Assembly (NCBI GenBank): GCA_030248065.1 | Contig: JASAMV010005808.1 | Coordinates: forward strand, 1-64,000 | Source: Rhynchonema sp. JSB1_4 | Lineage: Eukaryota > Nematoda > Chromadorea > Monhysterida > Xyalidae | Reading direction: 5' to 3' | DNA length: 64,000 nucleotides | Shown: piece by piece, positions 1-64,000 of the stretch | Layout of the letters: every line of letters begins with the position of its first letter | Numbering within the stretch: position 1 is the stretch's first letter | The notes under the pieces: model-generated | The model's input: only the letters and a program-made list of their open reading frames with translations | The model's database searches: none | What the model was told of the DNA's origin: nothing | Program-made: the position numbers and the translations under genes

Positions 1-1221
1 GTTTCTCCCCATTGTACCGTCATAAGTATACGGTTAGACTTGTTTCTTCCATTTGTACCGTCAGAAGTCTAGGCTAGGTTTAGTTACGGATGTTGCATAA
101 TTCCGTAAGCCTGTTTAGGCTCTTTTTTCCTAGTTAATGGGGGGGGTCAATTAATGGGGGGGTTCTATTTCCGACAATACGGTACACTAAGGTCCCCGCC
201 GGACCAGGAACTACCGTATTGTCGGAAATAGAACCCCCCATTAATTGACCCCCTCATTAATTGAACCCCCCTAAATGGCTCGAAATCAAAAATAGAACCC
301 CCCATTAATTGACCCCCCCATTAATAGAACCCCACCCCCAACCTTCACCGTACCACAAATTAGTGGTATGGTAGGGCTGTGTTGTTGTGTCAAACGTTGT
401 TTAAGCTTGCGTACACAACAGAATACAGCTTTTTAAGCATAATTGCCGCTGTTGAAGTTAGAAAATACCGAAAACAAGCCATTTTTATGGGCATTATTAA
501 CAAATATTTTTTTCGTCGGGGGGCCAAAAAAAATAACACCCCCCCATAACCCGCCCCCCCCAAAACCCAACCCCCCCAAACCCCCCCGGAAAAAACGCCC
601 CCCCTTTTCCCCCCCGCTACACTGCGCCCAGAAGAAGGAACTCAAAGCATCTATTGGGACACTTGGGTCCCGGCAGTGTAGTTCCTGCGTTTCTGGTCCG
701 GAGAGAGAGATAGCGGACCCCCGACCCCGAGGGGGGGAGGGTGGAGGATGGAGGGGGTAGGGGGAAGACTCCAAGTTCAGGGAAAAGTCACTGTTTGAGG
801 TAGAAAATATGATCTATTTTTGCCCCTTTCTGGAAAAAATTCTTCATAAAAAGGGTATTTTGTGGCAACAATGGCCCTGGCCGCAATTTTGGACTTTTAA
901 ATCGGGGGCCGGAGTTTTGGTCAGTACGGCCGGACCGAATCTCTGAATACGCCGATCGACGGAGCCAACTGTACCATCGAAAACACAAAAAAGAGAAAGG
1001 CCAAGAACAAGGGTGACCCTGACCCAAGAACAACGCATTTTGGGAAAAGCTAGTCCAGTTTCAAAATTGACTTCCCTTTTTCTCAGGCTTAGGCTTGTTA
1101 AAAGTCTTAGAGCTTACCATCATGCCAATTCTTTAGACATTTGAAACTCGACATCGACAACGATAGGCGAACGAAGATCACGGCCAGGGGCTGCTCGCTT
1201 TGTTGCGTTTTCGATCATTCG
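1..1221. other. Gene-free flank with hairpin and poly-C tract
   Basis: I see no credible gene here. An inverted repeat (about 131-345) has arms built of TTAATGGGGGGGTC and TTCTATTTCCGACAATACGG around a short centre. A strongly C-rich stretch on the plus strand (about 530-620) and a G-rich stretch (720-760) give long open frames that are only low complexity. TTAGGC-like hexamers occur near 1085-1100. The first recognisable exon begins at 1222. Confidence 0.5.
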
Positions 1222-4200
1222 ATGGCAGGAGCTGTACCGGACGATGACGTCCTTCGCATGGCGGAGAAGGCGATTGCGTATGACAAAGCGAACCGCTTTG
1301 ATGCCGCAATTTATTTTTATCGGGTTGGTTGGTTTGGTTGGCTTTTTAATGACTTTACTGGCCGCCGCCGGTTCTATTTTGGTCGATCGAATTCCCACAC
1401 ATACGCGTGTCCAATGAACGCGAAACTGCAGTTCCTATCTGTTAAGGCGTTGTTTTAGGCTCAAAATCAGCCGTGAACAACTAGCGGAAAAACCGGTTTT
1501 TTTGTATTTCGTGAAAAAAAACGAAAAGAACCGCAGTGTGGGGAACCCAAATGAGGTATTTTCGAAGCAAGTTAATGTTAGCACGGACACTACAGGGGAC
1601 CGCCTCTCTGAAAAAATGGGTCTCACCCAGATCTTCCTGGCGTCTAATCCACCCAAGAGCATCCCTCAGTCATAAGTTGAGCGCAAGAGAAACCCAGGCC
1701 AGGCCAGCGACTACGTGTTCCCACCACTGCCAGATTAACTGGCAAAATTTGTCGGCGAAAATTTAGAAAAAGCACTTGCACCTAACGTGTTAAATTTTAG
1801 AATTTTGTTTTCTGAACAATGTGAAATATCTAGGTGCAAGTTGCACCTAACCTGCAATTTTTACGTGCAATTCTGAAATTTTAGGTGCAAATTGCGCCTA
1901 AAAAGTGTCTAAAAGGAGTGTGTAGCAGTGTTTCATTTACCGTAGTTCTTATAAATGTGAGCATGATTATAGTATTAGAGTAGTATAAAGTGAAAAAACC
2001 TATGCTCCGGTCCCAACTTCAAGTCCCAATACGCCCAAACCTGGGTACCCGGAAGCCGGCCAGCTGGCTGGCTTTCTTGCTCGGACCAACGACATCACAG
2101 CCCGTCGCCCATCCCATTGTGGTCATTTTTGGCATTGGCAAGAAGAAGAGAGCGGCACTGTCAAACCAGGGTCCCGTCGAAGCCGAAGTACCTTGACCTT
2201 AACACTAACTTAATGCTAACGCACTAACGTTAACATAAACGCAAACATAAAAGAGAAAATGACGACCAAAAACGCAAAGGATTTTCTCTTTTATGCTTAT
2301 TTTTATGTCAAGGTTAGTGTTTGGGTTCAGGTTAACGTTGGTGTTAACGTTAAGGTTTAGTTTAGGTTAACGTTGAGGTTCAAGTTAAGGCAATTTGGCG
2401 TCTGTGGACCGGGCCCTGTACTGTTGTAGGAAACTGCCACTGCGATTTTGAGCGCGATAAAGGCTGGGAAACTACCAGATTCGCATCGGTCGCAAGCTGT
2501 GTCGTACGTGGAAAGAGCTGAAGAACTGAAAACCGCAGGTTTGTCACCGCTTTCACATTTCTAGCGGTTTGTTTCACAAGCAAAAGTTTTTTATTTCAGC
2601 TGCCAAAGCTGAGTGCGCTGATCATATTGCCAGCAAATCGGAGCAGCAGGCAAGGCATCGTCGGGTGTTTTTATCCAATGCAACGCAAGGACTTTAATGC
2701 GACAAAGTCGCGATGACGAAACTGTGCACACGCAGCCAAAAAACAGTTGAATACCAAAGAATAAAAACCTGATTTATTTTAAGAATTGAGTTAAAAAAAA
2801 TAACGAAAGAAGCGGAAGGTGCTGGATGTCTGGTTGGGGTAAAAACAATCGCATGCACAATTCCGTAACTTCTTCGTAACGGTCAAAAGTGGATGTTAAC
2901 CGCGTTTGGTATTTTCATCACCATCCAACCCAAGACGTTATTATACCATGTATCCGACCAAACCATAGACGTTGTAAACGCTGCCTCAATGATGTCATTG
3001 GTCTGAGCCGGTCCAGGCTGTCCGTATTTCATTGAATGAACGCCATTCTATTGCAGCTGAACGTTGAGCGCGCCGAATTTCTGTTGTATCAGGCGCTGAG
3101 CGAAGACGAAGATGGCAATGCAAGTGAAGCTATAGCCTTGTATTCGGAGGCGATCGACCTCTGTTTGACCACGGTTGGTTGAGTGCGGTTATGTGGATTA
3201 AGTTCCTGTGGTCCACGATCCTGCCGATGTCTACGGCTTTTGCGAAAGCATTGACAAATACTTGAACTTGTATTTAATGCCCCAGCATAATTGGTGGATG
3301 TGCGTGTGCCACCGTGCCCGATTCCGAACCTTTGTCGTTTTTCCCAGAATTCGAAAGTGATTAAACGTAGGTGCAAATCGCCAAAAGTCTGTTGTGCTAC
3401 TGGTCACACAATGACTGTGGAGAATCGATCCAAGCATTTTCCTGAATTGACAAGCCAGACAGTGCGTTGCGCTGCGCGATCACGCACAAAACGTGCAGTA
3501 TACAGAAACGTGGTTGCTCTAGGTGAAATGTTTTGTCAGAAATACAAGTAGCTTAGTAGATGAGAGATGGTTACTAAGCCTGTATCACAAATTCTCCATT
3601 AGTCATTTTCTGACCAACACAAATCCTCAATGTGTACGTAATCCAAAGCCGTCCGAATGCGATGCGCTTTCACTTCGGTTTCACCCAATGTGCTTTCGAT
3701 TTCAGCGCCAGAATGTGGCCGCTTCGTCGACGCTGAGCGATCAGCTAAAGAAACTGGCCACTCGCGCTCTGGAGCGAGCCGAAGCGCTCAAGCACCAACA
3801 ACAACGGTTGTCGGCATCAACTGCCAGTTCACACAGCGACGTCTTGCCTTCGTCGTCCCCGACTACTGGCCTTGTTGTCACTGGTCTGAAATTTGGCTTG
3901 AAAATCGTCTTTTTGACACTACGAAACTCCGTGATTTTTATGCTTGTGGTTACCCGCAGGAATCGACCGTCTGTATGTGGGTGATGGTGAAAACATTCCA
4001 CCTGGCACCGCCACCAGCGTAATGCCCAAATCACCAAGTGGTGGTGGTCTTAGTCCTCAAATGTTGCGGCAGAATCGTGCCGCTCAACCAATCAAGTCGA
4101 AACTGGCTGGCAGTGCGGGATACTCGAATGAGGAACTGAATGTGCTGAGGTGTGAATTGGGTGCCAATGTGTTTTGGAAACGTCTGCTTATCCCAGACTT

Positions 4201-7200
4201 TTTCAAAGATTTTCAGGTATAATTTGCACTCAGATGGCAGAATTTTAAGTGCAAATTGGCAGATTTGGTTCAATCTTAGACACTTCAGGCACAAAACGTC
4301 AAAATTCTGAGTGCAATTTGCATCTAAGGACCAGATTTTTGTGTCAAAATAAAAACTATTAGGTGCAAATAGCACCCAAGAAGTGTCGAAAAGTATATCT
4401 TTTATCCAAATATATTTCCCGTCATTTCTTGCTTCCAGAATCACATCTCGTATCAATAATCGTGATTACGTACCGTTCATGGTGATGGTCGACCGGAAAG
4501 AACGATTCGCTTTTCCCGTACCATTCTCGTGAGTGCTTGATTGCTCTACTGTCACATCGCAAATATAATCTAGTGTTCGAAACATCGTCAACAGTAGTGT
4601 TGCAGTGACAAGGACGGACTGCCGCCATTGTCCGACAAGCAACGATCGAAACTGAAGGCGTGGGCTCGACCCAGCGATCTGGTCGATAATCCAAAGATTA
4701 TCAGTCGTATTGACAGCGGCACCATCAAACAGGTGCGCGGTATTTGCCTTCAAGATTAGCGCTCGGAAACATTCAACTTTGGTCATTTCACTGATTTGGG
4801 CTGGCTCAGCCAGATGTAACTGGTATTTTTTTGAATATCAACACAGAGTTTTTTCAAATTAGACTCAGGCGCCACGGCACCTAAATCACCGATTTTTATG
4901 GGCCAAGAAGACGTTCTGGCACCGAAATACGGGCCACACCAACCACTAAAAAACATAAGTTTTAGGTGCCACGTGCCACTGGCTCTTAAATTCAAAGGAA
5001 GTGTGGGTGCCATGGCACCTAAATTTCGTCAAAAAATATTGATTTGAGAAGCAATGAAAGATGGTGATTTTTGTCTGCCACATTGCAGACGATCGTGTCC
5101 GATTGCTCATTCGTTGCCTCATTGGCCGTCTCTGCCAGATACGAGAACAAAACTGGCAAACAGCTCATCACCAGGTGTGTATCTCATCTCGTCGTCTTCA
5201 TTTGTGATTATTGTTGTTTCTAAGGGCACCCTTAGTCATAGTGGAAAATGGAAATGGAAATGCAAAAAATATTCTATGTCCAAGTTTTCCATTTCCATTT
5301 CCATTATGACTAAGGGCATACTGGAAAATGGAAAATGGAAATGAAACAAAACATTTTCTGTGTGAAATCTGACCGATCAGCTGCCGAGAATTGGGTGGAA
5401 CAGAAAATGTTTTTGTCACATGAAAAAACATGACTGCTGCAGTTTCATTTCCATTTTCCAATATGCCCTTAGTCATACTGGAAATGGAAATGGAAAACTT
5501 GGACATAGATTATTTTTTGCATTTCCATTTCCATTTTCCACTATGACTAAGGGCGCCCTTATGCAAGATGAATTTGTGGTTCAATCTGTAATTTGTTTCA
5601 AATGTAAACTGTCGATTTGCAGGTGCATCTATCCGCAAGATAAAAACGGTCGGCCGCAATACAACCCGTGCGGGAAGTACATGATCAGCCTGCATCTGAA
5701 TGGTGTGCAGCGCAAGGTTGACGTCAACTGCGTAGTTTTGTCACCCAATATTCAAAGCAACACACCGGTTTCAATGGTTAGGTCATAATCGACGACCGTC
5801 TGCCAGTTGGTCACTACGGCGAGTTGTTATGTTCGCACAGTCAACAACGCGATGAACTCTGGGTGTCGTTGTTGGAAAAGGCGTACTTGAAAGTGATGGG
5901 CGGATACGATTTTCCCGGATCGAATTCGGTGTGCATCATTTTCGCATGTGACATCATTGTTCTAATGTGTATGATAAAGTTCTTCAATTTTGAGAACATC
6001 GACCTGCACGCGTTGACCGGCTGGATTCCGGATCGAATCGCCATTCGTCAGTCGGACGCCGATTTCAACGCCGACGCCGTCTTCGAGAAATTGTTCGATC
6101 GATTCCACAAGGGCGATTGTCTCATCACATTGGCCACTGGCAAACTACCAAAAAGCGAACAGGACCGCGCCGGATTGGTGGAATGTCATGCGTATGCCTG
6201 CCTGGACATCAGGAAAATACAGGTACCCCACTGGAAGTTGAGTTTCCATCAGCTTGAGTTTTACCACATGTGGCCCCGCGCGAAACATTAACCATTAGGT
6301 GCATACAGGGCAAACGATTGTTGATGGTGAAAAACCCGTGGACTCATCTGCGTTGGAAGGGACGATTCAGTGAACGTGACACGGCCACTTGGACGGCGGA
6401 GTTGCGCAAGGCCTTGGACTACAATCCGGAGGATGCGCAGCAATTCGACGACGGTTAGTAGATATTTTAGTTGAGGGTACTTCGTAAAACATTTGTCGGA
6501 TATAGGCAATCCAGCCGCTGATGTCACCGCTGCGAAATCTACAGTATACCAGAGTCTGAGCCATTACACCGTTTTTCGACTTATACATGAAGCGATTTTT
6601 CTTTAGTTCAATGTTTCATGCCACGCAGCTGTACTGTGTGAGCCGAATGGCTCTAAAGAGGTACAATTTTATAACACAGGAAATTTTTCTTTGAGCCACA
6701 GATTGAGATAGAGTTGCTCCACTAATTTTGACCAGCGTAAAAGTTATTCCTTTACAGCTAATGATCATCTTTTACGCTGGTCGAAATTAGTGGAGCAACG
6801 CTATCTCAAACTGTGGCCCAAAGAAAAATTCCCTGTGTTATAAAATTGTACCTCAGATAGAGCACTCAGCTCAGCCGCGTGGCTGAAAAGCAGCCTGAAA
6901 CATCGAACTACGTAAATATCGCTTCATGTCTAAGTCGAAAAGCGGTTGAACATCTCAGCCTCTGGTATACTGTAGATTTCGCGGCGGTGACATCAGCGGC
7001 TAGATTGCCTTTACACCTTCATCTACATGTTGTTAAGAGCGCGGGGGAATAGTAACAGATAGGTGTCAATGGAATGGGGTTCACAAATCGAAAAAAATGG
7101 ATTTCGCTCATATTGCACAAAAAGTTGACTACTACATTTACTAAGACACATACAAAATTTTGGTTCCAAACTCCAAAGCATTAAATAGTTATGGGCGCAT

Positions 7201-10200
7201 TTAATTGGGCAGGTCGAACATTTCTTGAAATTCCAAAAATGTACCAAGTTTATGTTGATGAGGCTGTCATTTGTTTTAGATCGCATGCTATTTAATGAAA
7301 ATAGCACATAATAGTCAATTTTTTATCTACTTTTCAACCATGTAAAAACAAAGGCAAAAATTCGCTGCATTTTCTCTTCCTTTAAGTTTTTCAAAAATCA
7401 GCTCTGAAATTTAGTGCATATCAAAAACAACCAATTTTAAAAAAGTCCTCACCGACGAATTCTTTCTATTTAATCTCAAAATGTGCGCCATAAAATTCTA
7501 ATATTGGTTTATAAATCTGGTTTGTGACAAATTTGAATATCTCCTGGAAAGTTTAGATAAAGAACATTTTTTTGTTTTTTTTTCTCACTTTTTTGTCTTT
7601 TTCTTTGCACGGATTCGCATTGGAGAAACGACCGATGTGGGTGTCACGAACGGCAACAAGATGTTTGTCAACGTGGTCTGAAAGTAAACAGCTTGTTCAT
7701 GACACATGACAAGCTATCAAAATGGATACAAGTTCAGAAATGCAAGCTATTTGGCACCGGCCGTGATTGGCAAAAATTCGCTGCAACCTGTCACTTGATG
7801 CATCACACGAAGTGAGCAACAAGCAACAACAACACACATTATACAAGCAGTCAACACACACATTATAGCTCCAGCACAACACGTTTTATGTAAACGGCAG
7901 AACACACATGCGCACGCGCAATTACATTTATGTAACACATTAAGGCAAGCCAGTGGCCGGATCGCATAGCGCAATCGGTTAGGCGCAGCATTGAACATGC
8001 GTGCGTGTGTCAGTCGCACAGGTTCAAACCCTGTAGCGTGTCCTTGTTTTGCGTCGCGGGTTTTGGGTGAACGTTTTACCATTATTACTTTTTATTTCGT
8101 AACTTGATGCAATGCAAAAACATTTAGAAATAGGCAAGAGTTGAACCAAACGAATAGCCATTCACAGATTGCTGCATTTTCCTAACAAACGGTTGTCTTG
8201 AAAAGCACATAAATTGAAAGCACTCTCGTGGTATTTACAGTTAAGAAACACATATGTAGGTTTCAGCAGCATACACATCAGAACTAATATTTGGCAATCA
8301 CATGCATCAATTTTTAGATATTCCATCATTCAATTGAGCTGCGCACCACGATAAAACAAGAAAAAAAATAAAACGACGAAATTTTTTTGCTTCATACTAA
8401 CATAAATTGCCGACAATATTCAAATTTGTCACAAACCAGATTTATACGCCAATACCAGAATTTTATGGCGCAAATTTTGAGACCCAATTGAAAGAATTCG
8501 TCGGTGAGGACTTTTTTAAAATTGGGTGTTTCTGAGAAGCACTCGTTTTTTTGACATTTTTTAAAAAAAATCCAATGGAAGAGAAAACATCCAATATCGT
8601 GCAACTATTTTTGCGCGGCTGGAAAGCGAACAAAAAACTGCTATATGTGTGCAAATTTCAGCACCGAATGTAGTTTATCGGCTGAGATCCAATTGGATTG
8701 ACATTTGTTTTTTCAGCATTTTTCATTTTTAAAATTTCCCAAAAATGCAAACCGAGCACCTTTAAATTGAAATTACTGAAAGTATACTTACATTTGGAAC
8801 GCCAAACTTGGTGAGCATTCCTAAATATGTTGTGGCATTGATTTCCCATCAAAAAAACCATATCCAAAATTTCAGTTTTGTGAACCGTACTTTGCGATTC
8901 TTACCACCCCACGCTCTTAAACGCAAACTATTGACTGCACTTACGATGCGCCCAAGTTCGTCTCTGTCTGTTTGAGGTGTGTTTTGGATCGACTACGAAT
9001 CAGTACTACACTTCTACGATGTGTTCTACGTGAATTGGAATCCCGAGCTGTTTCCGCACACATACTGCTTTCATGAGTATGTGAATAAAAAATCAGCTTT
9101 AAAATCATATTTGCCTTGGGTTGTTTTGTTCGGCTTAACCCCCACAACTTGTTGCAGTGCTTGGAAGTCTGGGGCTGGCCCGGTGAAAGATCTCTATACG
9201 ATCGCTGCTAACCCGCAATATTCACTCGAAGTCACGAATCAATCGTCAGCCACTGTTTGGGTGCTGCTCACCAGGCATATCACTGACAAGGTATCCTGTT
9301 GTTTTGTTTTGGAGTTTTTTTATAGTTTATTTATGTGTCTGGAATTGCTTTGTTGATTTGCAGGCCGATTTTGCCGACAACAAAGAGTTCATTACGGTGC
9401 TGGTCTACAAGAGTGGCGGGAAGAAGATCTATTATCCATGTGAGTGTAACTTGATTGGCACTGTTCCGTAGTTCTGTGTTCACACTCCATATTCATGGTG
9501 TAAATTGTGACCTTTTCACTGCTTGCTCGTCTCAAATGTGTCCAGTTTGTGTACACATGCGCAGTATTTGCAAGCAGGGCTGCTGTTGGTCAGACGATGT
9601 TTGCATACTTTTTGAACCCCAGCTAGGGGTTCGGCCGCTAGCTGCTAATTCTTGGAGTTGTGGTGTTATGTGGCTAATTTTAGCCATTTTTTCAAACCTT
9701 TTTGTGAGGTTCGATCTGGCTGGCTAGCTGGGGTATTCGTACTGCCCCGCCGTTCTTCTACATTCCCTATCTTGCAGTCGACCCCCGTCCGTACATTGAC
9801 GGCACGCGCATCAACAGTCCGCATTATTTGTGCAAGATCCCACTGACCGAGCCCGGCACGCATCGATTCACTTTGGTGGTGGCTCAGTACGAAAAATACA
9901 ACACCATCTACTACACAATCCGAGTGTTCGCAACGTGCGAATTTAAGATGCACAAAATCGTCGACAGTTACACGCACAATAAACAGGTTTTGGTGCTTTT
10001 TCTGGTGTCATTTTACCCATTTTTGCGCAACTGAGCTTGCTAATTCAGGAGACGGGCTCGTGGTCGGGCGCGACTGCGGGCGGGTGTGCCAATTATCGCG
10101 ATTCGTACGACAAGAATCCGATCTATCAATTATCACTCGACCAAACATCCGATTTGTGCGTCAGTCTGCGTGGACCCAAGCAATACAGTGTCGGATTCAC

Positions 10201-10480
10201 TGTCATTCAAGTGCAGAACAAGGGTGGCGCGTTCGACAAATGCACCAGTGAACCGTACAGGTTCCTTGAACTATAATTTCACATTTTGGCTTTTGCACTT
10301 TTAAGCTAAATTTGTGGATGAGCTACCAGTTTCAGACCGGGCTATTGCGTGCTGCCTCTCACCTCCGTGCCGTCTGGCGTCTACAACATTGTGCCAACCA
10401 CATTCCTGCCCAAACAAGAGGGCCCGTTCTTTCTGAATGTACAGTCAACCAGCAATTGTAAGATCTCAAGGCTACAGTGA
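1222..10480 (+). CDS. CAPN7: Calpain-7 (MIT-domain cysteine protease)
   Basis: Calpain-7 is a calcium-independent calpain-like cysteine protease that binds ESCRT-III through MIT domains. I assembled 18 exons: 1222-1327, 2600-2664, 3057-3173, 3706-3883, 3960-4149, 4439-4528, 4606-4732, 5089-5174, 5623-5716, 5782-5928, 5995-6222, 6309-6453, 8977-9076, 9158-9290, 9364-9439, 9778-9986, 10049-10260 and 10336-10480. They give 815 codons against about 813 in human. Two N-terminal MIT helix repeats are encoded in exons 1-4 ([20 protein letters not shown] in the second). The catalytic triad is visible: Cys in SDCSFVAS (exon 8), His in [11 protein letters not shown] (exon 11) and Asn in [10 protein letters not shown] (exon 12). 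Two C2-like domains follow, with [12 protein letters not shown] and [15 protein letters not shown] near the end. Exon 2 is the weakest: its phase fits but similarity is low. The start is the first ATG in frame with MIT1. Repeat elements occupy several introns, the largest being 6454-8976. Confidence 0.93.
1765..1915. repeat. GTGCAA/TTGCAC-rich intronic repeat
   Basis: Within a calpain-7 intron the motif TTAGGTGCAAATTGC and its complement recur several times, forming interrupted inverted repeats. A related stretch lies in another intron of the same gene at about 4210-4390, ending in a similar AAGTGTC sequence. The two look like diverged copies of one short interspersed element. Confidence 0.5.
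2195..2400. repeat. Imperfect hairpin repeat
   Basis: CTTGACCTTAACACTAAC on the left is matched by GTTAGTGTTTGGGTTCAGG and TTAACGTTAAGG on the right, and the AAAAGAGAAAATG/ATTTTCTCTTTT core pairs. This makes a foldback of about 200 bp in a calpain-7 intron. Confidence 0.55.
5220..5563. mobile_element. MITE with TA target sites (mariner-like ends)
   Basis: The ends are inverted copies of AGGGCGCCCTTAGTCATAGT flanked by TA on both sides, as expected for a TA-inserting element. Internal sequence is GGAAAATGGAAATGG in alternating orientation. It sits in a calpain-7 intron. A second, shorter copy lies at about 50008-50135 in an ADP-glucokinase intron. Confidence 0.7.
6508..7012. mobile_element. 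Foldback element, about 500 bp
   Basis: Long inverted arms pair: AATCTACAGTATACCAGAG near 6535 with its complement near 6965, and an inner pair around GACCAGCGTAAAAGTTATT (6731) and the complementary TTTTACGCTGGTCGAAATTAG (6772). It lies in the large calpain-7 intron. The inner GACCAGCGTAAAAGTT motif recurs elsewhere in the window (about 40600-40680 and 58370-58450), so it marks a repeat family. Confidence 0.75.
7033..8920. mobile_element. 1.9-kb terminal-inverted-repeat element without transposase
   Basis: The left end TTAAGAGCGCGGGG and right end CCCCACGCTCTTAA are inverted. Subterminal blocks are also inverted: the left block near 7440-7545 is repeated in complement at 8410-8535 (CTGGTTTGTGACAAATTTGA). 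No long reading frame is present, so it is non-autonomous. A tRNA-like sequence sits in its middle (7959-8043). The whole element is inside the calpain-7 intron 6454-8976. Confidence 0.7.
7959..8043 (+). pseudogene. tRNA-like sequence (tRNA pseudogene or SINE head)
   Basis: It has a clear A-box region (TAGCGCAATCGGTTAGGCG), a B box (GGTTCAAACCC) and a perfect five-pair T arm around TTCAAAC. The acceptor ends pair only partly (GGA/TCC and CGC/GCG with a bulge). The anticodon arm has no clean five-pair stem, so no anticodon can be assigned. A degenerate tRNA or tRNA-derived SINE fits better than a working tRNA. Confidence 0.5.
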
Positions 10481-10958
10481 CGGTTGAACTTGAAAGTGCT
10501 CAACATATTTTCATGTCCGCAAGTGCCTGTGAACAAACGTATCCCGTGTCATCTTCTCACTACTCAAGAATTTTAGCTTATTACAGACAGTCTACGTATA
10601 TGAGCTAACTGTACATTGTATTCGAATCGTGTGAAGTAAAACAGCATTTCTCACAATGACATGTCGGACATATTTTTTGAAACATCGTAAAGATTTCGAC
10701 AGCTCCCATACTACTGGTTGCTGTTATATTTCGTCATTTGTTGTCTGACGTGGCTGCCGTCCAGCGCACTGTGTGTGTCTGTGCTGATGATTCACTTGCG
10801 CTGACGGGTGCACGCACGCTGTGTGCTGGTTTGACGGCCGTACTTGGGTTTTCTCATGCGTATACACGTGCGTTATCAATGGTTATTATGCATGCACACA
10901 CATTTCATTTGTTGCAGATTGTTTATTCAAATTTTTTTCTGCCGGTCTGTCACTGAAT

Positions 10959-12825
10959 ATGGTTGAAATTCGCGAAGAAACTGATGAGGGCGCCGCTGGG
11001 GACCAGCCAGAACAGTCGACCAGTCAGGCACCACCCAGACACACGAATCAGAGGGGATCGGTGATTGTGAGTGTTTGTTTTCGAACGCAACTTCTGTTCA
11101 TAGTGTGGAGATTCTGGAGGCACGATGCACCTTGCTGGCGTTCAGTCTGGTTTGCTCGAACACCGCGATGGTTTGAGAACTTTTGTGATGTTTTAGAATT
11201 GGGATTTGATGCGCAAAAAAAGTAGTCTGGAGTCCGCAACCCTGGTCAAGTCTCCAGTCTTCCTAAAAAAAGCACGTGATCATGGCCCCACAACCCTGAT
11301 CTGATGTCAGACCAAAACGTTTCTGCCCGATTGATGGTTTCTGCCAAAAATTGCAGGCGCACCTTCAAAACCACCCTGTCGATTCATTGCTATGGATATT
11401 ACGCATGGTGACCGTGGTATTCACGCTGTTGTACGCTTTCCCGATTTTTGGCGTGCAGACACAAGCGTCGTTCTACTCGAAAACCTTGCTCGCTGGTCAG
11501 CTCTCCGCATTTTACTTCATTTTCAGACCTCTTGTGTGCTTTGAGTCCATGAGAATTTAGGTATCAGGAACCGAACCGGTATCGAAGGACTATGGTTTAA
11601 GAGCTTATTTGTCTCATTACCGTTGCGTGAGGTTTCGAATTGGTGTCTTTCAAAAAGATCCCTTCTTGTGGCACTAATTTTAGCCAATATTCACGCTTAC
11701 ATTGCAGGTGCGGCGACGAACGCGCTGCGTCTGCACCAACGTCTCGGCGGGTTCCATCTGAGTCGCGAATTCTTCTCACAAATGTTCCTCGAGGACGCGT
11801 GCCACTATTTGTTCTATTGCGTGCTCTTCCTCGGCTCGCACCCGGTCACCAGTGAGTTTCATCATTTTTTTCTCAAAATTTCATTCACAAACTGAAGAAT
11901 TAGGATCATAAACACAAAAACATGAAACATGAAATGCCCAATACAGCCCCTGTCACATTGCAGTGGTCCTTCTGCCGGTGTTCTTGTTCGCGTTTCTTCA
12001 CGCGTCCAGCTACACAATGCAGCTGTTAGCGGTGAGTGACTCTATACCGTTGTTTTTGGTGACTCAAAAGGCAGAAAACTGTTTCAATGTTTCTCATCAG
12101 GTCGCTGGAATGCACGATGGCACGCTAAATCGCCTGTTGCAACGTATCACTAGTGAATACATGCACACTTTGCTCAATGTGATTTCGTGTTCGGAGATAT
12201 TCATGATGCCCATGGTCGTTATGATGACGTTCATGTGCGTTTCGTTTATCGATTGGCTTTATGGTGTTCATACTTTTGTTTGAACCTTATGAAGTTGCAG
12301 CCCTAACTTTGACTATAGTGATAGAAGTATGACTAGGTATACCTATAGTTGAAAATCGTTCACTCTGGTTCAAATTAGTGCTGCTTGCCTCAGCTGTGTC
12401 ACAAAACATGATTCACGACGACCACTTGCCAACACCGAGTGCGTCCATGTCCAAATCTTATGACGGCTGTTGCTGTTTTTTTGTGATGATTGTTACACAA
12501 TTAACACTTTCCTTTAAACTGTTCAGGGGCTACTGCAGCCTTCTATTGCCGTTCATCTACTACCGATTTCTGACCATGCGTTACATGTCGCGACGCAACC
12601 CAAACACACGGTCAGTCTCAGTTGCAAATCTTTGTTTGCCTGCTATGTATGTGCTATATTCAAATTGACTTCGTTTATTATTTTCGTAGACAAGCATTCT
12701 ATCAAATCCGCGTTGCGCTCGACCAAGCCGTACAACAGCCCCGATGTCCGACGGCCATACGCTATGCTGTCGAGAGGGGCATTTCATTCGTTGAGCGTTT
12801 GGCGCCCGCTCCGACCGTCGCGTGA
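10959..12825 (+). CDS. TMEM33: TMEM33 / Krueppel-homolog-2 ER membrane protein
   Basis: TMEM33 is a conserved multi-pass ER membrane protein linked to reticulon-shaped ER and the unfolded protein response. Exons: 10959-11066, 11357-11495, 11708-11851, 11964-12031, 12101-12234, 12527-12610 and 12690-12825, with all phases compatible, giving 270 aa (human 247). The first exon encodes an acidic, hydrophilic N-terminus (MVEIREETDEGAAGD). Family landmarks follow: TNALRLHQRLGGFHLSREFF, FLEDACHYLFYCVLFLGSHP, FLHASSYT, SCSEIFMMP, LLPFIYYRFLTMRYMSRRNP and a C-terminal ISFVERLAP. Hydrophobic segments match the family's membrane spans. It starts about 480 bp downstream of calpain-7 in the same direction; I see no evidence of shared transcription. 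Confidence 0.94.
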
Positions 12826-15800
12826 TTATGTCACCTTTTTATTGGACAGCGCTCAAATACTGCTATTTTATTCTATTTCTCAGTTGTTTTGTTCGTCAAC
12901 TTTATCATGAAACATACACATGTACGTGTATACCAACGGTTCCTCGTTTCTAGTCTTGCTAAGGTAGTTCATTCATGTAAATGACAGCCAGCCATCTGTT
13001 GCCGTAAATGGAGCCGTATCGGCACAGCGTGACAAGGTTGTGCTTTGTTACAACTTCAGACCACGGACACAGACGCCCTGAAAGTGAAGGGAAAACCGGA
13101 CAAACGTTCAGGTTCAAGTCTGAAGTTCATCAAGTACAACTTTTACCGACTGGACAGAAAGCTACCTAATTGAGTATTATGCGTATTGACTGGCTGCTTT
13201 GATTACCACGAATGAGAACGTCTGAGATGTATTTCTTGTCTGTCAAGTTGAGCGCCCATCGTCTTGCTTATATCTTTGTTCACAGTCTGCATTTTTTGTG
13301 ACAGTCCATGTGTGATGGTGCCCCGCAGCAGCACTAATATTTGACACGAATATCCGGAACCGCCAAACACGACGCAATATCCGGCGACGGAATATCCATT
13401 ACACTATACGTTGAGCATTTAGCATTTCACCTGGCAGCTCCAGCTGGCCATAACAGAGTGGACAGCAGACATAGTTTCATAAAATCTGTGTCTGATGGGT
13501 GTACCGGCTAAATTAGAGCGTATTTTATTCTGAAACACAAGTTATAAAAAATATGCATGCACTCAAAACCAGAAAAGTGTGCCAGGGTAGAGTCCGCAAT
13601 TGTAATTAGTTTAGTTTCATGTCGTTGCAGGTAAAAAAGGACCTCCAAGTCCAAAATACTTAATGCATGAAAAACTACCCAGTGCCAGTATGATATGAGG
13701 ATGGAGTGTATTAGTGCGCAGAGTTTTGCCGTAGTTGCTGACATATTCGCTCAGTTTAGTTGAGGAGGTTTCAAAAGGAATATTTTCGGACTCAAATTTT
13801 GTCGAGAATCTGCCTTTTTATCTGCTCACGAACAAATAAAATTCCCGATGTTCCGACGTCTCTGAGGGCTCCGGATATTCCGTCATAGGACTCTTGAAAT
13901 TGTTTCGTTATGATATGACCGCTCTAAGCGGTAATTATCATCGAGTAAGTATGTATATGTGCGTCGATACTTGTTTTCATGCTGAACTGTGAGGCTTCGT
14001 GCGTATTGGTACTGCTATTGTGCTCTCATCAAATAAACCTGTCTTTTGAACCAGCACAAACGATTGCGGTAGTATACGTCGCGGTCCGGCCCAACCGCAG
14101 ATATTTCGGTTGCGGAAGCACACAGGATTCGGCCCATATCTTTCTTGTCTGCTTGGCTGAGGCTTGGTTGGTGTAGCAGTGCAAATGGTCCGGGGACGGT
14201 ACCTCATTCTGCGACAATACCTCATGTGCGAAAATACCTCATGCTGCGCAGTACCTCATGCGCAAGTCGAAAAACCTCATGCTGCGACAATACCTCATGT
14301 CATATGGAAAAGACCTCACGTGAAATACCGTACACCCTCATGCAGTGTACTGGTTGCCATGGTAACCAAGGGCAACACGCACCTAGCAGTTGCACGTCAC
14401 GAATGCAACTGAATGTGGAGTTAGCGTGGGGTGTTGGTTTAGCTCGCGCCCAGCGGTGAAAAACCACACCGTTTGCCCCTCTATAAGGAGCTTGTTAGGG
14501 GCAATGTGCGTTTATGGGCTCTTGGTGTCCGTCTATTAGAAGCTTGATATACGGGCAAAGCGTCGGTTGCTACGTGAAGTAGACACTTGCCTGTCGTTCG
14601 TACTGATGTTTCATGGGCACGTTGACCAGTGTGGCGTGTTTCACAGATGAATGATACAAAGCACGATAGAATAAGCTGTTATAAGCGCACAGTACACCAG
14701 CGCGTGGTCACAAGTTGCCCCACTGAATGCAAAGGACCTTCAAAAGTATACCTTTCTGAATAGGTGGCGTCAAAAGGCGGTATCTAGCTGATCATGCATC
14801 CGTACTATGAATCAGCAAGGAATGACAGACAACAAAACTGTTGTTGTCGCATGCGATGGACGTGACAATTGCTGTAAATTGGTGCAGGATCCCAATGAAT
14901 CACGGTATAATGTATGTAGCATGGTATTGATACAATCTGAGGTGATGTGTTCAAGAAGATTTTATCGCTTCCAGCTAAAAATAAACAGTTATACCAATTC
15001 ACATTTTCGTGAAAAACACTGGAATACCAACAATCGAATGGCACAGCAAACGTCAGTTGATAAAGCAGTTTTTCTAGGGTAAAACCAGGTGCAGCACTCA
15101 AACAATACTGGATTCCAAAACTTTCGAAACTTTGAAACAGTACGTACCTCTGAACATGGGTGCCTACCTTGGTAAACGTGAGTTTTTTAACATTTTGATT
15201 GTGTCAACAGTAATTCATCTGCCCGCAATGCACAAAAGTAGGTTGCTAAATAAAGGAGATTAGTTCAGGCCGATTAAGCTAAACCATGCATTCGTGGCAT
15301 TAGCAGGCAAGGCAACCAAGAAATGGTGATCTCAGCCGCATCCAATGGGCATGATTTCAGCCAATAGAAATACAGCGGTCTCGTGTGCGGCAGTGATATA
15401 ATACAGTGCTCTCGCTATGACACCAGCTACATGCATACATAGGTACATACATACCATACGTTAGCTTGGTGAAACTTGCGTTTTTGCACATCATTATTGA
15501 ATTATCACACCAAGGGTGCAGAACTGTTTTATGCGGAAACACTTGCGAAACGTGCAACTTTATGCTGCTTTTTCACTCACTGGTGCATGCACACATGGAC
15601 TTCATGCATCCTTAACCAGTCTTGTGGTCACGTGAATTAACCAATAGCATTTTACCTTGCACCGTCATATGCGTCTTGACGAGCGGATTCGATTGATATA
15701 TGGTTTCAATGGCATGCGACGTACTGTTTTCTCACAAGCTTCTAAAGTTTCGAATGCGTGTAAATTATGACGTTCATCTTGTTGGAGGGTAGTTTGACCT

Positions 15801-17030
15801 GAATGCACAATTTACAGTTCACATGCTCCTTCGCAATCGCTGCAACCTTCAGCTTCATGTTTGCATGCTGTGAGTGCGTACCCATTAGACAAAAGTGCAA
15901 CCCAAGTTTGAGTTTCCCAACCCATGTTAACAGCACACAATCAGCACGAAACTGCTCGTTCCCTCTTAACTATGGGACGCTGAGACATGAGGTATTGTCG
16001 CAGAATGAGGTACAGGGACATGAGGTATTGTCGCAGAATCAGGTACTGCGCAACATGAGGTATCGCTCGGGATGAGGTATCGTCTCACAATCGTGCAAAT
16101 GACTCATGGTCGAAAAGCCACTTCACTCATTTGGGCTCATAAATTTTGGTCTTGATAAAGTCTGGGTCAACTCAACTGCAAAATATGTGTGTCGTACACT
16201 GCTAGCTTGTACTACTGCATCGCAAGCAGTGCTAACATGAGCAAGCTTAGATACTAATCAATATCAGTACAAAGCCTTAGCACAGGTTGCGAAACGGCTA
16301 ACAGCCCATAGGCGCAGGTACAGGTTCGTGACAGTAGCCGAATGTATGGCACATAACGTGCGGGCATGGTAGCCTTGGTAACTAACTATGGAGTACCGAA
16401 GCTTCAAAAGCTCCTTCAACGCCCCTGTTGTGCGTGAGGCTCCCCGATATATGCATGTTATGCAAGCCGTCGTGCGGCTGCTGCTGTAACGAAAGCAGAC
16501 AGCGGCCATTTGTGATTCCGAGTGCCGCAAAAAGTGCCTCGTTTTGTCGGATTATTTGCGTGTTCTAGCTCATTTGTGTACAAAAGCCATGGCTAAAGCT
16601 TTGTATCCTGCTGCTTCACAGGTGCACATTATTTTCTGAAATGACACCCATCCTATAGGTCCCATTATTGGCCAGTTTTCAATCATCACCGCTGCAGCTA
16701 CAGTTGTGCGCTGCTTTCCATACTGCCTGTTTGCTCGCCGTCAAAGAACTAGAATTTCAATGTGTGTTAAATGTACACAAAATCACAAATAAATCTGAAC
16801 GTTTTTGGCATGGATACGGCGCACAACACATTTCATATACAAGAGCGATCTTAGTCATTCGTATATGCACACGCCGTCGTTCAACATCGTATCGCGTTGA
16901 GCTGCGGATAAAGAATGCTCACTTTCATGCGCAATCAATGCCACAACTCAAATGTTTTTACGCCAAATACTGAGTCAAACCATATCCCGCAAGCAAAAAG
17001 CCCCAAAATCCTTCTGTAGTACGATCAAAA
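12826..17030. other. Intergenic, repeat-rich
   Basis: No coding exons recognised. One exact TGATGTTTCA decamer lies at 14604-14613. The main structure is the inverted-repeat element at about 14195-16090, described separately. The remainder is unremarkable A/T- and CA-rich sequence. Confidence 0.5.
14195..16090. mobile_element. 1.9-kb element with arrayed subterminal inverted repeats
   Basis: The left end carries at least six copies of a unit close to GCGACAATACCTCATG (about 14200-14310). The right end carries the same unit in complement, CATGAGGTATTGTCGCAG, about five times (15985-16085). Such mirrored subterminal arrays are typical of transposase-binding regions of DNA transposons. No transposase frame is visible between them. 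Confidence 0.65.
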
Positions 17031-18399
17031 ATGCGTTCCCAACATACCAGAACAACAACAACAGCAGCAGCAGCGCATGAGCTGCGTCCACTCAGAGGCA
17101 ACAACAACAACCAGGACACAGCAGACACGACAATGATCGCTAACAGTGGTCAATCGAACAACAATGGTTACGGAGTGCTGGTGCTGACTGCAGCACTCAA
17201 GTTCATCATTATTGTGAGTTGCCACTCCGTACAGGCGCACCTGTGATGTTTTCATAGGAATCCAACGCTTTTGCACTATGACTAAGTCAAGAGATCTAAC
17301 CTTATGCTGCCATATTATTCTTTTTGTCGTATGCTTATGGCCCAGAGGCGCCGCCGCCCCTCAGCATTACCCTAGCATTTTACGAAACCCTTTTAACCAA
17401 ACCAGCGGATCCAGAACTTTCAAGAACACTTGCTCAAGCTGACAAAACAGACGTATGTATCATTGGGCCACTTAACCATCTAGCACTGACGATGACCTGA
17501 TGCACCGCCCGTCTGCGAAGGCAGGTCAAAAAGCACATTTCTGTGCAATTAAGATTGGTTCTGCAGCTACATATACTTGTGCGTGTTAGCGTCTGAAGTT
17601 CAAATGTCATTCAATCAGACCCAATTGCACCCGTCCTTTTGCAGCTGACCACGATAACGGTGGTGATCCTGATTGGTACGGCGTACGCAGAATGGTGGAA
17701 TATCGTGCTCACATATTTGTTCTGCACCATAACCCTGATGTACTGCATCGCCAGTGTTGGCGTACACTTGGTCACCATGCAACGCACGCCAGAGAACTTG
17801 GCGAATCAGGCCGTCGCGGTCAGTACTTTTCTCTTTTTATTTTCAAAATAAGTTTTTTTTAATTTTTCTTGATGGCTCAGGTATAGCTGCTGAACTGTAT
17901 ACAACGCTGCGACTGAACTGCTGAACTGAGCATTCACTGAAAGCAACGTGAAAGCACAGCAATCCTTGACCGGAAAAGAAAAGTGCTCGAATTTGCAGGA
18001 GACCATAATTTTGTGCGTGATGCTGATGGGCTGGATTCTGGTGTGTGGCTCGTGCGCCGACATCGCGTTGCAGACAAATGAGGAAACTGGGGAACCGTTC
18101 GGCTGGGCCTCGGTTAGTTAGATTGATCCATTATGAACAGGTATACCTACAGTGCTTTCATGTTGGGGCTGGAGAGCACATCCACGCTGGACTTGTGCAC
18201 AAACCGATTGATTGCCTTGCCAATTCAGGGAGTATCCGGCATCAACATTGTGCTGTGTCTGGTGCTGCTGCTGGTGTACTGCGGTCAGATCTTTATGCTG
18301 CACGATCTGCCCGAGCCGGAGGCGTATCCCAAGCCACAGTCACAATACGCGCCGCAACAACACTACGCGCCACAAGCACAACGATATGTGATGTCGTAG
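17031..18399 (+). CDS. Four-pass membrane protein, MARVEL-like topology
   Basis: I do not recognise a named ortholog. Exons 17031-17213, 17645-17818, 17999-18112 and 18229-18399 join in phase to 213 aa. The N-terminus is Asn/Thr-rich and hydrophilic. Four hydrophobic segments follow: YGVLVLTAALKFIII running into LTTITVVILIGTAY, IVLTYLFCTITLMYCIASVG, TIILCVMLMGWILVC, and INIVLCLVLLLVYCGQIF. A short loop TNEETGEPFGW lies between TM3 and TM4. The cytosolic tail is Pro/Gln/Tyr-rich with repeated YAPQ. Topology and length suit a MARVEL or similar tetraspan family, but that is inference from topology only. It is convergent with flp-14, ends about 1 kb apart. Confidence 0.72.
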
Positions 18400-19433
18400 A
18401 TGTGTGAGAGTACAATTGAGCTGTTGTTTTGAATATTATTCAAATTGACATTCTCAAGCTCTCCTGGAAGTCAGGCTTATATTAATGTCGTCAATTCTCA
18501 TCGTCAACTGAGCTCTAATGCCGCCACAACATAGTATGTACAGTATCTCATTCAAAGGTGTTTGCGTTGACAATTTGAGTTAACGACTAAACGATTAGCC
18601 GGAAGTCCACGAGTTTGTTGTCGTCTGTCTCTGAATTGCAAATCGGAATGTTGTTTGACTTCACATATAAACACAACTCGCGCTAGTCATCTCGTCTCGT
18701 TTTCCATGATGTGTAATTTTCTTCTCATCTTCTTGTCTCCTCCCTTTCTTTCCGCTGTGTATCTATCTCATAATCAACTTTGTGGTGCCGTTCCACTGTC
18801 ACGATCTAAGGTTCGTATTCAATGCTTTACTGCTTTTTCTCCGCAACGTTTTTGCATTTGGAAGTGCAACCGGTTTGGTGAAACTCTTGCCTGTTTGTTC
18901 TGTACAAACGATTTTGGAGCAATATTTTTTACTATCTTGTGTTTCTAAATTATTTCGGCTCTTTTTTATTCAGTTCGCTGTGTATATTGTAACTCTAATC
19001 CCATAATTTGTATCTCACATTTTTGTTTGTGCTTTTTGTCAAATAAAACAATACCGACAAAACGTTGAAAGTTTCATTCTCGGGGTGCGCGCGATTATAA
19101 AATTAGTGAGACCCTTATTCTCCATACCATGTGTGAGTGAGCACATTTCACAATGCAGTGATACAATCAATCAATCGATAGTTTCGAGATTACAAAGGGA
19201 ATACAACAGTCCAGGGGCATCGCAGCACAGTTCTTGGTTGTGGCTTAATCACTGGGGGAGGGGAGTGAAACGCAGACGGGTTCGAAACCGATACGGGAAG
19301 AACGTTACAGACAGAAACTATGAGTTATGCTTTCTATGGTAAAATGGTGTTCTGCTGTGATCTGACCTTACGGTGTCGGTCTCAAATCGTCACAGTGATG
19401 TTTCACAGGTGCTATATAATGTATGGCAAGAAA

Positions 19434-19954
19434 TTATTTCTTTCCAAAGCGGAGATACTCGTGCTTCCTCTTGCCGAACCGCAAGTACTCGTGCTTACGC
19501 TTGCCGAATCGCAGATATTCGTGCTTGCGTTTTCCGAAACGAAGATATTCATGCTTGCGCTTGGCCATCGCTTGATCCGGCTCAACATCTGAAACATCAT
19601 GTATGTGACTGACTGTGTTGGGTGTGAGCCTGATTTATCAAGGCGACGACACACCGTTGACATCCAAAAGTCCTTCGATTCCGTCGTGGACCAACTCGCT
19701 CAAATGACGCAACATCGCCGAGCTTTCGTACAGATCACACAGGAATTTCATCTGTTGCGCTTCGATACTGCAAATTGGCGTGGTGGATGGATTCGAAATT
19801 GACAATTGCGTAAATGGTACAGAACAAATAGAGCATGACGAAATGTAGCACACCTGTTATCGCCAGTCTGTTCCAGTTCCACACATTTGCTGCTCATGTC
19901 TGCCTGACAGACCACGATGTACGCCCCAAGTAACAAGGCTACGATTTTGATCAT
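19434..19954 (-). CDS. flp-14: FLP-14 neuropeptide precursor (KHEYLRFamide x4)
   Basis: This encodes a secreted FMRFamide-like peptide precursor. Exons on the minus strand: 19954-19854, 19767-19655 and 19588-19434, phases compatible, 122 aa. Residues 1-18 ([18 protein letters not shown]) form a signal peptide. A spacer with two Cys follows. Exon 3 encodes MAKR and then four tandem KHEYLRFG units, each followed by KR, with the last ending in KK and a stop. Gly donates the C-terminal amide and KR is the convertase site. KHEYLRFamide is nematode AF2, made by flp-14, and I recall four copies in C. elegans too. The second intron ends in TGATGTTTCAG, so the recurring decamer forms the acceptor here. 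The start is the only ATG giving a signal peptide. Confidence 0.96.
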
Positions 19955-22513
19955 GTCGATTCACTTTCTCTAGGCTCGAACGCCTGGGATTCCCTGTAGT
20001 TACACTGGGCACATTTAGAAGCTGGTGGTGTTTAGAGCTTGGCAAAACAGTTCAAAGCGAATGATGTGGTTAATAACGGCAAAGAACAGACCGAGAAAAC
20101 AATGGTAACTCTAGATTTTTAGACTGAAAAATACTCTTGTGGACACGCAACATTTTTCATTTCTTTTGAAACGCTGACAATGCGAATAGCCAACTTCACC
20201 GCTTGTCTGTGTGACCACTTGACCTCAAAAAGACACTAATTGCAAAAAACAGCCAAGTGTCATGGGACAATAGCAGAGGTTACCTACAGTCAATTTGCTG
20301 GAGAAATGAAGCAGTCAGACACTGATGTTCAGCGTGCTTCGAAAAACAAACGGTCGGCCGATGTTTTTTCGGACAGTCGGCTCTGGGTTTCTGGCTGGCT
20401 TTCAAAAAGGTGATTTTCTCTAAACCCTTTCCCTGTGACAGAACAGTTCAGCTGCTCTTCGGCACTGTGCTGGTTATGAACCTGCGACTTTGGCTACAGC
20501 GGCTGACACAAATGGCTACACAGTACACAAACTGACATGCTGTCTGTCAGTAGTCCCCGATTGTCTCATCTTCTCAGCTTTTTTTCGACGGAGCACAATC
20601 TTATCTTTCGAAACAACACTCAAACAAGCCATCACTCCCTCAGGACAATCTATAGTCGACTTTCTGATGATTGTCTCACGTCCAGAGCTTCTCTCTGTTT
20701 CTGTCAAATTCTAAAGGCCAACGCCAAGGCGCCGGAATAGATTTGTCGGCGGTTTGTCTTGCCGTTTTTCTCAGTCGTCACCTCAGGCGCACCTACAGGT
20801 ATACATAGTGGACATATTTCGATGCTTTTTTTGGGACAGCACATGTGCTAAAAGCACAACTACTGGTTATTTACCGACTTTGGAGCAAAAGTGATGTGAG
20901 GAGGCAGGTACACCGATTGAACGCACGTGTTCCCCACCCTGGACACTTTGGCCAGCAAGTCCGGGTGAACCGAAAGAAAAATACAGTTCACACTAAAAAT
21001 GGAAAACAAATGGAAATGGAAACAAAAGTAAAAGCTGTAGTATACGAATCGCTCAAGTCCTTGTCATTGCATTCAACTTGTCAGGCGCAGTTTTCAGCAC
21101 ATGAATTTCAACAAATTGTGCATTGGAGGTTCAGGCTGACGTACATATACCGCTCTGCTTTGTTGGTCTTTCCTAAATTCTTGTAAATTCTCATAAAATG
21201 CGTGGAGTACACAGATGCAGCGCGACGGCAAGCTCTCTTGAACCGTACAGTCATAGGTGAGAACAGATTTTCGAAAATCTCACATATTATAAGCATTTCT
21301 GCCATCCAGTTTGGTCGTCAGGATTAAGGACATGCGTGTGCACGTTTTGCTGATCCTGATGGCACAGAAATAAACAGAACATACAGGAAGCAAAGTCTAG
21401 TGTATGCCCCCACAACTCAAACTCGGCATTGCATACCTTGAAAATAATTAGGTGAGTATGATAATAGTGTGATTTGGTGTCAAGTCCGAAAAGAGCTGAA
21501 CTTCACTCACGGAAGGTAATTTTCGCTGACGCACATGCACAATGCCTAACCAACGTGCCAAAGTTGTGTTTTCAATGGGCAGTTTCAACAAATTTCACTT
21601 GGACACCTGCCTGCATTCAGCTACAAACGGATTCGTGCTGAACGGCGCTCTATTTTTCTCAATTGGCTTTCACATATGGCACATATCTGCACTGCCATGA
21701 ATTTAGAGGCCAGTTTGAATGAAGAGGATATCATGAAACAGACATGGATTCGTGGTTCCATTCCAGGGATACATTGTACCCAAGTATGGACTTCGGTACC
21801 AGAACTACATACCGATAGTTCCCGCATGATGTTTGCGACACGTCATCTGAATACCGTATTCCTCTGATTAAAAACAGCCGCATCCAAGCGTATGTGCACA
21901 TTGATAATGCGACCAACGACAATAGAGCTCTCTTCATATTGCAGGTTTCATAACTCACCGTTGAGCTTAGATGGGGCTCTTGACCGTGCGACCAGTGCGC
22001 GTTACTCAATGTTTCATTTGAGACCCCCTGCTGTGTGACCCAGGATTATCATTACATGACTATGCTCGGGTGCATGTGTCCACAGGGGCGGGGTGTCCAA
22101 CTGGAAAAAAGTCTTTGCACCCCATTACCATTCAGATTCGGGCCTGGGTAATCATCTCGCCAAAAAAATATTATCCTTTTCCGATGAGCCTGTTATCAGA
22201 TTGAGCTAATGAGTTTTGCCCGAAATGCGACACTAATCATGGACTGGGATTTCAGATGAGTGGGCGATGACCGTACGTCAAAATAATGTGTATTTGACCA
22301 TGCCGTTTCCGGTGCAATGGCTTCGTCATAAACGCCAGTGCGAAATATCTGAAACCAAAGGTAACGCCCTCAGAACTGACATTTTGGTCTCCGTCGCCTC
22401 GCATGTTTATTGTGGTTACTTTGTTCATGATTGCGTTGGTCACGCAATCTTTGTTCAGAAACGGTTTGTCGGAAAGTTTGTCAGGAAGGCACTTCGATTG
22501 TAAACAAATATAA

Positions 22514-22880
22514 ACATGTTTATTCAAAGATCGTGGTGCATTTGGCGCGCATAACGCGTTGATCACTCACTGGGCGCATTTCGGCTTCTGCCGTCTATAA
22601 TCCTTGGTTTGCGGCCGGAGCCATCGTCTGAGACGAAGCAGCACACGAACTCAAACCGCGCACGGTGAAATAAAGCGACCACTGGCAGCACCTTACGTCA
22701 TGTCAGTCGACCTTGGGACACTTCAGCATTTTGGGGTCTGCAGACCGCGCGCTTCGTCACTGACGATGGCTCCAAGCGCAAACCAAGGGTTATAGACGGC
22801 AGGAGCCGAAACCCGCCCAGTGATCAACGCGTTTTGCGTGCCAGAAGCACCATGAGCTTTGATTAAACCTCGCTTTGTGC
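22514..22880. mobile_element. Foldback element, about 370 bp
   Basis: Arms of roughly 125 bp are inverted. AACGCGTTGATCACTCACTGGG near 22553 pairs with the complement near 22815, and TAATCCTTGGTTTGCG pairs with CGCAAACCAAGGGTTA. It has no reading frame of note. Confidence 0.7.
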
Positions 22881-23065
22881 AAGCGCTGTACAACCACAAG
22901 TGCCTAAACCGCACAAAATATGTTTATGCCTAAACGTAAAGTAAAGTGTAACGGCTAACAAGAAAACGGAGGTTTACATAACACAAAAAGGAGTACGGAC
23001 AAAACAGCGGTGAACAAAACAGTGAGGGTCAAAACAGCGGGTCGGAAGGCAGCAAGTTTTCGTCA

Positions 23066-23125
23066 TTGGGCTTAGGCTTAAGCTTGGGCTTGTGGTTAGG
23101 CTTAGGCTTAGGCCTAGGCCTACAC
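23066..23125. repeat. Interstitial TTAGGC telomere-like repeats
   Basis: About 60 bp is dominated by GGCTTA/TTAGGC hexamers with variants (GGCTTGTGGTTAGGCTTAGG). TTAGGC is the nematode telomere unit, so this looks like an interstitial telomeric tract or a telomere-seeded repair scar. Confidence 0.7.
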
Positions 23126-23848
23126 TGCTCTCGCAAATACCTATGTAAGTGGCTGCTGTTTCGAAAACCGCTCCGTGACACCACAAGAATGACAAACATA
23201 CATAAGGGTACTTTGTTGCTGCAGTGCATGTGAAAAACAGAAAAGCGACAAAAGTAGTATGCATAAGCAACTTTGATTGGATTTGATTACATATTGGATC
23301 AGCACAATTTTCACAATCTCATCAAAAATGTCTTTTGTCAGAACCGGGATTGTAAGATATTGCATTAGGTAGCGTGAAGCACAACGAAACTATTAACGGT
23401 CATCACAATTGTGGAAAACTCGACTAAAAAAACTCAAAATTAAAAGTACTGTTGTGGGTGAAGAAGCGTATGTTTCAGACAGATCATGCAGCATGTTGCA
23501 GTATTATACGCACCACTACAGCAAAGCAGTGCGGATGAAACGCGGATGAAAACAATCACTTGATAAAATGCACAAATTTCATCAATTTTACAGCAGCTGA
23601 TAAATAAGGACGTGTGACCAAAGCTGGCGCGATGTGGAAACAGGCTATTTTAATTTGAAGTGATGTTCAAAAGTGCCGTACACAGCATTCCACCTGTGGC
23701 CATAAACCGTACTCAATGTTTGGAATCAGGGTTGGAGAAGAGATGAAAACTGTGTGCTTATCACGTCATCGCAATTTTAATTGCCATGGGAGCTTTCCAC
23801 GCGGTAATGTCTGTACGTGTGAACTCTGAGCCACCACACCAAACGTAT

Positions 23849-23930
23849 GCTCTCGGAAGGATTCGAACATCCGGTCTCCCAGCCACCAGGCCTGGACATC
23901 CAGTTGCTCTACCAACTGAGCTACGGGAAC
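23849..23930 (-). pseudogene. Degenerate tRNA
   Basis: The minus strand reads as a tRNA with a seven-base acceptor stem (six of seven pairs: GTTCCCG with CGAGAGC), a canonical D arm and A box (TAGCTCAGTTGGTAGAGC) and a T loop TTCGAAT. The T stem has a mismatch and the anticodon stem does not form properly: ACTGG has no partner at the expected distance. The extra sequence CCAGGCCTGG suggests rearrangement. I cannot assign an anticodon. Confidence 0.55.
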
Positions 23931-24357
23931 TCGGTCTGGCTACGGCTCCAGAGTTGGTTGCACCATGCAACCGTGCAGACACACACTGCTTTGCACGCCA
24001 CAGCGCTACACGTTGCGATGGCTAGCAGACTTTTGGAATTCAGTTATAGAACGGCGACAGTCATCTCCCCACTGGCGCATCGAAAGCACAATATGATGAC
24101 CCCGCCCAAACAATGATCATGAACAAGGATATCGCCAATTACACAGTTATAGTTGGGATTTTTAGGGCGCCACAGGTGGAGTTGTGAAACGCACAAGCGC
24201 ACATTCGCATAAAACTTTGGTCACGACGTGCATTTATCGCCCACAGATTGTGGAGTATACTATTAGGTCAACAGGTCGAAATTGCCACCGTAGGACAGGT
24301 AATACTTAGGTCGACGCACATAACACAGTGGTTATAAAAATTACAAAACAAGGGCTT

Positions 24358-24480
24358 ATAGTAATGTCGTCAAATCATGTCGTCAGATTTTGTCGTCAAA
24401 CCACATGTATTATTTTCGCGCTCATTTGGGGCTCATGCGACGACTTTATTTGTCGACATGATTTGACGACAAAACTATTA
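24358..24480. repeat. Short inverted repeat (GTCGTCAAATCATGTCGTC family)
   Basis: GTCGTCAAATCATGTCGTCA on the left is inverted as GTCGACATGATTTGACGAC on the right. A related copy lies in an intron at about 57945-58040 (GTCGTTAAATCAAGTCGTC with TGACGACTTGATTTGACCAC). It is a MITE-like family. Confidence 0.6.
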
Positions 24481-24523
24481 GCCAAAACAAGCTAATATTC
24501 GTCCGTTTCAGTGAACACCTTTT

Positions 24524-25090
24524 TCACTTGGTCGCCTTCCTATCCTGTTTCGGTGTCTGTTCTCCCTCGCCAACGACCATGTTGTCCAATTGGGGCTTGT
24601 CCGCGACTGGGGTTGTTGGTGTCGGTGCCTGACGAAACATCATCTGCGGAGGAGCGGACAGTTTGCGATTGTCTCCGCTCTTGTCCCGTTTGCCGACACC
24701 GGTCAAGCGACTGAATAATGACAGTTTCGATCCGCGTGCCTTGCGCGACTGCTCGGATGTGGCGGAGGAGGGTTGACCATTGCTCGTCTCCGTTGCTGTT
24801 GTTGTTTGCTCCTCCGCGATTGTGTCCTCGCCAATCGCTATGTCGGGTCGATCGGGCGCAGTGGAGGAATTCTGTCCGGGTTGACCTTTGCCCGCCGCCA
24901 GTGCGGACAACGTGTCAGCGGCGGTGCTATCTTTGCTCTTACAATCGCATTGATGGTGATGATGATGCAACGACTTGCTGTACTTTTTGTTTCGATCTAC
25001 CTTGTGTTTGGTGCGTAATGCTTGAGCACCCAACATTACTGATGGAATGATTATTGAATTGGTTGGCTGACTGGCGAATAAACGCGGTGT
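24524..25090 (-). CDS. Terminal exon of an unrecognised gene
   Basis: An open frame of about 189 codons follows a good acceptor (TTTATTTCAG at about 25091), so the ATG just upstream is probably intronic and this is a 3' exon. I do not recognise the protein. It is hydrophilic and low in complexity: KKYSKSLHHHHHQCDCKSKD, a Thr/Glu-rich stretch, a basic segment (KLSLFSRLTGVGKRDKSGD) and a Pro/Thr-rich C-terminus. It looks disordered. Upstream exons were not found. A near match to the decamer (TGATGTTTCG) falls inside it as codons for MMFR. Confidence 0.4.
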   Translation of the reverse strand, partial: TPRLFASQPTNSIIIPSVMLGAQALRTKHKVDRNKKYSKSLHHHHHQCDCKSKDSTAADTLSALAAGKGQPGQNSSTAPDRPDIAIGEDTIAEEQTTTATETSNGQPSSATSEQSRKARGSKLSLFSRLTGVGKRDKSGDNRKLSAPPQMMFRQAPTPTTPVADKPQLDNMVVGEGEQTPKQDRKATK

Positions 25091-25950
25091 CTGAAATAAA
25101 ATCAAACATTTTTCGCGAATTTTTCAAAAAAAAATTACAGCTATTCCTTTTATTGTAAGTTATTTGCAATTGTGAACCCCATTTTACACGTCAGTGATAA
25201 GGCACAGTTATCCTGTCCTCGTCACTTTTAGAACATGGCATGCGAAGCTCACACGTTTCATTCACAGTGAGCCCGGGAGCACGTTGTAGTAACAACACAA
25301 ATCGCAAGTTTCGCTTGAACTTCACAGAGAACAATGCCCATCAGCCGTCTGTCTACCAAGCGGTTCGGTTTATTAGAAGCGATAAATAATCGGCATTTTT
25401 GCAAAGAAAATATATGGTGGCCATGTGTGTCACTCAGCTGGCTTTGTCGCGCACTTTTATGTTCGTTTTGGGGTCTGTGGACAAACGGTGCAAGAAGTGT
25501 CGGTATTCGGATCACACGTCATGTGATACGTACAAGATCGAATTTAGGTATCCAACTTTGTCCGTGCTCCAAATGAGGCCAAAATCGAGGCTGAACGTGA
25601 ACCTAACGCCTAATCTACATTTGAGCGCAGCATCGAATAAAGTAACGGAAGACTATGCGCCATAAGGTGCATGTACCAGAAGCACTTTCAGGCCAAAAAC
25701 AGCCCATTTACCTAGTCAGGAGAGACAGCGATATTTCTATTGTTCGTGTTTGTACGTAAACCAGATGAGAACATTTCAAATTGTGTGCTTGGATTCACAT
25801 TCAGCTTGCGACATATAGCTTCCGTCCTGCCAGGCAGTAAATCTGTTGGTGGTTAGTGCGCTGGGTTGGAACAGACAGAGTGGTTTGGGCGATTTGGAAT
25901 TGTTCGCTTTAGCGCTGGTGCACAAGGTGTACCCCTGCTTGTGCTTACAG

Positions 25951-26224
25951 TATAGTAAATTTCTAATTTCGTTGCCTCATGCATTCTTACAGACGCAGGG
26001 AAACTCCCGTTCGAAGTCGAAGCAGGCAACAAGCTCAACACACAGTGAACAAGCCACGCAGCTGACACACACACAGCTTGTGTGACTGAAACATTTGAAA
26101 CACACACGAGCCAGCTGCGTGGTTTGTTTACTGTGTGTTGAATTGTTGCCTGCTTCGACTTCGAACGGGAGTTTCCCTGCGTCTGTAAGAATGCATGAGG
26201 CAACGAAATTAGAAACTTACTATA
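25951..26224. mobile_element. Near-perfect foldback element, about 275 bp
   Basis: Arms of about 115 bp are almost identical in inverted orientation, from TATAGTAAATTTCTAATTTC to its complement at the right end. They pair through TTCTTACAGACGCAGGG and AAGTCGAAGCAGGCAACA. The high arm identity implies a recent origin. No coding capacity. Confidence 0.8.
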
Positions 26225-29200
26225 CCAACCAACTAATCTATCCGTACCTAACCTTTGGATATGTTACCTGATACAGTTGTAAGTTCCGGCTGAAAAAAGT
26301 TCTGGCCTGGGTAGGGCACCTGAGCTGATGTAATTTGAGCTGGCAATCACTGTGAACATAAATAGACAGCAGTTGTCGGTTTTAGGCGGCAATAATGAAT
26401 TTATAGCGGACTTATAACATTCCTATGCAAAAATTTTATTTGCTTGGGGCTACCAAATGTCACGTGGCTTGCAGTCAAGGGCACCATGAGGTCGGCTTCA
26501 GTTGAGGAGTACGTCTGGAGCTGAGACCACCGCACCAGCCGCCCAATTATTCCCCCATAATTTGGTGATACCAATAACGGTACATTACATGTACGTGTGT
26601 GGTGGTCCGAAAACTGAGCACATTGAAAAAACACCCAGGTTAAATATATATGATGGAGCAACAGCACCAAATGTACATTTGTAGGTGGTGTATACTCCGC
26701 AACATCGTCCGCCTGATTGTCCTCTTGTTTGGAACAGAAAAAAGCGGCACCGCAGTCTGACCGGCAGTCAAATTGAGCGTACGGTAACACAATTTCGCGT
26801 TATCGCGGTCTAACTGAACCTGCATAACAACAACAGCGGTGAAAATGTTGCTATTGTGCACACGACATTAAAATTACATGCAGTAAAATGTCGCGCATTT
26901 AACTGAGTTTCTTGTCGATTTTCATCCCCGCAAAAAAAACAAGCAACACAGCAGAAGTTCTCGCCGCAAGCGGCATTTCGTATCAGTTGAAACGCGGAGG
27001 ATAAAAGTTGCCGATGGACTGTTTCGTATGCCAGATTGGTTTGCAACAATTCAGTGCGAAGTTGAACAATACAAATGAGCCCAACAAGATTACGTATGTA
27101 TAAGACGATGACGCTTGTTCAGAGAAGAAATAAAGAACAAAAGAAACATCTTGTTGCCGGCGGCAGCTCTGGGGCTTAGCGACACATGCACCAAGCAGCT
27201 GTGCCCTGGCTTCGAACTCTGCAAGATGGCACTTAGTGATAAGCGGCCATATGTGAAACGACGTGTATGGAGCTTCCTGGGCACGACTTCTTATCATTGT
27301 AATCTTATCTGTTTTCGGCGGACGCACGCGTGGGTCCGGAGCAACAGTGCGCACAAGGTCAAGCAAAAGACGGGTTCACGAAAGAGCCGGCGACTTTTTT
27401 TTCAAAAAAGTGCTTGATCCCATAGAAAACAGCTCACATCATTGTGCGACACGACCGCCGGTTTTTGTTGGCAGAACCACTCGTGAGCTAAAATGATGAT
27501 GATTTTGCTGGTGCAGGGCAAAAGTGGAGACAGAGCACACGCGCAGGTGCCGTTCAAGCAGTCAGATATAAATCAAGCTTGAGCGCTGACAAAAGTGCAC
27601 CTCATGTGCACCTTGCATGGCATCGGTATACGTGCTATACTACTATGTACTATGTATTTATAATGGAGGTACAGCAAGATCTGCCATGTAAACAAGTTCG
27701 CGCATAAACCGTTCAGCTCCAACACCGAACCCTAAACTTTTTCGTACCTTCGACTGCGACTGCGATTTGGGTCTGTAAGTGACAGGCAGATGTTTGTGAG
27801 CGCATCTAATGGACCGCACCATGATCTAACGTCAGCGGCATAGCCCTTGGCGGTAAACTAGAGGACGCATATGCTATTCCGTTGTCATCAAACCATACTG
27901 CGGCTTACTTGCAATGCGTAATCCAGGTAACGTCGCGCACTTTGGGCCACCGTGATTTCAGATGAGAGAGAACCGACAAAAACGTCCAAAGCAAATATGC
28001 CACATACCCTACCTAACTCTACACACTTGCTTACGTATTTGTTCCTGTCGCGAAATCCGTGGGTGTGAAAACTCGCAGAAACGGATTCATTTCAACTATG
28101 GCCGACTTTCCAAAGATAGACCTGTCCCTAACGCCAGCATGGTGCCGTGGTGCGCGCATACGCAGAACTCAAACACGGAATTCAAATGGAAAATCACTCT
28201 CCTAAAGCTTTTAAAGTTTCTTGCAGTCAACAAGTAAATATTCTGGCAGATTTGTTGGAAATATACCTATAATTGTGTCACTGACCGGCTATGAGAGAAC
28301 GGTTTTGTTCAGTTCCGCAGTTGTGCGGCAGTAGAACAAACAAGCTTTCACATGCGACTTAGTCCTTATAAGTCATGCGTGCGTGAAGCACGGCCATCTG
28401 TTTCATAGAGCGGCAAAAAGTGTCAAAGTGGCACGATCAAGCAAGCATGTCGTGAAGGTTCACACATTTCCTTGCTATACAGAATTTGACCATTTGTTAT
28501 AAGAATTTTCCGGTCAGACTCAATCAGACTTACATAGGCACCTTTCGGCTATTCTGTAAATTACCGCTGTTCAATGAGAGTTATACCGTAACTATATATG
28601 AACCACGTGCATGTATACTGTATATACCTCCTGACCGGTGTTTCTCTTAGTGTAACCCCATAGGCTGTGACTTATGAAAATTGCCAGCCGTGTTTTCAGT
28701 GGTGCTGCTGTTTTCTGCCTCTGCGGTCCGATCTTTTTGGGTCCCCACAATGCGGTATAGCCATCAAAAATGGCCGCAGACCGCATAGCCGTACCCGGTT
28801 TCACCTAACCACTGGCGGTTTGCGGGTCGTCTGCGGAACCGCAGCGTTTTGCGTGTTTATTTGCACACACGCGTGCGGTAGAACTCAAGTGCGAACGCCG
28901 CTAACCGCGTGTCGTTACCGCAGCTGTAGCAAAACCACCGCGTCGCTGAAAACATCGGCCTTTAGAACGGTGCGTGTCCCGCCGGTTGGGCCACAGAAGC
29001 AAACACCGGTGTGACTGGCAAATCGTAGCACAGTGCCATGACCGTGACCAGCTATAGCTGCTGCATGGAGGCCACCAATCTTGTTTTAATCTGGTAATGG
29101 CGTGACCACCTACATACAGTATACTGTATCGTATGCGTCATGATATATACATACGCCTGTGTGATCGGTTGCAGGCTGTAAATTAAGAACAACACGCCGC

Positions 29201-29310
29201 CAAACCAGCAACAACCGTATTGGCTCTGTCGAATTGGAAATAAAATGCGCTCGCGGTTTCATTTGTCCACGACAACGAACATTTAGTGGGCGGTGACTGT
29301 ACAGTAATTG

Positions 29311-29935
29311 GCATGTCAGCAAAGTTTGTCAGCATATCCTGTCAGCAAAAATTTTCAGTGCTGGCTCCATTCCAATACAACGCACAGCATAGGGCCAAAG
29401 TCTTGCTAACATGTCTTTGCTGACATGACTAAAAAACTTAATGAAATAGAATTAATTTTACACGCAAATATGTATGTTAATTTTTAATTTCGTACTTTCT
29501 GTGGCAGTGTTTGCTACCGTTTCAAATGTATTTCACCTGATCGGACACTCACCCACCCCCATTTAATTTTAGGCTAGAAGCTTTTGGCTTTGGATCCTAA
29601 GCCGAAGCCAAAAAATGGGGTATAATGAATGTCATTCATAAGTGTAGGTCAATGTAACAAAATTGTGGGAAAAATATAGTTGTTCTGATGGAAATGGTTG
29701 TATTTGAAAAGCATAGTTACACAAAGCCTAAAAACAGTGAAATGCATTTGAATCCTGGCCAAAGGCCAAACACTGTCACAGAAACGCACAAAATGAAAAA
29801 AATAAAAATTTATGCGTTGTATTCGCTTTCACTGGGTTTTACGCATGTCAGCAAAGACATGCCACCAAAACCTGTGGAAAACCTGTTATAATTCAATGTC
29901 TGGCAACTTGCTGACAAACTGTGCTGACATGCCAA
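29311..29935. mobile_element. Element with TTGGCATGTCAGCA inverted ends
   Basis: The left end ATTGGCATGTCAGCAAAGTT and the right end AACTGTGCTGACATGCCAAT are inverted copies. A second internal pair, ACATGTCTTTGCTGACATG and CATGTCAGCAAAGACATG, is also inverted. About 625 bp with no meaningful frame. Confidence 0.6.
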
Positions 29936-32900
29936 TGCGACTGTGATGTTGAAACTGTACTGCGACTGTGATGTTGAAACACCTGCTAGGTTGCCCCCGT
30001 TACCTATACAGGTGCATCGTCCAACCGAACTCACTCTCGATGTTCTGCAGCTACTAATTTGATTTGAAATGAACTTTGAAGGAAACCACAGCCCCGAAAA
30101 CGCTCACCGCACCAAAGTGTAAGTCATAAAGTGTGGCTACTACACGTGCATACCTACATATTACCCAGTACCTATGTGATATACATGTGAGTAAATCCTA
30201 GTACATCACACCCGCATGTACAAAAAGAAGAAAATTGAAAAAATGCATTCAAATAGACGAGTTTTTGTTCGGCATAAGGCGGCTCAAAAACAGGACACAT
30301 CTGGCCGATATGGCACGTTCCGGAAATCAAACGCATAAAACGAGCAGGAGCAGCCGTTATAATATTGAAACAAGAACCAAAGAACACACATAACGCAACA
30401 AGTTGGGTTCTTGTGCAATGCGATTAGATTGGCATTCTCGAAGGCATTGACCGGTTGAATTGCGCTGTTGCCTCTGTCATTATTGTACCACGTCAATCGA
30501 ATTGTACATAAACATCTGGACGAATCTCAGTCGCGTATCACAACGATTGAGAGAATACGACCCAGAAGTTCTGTCGTGTCACAGATCTGTCTCTTGGTAT
30601 ATGGCTGCCAGCAGGCGGTGATGGAAAAATTGAATTACAAGCCGCAATATGGGCCACACATGCGACGCCCACCGTTATCTTGACGTTTTGGTTGAGTGTG
30701 ATGCTCGGTTGAACAATCGTTTTACTCGATTTCATTCTCTGCGTACGCAGTAGATATCTATCTGCACACGCCATCGACAACAACAGCAAAAAAAGGAACG
30801 TTTTCGGTCGGTGTGCTCGAGCTTTGGCTCGTGTTCGTTCACAAATGAGCGCGCGCATGGAGGGCAGTTAATCAAAGACGCCAGTCGAAAGTTGATTCGA
30901 AAAACAACCCAAAACACAATCGCAGTTCGAACCTACTCGAATGCACAATTTACAGATGTGTTTTTGCGGTGTGATCGAGAACATCCCAAACGCACTTGGC
31001 TGACAAGCTGAAGATTACTGAATCCAGAATTGCTGACTACAGTGAACTTAGACCCACCGTTGGGCCTAGGCCTGACCGCGCTAAGCCCACAACTTTGAAC
31101 CTCATGTACTCTTTTCGTGGGTACCGCAGTGTACAGACCAGGCAGCCTCTAGTTACCGATCGGCATGCATCTTGAATGATTCAAACCTTGGGGGCAATGT
31201 TGTAAGGGCCTGGCCCCCCTCGGCCTTAAGCTGGATACCCTTTGTTGTGGTGGTGGTGGTGATGGATGAGCGCACACTCGTTCACCAGGTCATGGTTCAG
31301 TGCCCTACGGTGAACGAAATCGGAAGCTGAATTACCTATACTAGGACAGAAATAATTCACTCGCTCTGCTTGGTCGCAGTTGATCGCGTGTCACAAATCT
31401 CATTTTCAGCTGTGAGATTTAATTTGGAATAGCACAAACAGTGAAGTTTCCTTCGGATAGGACTGCGTCAAAAGCTCTGAGAACGTTGGAGAGCAAAACA
31501 AGCTTAAGAAACACCCGCAGACATAGATACAAGCGATGATACCAGTATTGTTTGGTGTGCCAGTGCCATATCGTTTAATCCCGATGTATAAAATAAAGTC
31601 CGCAAGTCACCGTGGTCTCATACATGCATATAGGCTCTTTTCTTCCGTAAAATCGCACATTTTATATTATACAGTATTTCATGTGGTGGGTGTCGTATGG
31701 TGTAGCCAAAAAATAAAACATTACTGCATAAATCTGCTGGGAGCCATAAAATAATGAAATCGGGCCATTGGACAAGCATGAAACTGAACTACACAGAGCA
31801 GCATTTGTTGGATGGTCATGCACACCTAGCCACTTGCACTGAAACTGGGGAAACAAGAATCGAATAGTGCCATCTCGACAGGAGATATTTTTGCGCCGAG
31901 AGTGCCAAGATTAATTGTCGAGTTTTTGTTAGGAAGCCAAGCGGCCGGGTTGATAATGGAGCATGTCGCACGCTACAAGCGGTTACATGATGTGCGCAAC
32001 ACGCGGGTCCAGTGGCGGTACTCCAAAACTCCACCATATGGGATACGGAACCGACTAACTTTTTTCGTTTTGCATAGTGTCCTGGTGCCTGAAACTCAGC
32101 CAGATTGTCTGTGGGTTTATTAATGGTCAGAATTTCTCGGTATCCATTTTACTTGGTTGATTTTTTAACGGAACGTAGGAGTTTGAAAGCAGCAAACAGC
32201 AAAGAAAGGGGTGCCTACATCGCCGGACCTGTACTGCTTTGTGAAGGAGTACGTCAAAATACGTACACAAACAAACTTTTGAAAAATTCAAGAGTCAAAC
32301 CCTCGCATTTGATGCCAAGACTTTTATCTGCGGATCGTGCACTTGACGCGCCAGGCACCCCCCAGCTGAGAAAATATGCCGAGCCACGAGCCAGCCACTT
32401 GAAGTAGATTGAACGTCATACAGTACTGGCATGCCGGTTTGGTTGTGCGTTCGAAATCACTTTTGGAGCAACAAAAACGGCGCGAGAAGCATACGGTGCC
32501 CCACTGTTGCGATATCTGCGGAGAACAGGGTGCAAAAATAATCATAAGGTCTCAAACGGGGGCAAGCGGGTGTGACCAATATTGGACCACTCAGAAATTG
32601 GCTCAAACTATAGGCTAAGTTCGCAGTACAGCCTTTCGTTCCGAACGTTTAGGTTGTTTTTATGGTTTTAGTCAGAAAGTTGTGGCTGGCTAGGTAATGG
32701 CACCGCATAGTAGATAGGCATTATGTGGCACAGTACAGAAAAAGTCGGCGTCGGTCAAAAACTGGAACGGAGACAAATATCACATGATTATGACGCGCGC
32801 ACCCCTGGGACCCACACCCGCACACACCCTGCATCGCTGCGGTTGTGTGCGATGTTTGAGTGCCAAACTGGTTCCAACCCCGTGGTGACTTACTTTGCGA

Positions 32901-34384
32901 GGGTCCAAGCCTGGGCTTGTTGTGCAAAAGGGATTGTTGTATAATAATTGCCCAGGCAGGTGTAATACTCATCTTTTCTTCATCTGATATTGTGCCTGAT
33001 CAATATATCGGCGGTATGATCGCCCGCAGACGGGCATATTGCAACTGGACTCAAATCAGTCCGGGTGCGAGCGCCAACGGGGCAGTGGGCTTGAGAACGG
33101 GCGTGGACCCGTCTGCTTGCATGTGTCACGCATACGAAGCCCATCTATATACATAGCTTGGATTTGAACTTTTTCGGTTCCTTGTTTTTTGAGCGTGTGC
33201 CAGTACCAAAAGCGTTCAACGCAGAACTGCGCGGAGCACGATGCCGGCCTGTGAGGTGTCAGTTTGAGCACTTTTGAATGCTTACCCGATTGTATCAGAT
33301 GAATCTCACGACGCTCCACCTGATTTGGAGTATTTTATTGCGTTTTCAGCCGTTACAAACCATAATAACAAAAATGTTTGAAAATATGAAATTCAATGAA
33401 CAAAATAGTCACACTGTATAAAGCCAACGAACTAGATTTGACGCGCGCGCGTGATTTGTAACAAAAAACGCGCAATAAAAAATTCACAGAGACGGAAAAG
33501 TCATGATTTCTGCGGAAGAAGGCTACGGAAAATGGACAGGATAATTTATATTTCAAAACATGATCGGCAGTTTCAGTTTATAATTGTCAAGCAAGACGGA
33601 GAAAACGATACATTACAAACTTTAGGTGATAAGTAAGGAAAAGAGTAAGTCACCGTCATAAACAAAATAAAACATTGGAAACATTTTACAAAATTGGCGT
33701 AAATTCGTTTTGCCACTTTATCAACTTGGCAGTCTGCATCCTATACGATGATAAGGGAAAGGAGTTAGCACAAATAAACTTGGAAACATTGAGCAGCGCA
33801 ATTATCGGCAAACTGTTGCTTAATTTTTACAAAAAAAAACAATTATTATTTTATGAGATTCATCAAACGCGCATTGTGGTTGTGGTACACCAAAATGAGA
33901 CAACATTTTCAATAGAATAACAGCAAACAAAACTAATGAAAATTGAAATTGACGAACAAGTATGCCTACATACAGCAAATCGTATAAATTCTGGCGTTCA
34001 GATTGAAATCATGATCTTATGGCAAACGGAAGCATGGGTTCCTAAGACTGGACAATTACATAATTGTATGTATTACGCAAGTCGTAGAAAACAAACTGTG
34101 GGCGTTGATTAAGTTATATTCAATATCTATGTATGTATACTGCTTACCTTAACATTGCGAGAACAGATTTACGATCATATTGTGATGAATTGACGATACA
34201 CAAACGTAGAAAAGTAATATAATAGACCCGTGTAGTGAATTGGGCTCTAAGAAATGCTCCGACGTAGCATTAGTCGGACGGCAGTCTCATACTCTCTCTC
34301 TCTCTCTTTTCTCCATGAAAGCGAGCGCGAAAAGTTATATAGATGAGAAGGAAATGATGGACAAGCGCTGGACATCGATCGGAT

Positions 34385-37300
34385 TTATTGCCGTCCTCCG
34401 CTGAATAGTGGATTTTTGAAGGTCGACGTCGCCGGCGTGAAGATCGGATTCTCACCCTGAACACAACGTCATGTCGGTCAATGAAACAAAACTTTTAAAA
34501 AAAGAAATTAAAGGATTTCAGGATATGTGTACCGACCGTATCCCATTTGGCCATGAGTCGTTCCTGTTCGAACATTGCGTATTCGCGTCTGTCGTGCAGC
34601 ACCGTTAGCAGTTTCCATACGAGCAGCAGAATCAGGCCGATTAGCACGATGCCGCAGATCAGACCCAGCACAATCGCAAGAATCGGTACCGGCGGCGGAC
34701 AGTCTGTGATGAAACATCACGGCAGGTGCAGCACTCGGTGCGATTGGATCGCTTTATTACGGTCAAGCCGCTGTTTTGCATGTCGTAATTGTACGTCACT
34801 AACTTCATTGCCACTAACGTCATTTGCTTTTCCTTTAGACTCAGAGAACAACTTCTACGGACTGGTCGAAGCCAGTGGGAGCAGTAATTTTCTAAGTAAC
34901 CGAAAATCAAAAAGCGTCACGTGCCCAAGGCAGGTCGCACCGGACAATAACCGGCTGCAGACAAGCAACATTGTGAAGGGCAGACGCACCTTTCTTCTTC
35001 TTGACCCAGACAGTGACATTCTCGAACTCTTCGTTGTATTCGTACATGAAATAGAACGTGCAATCGTCCTCGGGATCGATGAATTGGCAGAGCACCTGTG
35101 TGAAACATCATTTGTATTGATTATACGAACCACAGCAAATCTGCTGAACGTTTGTCTTCGTCGGGTAACTGGCATTTTATTACAAAACACGCAAAGTGCG
35201 GACAATCGAGGCAGTACCACCCGATCGACCGTGCGAGAAGTCAGCGTTTATTATGGTTACAGATTTCCATAACAAACATTGATTTTGCTGCGCATGATTG
35301 AAAGTCACAATAAAGCCTGTCACTCCCAAATCCGCCCATAACATTTTTGCTCACTCTTTGAACGTGACTCGAAAAAAATCCAGTTCAGAATGGAGAAAGT
35401 CCAAACATTATTTTCAACCTCCCGCACCTTTGTATCATTTTCGAATTTCTCCAATTCATCGACGGGTATGACCTCAAAGGGACACAACGTCGGGTCGGCG
35501 CATTGTGTCTCGTTGTAGGGCCCGGTCTTGAACTGCTGACACATCACACATGGACGGTACTCGAGACATTTGGTCGGACATGTCTGAACATTGAGGTGAC
35601 GGTATACCATCCTCGAGGTGAAACGCTCTTCTTGGGTGATGTACTTTTGAGCGGAGCGTGTGTAATCAGCCTCTATTCAATACCACATCCTGCTTTGTGG
35701 AGACCGAGACTGGCGGGCCCCGATCACGTCATTTTGCGGAGAACTAATAACAAAATAAAGTGAATGTCTGTGAACGAGACACTAACAGTGCACGTATCAC
35801 ACAGCACACCGCTGTATCGCTCGTCACACTTGCATCGACCGCACACGCATGTGCCGTGACCGCTGCACATTTTCTGCAACGAAAATTTTTTTTTGAAAAC
35901 AATCTTTTTTTGATCAAAATGTTGCAGCCGCGCAATAATGTTTCACGCACCCCGTTCGGCGCCATACAACTGGCTTGACTGATCGGGCAATTGCAAGCGT
36001 ATCCCGTCCAGCCCTCGTTGCAGATGCACTCCTTGCATTCACATCGCCCTTGGCCTGGAACGTGGGCAACTGGTCAACGTAAACGTTCGTAGTTTTGTAA
36101 AAGTCTTGACAGAAGTTTGCATTCCTGAGAATTCAAGCTCAAATACACAATTCGTGCGTCGAAGCGATCTATCGGTTTATCAGCCTTTTCCTCAAACACG
36201 TCTCCTGTTATTCGTATGCAACAAACGTTGAGTCCACACTTCCCCGACAGGTGTTATGTTTAAGATCATTGCTGTCCTGTCGATCCCATTGGGTGGAATT
36301 CACAAAACAAAGTCAAGCTCACCGTCAAGCTCAACGTCAAAGTTCACCGTCAAACTCAAAGTCACGTGTAAAATAACGGTGAACTATCGCGAGTTCACCG
36401 TCAAGCTCACCGTCAAGTTCACCGTCAACTTCAAAGTCAAGCTGAATGTTTCGCTCGCACTGGCACACAACAATGTTTCACTGCCACACAGTGCTGTGCT
36501 GCACTGTAGTGTGTTGCCACAGCACAGCCTGTGCTAATTTTAACGTTGTGAAAAGCTTAGTTTGGTTGGCCGACAGTTTTTTCCATTCCCATTGCAAGCC
36601 TGACGTTGAACTTGACGGTGAACTCGCGATAGTTCACCGTCATTTTACACGTCTTTGAGTTTGACGGTGAACTTGGACGTTGAGCTTGACGGGTGAGCTT
36701 GACTTTGTTTTGTGAATTCCAGCCATTGTCTAGCACTGTGGCTCGCGTTTTGGAAGGTTTTCCTCCATGTATGTAGGCATGTACATTTAGCGTGGAGCTC
36801 AGACTTACTTTCAGGCAGAGGCATGCCTAGGCCTACACTCACACCAGCGCCCACACGCCTAAACAAGTACCCGACGCGAAGCATGTTACTAGTACTGTAT
36901 ATGCCCGTCACCAGCAACCAACCGTTGCATTTCTTTCCGTTGTGTCTCGGACATTGATAGTTGTCACACTGACAGAATTTGCCGGTGATGATTTCGTCAC
37001 CGGGCCGTTTGTGACAGACGCATTGACCGCAGTTGCACGTGCCACGACCCGAACAGATCTCGCTTTCTGGCAATCTGTGAATGCAACAATAGGTTCAGGT
37101 TAGTTATCGATCGTCAATGACAAATTTTTAAAACTGGTTCCGTATCCTTTTGGGCCAGTGAATCTTTTCGGCCACCGCACTTTTTGGGCCATGTTACTTT
37201 TTGGTACAGGTACTTTTTGGGCCAGGTACTTTTTGGGCCACGTTACATTTCGGACTAGATACCTTTTGGGGCAGGTACCTTTTGGGCCACATGTGCATGG

Positions 37301-40300
37301 TGTACCCCTTGGGCCATATTTTAATGTTTAGTCACATGATCGCTTGCGCAGTGCATAAAATTGGACGACGCTTGTGCTCAAATATTTAATACAACAGTTA
37401 TTCCCACGGCAGTCTTCGTCAGTCAGACAGGCGCACACTGCAACGTTCCATGTGGTTACGTCAGAGAGCGTGAGGTTACGTCAGTGAGAGCTTATGGCAG
37501 AAGTATTTTTATATGGGCGGAGTTACACTACCCCAGTAGGAAACCAGATTGTTGATTCCAGAATGTCCGGAGTCCGGACCAAAAATTAAGCCCTTGTTCA
37601 AATTCGTCGTTTCCGCGTCAGCCAGTACCAATTCACCCCCTAATCGAAGACCATTCACATCCCATTTCCAACATGTAGTATCCTTAACCTGGCAAAGGTA
37701 CTTCTTGGTTCTTGACCACCCTATACATGTGTGGAATCAGAACAACCGAATACACTCTTTAGACATAGAACGACATCAACTTGGTGATCGGATCGGATGT
37801 GACTTGCCTTGGTCACACGTGTTTCTTGCATTAAGGATGTTAAAATTTTACTGGAGCACTAATTCCTCCAACTTAAAAGTTATTCATCTTAGGTCGGCGA
37901 ACATATTTTACGTTGGTCGAAATGAGTGGCATCACTAAACTTCTTAATATCCTTAGTTCAAAGAAGTCACGTCACCAAGGCAGAACTGGTCCGCTCCGAT
38001 CACTAAGTTTGATGTCGCCTACAGTGAATCCTTTTGTAGTCAATTTTTTAACATGCAATAATACTGTGGATCACAATCCGCAGTTAACCCCCGAACAACT
38101 TCATACACACGTATGAAGTTGTTCGGGGGTTAACTGCGGAACACAAGTAACCAGATTTTGTGATCAAAAATAATCTGGCTTCGTTCCAGATCCTATAGTC
38201 AGCTTACAAAACCCCCAAAAAATCACACCATGATCAAGAGTGGGCACCCAAAAAAAGTTGAAATGTGATGCGCGCCGTCAAACGGTTTTTACCCACGTGC
38301 CTTATATCATCATTTATGTAACATCAACCAATCTGCCGTCTACGTCTATGCATGTAAAGCCAAACTACGCCAACACGAGCCCGATTTCGAAGGTGGTGTG
38401 TATTCAAAATGAATAGAAAGAGAAAATCATCATCCTCCACTTTGTATTCTTCGACATGTAACATTTCCCAAATCAGCAGCCACGTCAGAATGTTTCACTA
38501 TTCTGCCAGCTGCGAAATCGAGCTCATGTTGGAGTAGTTTGCCTATATGTTGATGGCGATCGATAAACCAATGCGCACTTTCGATTTCCGACATTCGGAG
38601 AGTCATAAATGTTTCAACAACGTTACAAATAGGGTCTAAAGAGTTGACAGAAACGCTGGAGACATCGCTTCCGTTTCCGATAAAAAAGAAATCAACAAAA
38701 AACAATGTTTGTGGTCGAACGGAAAGTCTGTGAGTGGTTGGTTAATTATAGACACAATTGCCTGTCAGACAAGCGCAACGCCACCCCACCCCCCGCACAT
38801 GCCTGTCGGGAATGATACCCACACACAGCTGGTCCCACATAGGGCTCCACCATATCCATAGTTTTTGAAAAAAACCCGAACCGAAACATAAAGCAGATGA
38901 CGAAAATGTCGGTCTTGCAACTTGTAGCTGACGTGCACAATTTGTACAGTCACCCGAACATTTTCATACACAGCTTTCGGTTTCGGGTTTTTTTTCAAAA
39001 CCCGAAACAAAAAAAAAAAAACACATAGTACTTATGTTTTTGATCTAAAAGCCTAAACCTTGGTCCAAAATGCATGTGGCATCTGTCGTGCAACTTTCAC
39101 ATAATCAACGCTAGATCAGCTCGCCACAGGTACTGTGGACGTGATCCTGGTTCAGGCTGTCATTTGACAGATTGTAAAAATAAACATGTGGCCCAGTCCA
39201 AAAAGTACGGTGGCCCAAAAGGTTCACTGGCCCAAAAAGATACGAAACCATAAAACTTGACAAAGGTTAGAGCAGATGTGACGTGACCTAATGGCAGCCG
39301 GTAGTTTGATGGCAGCGGGATTTCATTTGGCTCAGGCTTTTTATATTCATTCAGTTGAGCGTATTCGTTTTCATACGAGCCAGCGTGTTATGCGACCGAC
39401 TGCGCGATAAATTTCTCCTGACAAAATCGACTGACATATAATTGGTGCACTAACTGTCTGCATCGTTCATCCAGTTCGGACGTGGTCGCGTCCATGTTCG
39501 AGCACTCGCAGCTGCGACCGACGTTGTTGCCGTGACATTGGCACACGCCGCACACCATGTCGCCGTTGCCCGAACATTGACGCGAATTGCGCACGACACT
39601 CTGCAACAGATCGCGATGACAATTGGGCGTTGCAATCAACAGCACAAGCACCATTGGAAGTGTGTTCGGAAATTCAGGTATGCCAGGGTGTCGAAATGTA
39701 AACCACCGGGTGTGTAGTCATTGGAGCTCAAACGCCACTGATGTTCTTACGTTCTTCGTATACAGTGGACGGTAAAATTTGAGTCACCGCCCCATCTGAT
39801 TTTTACGTCGACATACAGAGAAAATCGGTGCGATTCCATACCGTTCCTAGAAATGGTTGCACAACCGCATAACTCATTGAAACATCACCCACTCTGTCGT
39901 CATAGGCACACGGACAGTCGCAGTCAACGCTGACTTCCAAATCGACGAATTCACTCAGTCCGGCGGGTCGGATTTCGATTTTGAAGTTCTTCTGATCGAC
40001 GCATTTGACGTGTTCGAGCTCGACCTCGTACATGATCGAATCGCCCAATCGCACCTCCTCGCAAACGTTTGTCTCTTTCATTTCGGCGCTGCAACAAAAA
40101 TAATTTGAATCACAATAAATGATTTTAATTGAAGATTTTGGCGCTTCTATGGTAGCACAATAGCATGAAACATCACATGACAGTGACGTACGTCGGCGGG
40201 TCCTTGCAACGCGTGCGATATTTTAGACGCAATCCCTGAGTGGCGTTGAGGTTGTCGACGAGAATCAGCTTTTCGGCGATTTTCTGAAAATTATCGACTA

Positions 40301-43300
40301 ATCAACCAATAATATCGACTAATCATGTATACACCGAGTGAAACATCAGTCGCACGCACATGATATTCCTCCTCAATCAATCGCACAATGTTGTTCGAAT
40401 CATCGGCCAATTCACCCACCGACGCTGACACATCGGGCAGCGCGTCCTTGAGACGGTTGAATAATGGCAGTTGTTTTTTGGTCACCTGCAAATGTACGCA
40501 CACGGTCAGGGGGTCGATATGCGACTCAGATCAAACAGGATGTGTCGTGCTTACGGGACTTTTTGTGTTAAGATTATTTGGAAATTTACTGGTTTATGTA
40601 CCATCAACCTTCGACCAGAGTAAGAGTTGTTGATTCGGGGATCCGGGAACGATTTTTACGCTGGTCAAACTTGGGTGTATAGCAGCATACCGGTAAGTTT
40701 CCGATTAATCTTCGATCATACAAAAGAGTCACGCGACCGCACAATAAGAACAGCAGCGTACCGCAAAAATAATGTTCGCCTGTGACTCGCGTATCTTCTG
40801 ATGCAATTGCGAAATGCTGGGATAATCCTGCTCACTGGACATGTAATATTCGCCATTGGCCATATGACAACTGCCGTCGTTGGGCACGACCACACCGGCC
40901 AGCTGACAACAAATTGAAATTTTGACAAAAATTGTTTAGTTTTGTAAACATAACTATGTAGATTGTTGTAAAAGAGAGCGAACCCGTCCGTCACCGGCGT
41001 AATGGAATCCGGCATCGGTGGAGAACACGATCATTTTGCGCGACTTCTGACGCCAGCCAATTTCGTCCTGAAGTTGATTGTTGGGTTTTTTAAAATTTAA
41101 AATATTTTTGTCAAAATTTTAAAATTGGACATCAATGTATTGGCTCGACGTCGCAAATTCAGGTATAAAAACTGATAGGATGAGAAAAACGGACACTTTC
41201 AGAATGCAAAATTTTGAAATTAAACACTCGAGGGTCAAAGCATGTACAAGTATCAATACAATCGCGTTTCGAGAATTGCGTGCTAGGGTGGGAATGGTTG
41301 CATGTGTCGAGAATTCTTTCCAATATTATTATCATACATGATAGCCACTCACGGTGCACACAAGTGATTGCATGATGGCGTCAAAACCGCCCTCGGGTCC
41401 ATCCAGATTACCCGATATCTGGGCGGCCTTGACTTTGTTCTTGAACATGGTCGTGTTGGTGGTCAAAGTCATTTCGTGCCGAAACCCATACGGCGGTGAA
41501 CACACCGAACACGGACGGTCACGGCTGAAACGTCAGTTGGTTTGACTGAACCGTGAGTGAGCGCCTGACACAGCAAGGTGACTGACTAACCGTTCCGGTC
41601 GCGGGTCAACGAACGGTACCAGTGTCTTGTCGACGAACGAACCGAAACCGAGACGGAAATTGTTGGTGATCTGATTCATTCGCGCCGCTGAAACAAACAA
41701 ATACGTAACATTGAGTCTCAATGTATATTTGTGCAGGAGTGATATATGCTATCCACGGTTGGCATTTAGCCAGGCACGTTTCTGCCTGCCAAAGCCGGTC
41801 TCACATGGCACGCGCTTTTGTCTTCCAAAACCAAACTCTGCACCAGAAAATACTACCGCATTAATAAAAATTTGGAAAGAACGTTAAAATTAACCGAGAA
41901 GATCGCCGAGTTCACTGAGTTTTTCCTGATCGTCAATCATTGAGTGCGACATGTCCATCAAATAGTATAAATCGACTGGATAGTTCTTCACTTGACGATA
42001 GATTATGTTGAACTTGAATTTGTCCACTGGAAAAAATATGGCGGCCATTTTGCCACGGTCGGTTTTGCCAAATTTTAGTTCTCGTATAAATTTAGTAACA
42101 CTCCCGGACGGTGTTAAGCTCGGCTACTATGCCTGGTGGGTTTTTAATGATCAGTATGTCCAATAGTTTTATTAACTATTAGCAGCTTTGCTGATCCCAC
42201 TATTTCCAATCACCATCGTAAATGCTGTCTTGAGCCCGGTTTGTTCATTAACTATCAGGAAACAACTGTAGCGCTAGTCGAAACCATACAGTCTGCAAAT
42301 CTTCTAACATCCTTCCTAAATCACGCCGTGACCAGGTCGTATCGACATGATCAGCAAGCTTGATACCCGGGCCGGGAATGCACAACTCACTTGGTCGAAG
42401 TTTGACGGTGATGCGTTCGGGGAACAGCTGTCGCTTCAGATTCTCGACTTTGGTTGGGTCTTGTTTCGGAAATTGCTGAAAAAAATTATTGTTTTTATAC
42501 AAAAGCGCAATTTATAATTAATACGACGGCCCTAAAAATCTAATGGAGGGCAACTGCAAAATCACAAGTTTCGTGGTTGAAACTGGGTTCAGTCTGCAAG
42601 GCGGCGGTCAAACCCAATGGCAAACATTACGATCAGCAGTGTCATATGCAATGGGTGCAATATCCTATGTACATAGCTCTAGTGTCTGAATTGAGCTAAT
42701 GTGCATACGGCAGTTACCATCCGCACTTACCAGGCCTGGATACATCTGCAAGAGGGATACATGTACCAGTCACAATGGAAACATGCGGCTCTGCCACATC
42801 GGTAATGAATTTCAAATCAAGGAAAGACAGTTTCAGCTTCAGGTCATATCAGTGAAATGAGACAACAAAAGACTTTCGTTCTGACGGTACGTGTAGAAGA
42901 CCAGAGTTAGGGGTGGACTTGCTTTAGGGTTAGGCGCACAAGCCTTTTTAAGGTTGGCCTGGATGAGTTGAGCTGAGTTGGTGCCCAAAAATGCCCCGTG
43001 ACCCAAACGTACCCCATGTGTCTCCGACTCGGTCTGCGGGTTCTCATAATCTCCCTCGTTGCCACAACCGAACTGACTGAGTCGTGAGAACGAGTCGCAT
43101 CGCGATAGTGACTCGTCGTAACCCTGCGACAGTGAAACGTCACAGCATTTCAAGCTGTTTTGTCTTTGCACTCATGGAGCCACTTAGCTGACAAGGCATG
43201 TAGATGGAATTGAAGCCATTCTAATCAATAACCACCAAAATACAAGACCAACATCTTTTTTGCACCAAGCGCACGATGTGTGAAACTGAATGCATTGTGC

Positions 43301-43502
43301 ACAAGTGTAGTTGTCGCGCGACAGTGAATGGCACGGGAACTTCTCGTCTGCAAATAAAACATTAAATCAGTGCAAATCGGTTATTTAAAATTGATTCTTG
43401 ACAAGCTTTGAAAACAATTTTACTTTTATCATCTTCGTCCGGTAAACATGTCCTCCAGGACACCGCCAATACGACAGCTATGATAAACGCTCGCAACTTC
43501 AT
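34385..43502 (-). CDS. Integrin beta subunit
   Basis: A type I adhesion receptor subunit that pairs with an alpha subunit at the cell surface. Twenty exons in phase give 799 aa: 43502-43424, 43347-43253, 43123-43013, 42475-42391, 42026-41895, 41687-41591, 41524-41353, 41067-40984, 40902-40762, 40485-40360, 40283-40192, 40088-39893, 39600-39455, 37074-36923, 36054-35951, 35873-35787, 35583-35428, 35095-34990, 34703-34537 and 34456-34385. Visible in order: a signal peptide ([15 protein letters not shown]), a PSI domain, the beta-I domain with [17 protein letters not shown] and [27 protein letters not shown], Cys-rich I-EGF repeats ([28 protein letters not shown]), the beta-tail, one TM helix, and a tail beginning [20 protein letters not shown]. 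Both tail NPxY motifs read NPIF and NPLF. Intron 37075-39454 holds a 2.1-kb transposon-like element. Confidence 0.95.
36290..36722. mobile_element. Foldback in integrin intron (CACCGTCAAGCTCA arrays)
   Basis: The left arm begins GGAATTCACAAAACAAAGTC and the right arm ends with its complement GACTTTGTTTTGTGAATTCC. Each arm is an array of a short unit near TCACCGTCAAGCT (left) or AGCTTGACGGTGA (right). Arms are about 120-150 bp. It lies in the intron between integrin exons 14 and 15. Confidence 0.75.
37135..39251. mobile_element. 2.1-kb terminal-inverted-repeat element in integrin intron
   Basis: The left end reads TGGTTCCGTATCCTTTTGGG and the right end is the complement of TGGTTTCGTATCTTTTTGGG. 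Similarity continues inward for about 55 bp through GGGCCAGTGAA and GGCCACCG. The left side adds an array of TACTTTTTGGGCCA units (to about 37300). No transposase frame is seen, so it appears non-autonomous. It accounts for most of the intron between exons 13 and 14. Confidence 0.75.
38075..38145. repeat. Perfect hairpin
   Basis: CCGCAGTTAACCCCCGAACA is followed almost at once by its complement, with an arm of about 32 bp and a loop near ACACAC. It lies inside the larger element in the integrin intron and could form a very stable cruciform or RNA hairpin. Confidence 0.85.
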
Positions 43503-45682
43503 CCTCACCACACAAACACCGGTGCTGCACCGGAGACCGAATTAATTTATTGACGGTTTACTAATTGAAGGAAGTTAAATTCTACTTTTTAGTTGCTGAA
43601 TCTGGAATAAAAACCAACAGTGAAACCCCAACCCCCCAAACCCGGTCTGCTGTATGAAACATCGTATTAGTCATCAATGAAAAAGAGAAAAATAAAGATG
43701 CGCATCAAGTTGCAAGTGAATCACAGCACCACCAGACCACTGTGACAGTTGGGCGCGCCTGGCAACGAAGGAAACATTTGCTGTTGTTTCGGTCAATTTT
43801 GAAGAAAACCAGGTTTTTCAAGAACGGAATGTTTGGAAGCCAAAAGCGAACAAGAATGCCCCTGCCAAAGAAGTTCAGTCCTCAAAGCACTTTTAGTGGA
43901 GACCCCAAAACGGCCAAAAAAACAAGCCCATAAAGAATGCAGTGAATCATCACATGGGTGCAACCCAATCCAGAGAAACAATGTGACTATCAAGTCATAA
44001 ACGACACAACATGAAAAGTCGTCCGTACTACAACATGACTGTGACATAAGCCAAGGGGAGTTTATTGATAGATCAATGTGTGTGATTCTTGGAACGATGC
44101 GATCTCACGCATGGATGGAAGGGGCGTAATCAGCATCCAGAATGCAGTGTAAGGTACTCCATTGGGATATATTTGGTGTTGGGTCGGTCGGTTGAGTAAT
44201 AATAAAGTATGAAATACGCACGCACGCTGTTGTGTATTTACCATTTGCCATCATTGGCCACAGAGCAGAATATTATGTGCTGAAAATGTTGCGAGGCCAG
44301 AGCGAGTACTCACAGCACCAAACGTATAAACACGAATGTATGCGAGTACATACAACGACAACACAGCGCGCGCGCATTGAGCGACCACACATCCACGTAC
44401 ATGTACAGCCAGAATAAACGCGCAGCAGGAGCAGCCAGGGACGTACCCAGTATGATACGAGCACAAACGTTTCACGGCAGACCAACCCAACGCTGTAGAA
44501 CGTATACACAGACGTTATGTATGGTTGGTGCTCAGTCACTGCCTGCTTGCGTCCCTCTGGTTGTCGGGCGGTCGGGTGATGCCACTCCGTTGTGTGTTGT
44601 TGTTAGCTGCTGCTAGCTGAAACACTGACGGGACGCACATACTGTATGTAGTGGGTTCTCAGCTCGATGCTTCTTGATTTGATGCTCTCTGCGCTGCTGC
44701 CTGCCGGTTTGTTAGTTTGTACATGGTACACGTACAACATCGCTTACTGGTGTTCATACTTGCTTGCTTGTGTACCACCGTGCATAGTAGCCACTACTGT
44801 ACACAGCTGCAGCTTGCCGTGCAGCATCTGTAGCTACTATGTGGAGCTAATCACGCTACCGCTTTACACCCACCAGGAGTGTATGCTACAACACAGAGTG
44901 GTCGGACTGCGTACAAACTGGCTGACTGGCGGTTTCTGATTAGCTGTCCGCACCGCGCTGCTTGTTTGGTATAGTGTGTGGGGAACCACATTTCTGGACG
45001 CCAACGTGTTTCCTTTTGGAAACGCGCTTCTTTTTGCGCGAAAAATGTTAGCTTAAGAAAAGAAGCCACAGCTACTGTGAACCCAAAGTTTTTCCAATGA
45101 CACCGTTTCACCGACGCGAATAAAAAAGCGAGCCAAAAGCACTGGTTCCATTTGGTCTCCCTTTGGTATGTGTATCAAACCTGTTGTGCTGCTCTTGGCT
45201 GAGTAACGAAATCGACCCCCGTGGGCTTGGCACATACTTTTTGTTTGAAAATTTTACTTCTTGAACTTTTGGACAGGGACGTATACTTTACAAATCTAAG
45301 CTGAACACGCACTTTGGTGGGATATTAGCTGCATGATGTTTTCACTAGAATTTCCCGTGCTAATGCCTACGTTGAAACCATGTGCGTGTGTACCCAATGT
45401 TCCAAAAACTGGTCGGATTACGATTGTAGACCACGCCCAAATACCACCTGTTGTCAGCCTGAATCTGTATTTTGAAATCCCAGGCATGAAATTCTCACAG
45501 CGCATGACTGGATTTCGTGTTTGTCTGTCTGCATCCTTATAATGGTTCTCTTGCCAAAACGCAATATTCAGCTTCACCAGCTATGCGCGCTGGCAATTTA
45601 CCATTTACAATACTGTCTGAATTTATTTTAGCTACCCACGTCAACGTCAGAATTTCACAATATTATTACTTTGACCAACGCC
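43503..45682. other. Divergent intergenic region
   Basis: This lies between integrin beta (minus) and the PTTG1IP-like gene (plus) and must hold both promoters. I see no further exon. A near match to the decamer (TGAAACATCG) lies at about 43656. No promoter element can be named with confidence. Confidence 0.5.
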
Positions 45683-48197
45683 ATGAAGCATCTGATCTGT
45701 GCATCCTTCGTGATCTTCGTCTATGCTTTCACATCAGTTTCTGCCGATCATTGTGCAGCACACAATTCTACCTGTGAAACGTGTCTGCGTCGCTCAAGTG
45801 TTGGTGATGTTTCAATTTTAATGACAATATAATTTTAAGACTGAATGGTATTTTGAGAACTTTCCAAATAGGGTCCCAAGAGCTCTAAGTATTTGGGAAA
45901 CAACATTCTTGACAAAAAGCCGGATTTTCGCACTTTTTCCGAATAGTGCCCCTGGGGCTCTGGACGGAAGACTCTTTGCGTGTATGTGTATCCAATCGAT
46001 TTCATTTTGTCAGTGTTTCTGGTGCGACACCACATCCACGTGTCAAGGTGTGACGGCAAAGGACAAGCTCGGCTGCGCCTTCATTCACAGTCGATGGGGC
46101 GTTTGCGGATGTGAGTCGGAGGGGTGGGCATGCTGCCACAATTTTGATACTAATCCGATAGCAAGTACACCAGTAAAGAAACACAAATCAGGATCAAACT
46201 TGGAGATCAGAATGGCCACAATCTGTCTCCTCGGTCACGTGACTTTCAGGCCGAATTCACAACGCAGCGCGTTAGCGTGTTGCTGATTAGCGTGCACGCG
46301 TTTGCATTCACAATGGAAAATTGAAAAAGCGCGTTAGCGTGCGCGCTTATCAGTGACACGCTAATGCGCTAACGCGCTAAACAGCAAAACGCGATTGCAT
46401 TAGAAATGTCACGTGCACTAGAAAAAGATTTTTTCCCATTCTTTCCAGTACCTCTACTCGCGCTGCTCATCATGGCCGGCATCGGTCTGCTTCTATTCGT
46501 GACCGGTGCATGTTGTGTGTGGTGCAAATGCAGACGATGTTGTCGTGAGCGTCGACAAAGAAGGTTGGGATTGACTTGTGCCTGTTTCAGCAAGCACATT
46601 GCACCGGTCTCGGACTTGGAGGTCGCCCCCAGATTTACTGTTGCTAACCGGGTGACCTAATTATGAGCAAGCGTGGTGAAAGTGCCTATCAAACTTTCGA
46701 CCAACTTAAAAATGGCTCATTACAATGGTCACAGACATGTTTACACTTGTCGTCAAGTTTGATACCTAAAAATATCGGTGTTTCTGATCCAAAATCTGCC
46801 AAGTCGTATACCGACCCAGAACAGAGCGTTTGACGTAGGGCTCGCGCGGGAAATTTTTTTGAAGGACGGGAAAAATTGGGGAAATTTCCCGTTTTCCCCA
46901 AGGGTCTGGGAATTCTTACGGGAAATGGAAGTTTGGAATTTTGAAGGACGGGAAATGTCGCGGGAAATGGTTTTCAGAATTTTGAAGGACGGGAAATTGC
47001 GGGAAAAGGCCTATTTCCCGCGGGAAATGCGGGAAAACGGGAAATTTCCCGCGGGAAATGGTGTTATTTCCCGCAGATTTCCCGCGCAAAATAGGAATTT
47101 CCCTCAAATTTCCCGCTGAAAATAAGAATTTCCCGTAAATTTCCCGCGGAAAACATATTTCCCGCCCTAGTTTTTGGTTTGATAAGTTACTAACGCAATA
47201 GCTGGCCGCTATAAGCGTTCCTTTGATGTGTTAAAAAGTGGATGACAAGTCCTGTTGTCTGTTGATGTAAACTGGCAATGTAAAAGAAGGGCACTCAAAG
47301 ATAAAGTTGCCCTTTGGAGGATGAACAACGACTGTATAACAGTATTTACCAAGAATTCAGGCCTATTCATGCTGAGACACGTTCAAACGAGTGTTCTAGT
47401 TACACACACGTGCCATTAAATCCGTGAATTTCTTGATTGATCGGTTCAGTGCGTGAGCCGCTGCTAACTATAAGTTGAAAAATGCAGTCTAAGTCAATTG
47501 CTCAGTGTCGTGATCTTCATGAACAGGTCTGAAAAAGACAAAAAGTCTATTTTCAACCCATACTAAAGAAGAAAAGCCAACAAAAGATGATCTGATCGTT
47601 TCGATTTCCCGTTTCCCGCGGGAAATCTCACGGGAATTACTGACGGGAATTCCCGCGCGGGAAATGGTCGAAGGACGGGAAAAAGAGGGAAATGGCCGAT
47701 TTCCCGCGGGAATTTTCAGGCACTATTTCCCGCGGAAAATGCCACTATCCACAATATTTCCCGGGAAACGGGGAAGGGAAATTTCCCGCAAATTTCCCTC
47801 CCTGCCGCGAATTTCCGCGGGAAAAAAATTTCCCGCGCGAGCCCTAGTTTGACGTTCACTGACAGCCACTGTGCGTCTTGTGCAGCATTTGATGTTTCAA
47901 CACACGCGTATATAAAGCTTTCGAACGCAGCTATGAACGCGAACGATTCGAAAACGAACAACGCGCCGAGGCACGAAGGGCAGAACGGATGGAACGGACC
48001 GAAGACAGACAACGAACTCGGGACAGACTCAGGGAACAGTATGGTTGGTCACGTGTTTGTTATCAGGCCCAGCTTAAATCTTCTCAACGATCAAGCACTT
48101 TGCATATGGTCGACAGGGCGATGCTTTTCTGTTTTCAGGTATTCCCGCACGAACTCCGAACAACTATGAACCACTGGACGATGCGTCTCAAGGATGA
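45683..48197 (+). CDS. PTTG1IP/PBF-like single-pass PSI-domain protein
   Basis: The human family member PTTG1IP is a small type I glycoprotein that binds securin and traffics between membrane and nucleus. Exons 45683-45799, 46014-46110, 46449-46563, 47931-48043 and 48139-48197 join in phase to 166 aa (human about 180). In order: a signal peptide (MKHLICASFVIFVYAFTSVSA), a Cys-rich PSI-like domain (CAAHNSTCETCLRRSSCFWC) ending SRWGVCG as in the human protein, one TM segment (LLALLIMAGIGLLLFVTGA), a Cys/Arg-rich juxtamembrane stretch (CCVWCKCRRCCRERRQR), then the charged coiled coil RFENEQRAEARRAERMERTE and a short tail ending PNNYEPLDDASQG. Intron 1 starts GTTGGTGATGTTTCA. Intron 3 contains a hAT-like element. 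It is convergent with ADP-glucokinase. Confidence 0.88.
46836..47846. mobile_element. hAT-like non-autonomous transposon with TTTCCCGCGGGAAA arrays
   Basis: The terminal inverted repeat is TAGGGCTCGCGCGGGAAA at both ends. It is flanked by an exact 8-bp direct duplication GTTTGACG (46828-46835 and 47847-47854), the duplication length and end type of hAT transposons. About 300 bp at the left and 250 bp at the right consist of close-packed TTTCCCGCGGGAAA palindromes and half-sites. The middle (47180-47600) is ordinary sequence with no transposase. It lies in intron 3 of the PTTG1IP-like gene. Confidence 0.88.
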
Positions 48198-48772
48198 CCT
48201 AACCGTGTCCATTGTTTTACACCACTTGTTTACCTGTTAAAAAACCTTTGATCCTCAGCATGTTTTACATGAGTGAATTTTTACAATTTGTCGCATGTCT
48301 TTCTTTTTCCCGCAATTTGATTTCATTTCATTGATTCACTGATGTCTCAATACGGTTTTGTCATCTTCAGTTACGAACAAAGCAGGTTTTATGATTTGTT
48401 GTGTTTCTATTCAGATATGGTAAGGCATAAAACGTGTAACAATGCTTTCATTTTATTCGACAATTCTGTTCAAGCTCACAATTATGTATAATACAAGAAC
48501 AAAAATTTTCAACGCACACATTTGAAGGCAAATAAATACACGACTCGACGGTTTGAGACCAGAAAATAAACATGCAATCATGGTACACATGCTGTAGATT
48601 AGGGATACAGGTAAATACGGCACTACAACTATACGATTTGCTAGTGGACAAGACCATAACCGTCACAAGTTTTCAAAAAATGCGCAGAAAAGCCACATGG
48701 CAGCCTCGAAAGCGATGATGAAAATTTGACGAGCAGATATATATAGATAGACAGCTTGACCAAGTGCTGCTC

Positions 48773-51742
48773 TCATAGCTGCGAATTCATCTGTTCGTGT
48801 TGTGCGTGTTGATGCGCTGCCGACGGGGGGGCGCCCATGCCAAATCGATAGAATTGTGAATAGATTAGCCCGGCACCCGCAATCGCGTCCGGCACACCCA
48901 CCGTTGAGATCGGATATTTGCACACCTGAACGCAGCACAAACGCGGGGGGTTATCACATCTAGCAAGATGACAATTTACGTTTGTGAGGATTTTTGTAAA
49001 ACGCGTTGCTGCCTGATCCATAAAGCATGCAGGCCAACAGTGCGCGAGTCCTGCGCTTGACGGATCAGGCCAAGCCGTTGAAAGCCAAACCATTCTACCG
49101 TCAGAGCACGCAAACTAAACCGATGAGCATGTGAAACATCAACCAACCAGCACCGGTGTGAACACGAACACAATGTCGTTGCGCATCCACGAAGCCAATG
49201 GACTGAAATTGGGCAGATTTGTATTGCCGCACGCCAACTGCGGGATCAACATCAAATGTTGTCGTGCGTAAAAATCATATAAAATACCATATGAATACTG
49301 TGGTAACATGGCTTCTGCTTTACAAGTCTATGAAAAAGGATCGGCTGCCACTCACTCGTGCGCATTGAATTTGTACATTCGACCGAGCTCCTTGTCGAGC
49401 ACGAAATTGTTGGCGATCCTCAGATCAACCGCACCGGTATCGATGTGACTAGAGAGTGTGCCACTGCCACATGCCTGTCGTACGGCAACACGAGCACCGG
49501 CCGCCGCTGCTGCCGCCAGATTCGACCAGTCCTGACCTCGGACGGCCTGAATTAACATTTAAACCAATCCTCACGCCAACGACGGAGGCAGATTTGGAAG
49601 ATCGGATTGTTCAAACCCGGCCTCATGCTAAACCAGATGAGTAACGTATGTACTACCAAACCAACAATGATGTGATAAGTGAGTGAATGGAAGTGCACGC
49701 GTGTCAGGCGTTTGCCGTCCTTCGAGCCACGTTCATGTCCGAATGTCTCCAGCAGCCAATTGATCATCTCGACCGCTTTGTGCACGTGAATTGTGCCGGC
49801 GCGAATCTGAAATTTTTCGATATATCTTTTTCTGCCACAATTTTGAAATGTCCAAGTATGAACATGAACTCACGGCCATATTATCGAACGCGTACGGGCC
49901 TTCGCCGACGAACGACAGAAACGCGAGGTCTTGTTCGTTCACACCAACAGAGTCCATCAGAGGGATCAGCTGAAAAAATCAATGAAATTGCAGAAAACTA
50001 AGTATTCCTTTGGGCGCCCTTAGATATAGTGGAAAATGGAAAGGAAAAAATATTCTATGTTCAAGTTTTCCATTTCCATTTTCCAATATGACTAAGGGCA
50101 TACTGGAAAATCAAAAATGGAAATGAAATAAAACATTTTCTGCAGCAGTCATGTGACAAAAACTGTCAGAAACTGCGAGAAATTTAGCATATTGCACAGC
50201 ATACCCGTTCCAGCAGCATTTTGACGTAGTCCGGTTTGTGAATGCTGCCCAGCTGCAGATGCACGGGTGTGGTGCGCGGGATCTGCACCAGACTGCGTCG
50301 GATCATTCGGATTTTCTCCTGGAACAACTCCGATGTTTGATGACCCAACAGATGCAGACCGGACAGCACGACCAGGTCGGGCTTGATTGAAGCGATTGTG
50401 TTGAAGAACATGTCGATCACGATAGAACTGCCGCTGCAAATGGCTGATGTTTCATACATGTACATACGCTATGACGATGTATTCAATATAACATCATTAC
50501 CTAACATCTACCAGCTGTGAACTGTCATACACTTCCTTCAAACATCAGTCAACCTGAACAGATCGTGCGACGCGATGAATCGACTGGACAGAGGCGCGAC
50601 GAATTCGCCGTAGATTTGCCCCATTTTGTAGTCCATAATGATGTGCAGTTCGTCCTTGGCGATTCGCGCCGTGTTCTCTGTCCGTATGCTCGGGTGCAAC
50701 AGCGCCTTGGCTCGAGGCCCGATCGGACCAACCAGTGTGATCTTGGGGAAAAAATCGATATTCGACTGAAGTGAAACATAACATCAACAAATGGATTCAC
50801 AATGATTCACCTCGAGGTGTGGCTCGGTCTCAATCATTTTCGTCGCCAGCAGAGCGGCGTTACCACCAATGTGCAGCTGAAAACAAGTAAGCGGTTAAAA
50901 TACATAATTGAAGCGGCAAGATGCGATGTTATTCAGGCACTTTTGACACAGTTCACAAACGACAGCGAAACATCAGTGTTGAGGTCATGTTTGAAATGCC
51001 GAACAAAAATACGGCGCTTCAGAACCAGAAAAGCTGTCGATTTACCGGAAATGGACTCTGGAACCACGATGAGGAACAAAACAACTAAAATATCCGGCAG
51101 TCAGACCCTCTAGCAGCGAATCATTCCCGTGGCCGTGATCAAGCAAGGTATTCAAGGCTGAAGTCATCCCAACCGCGTGCGGCAGTATCTCGGCCTCCTT
51201 GAGCACGGCGTCGAACAGTTTCTTGTCCTGAATGAATCGTTCGGTGGGCGCGCCCTCGACAAAATAATGCGTGAACGTCTCGGACAGCTCGTCGGCGTTG
51301 CTGATCGTCGCGTGACTTTTGGCCGTCGTTGACGTGACGTTCATTGATGCCAACAGATTAATGCCCGACACGATCACGTCGACGTTCGAATTGAAACTGA
51401 ACCAATGCATTTATTCCCTGATTTTATGTCTTTTCTCAAACTTTTGCTGTCGGTTAGAAATGAGAAATGTGACGGCCACCAACCCGACGACAATATTTCT
51501 GACTTGTGACGGCGGAGCCTGAATCACTTTGGTCCATGATTCGACGATCGCCTGTTCAATCGTGAACGACTCTCTTCGCTTCACGTCCATGTGTCTGTGT
51601 TGATTTTCGACATCGTCACAAAGTTTCAGACCAATCAAATCACCAGCAAAAAATGCGCAAACCTTGAATACCAATAGGTCAGGCTGGCCACGATCACCGA
51701 CACGTGCAGCCAACTGTGCTTGTTCACCGTGTACAGAAACAT
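48773..51742 (-). CDS. ADPGK: ADP-dependent glucokinase
   Basis: ADPGK phosphorylates glucose using ADP, in the ER lumen in animals. Exons: 51742-51663, 51594-51484, 51396-51174, 50876-50811, 50765-50554, 50433-50205, 49969-49874, 49806-49666, 49546-49384, 49314-49148 and 48925-48773, about 546 aa (human 497). An N-terminal hydrophobic anchor (HSWLHVSVIVASLTYWYS) is visible. Family landmarks: SNVDVIVSGINLL, HIGGNAALLATKM, DLVVLSGLHLLGHQT, VNEQDLAFL, RVHFHSLTYHII, AAGARVAVRQAC and VFVFTPVL with VCKYPISTV. The usual GxGD catalytic turn reads GVPD here, keeping the Asp. The exon 9 donor (49384) was chosen to keep phase; a donor at 49355 looks stronger but breaks the frame, so this junction is uncertain. 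Intron 10 begins GTTGGTTGATGTTTCA. Confidence 0.93.
50008..50135. mobile_element. Second copy of the GGGCGCCCTTAG MITE
   Basis: This repeats the ends and the TGGAAAATGGAAA core of the element at 5220-5563, in an ADP-glucokinase intron. The copy is shorter and its right end is degraded. Confidence 0.65.
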
Positions 51743-52121
51743 TGTCGTTTAAATTTTCGAAATTTACGGAATCAATATTCTGACATCGGCGAAAACTTCG
51801 AAAATAAAAAAACGGCAAGTCAAGTTTTTCAAACGTGCATCACAAATGTTCAATCCTGCCGCTGTGGTGTGTGCTGCTGTGCTCTCATGCCTGCGCCCGT
51901 GCGCCACACAAACACACCAAGACAACATACTGGTTGGTGGTTAGCAAATGACATGCAGTGATGTCACTCGGCGTATGCCTGTTAATCGTGTCTGCACTGC
52001 AGTGCCTGCGCGGGGTGTTCGGTCTCAGAACTGTGCCTCAGCTCCACTTGTTTTTTTGCACATTTTTGCTTCTTCATTCTTATTTCATGAAGTTCTTCTT
52101 TGGTGTTTGGACAATTGCTTT

Positions 52122-53020
52122 AAACTTTGGGGGCTCTATAGACTCGGGGCCACCCCCCAGAAACTACCGTAATCCATGTGCTACCTTACCCAAACTTTTG
52201 TCACGTGATATACAGACCCATATGAACTTGTAATATTAGTTTTGGTCGTGTCGGTCAACGGAATCGGTTACGGCCGATCGCCATCGGTGGTATCGAGGTC
52301 AAATTTCAAAGTTGTCCGAATGTTATATGTAGCACCTCTATCACGTTCAGAATTTTTCGCTGATTCCAAAAATGTTAAGCTTATTTCAATCTGATCACGG
52401 AAGAAAAGGCTATTGGCAATCTCACGTGCATTCTGTGCTTGTTTCAGGGAACTTTCGTCTGAGGAATGATACCCAGTCGCTGCAGGTACTGCGCGGCTTC
52501 AAGTTCAGTCATGCTGCAAATTTGATCCATAAACATGCGCTGGGGTTGTTGGGCCTGAGCCATAATGCGGCTTAATCGGCACGGGTGCTATGTGCGCACA
52601 ACACCATGTAACCAACATGCAACACCCAGTGCACATGCTGCCTCAAGGTCACTTGCCCCTATGCGCGCTGATTGGCTGCACTGTTGGCTAAAATCCAGCG
52701 AGCGTGCAACTGAGATTAAAAATAGACTGATACTCTTTCATGCGAAGTCGGAATGAAATAAGCTTAACATTTTTGGAATCAGCGAAAAATTCTGAACGTG
52801 ATAGAGGTGCTACATATAACATGCGGACAACTTTGAAATTTGACCTCGATACCACCGATGGCGATCGGCCGTGACCGATTCCGTTGACCGACACGACCAA
52901 AACTAATATTACAAGTTCATATGGGTCTGTATATCACGTGACAAAAGTTTGGGTACGGTAGCACATGGATTACGGTAGTTTCTGGGGGGTGGCCCCGAGT
53001 CTATAGAGCCCCAAACTTTG
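52122..53020. mobile_element. 900-bp foldback element with 265-bp arms
   Basis: The left arm (about 52122-52388) and right arm (about 52755-53020) are inverted copies with few differences. They share GGCTCTATAGACTCGGGGCC, GACCCATATGAACTTGTAAT and AAATGTTAAGCTTATTTCA. The loop of about 365 bp (52389-52754) holds a short minus-strand open frame (52563-52444). Confidence 0.88.
52444..52563 (-). other. Short open frame inside foldback loop
   Basis: ATG at 52563 opens 39 codons, beginning MAQAQQPQRMFMDQICSMTE and ending in TGA at 52444. The composition looks protein-like (LEAAQYLQRLGIIPQT). A GT lies just before the stop, so it could instead be a captured first exon. I do not recognise it and have no other support. 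Confidence 0.25.
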
Positions 53021-53845
53021 CATTATTTCATTTGTATAGTTTCTTTGAACTGTTATCGCGCCAGAACGCAGACATGCTCTGCGGGCCGGGCCGCAGAGCC
53101 CGTTTTGTTTCTTTCAGCCAGGCCAGGCTTTCAGCACCACGAAAAGCGACCAGCGCTGACGTGGCAACGCAGATCTGGACACCGAATAAAGCCCCGAAAG
53201 TGAATGAAACATTCAAATTTGCATTCTCACTGAGCTGCAGAGCGCTGTGACGTGTCACCAAAATTTTTGCGTGGTTCTCCAACCTCATAAAAACGGCAAC
53301 TTTTCATTATGAAATGCAGCTTAGCCTGAGTGCTTGACTATTTATTCTTCATGATCAATTCGGCATTTGTTAATAGGAAGCTTCTCGATTTTGTCCACAT
53401 CACAGTATTCTATCGTTCATTCATAGCTCATTTCACAGGACTATTAAATGTGCTGCTGCAAGTGACTTCCATTTCGACAGCTGGCGCTTGTTGTTTGACT
53501 TCACGCCCGTTTCTCGTACAAAAAAGCTGCAGCCAAATTATGCGTGGAATTTTATTTGCCATGCATACGTACACACATGCCAATGCTAATGTATAGACAT
53601 GTTTTGCACGTTTGCTGCCGCTGTTGGCGGGCCGTCATGCTCTGCTGTCAAGTCCATGTCAGCACAGTTCACCCACGCAGCACGTGTTTTCCGAGATCAT
53701 AAACCATGTCGTCAATCTACCAAGCTCATACCTTTCCCGTTGCCTATCCATTATTCTGCTGCATATGTTTCCCAACACCGAGTCATCGCATGCGTCGAGC
53801 ACCAGTGGCCAGTCCTCAGGTTCGATGATGTTTCAGTTGAACGCA

Positions 53846-54634
53846 ATGGCCAATCTGCGCAAGAAGTTGATCTGGCTGCAATACGTGCTCAACGCACTGG
53901 CCGTGTTTGGCCTGGTCATATCGTGCTATGGCCTCTTTGTGGAGCTGCAAATCGACAACAACCCCGACTATCAGCCAATGTGCGACGTCAGTGAATGGAT
54001 TAGTTGCTCAAAGGCACTCAACTCGACGTTAGTGACTTGTTTTTGTTGATTCTGTTTTTCTTCACTTTTACTCAAGCGTTTCTGGCCGCTACTGTATATG
54101 TAGGAATTTGTGCATGATTGGGGGGCATTCTGACCACAGTAGCAACTTCATTTCAATGATTGGGTCACATTGAGTCACTGCTTGGACTTGAAATCGTTGT
54201 TATCATGCCCATGTCATGTATATGTAGAACAATCCAGTGTCATAGTTTCAGATATGGTCGTGGTCTGGGTCTGGTTGCCGATGTGCTGGGCGAAGATCAT
54301 GTGCTCAACCAACGCAATGTTGTCTATGGCATAGGCGTGTACTGCGCACTGTTCTTCCTGTGTAAGTTTGGTTTGATTTTAATTTAATTTTAAATTTTTT
54401 ATTCACGGTCGTGAAATTGCAGCCTTTTCGAGCAACATGATGGTAGCGTCCGTGCACCTGCTGATCATAATGATGCTCAATCTTCTCAGTCTCTACCTGG
54501 CCGCCGTGCTGTACCATCTCGGCACTGTCTGCCTTGTCTGTATCTCCATTTACGCCATCAACTTTGTCATGTTGCCGTTGGCCATATCGCGACGGAACAC
54601 TATCAGCGCGATGAACAGGAAAAAGTTTATTTGA
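53846..54634 (+). CDS. VKOR: Vitamin K epoxide reductase family protein
   Basis: VKOR enzymes are four-helix ER membrane oxidoreductases that reduce vitamin K epoxide or quinones using two Cys pairs. Exons end at 54027, 54361 and 54634 (starts 53846, 54252 and 54423). From the ATG at 53846 the protein is 167 aa (human VKORC1 163). Key residues: the loop Cys pair in CDVSEWISCSKAL, the family core YGRGLGLVADVLGEDHVLNQ, and the redox CxxC in TVCLVCISIYAINF. I chose 53846 because it gives the family length and because TGATGTTTCAG ends just upstream at 53836, which could be a trans-splice acceptor. An in-frame ATG at 53765 would add a Ser-rich 27-residue N-terminus. It is convergent with the phospholipase gene. 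Confidence 0.92.
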
Positions 54635-55222
54635 TGATATGCTCGCTTAGCAATGGTTTCCAACTGATAGTATAGTTGATCGACTAGACTCAAATTTTGG
54701 CTGTTATTATTTATTTTTTTATCATGCATTATCTATCGGCGCTGTAAAGCTGTGTTGTGTTTGAACCGTGCCTCTGTTTTGCACAATATACTATACATAC
54801 AGTACGCTTTCATTTGTATCGTTTTTGTTGTTTGTTGATTGGCTTGCTTCCGGAATACAATTCCAAATGAAGTGTTGTGTCATGAACCGATCCCTAAATA
54901 CGACATGATAACTACAAAAATGCCAGGCACTTCCTTCACCCCTTAATGCTGGAACACCATCCAGTCAAATAGCATAAGATGTTCTTCACCCATTTGCCGA
55001 TTTTCACCATGATCGAATGATAGCGTGTGTTGAAGTGACGGTCGTTGGCAGCGCGCCAAAAGGACGTCGCACTTATACTGTATGTATATCAGACGTATAA
55101 TATGTATACCTAGAGTGCAATAAAACAGCATGTCTGACCTGTCACGGACAGGGGTGCACCGGACCATATCATCGGCACCATCTCATGGTGTCCCACTTAC
55201 GCATACCAAAGGCTAGGAATGG
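54635..55222. other. 3' flanks of convergent genes
   Basis: No exon recognised with confidence. A minus-strand open frame (55167-54943) could hold further 3' exons of the phospholipase gene, but I see no conserved motif in it. Confidence 0.4.
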
Positions 55223-55800
55223 TCAACTTCCAAGCCAACACCCAACATTCACCCACCACCTTTGGCGCACCAAACATCGTGACCGGATGCAATGCATGGT
55301 GTAGTCGTAGTTCGCCAGTGCAAGCAAATAGCAACCGGTCAAGCCGTTGTAACACTGATCGTGCACTTTGCAGCAGCTGAATGAGTATCTGAACTTTCGT
55401 CTGTGATAATAACTATAGCATGTTCGACTACCCATCGGTTTCTCGCCTTTCCCAAAAGTACCCAAGATGTAATAGCGCTGGGTGACAGGGACTTTGCTAG
55501 TTTCGTCTTGTTTCCACAGAGACGGGCAGGGCAGCAGCACATCGTCAGTGCGAATGCACCAGATGCCTGGTTGAGTCTAAAACGGATGACTTGATCACAG
55601 CTTTCTTATTGGTTTCAACGGACGTGTCAACAGCATCCAACGGCTGACCATTACCACCAACACCACAGTAATTGGCATAGTTGACGTATTCGAATGCATT
55701 GCGTTCAGTTACACAAGCAATCACGTCGCCGAGATTCCATACGACGTGACAACGAGACGGGACCCAACAGACTGATGACGATTAGAATCGACACGCGCAT
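55223..55800 (-). CDS. Secreted phospholipase A2, possible frameshift
   Basis: Secreted PLA2 hydrolyses the sn-2 ester of phospholipids using Ca2+ and a His/Asp dyad. The first exon (55800-55625) has a signal-peptide-like start (MRVSILIVISLLGPVS). In another frame it then encodes WNLGDVIACVTERN and the Ca-binding loop YCGVGGNGQP. A donor at 55624/55623 joins in phase to an acceptor at 55377, and the second exon opens with the active-site motif CCKVHDQCYN. Beyond CIRSRC the frame runs to a stop at 55223, but family Cys spacing is lost, so the true 3' exon(s) may differ. The signal peptide and mature domain are off by one base with no plausible intron between them. This could be a sequencing error, an upstream signal exon or a pseudogene. 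Confidence 0.75.
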
Positions 55801-56484
55801 TTGAGGGAATAGGATGGGCTATGTATGTCTACGTGACTCGAGCTTGTAGTTGCAGGAAAAGGCGTGCGCAAAGCACAAGTACGTTAGATAATGAAGCCGT
55901 TCGGGTGTGAATTGTGTGAGCAATGTTTGGGCTGCTCTTTGGATTTCTGTAGTTTGTGATTCACCGAGCACCCTATTGATGAATTGAATGGCTTAGCACT
56001 TGAAGCTTATGGCTTTAGGATCACGAAGTTCAGTTGCAATACGTAAACGTCCCAGTCACTACACCGAGTCGGAATGAGAATTTGCCTGAGCACATGGGAA
56101 CACATTACGGTAGTTAGGTACGATAGTCCTGCAAACAACCCCACAAACTTCATGGCTGCTAAGCGGTGAAGGTCAAACAATAGGTGATGTTTCACGCATT
56201 GTACACTACGGCAAATGGTAGTGTTGCCTTGAGAGTCACACGGTGTAGCCAAGTCAGGTCAGCAACAAAAAGTCAAATTTTGCAGATTCTCGTTTTTTTC
56301 ACATGCACAAAGAAAAACAAAAGCGGCAATGAAGCGTGAAAATCGTGTTTTCATCGCCTGAACACTTTGAAATAGACTTGGTAGACTTCGCTTGGTAACC
56401 AAACCTACATAGTTCACTGACAAGTCTATTCCTTGACTCTACAGTCGTGGTTAGGTGACTGATGAGCTAGAGCAAAGCAGCAAC
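55801..56484. other. Divergent intergenic region
   Basis: Between the phospholipase gene (minus) and the lectin-EGF-channel gene (plus). One decamer TGATGTTTCA lies at 56185-56194. No exon recognised. Confidence 0.45.
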
Positions 56485-59400
56485 ATGATGTTTCATTTGC
56501 TGATCTGCTCACTATTCTGCGTGACCAGTGTAATCTGTGACCATGGTATGTGGGTGGAGAACAATGGTTGGTGTTATACGAATGACATGGGCACCTACAA
56601 CTACTCACAAGCCAGCGGCGCATCGACCTGTGCATCGTATGGCGGATACCTGATGACCATCGACAGTGACGCAGAGAACACTTATGTCGTTTGTGAGTGG
56701 CTGCTTGTTGTTGGTCTTGCACAGATTGCAACAAACACCAATTACAAAAAATCGGTCTTTTAAACAACTAGAAGATGTACTCAAGGCAAAAAGACCGCTA
56801 AATCGTAGGACTTTTATTCCAATACAGTTCAAAAGCAAACAGTTCGCAAGTCAGTTAACCCATTTTCAAGTAAAATGGATTGGCGCGCCCGCAGAAGGGC
56901 GGAAATTCCGCGCGCTATGCGCGTGCACTGGATGAAATAACTTAAAAAAACGGAACAACCACTAGGTAAAAAAAATAACTTTTTCGATTTGGCCCTCCTT
57001 TGGCCAAAAACTAGACTACCGAATAATTGCCCATCAATGCGATGTGCAGTCCATTTCCATTTCAGCGTGGGCAGCATCACGTGTTACACCACCGAGTGTG
57101 TGTTGGCTGGGCTACACCGACACGGCGACGGAGGGCACGTTTCTCGACCCAAACAACGTGCCGAAGGGCACCTACGACAACTGGGCTCCAGGTGATCTGG
57201 CCGATTGTACAATTGGTCGAATTTGGGATAACCTCAATGGACACAATCCCTTGAAACATCAGGTGAACCGGCGAACGACCCGACCAAGAACTGTGTCGGA
57301 ATGAACTGTCTGACAGGTGAATGGCTGATGGACTACTGCACACCACCTGCGGGTCAGGGTCGCACGGCCATTTGTAAGAAGGCACCGCTCGGCCCCAGCT
57401 GTCCCCCGACGCCTATCTATTGTCTCAATGGAGGTGACGTCATTGTTGTTATTGTTGTTTCGTAATTTTTTTGAGAATTCTACCTTAGACGAGCGCAGAT
57501 GTTGTCACCAGAGGGAGCAACTTTTACACTGGTCGAAATTGCAAAGCTAAATCCGACTCGGCCCTGATGCCAGCAAAGTGCACAGCAATGACAATGTCAA
57601 AGCCGCACATGAGCAGGTACTTGTACGCCCGATCCGTTGAACAATTGTGCGATTGTGTGCACATGCGCCGCCGGCTGGGACTCGTTGTATTGTGACATTG
57701 AGATTGACGAATGTCTGTCAGCGCCCTGTCTCAATGGCGCTGTGTGTACGGACTTGGTGGCCGACGTACAATGCACGTGTGTGCCAGGATACACTGGTTC
57801 GGTTTTGGGTTGCTGACTGGACAGGGGTAAAACGATCCATGTTTCTATAATACCAGTGCTGCTCTGCACTCAAGTTCGTCTTCAACTGCCAGCTATATGT
57901 ATAATTATACATTATTTTCCTCACCTGCTGTTTTTAGACTAATAGTACTGTCGTTAAATCAAGTCGTCAAATATACTCGTCAATAATACATGTGATTTGA
58001 CAACAAGATATGACGACTTGATTTGACCACAGTACTGCAAGCCCTGTTTTTATCCGCAACACGCTGGGCGACCGTCCACAACAAACAATGTCTATTCAAT
58101 CACACATGTGAAACATCACCCGGCCAGATTTCTTCTGCTCTACCGACATCGACGAATGCGCATCCGATCCATGTGTGAATGGCGCGACGTGTGTGGATGC
58201 AGTGAACATGTACACATGCACGTGCCCCAGTGGCTGGACAAGTGTGCATTGCGAAATCGGTAAGTTGATGAGTGGCACACAATCATAAGAGCTGGAACTG
58301 TCATCAAACACTTGCGATCGTATAACCAAACTTTCATTTGGACAGTACTTTACGAGGCAGTCGGCCACACTGATTTTGACCAGTATAAAAGTTGTTAACC
58401 TGTAGGTGCACCAAATGAACTTTGAAAAAGCTGGTCAAAATCAGTGAATCCTGCCAACTGTGTCGCAAGATGTGATCGAAACAAAAATTGCCGCTGGCGT
58501 GTGGCCAGTGATCGCCTTCGAATTTGACACGCATTTATTGTGACACACAGAGGTGGACGAATGTATCAGCAATCCATGCGACCCAGCGGCGACCTGTCAG
58601 GACCAGTTCGATATGTTCCTCTGCATCTGTCCACCGTACGTCACGGGCACAATCTGCAATGAAAGTTGGTGTCGGGTTATTTACACTTGATGGCCAGCTA
58701 ATGTGTAGGTGGCTGATGTTTCTGCTTCGATACCAGAACTGATTTGTCCCACGAACTAAACTGTTTCAGCCGACTGGAACGCGCTCGTTGGCAACGCAAA
58801 TCTGTCGGTAAGGCAACAGTACGTCCATCTTTTCTGCACATAGATGCAGTCAGCGTGTGATGTTTCAGCAAGTGATCCCGGTCATGATGGAGCCGGGCAA
58901 TCAAGTTGATTCGACCATTTTCGCTGCGGCCGCTTTGGACGAACCGACACGAATGCGTGCCAGTTGGGATGAGACCATATTCGACTGGGCCACCTATGAA
59001 GGACGTGCCTTGGACATGAAGTATGGAGGACACGACTTTTTTTCTTGTGGCTTGTGTTTATGTGGTCAACGCATATCGTCAATGTCCACGCAGCCGGGCC
59101 GCTGGTATAGGCGTCAATGATGATCGCCGGGGTAGCCAGCGTGCTACATACGTTTTGTCTATGATGTCATAACGAGCTCATTTAGGGCTGCTTTTGGTCC
59201 GTGATATCGTCGCAGCAACTACACCCAGCCGGCCCACTTGCATAATGTATCAATAGTAACACACGCGTGCTGTCAATTGGCTAATCGGAACAGCTGGCTG
59301 ATGATTTCAGGAAGGATTTCCACAAATGGAATGACCCAGCGCTCGGCAATTGTTTCACATTCAACCATCCAAATCTGACGCGGACGTACGTCGGCAGACG

Positions 59401-61828
59401 GCCGGGACGCGGAAACGGTGACAACTGCATAATCTGGCCACCACATTCAGTGCCCGAATCTTGGTTCCTTCGGAGTTTCAGTATTCCACAAGTTCAGAGA
59501 AACTGTGGAGCTGGAAACTTCTCGGAAACAACTCAGAACCGATTCCGGATACGTTCTTCTCACCTTTAAAAACGGGGACTCTGAAAGATTGTGTGGCGGA
59601 TAAAACAGCGATGAGAAAATAGCGGGGAGAAACAACTGTGGAAGAAACAGCGGGTGCGAAAACAGGAAAAAACGGCGAGTGCATTAACAGCGGCGAATAA
59701 AGCAGGCAGTGCGTCGTTCCGCTGATTTTCTCTGCTATTTTTTCACCGCTCTTTCTTCCTCGCGTTTTTTTCCAGCGCTGTTATTGTCCCCGCTTTTTTC
59801 TATCCCTGTTTTATCCGTATACCCCGACCTAGAAATAAACAAGAACCGGGTGGTGACTACGAGCAATTCTTATTGGTGTTCAAAAGGTCGATGTTTTCAA
59901 CATTGTGCGACTTGCCGTTTTCAGGTCTGCTTGCCTCGCTGCAAACGAATGCACACGATTATGCACCGTGGGTACTGAGTGCCGGATATCGTGTCTACAT
60001 ACACCACCGATACGATGGAGTGTTTTTGGAGAGTGTCGGCTATTTCGCTCCTCCCGCTTTCTATACTACGTTGTCGACCACAAAGGTATTGGTCGCACAA
60101 TGACTTTAAAGGAATTGGTCAACTTTTTTTCCTGAATCGTAAAGAGGGACAGTGACGGGGCAATGACGTTGCGTTGCGTGATCGCACAAAAAACACGTAG
60201 TAAAGAGAATGTTTCAGACCTGCGGCAACGCGGTTGATCTGCTAGATTATTTTCAGCTAAAAATGTTTTGTGAGAATCACAAATAGCACAGTAGTTAAGA
60301 GTGACTGAACGTGAAAATCAGGATTGATTTTGATGAATTCTTATATAGCCATTGTGCTACCAATACCTATAGTTAGCCACGACTGTGGTTGTGCAAACTG
60401 TTGTTTCAAATCGTACACTTCAGTACGAGGTATTTTGTGATTGTGAGTGTTTGTGGTGCGTTCATGCCTCACCATGATTCTTCATGCCACAAGCCACAGT
60501 CATTGTATTTCGTTCGTCAGCGAGATTCAGTGTTTCAGGAAGTGTACGACCGATTGAACAAGCCGCATAGCGAATGCGTCAACAAGCCGAGCGAAGTGAA
60601 CAGCTACTATTACACCGGCAACTATTCGTCCGATGTTCGTACTCAATCGCATTCACAATACCCAATCGATTTATGTTCACTGACCGACTGACTGCATCTT
60701 GATGCGCAGGCTTGTGTGCGCAGTTGCTACCAAGACGAACTGGTGAAGAGCGAACAATGTGGCTGTATGGACCCCCGTTTTGCCATTGACGCCACCCAGC
60801 AGGCCTGTCCACTCACACAACGTACTACGTGATGCGAACATGGATTTGCAATTGAAACATGCAATTGATTTCAATATCTGTAAATGTTCCTGTTTAGGAA
60901 ACTGTATTGACGGCTTCACGCAGAGTAACAACGACCCGATCAATTGGGCCGACTGCAATTGTCCCCTGCCGTGCCAGTTAGTCTGATGTTTCATTGGCAT
61001 GTGTGTGTATTGAGACTGGAAAATGAATCATTGACGGTAATGCAGGTCGACTGAGTACAGCGCGCGCGCGTCGAAGGCGATGTTCAAGACAGCCGTATGT
61101 GGTTGATTAGTTCCCCTGATGTTTCAAGTGCATCACGTATTTGAACATCTCGCACAGGTGACCAAATGTGGCTCGAACTCGACGTGCAGTACCGAAGTGC
61201 ACAATGAACGTGTGATGGTCGAGGTGTATCTGGCGTCATTGACCTATAAGCGATACATTGAGACGCCCAAGATGGGGGTACGGTAACACATTGGTTACGG
61301 TAGCAATGGTGCATGACAATGCCTTTGGGAGAATTGTTGTCAAACACGTTGCCTGATCTGATAGGTGTTCACGGCACAATAAAGCGTCAAAGATGCACGC
61401 GTCCTGTGCACTTTGCCGAGACGACGTGTTTGAGCAAAAAATTCTGCCAAGTGTTGTCAGGGTTTTCATCCACACCCACAAAGCGATTGGGCTCATCATT
61501 CGACACATGACACTATCACAACACATGAAACATCAGCCAAGAGGCCTGCAGTTTCACTGAGCGTAAAACAATGCGGATCATAGCCCCTGTGACATGATGT
61601 CCGGCGTTGTCCTTGATGTTTCATGTTGTGTTACAGACTATCGACCTGTTGGCACAAACGGGTGGCCTGCTCGGCATCCTCGCCTCCGTTTCGGTGTTCA
61701 CAATGTCCGAATTCGTGGTTTTGGCTGTTCGAGTCGGCCTAGCAGCCGTGAACGGACTCACTTGGAAATTCTTTCGTTCGTTCGATTACGACCAAGCACA
61801 TGCATACATGGCGACCACCCAGCGATAA
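56485..61828 (+). CDS. C-type lectin / EGF / DEG-ENaC fusion (EGAS-like)
   Basis: DEG/ENaC proteins form Na+ channels; the C. elegans EGAS members add EGF repeats. Sixteen exons join in phase to 698 aa: 56485-56692, 57066-57191, 57263-57433, 57617-57796, 58128-58259, 58551-58664, 58770-58807, 58869-59020, 59311-59385, 59833-60085, 60539-60634, 60710-60821, 60898-60976, 61046-61094, 61158-61277 and 61637-61828. In order: an N-terminal hydrophobic signal ([18 protein letters not shown]); a C-type lectin domain ([35 protein letters not shown]); three EGF units ([36 protein letters not shown]); then DEG/ENaC ectodomain motifs [36 protein letters not shown] and CNCPLPC; and the pore/TM2 segment [20 protein letters not shown]. 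No standard TM1 precedes the ectodomain. The start ATGATG lies within the TGATGTTTCA decamer. Confidence 0.88.
57945..58040. repeat. Intronic copy of the GTCGTCAAATCA inverted repeat
   Basis: GTCGTTAAATCAAGTCGTCA is inverted as TGACGACTTGATTTGACCAC with a centre of about 40 bp. It is related to the repeat at 24358-24480 and lies in the intron before the second EGF exon. Confidence 0.6.
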
Positions 61829-62455
61829 AGTGATAACGACGGCATGTGGCTCAAGATCAATTGAGGATTGTTCATCCATGCTGGTCTTAATTGAAAGAAA
61901 GTGAACATTGGATGATCCAATCCCACCTCCTCCATGTATCATAATAAATGACATACCAAAAATGAAATTGATTTTTCTTCCAATCTGATAACGGTAGCCA
62001 AACTTCATATCAGAATCGGAGTTCACTGCAAATGCGGTATACCTGCATGTTGTGTAGCTTTGAATTGTCGAGCGTTCTTGTAACTGAAAATTCAACACAA
62101 ACTGCCCGAAGGATTTTGCGAATCGGTGAACAAACGCGAGGAAATAACTGTAACACATTTTATACAGACACAAGTAATAAATAGAGTAATAGAGATAACA
62201 GAAAACAATGATATAACAACACAGATAAAAGGGATAACTTTTGATAACAACAAAAGACCCGGATAATAAACAGCGATCGAAGAGAAGACAACAAAACGGG
62301 GACAAGAAAAATAGAAATCGCTTGTGAAAATCGAGCATGGCAATAAGCAATGCCCAAAACAATGAACAGAGAAGTGCAACAAGAGAAAAACTGTGAAAAA
62401 AGAACGAAACGATGTGCAATGTTTATGTACAAAATCAATTGCTGATTGCATGCAG

Positions 62456-63952
62456 CTAATCCCCAGATGCGGTAGTGCCCTCATTGTTGCCAGGTATGGT
62501 CCATTGCAACTGCCTACCGCGTTCATACATTTTCTCGAGCGCCCCTTTGAAGTGTTCTGGTGATTCGGCGTTCAATTCTAGGTACTTTTCGTACAACGCC
62601 AGTGCAGTGCGTGCATCCTCAGCGCTGTCGTGTGTGTCCTCCTGTATGGTCGCACCTGAATGAAACATCACCCAGTCAGCGCGATCAAGCTTGGTTGTGA
62701 GATCGCATCTGGACTGATTACATGACTTTCTTGAATTAACGATGTGTGAAGAAGTACGAGAAGAAGAAGTACAACTGATTTCGACCAGCGATGATGGGTT
62801 TAAGTTTTTTATATTGGGCCGGGAAATAATTTTCACGGCGGGTAAAACCAGTGTTTGAAACTTTAATTAATTTTCTTATCAGTCTCGGTGCAAACAGTCA
62901 ATTAGCAAGAAAAGCACAAAAACTGGTGAGGGATAAGATCTCTAATTTCTACTGTAGGTCTAATTGCAACTTTTCTACCACCAGTCATTGACGCTTGTTT
63001 GTTAGAGTGCGTGGTAACCGACCGAGGAAATGCCAGGCGAGGAAACGCAGCGACACCATTCGATGACGTTTCATGTGATACAGATCGACCGTGTCACGCA
63101 CTTGCTCCTTCGGCACCTGCAACAAACAAGTCGCTCATGCAACAAACAAGTAGGTAGCTCATCACACAATCTTTCACTGAGGTACCACACTGTTCATATC
63201 GATCTGAGCAAAAGTGCGATACGGACAAAACAGCGGTGGAGAAAACAGCTGCCTTTCAACAGCACAGGTCAGTAACTAAAAGATGTTCAGGTGACACAGT
63301 GTAGGGTTCAGAATGCTGTTCAACAGCATAAAAACAACAGCGACCCGTATTGTTTTTTCCACCGCTGTTTTGTCCGTGCACCTCACGCACCGTATCAATG
63401 GTTAACATCAACTCACGATCAAATTGAGCATTCGAAAGTCGCTGCGCAGCCCGTGACCGACGAACACCACGCCGCGATTGATCAGATATCGCAGTTTGAG
63501 ATAGACGGACTTGAGGGTGGTCAGATGTTTGCTGGACACCGACGGGTTCAGGTCCTCCGGCTCGATGCCGCTGAATTTCGTCAGATAGTCGGCAACCTGC
63601 AAACAGTCGGAATAAAGAGCGAGCGAAAACGACAGTTGAACAAGTAGGGCAAAAGTTATCCAGTTTAGTGACGCAACCGATAGTCTGCTATTTTCTGCTA
63701 ATTATGTTCTTAATTTTCGCGGGATCAATAGAACAACAGTCAGCGAACCTCTTCCTGCGATGTGATATAGTCGTCCATAAACGGCGTGCCTTTCATTTTG
63801 CCCTCGCTGAAAGAATGAGAGCATATGAAATTCGAGACACATACATACTGTACATAGAACCAAAGCTGTGTGCTGTACACTAACCCCCTGACACAGGTCA
63901 CGCGGGCCACAGTCATCCCGGCACCACTTTTGGTCTTGTCGGGGTCACCATC
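62456..63952 (-). CDS. PAN2: PAN2 deadenylase, C-terminal exonuclease region (partial)
   Basis: PAN2 is the catalytic subunit of the PAN2-PAN3 poly(A) deadenylase in the cytoplasm. Only the 3' part is present, in five exons: 63952-63885, 63806-63749, 63596-63417, 63116-63023 and 62655-62456; the gene continues past the window edge. The 199 residues match the DEDD exonuclease domain: [60 protein letters not shown] (second catalytic Asp), [15 protein letters not shown], and [20 protein letters not shown] (the final HDxxEDA motif). A short tail ends [10 protein letters not shown]. The last intron ends TGATGTTTCATTCAG. It is convergent with the lectin-EGF-channel gene. Confidence 0.93.
63218..63380. 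repeat. Hairpin repeat (CGGACAAAACAGCGGTGGA ends)
   Basis: The left end GGACAAAACAGCGGTGGA is inverted as TCCACCGCTGTTTTGTCC at the right, spanning about 160 bp within a PAN2 intron. A single related end occurs at about 22993 and degraded versions near 59600-59790. Confidence 0.7.
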
Positions 63953-64000
63953 CTGTAACGTGAACGGATCACGACATGAGATATGCGACGGAGCAAGTTT

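Follow-up and report, generated by a model that had tools for sequence, protein, structure and literature searches.

Why does a single ten-base word, TGATGTTTCA (the decamer), recur so often in this stretch of the Rhynchonema sp. JSB1_4 genome, and what could it be doing beside splice sites? The window, by which we mean the whole 64-kb stretch that was analysed, contains 23 exact copies (12 on the plus and 11 on the minus strand), located at precisely the 23 starts given in the preliminary description, where 0.37 copies are expected and the maximum in 100 dinucleotide shuffles was 2. The chance figure of 0.12 given there was too low, which leaves the observation unaffected. The genome-wide excess that had been proposed as a check was found when the 203.9-Mb assembly was counted: the decamer is present in 37,556 copies (18,829 forward and 18,727 reverse) compared with 345 (172 and 173) for the reversed word, a 109-fold difference. 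Near copies are also in excess, with one-mismatch words totalling 54,815 genome-wide compared with 15,548 for their reversed counterpart, and with the 30 one-mismatch words summing to 67 against approximately 43 expected in 249 kb (sums made by hand); each one-mismatch word averages approximately 1,800 copies in the genome versus the total for the exact decamer. It is clear that the decamer observation is real.

The copies in the window are given below, where d5 and d3 denote the number of nucleotides separating the decamer from the donor and the acceptor, respectively. The flp-14-like gene was identified by eye from its KHEYLRFGK repeats.

14604 to 14613, plus strand: mid-position in a predicted 869-bp intron
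19396 to 19405, plus strand: outside predicted genes, just beyond the flp-14-like gene
19590 to 19599, minus strand: sense; makes the predicted acceptor (TGATGTTTCAG) ahead of the flp-14-like gene's final exon
34710 to 34719, minus strand: integrin-beta intron, sense, acceptor 6 nt on; junction aligned with six nematode homologues
35101 to 35110, minus strand: integrin-beta intron, sense, acceptor 5 nt on; homologue alignment
39878 to 39887, minus strand: integrin-beta intron, sense, d5 = 5; donor GTGGGT at 39892, placed by eye
40166 to 40175, minus strand: integrin-beta intron, sense, d5 = 16; donor GTACGT at 40191, placed by eye
40339 to 40348, minus strand: integrin-beta intron of 76 bp, sense, donor 11 nt earlier
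45805 to 45814, plus strand: GTTGG directly ahead; weakly supported predicted gene
47890 to 47899, plus strand: weakly supported predicted gene
49132 to 49141, minus strand: ADP-dependent glucokinase intron, sense, 6 nt past donor GTTGGT
50445 to 50454, plus strand: ADP-dependent glucokinase intron, antisense, acceptor 11 nt on
53826 to 53835, plus strand: upstream of or inside the VKOR gene start (acceptor TTTCAG or coding ATGATGTTTCAG)
56185 to 56194, plus strand: predicted intron at the tentative 3' end of the VKOR model
56486 to 56495, plus strand: just upstream of a lectin/channel-like model; possibly coding (ATGATGTTTCATTTG, signal-peptide-like), by eye
57252 to 57261, minus strand: antisense, TGAAACATCAG at a predicted acceptor
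58109 to 58118, minus strand: antisense, mid-intron in a predicted gene model
58858 to 58867, plus strand: sense, makes a predicted acceptor
60984 to 60993, plus strand: sense, predicted donor 7 nt earlier
61117 to 61126, plus strand: sense, predicted donor 22 nt earlier
61526 to 61535, minus strand: antisense, in the same predicted 542-bp intron
61614 to 61623, plus strand: sense, predicted acceptor 13 nt on
62661 to 62670, minus strand: PAN2 intron, sense, acceptor 5 nt on

A self-trained gene finder assigned 20 of the 23 copies to introns and one to an exon and left two outside genes, in agreement with the earlier claim that most are intronic. Protein alignment showed that two gene-finder junctions were wrong, those at the copies starting at 39878 and 40166, and these were corrected by eye; the predicted read-through at 39878 is an insert without counterpart in the integrin homologues. 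For the 40166 copy d5 would be 1 if the predicted donor were used. Reading by eye, we note that the copies at 56486 and 53826 might belong to coding sequence (ATGATGTTTCA at a candidate start). The calpain-7, TMEM33 and four-pass genes had been described as free of the decamer, which holds in general but fails for the copy at 14604, and the heterogeneity between genes in the window (1 of 36 introns versus 18 of 88, p = 0.013, counts entered by hand) is suggestive only. A structure-database search with one long open reading frame from the window gave no match.

All eight window copies in introns whose junctions fall in alignments with homologues (integrin, ADP-glucokinase and PAN2) have a splice site no more than 16 nt away, compared with 1.8 expected (p ~1e-6; lengths and distances entered by hand), and seven of them are in gene sense. 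We also compiled a checked set of 15 intronic copies, chosen by eye, whose exon junctions fall inside protein or domain matches. Fourteen of these are at most 17 nt from a splice site, where 4.1 are expected, and 14 are sense and one antisense, which bears out the proposed intron-end enrichment and argues for an RNA-level splicing signal, where UGAUGUUUCA at no more than approximately 20 nt from either splice site would be read by a protein or by a complementary small RNA. The wider gene-model sample comprises 101 copies from loci chosen for holding the decamer, with 71 copies in 137 kb of predicted intron (52 sense and 19 antisense), 24 in 67 kb of predicted exon and 6 in 44.7 kb of predicted intergenic DNA; this provides a rough check on equal intergenic density, which had been named beforehand as a refutation. 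Sense copies within 24 nt of a donor make up 15 of the 101, compared with 10 of 274 shuffled words (p = 3e-4), and pieces of the decamer head the 7-mer lists at both intron ends; both results favour a splicing signal, and the gene-sense placement near splice sites exceeds composition, as that of a splicing element should. Sense copies that themselves make an acceptor (TGATGTTTCAG) number 15 of 101 versus 4 of 38 for permuted TGATG+TTTCA words (p = 0.59), and a simple acceptor signal was rejected since such acceptors are only as common as composition predicts. The decamer had been said to sit both after donors and in acceptors; the donor-side excess was recovered, the acceptor-forming copies do not rise above composition, and the bigger surprise is the donor-side rather than the acceptor-forming copies.

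Because a gene-sense position close to donors and to acceptors was confirmed, the splicing signal stays a candidate, and of the two explanations first offered, introner footprint and splicing signal, it is the one that we keep. We still regard it as rather unlikely, in view of the antisense fraction among the predicted-intronic copies (19 of 71), of other copies outside introns, far above chance, and of a match to a promoter core (see below) that would have to be coincidence. Complementarity to snRNA was not found either in the stretches compared: none of five 7-nt words occurs in the bodies of U1 (three copies) or U2 (two copies) or in the first 30-90 nt of U5 and U6. Splicing regulatory elements that lie in introns close to donors and acceptors are well known, for example the Fox UGCAUG sites, and like these the decamer adjoins exons in gene sense; it differs in its ten bases, its tens of thousands of copies, its sizeable antisense fraction and its promoter-element match. 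If the splicing role were true, ten-base signals adjoining splice sites in such numbers would amount to a splicing code of a new kind.

Introners are likewise present in many copies in introns, and the high intronic copy number of the decamer and its frequent location at intron ends would fit traces left by introners, introner-like sequences or other mobile elements. The flanks speak against this. The 100 aligned copies share only a few flanking bases, the predicted host introns vary widely (55 to 1,564 bp), and antisense and non-intronic copies exist. When 125 flanked copies were compared by BLAST, alignments spanning the decamer were confined to a handful of duplicated regions (inside or among loci L015, L021, L025, L026 and L027, the U1 loci, and L052/L053), and no homologous intron bodies or ends, such as introners would share, were found. 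Since the copies are without long common flanks, introner elements are unsupported, and we consider this origin highly improbable. Among duplicates below 90% identity the decamer is kept in three of six comparisons (hand count, with the U1 promoter pair, L043 with L038/L042, scored as changed), which is weak support at best for conservation between duplicates.

What the preliminary description overlooked is that the decamer is the core of a promoter element upstream of the U1, U2, U5 and U6 genes of this genome, to which it is identical or differs by 1-3 bases. In the 33 snRNA hits that were read, the best upstream match departs from the decamer at no more than one position in 14 and at no more than two positions in 27, compared with 59 and 236, respectively, of 3,000 random 75-nt stretches from the window. 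The core lies at a family-specific fixed distance from the RNA start, as in a SNAPc proximal element (PSE): 34-35 nt for U1 (seven hits with a clear core), 37-38 nt for U2, 35-36 nt for U5 and 46 nt for U6 (four copies). The U1 core is T[T/G]ATGTTTCA in 7 of 10 and exact in L043 and L046; for U2, TGATGTGACA is found in four and TTATGTTTCA in one of eight read, for U5, TGATGTTACA in five and TTATGTTTCA in one of eight, and for U6, TGATGCTACA in four of seven read. Thus, a SNAPc/Ruby-type promoter motif is indicated. The dispersed copies differ from the SNAPc PSE in two respects. The commonest U1 version, TTATGTTTCA, is barely dispersed (2,024 copies versus 1,728 for the control), and intronic recognition therefore differs from snRNA recognition. 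Moreover, the intronic copies are without a downstream GAATGAC/GATAGACTACC-like block: no conserved downstream block was seen across 100 aligned copies, Rfam found no snRNA in the window, and neither window nor aligned copies combine an snRNA gene with a second block downstream, as a PSE does.

The account that we tentatively prefer, at slightly less than an even chance, treats the decamer as a half-element of SNAPc-type promoters and as the equivalent of the Ruby motif of nematode piRNA genes, with a subset of copies making Piwi-bound small RNAs. The copies, scattered genome-wide and chiefly intronic, would act as half-element promoters; a subset would recruit RNA polymerase II, short transcripts would begin approximately 35 bp downstream of the decamer, and these would give rise to the Piwi-bound small RNAs. 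SNAPc binding at intronic copies, transcription and piRNA production are what we infer from the resemblance to known piRNA loci: a GTTTC core akin to the genome's own snRNA element, predominantly intronic loci (71 of 101) and a Piwi-clade Argonaute, the Piwi-clade exons at C1663 matching Drosophila Piwi at 2e-28 versus 5e-9 for AGO2. A similar exon layout is seen at C3368 and C4595; a Piwi_N model search gave no match anywhere, the controls likewise being without match, and is uninformative. According to published work (PMC6436959), the Ruby motif descends from the snRNA element; the intragenic piRNA loci of Pristionchus lie in introns in 97% of cases, and detectable 21U-RNAs come from only 20% of the motifs located in predicted active domains. 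Dispersed intronic piRNA genes with the motif have been published for Pristionchus and Plectus.

The simple piRNA explanation is weakened because we found no fixed-distance initiator, a strong sense bias and tight proximity to splice sites. Around 105 copies, also when split by class, neither YRNT nor T was seen to peak at any fixed distance, where the published motif peak is 42 nt from the 21U site; by a hand estimate about a fifth of copies at most could carry an initiator within any 5-nt zone, which would leave room for no more than a minority of active copies. The same 105 copies showed no GC-to-AT profile, and the C. elegans core CTGTTTCA shows no excess (17 versus 21 expected). Pristionchus loci are approximately equally sense and antisense to the host gene, compared with 52:19 in predicted introns and 14:1 in checked introns here. 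That the bias reflects avoidance of piRNAs antisense to host exons found no clear support in a hand count (21 sense and 5 antisense at d5 below 58, otherwise 31 and 14). The piRNA reading does not predict that copies should cluster less than 18 nt from splice sites, and the intron-end and gene-sense preference is an extra, unexplained feature. The piRNA reading is further disfavoured because near-splice sense copies are without the G at -1 (8 of 37) and because two U1 genes (L041 and L045) and one U6 gene (L071) are without such a core. Once the near-splice sense copies are set aside, the remaining 64 of the 101 have PSE-like flanks, in favour of the promoter account, with G at -1 in 56%, C or G at 0 in 77% and C at +11 in 47%, and the deficit of G in near-splice sense copies relative to these (p = 8e-4) favours a splicing signal.

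The same promoter-core match and flank preference would also suit a SNAPc-like or other DNA-bound factor sitting at the decamers without piRNA output, for instance as a polymerase-pausing, licensing or chromatin element beside exons. The missing initiator would fit this, and a sense, exon-edge placement could suit an effect on the host polymerase. Such a role is purely conjectural, motifs of this type act as promoters in the nematodes where they are known, and we consider it quite improbable. A broader proposition, possible though doubtful in our judgement, is that one near-exact 10-base word marks splice sites genome-wide in this deep nematode lineage, either as a long RNA-level splicing code or as a splice-tied SNAPc promoter element that would link the transcription of small RNAs with splicing. 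Whether the copies act as piRNA promoters or in splicing, their sense-strand position at intron ends can be put to the test.

The Ruby motif in its P-type form, known from Pristionchus pacificus and also from Plectus sambesii and P. murrayi, resembles the decamer in its GTTTC-containing core akin to the snRNA element, in being dispersed and largely intronic and in the presence of Piwi. Here, unlike there, we find a little-degenerate 10-mer, TGATGTTTCA, in 37,556 exact copies, which is sense-biased, crowded at splice sites and without a detected initiator, and the strong extra 5' motif described for plectids was not seen in the 100 aligned copies. Published numbers are 3,082 motif sites for P. 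murrayi and, for piRNA loci, more than 15,000 in C. elegans and 25,883 in C. briggsae; copies of a motif and loci are different things, and the comparison is not like-for-like. Among the literature matches listed, no description of an intron-end, sense-strand motif placement was apparent, and in PMC6436959 the word "splice" is confined to the reference list. If the decamers were piRNA promoters, an snRNA-derived motif with dispersed intronic layout may predate Plectus. A one-gene integrin tree places this nematode outside Plectus and Rhabditida, on a long branch flagged as unsure, and its integrin is approximately 49-53% identical to those of most nematodes listed and 42% to that of Romanomermis.

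The preliminary description listed 23 starts of the decamer TGATGTTTCA in the window, and all 23 proved to be exact copies, with no others present and 0.37 expected. An exact count over the whole assembly (203.9 Mb in 5,747 contigs, the window being contig 3559) gave 18,829 forward and 18,727 reverse copies, compared to 172 and 173 for the reversed word. With up to one mismatch allowed, the genome-wide totals were 92,371 for the decamer and 15,893 for the reversed word. A regional sample of 248,875 bp, made up of the window and 20 regions selected for containing the decamer, contains 101 exact copies where 2.2 would be expected, and 67 copies with one mismatch where the expectation, summed by hand, is about 43; the decamer is the top-enriched 10-mer among words found in at least 8 of these 21 sequences. 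Also enriched and dispersed in the same sequences are palindromes of the ATGTACAT type and the word ACTGACGATG, the latter with 14 copies where 0.7 would be expected.

The decamers were placed on models from a self-trained gene finder, only some of which are confirmed: the calpain, VKOR and integrin EGF models by Pfam, while the integrin beta model is backed by homologues and the ADP-dependent glucokinase and PAN2 models by solved structures. The names TMEM33, flp-14, four-pass and lectin/channel-like are putative, given by eye or in the preliminary description. By these models, 71 of the 101 decamers fall in introns (52 sense, 19 antisense), 24 in predicted exons, some of them weakly scoring, and 6 between genes. 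The window copies at 53826 and 56486 both give ATGATGTTTCA at a possible gene start codon.

For quantification of splice-site proximity we used 15 decamers in introns whose junctions lie inside an alignment or a domain match, eight from the window, where copies within unverified gene models were excluded, and seven from loci elsewhere in the assembly, picked by eye among the matches listed and with distances taken from the gene-model table. A first tally of 17 copies, 15 of them no more than 17 nt from a splice site, included two that were removed because no domain spans their junction.

Decamer copies outside the window
L012, 7959: checked
L012, 6279: checked
L012, 4169: checked, mid-intron
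L022, 4556: checked
L028, 1404: checked
L010, 1359: checked
L009, 754: checked, domain edge
L019, 9567: removed, antisense, 30 nt from acceptor
L016, 3815: removed, sense, 11 nt

The enrichment at intron ends that had been claimed is borne out, as 14 of the 15 checked copies, all but L012 4169, have a splice site at most 17 nt away against 4.1 expected (p about 1e-9), or 12 of 13 against 2.8 expected (p about 2e-9) when two acceptor-forming copies are omitted, the outside-window copies being in both cases among the matches listed. With the same restriction, 14 of the 15 are in gene sense, the antisense copy being window 50445. Since the decamer and the acceptor consensus TTTCAG overlap in sequence, composition-matched words served as controls. 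The donor side of the proposed pattern stood, sense copies lying 24 nt or less from a donor being commoner for the decamer (15/101) than for shuffled decamers (10/274; p = 3e-4), but acceptor-forming sense copies showed no excess over permuted TGATG+TTTCA words (15/101 versus 4/38) and thus match composition. A splice-proximal signal acting at the RNA level would account for this placement of the near-splice decamers, but it leaves unexplained both the antisense copies and a match to snRNA promoters, and we consider it rather unlikely.

That match was scored as the best decamer match in the 75 nt upstream of the RNA start in 33 snRNA gene hits of this genome, with the U2 hit L037 left out.

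Upstream decamer matches with at most one mismatch, and gap from core to RNA start
U1: 7 of 10 (two exact); 34-35 nt
U2: 1 of 8; 37-38 nt
U5: 6 of 8; 35-36 nt
U6: 0 of 7; 46 nt (four copies)

At most one mismatch was found in 14 of the 33 hits and at most two in 27, including two sub-threshold U6 hits with different spacing, compared to 59 and 236 of 3,000 random 75-nt stretches of the window. No core was found in the upstream 75 nt of U1 L041, U1 L045 and U6 L071. The U6 hits L069 and L070 (contigs G000 C478 and C933) match only about the first 59 positions and have a promoter core like that of full-length copies.

The snRNA proximal sequence element (PSE) of SNAPc differs from the intronic decamers in that many U1, U2 and U5 copies have a second block, GAATGAC or similar to GATAGACTACC, some 5 bp downstream of the core, whereas the aligned intronic copies have no such block. 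In the 64 of 101 decamers that are not both sense and near a splice site, the flanks resemble those of the PSE, with G at -1, C or G at 0 and C at +11; the 37 near-splice sense decamers do not share the -1 G (p = 8e-4). Genome-wide, TTATGTTTCA is barely dispersed (2,024 versus 1,728) and TGATGTTACA slightly (1,549 versus 477), and the intronic decamer therefore seems to be read with a specificity of its own. A GTTGG donor precedes 5 of 15 near-donor decamers, compared to such a donor in 32 of 377 decamer-free introns (p = 0.009). GTTGG also stands before the core in U1 L038-L040 and U5 L059, and the element's own flank may therefore act as splice donor.

The nematode piRNA promoter motif is the best-matching known system (PMC6436959, PMC6317315, PMC9683057), and that the decamer is a promoter element of this type is a plausible, if tentative, reading. 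Counting against it are the absence of an initiator peak at a fixed distance and of a pausing profile across 105 decamer copies (compatible only with a minority of active copies), the sense bias and the crowding at splice sites. No single reading yet covers the promoter match and the splice-site placement together.

Piwi-domain exon hits number 54 in the genome; those on contig C1663 belong to the Piwi clade, and most other loci examined look AGO-like by eye. Contigs G000 C1663, C3368 and C4595 have alike Piwi-domain exon layouts, the Piwi clade being established for C1663 only. In an integrin tree the species adjoins the group of Plectus and Rhabditida without belonging to it (joint group 98/94), in a single gene and on a long branch whose position the tool marks as unsure. 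Outside Clade V, Piwi was found only in plectids, according to Beltran et al. (PMC6436959), and the Piwi-clade exons of Rhynchonema may therefore widen the known range.

Other features of the window
47014-47027, 47045-47058 and 47612-47625: palindrome TTTCCCGCGGGAAA, three copies (0.00 expected)
14209-14226, 14282-14299, 15986-16003 and 16019-16036: 18-bp word present four times, twice direct and twice inverted, which suggests that an inverted-repeat element lies at about 14.2-16.0 kb
23848-23930, minus strand: tRNA match, barely above the Rfam threshold
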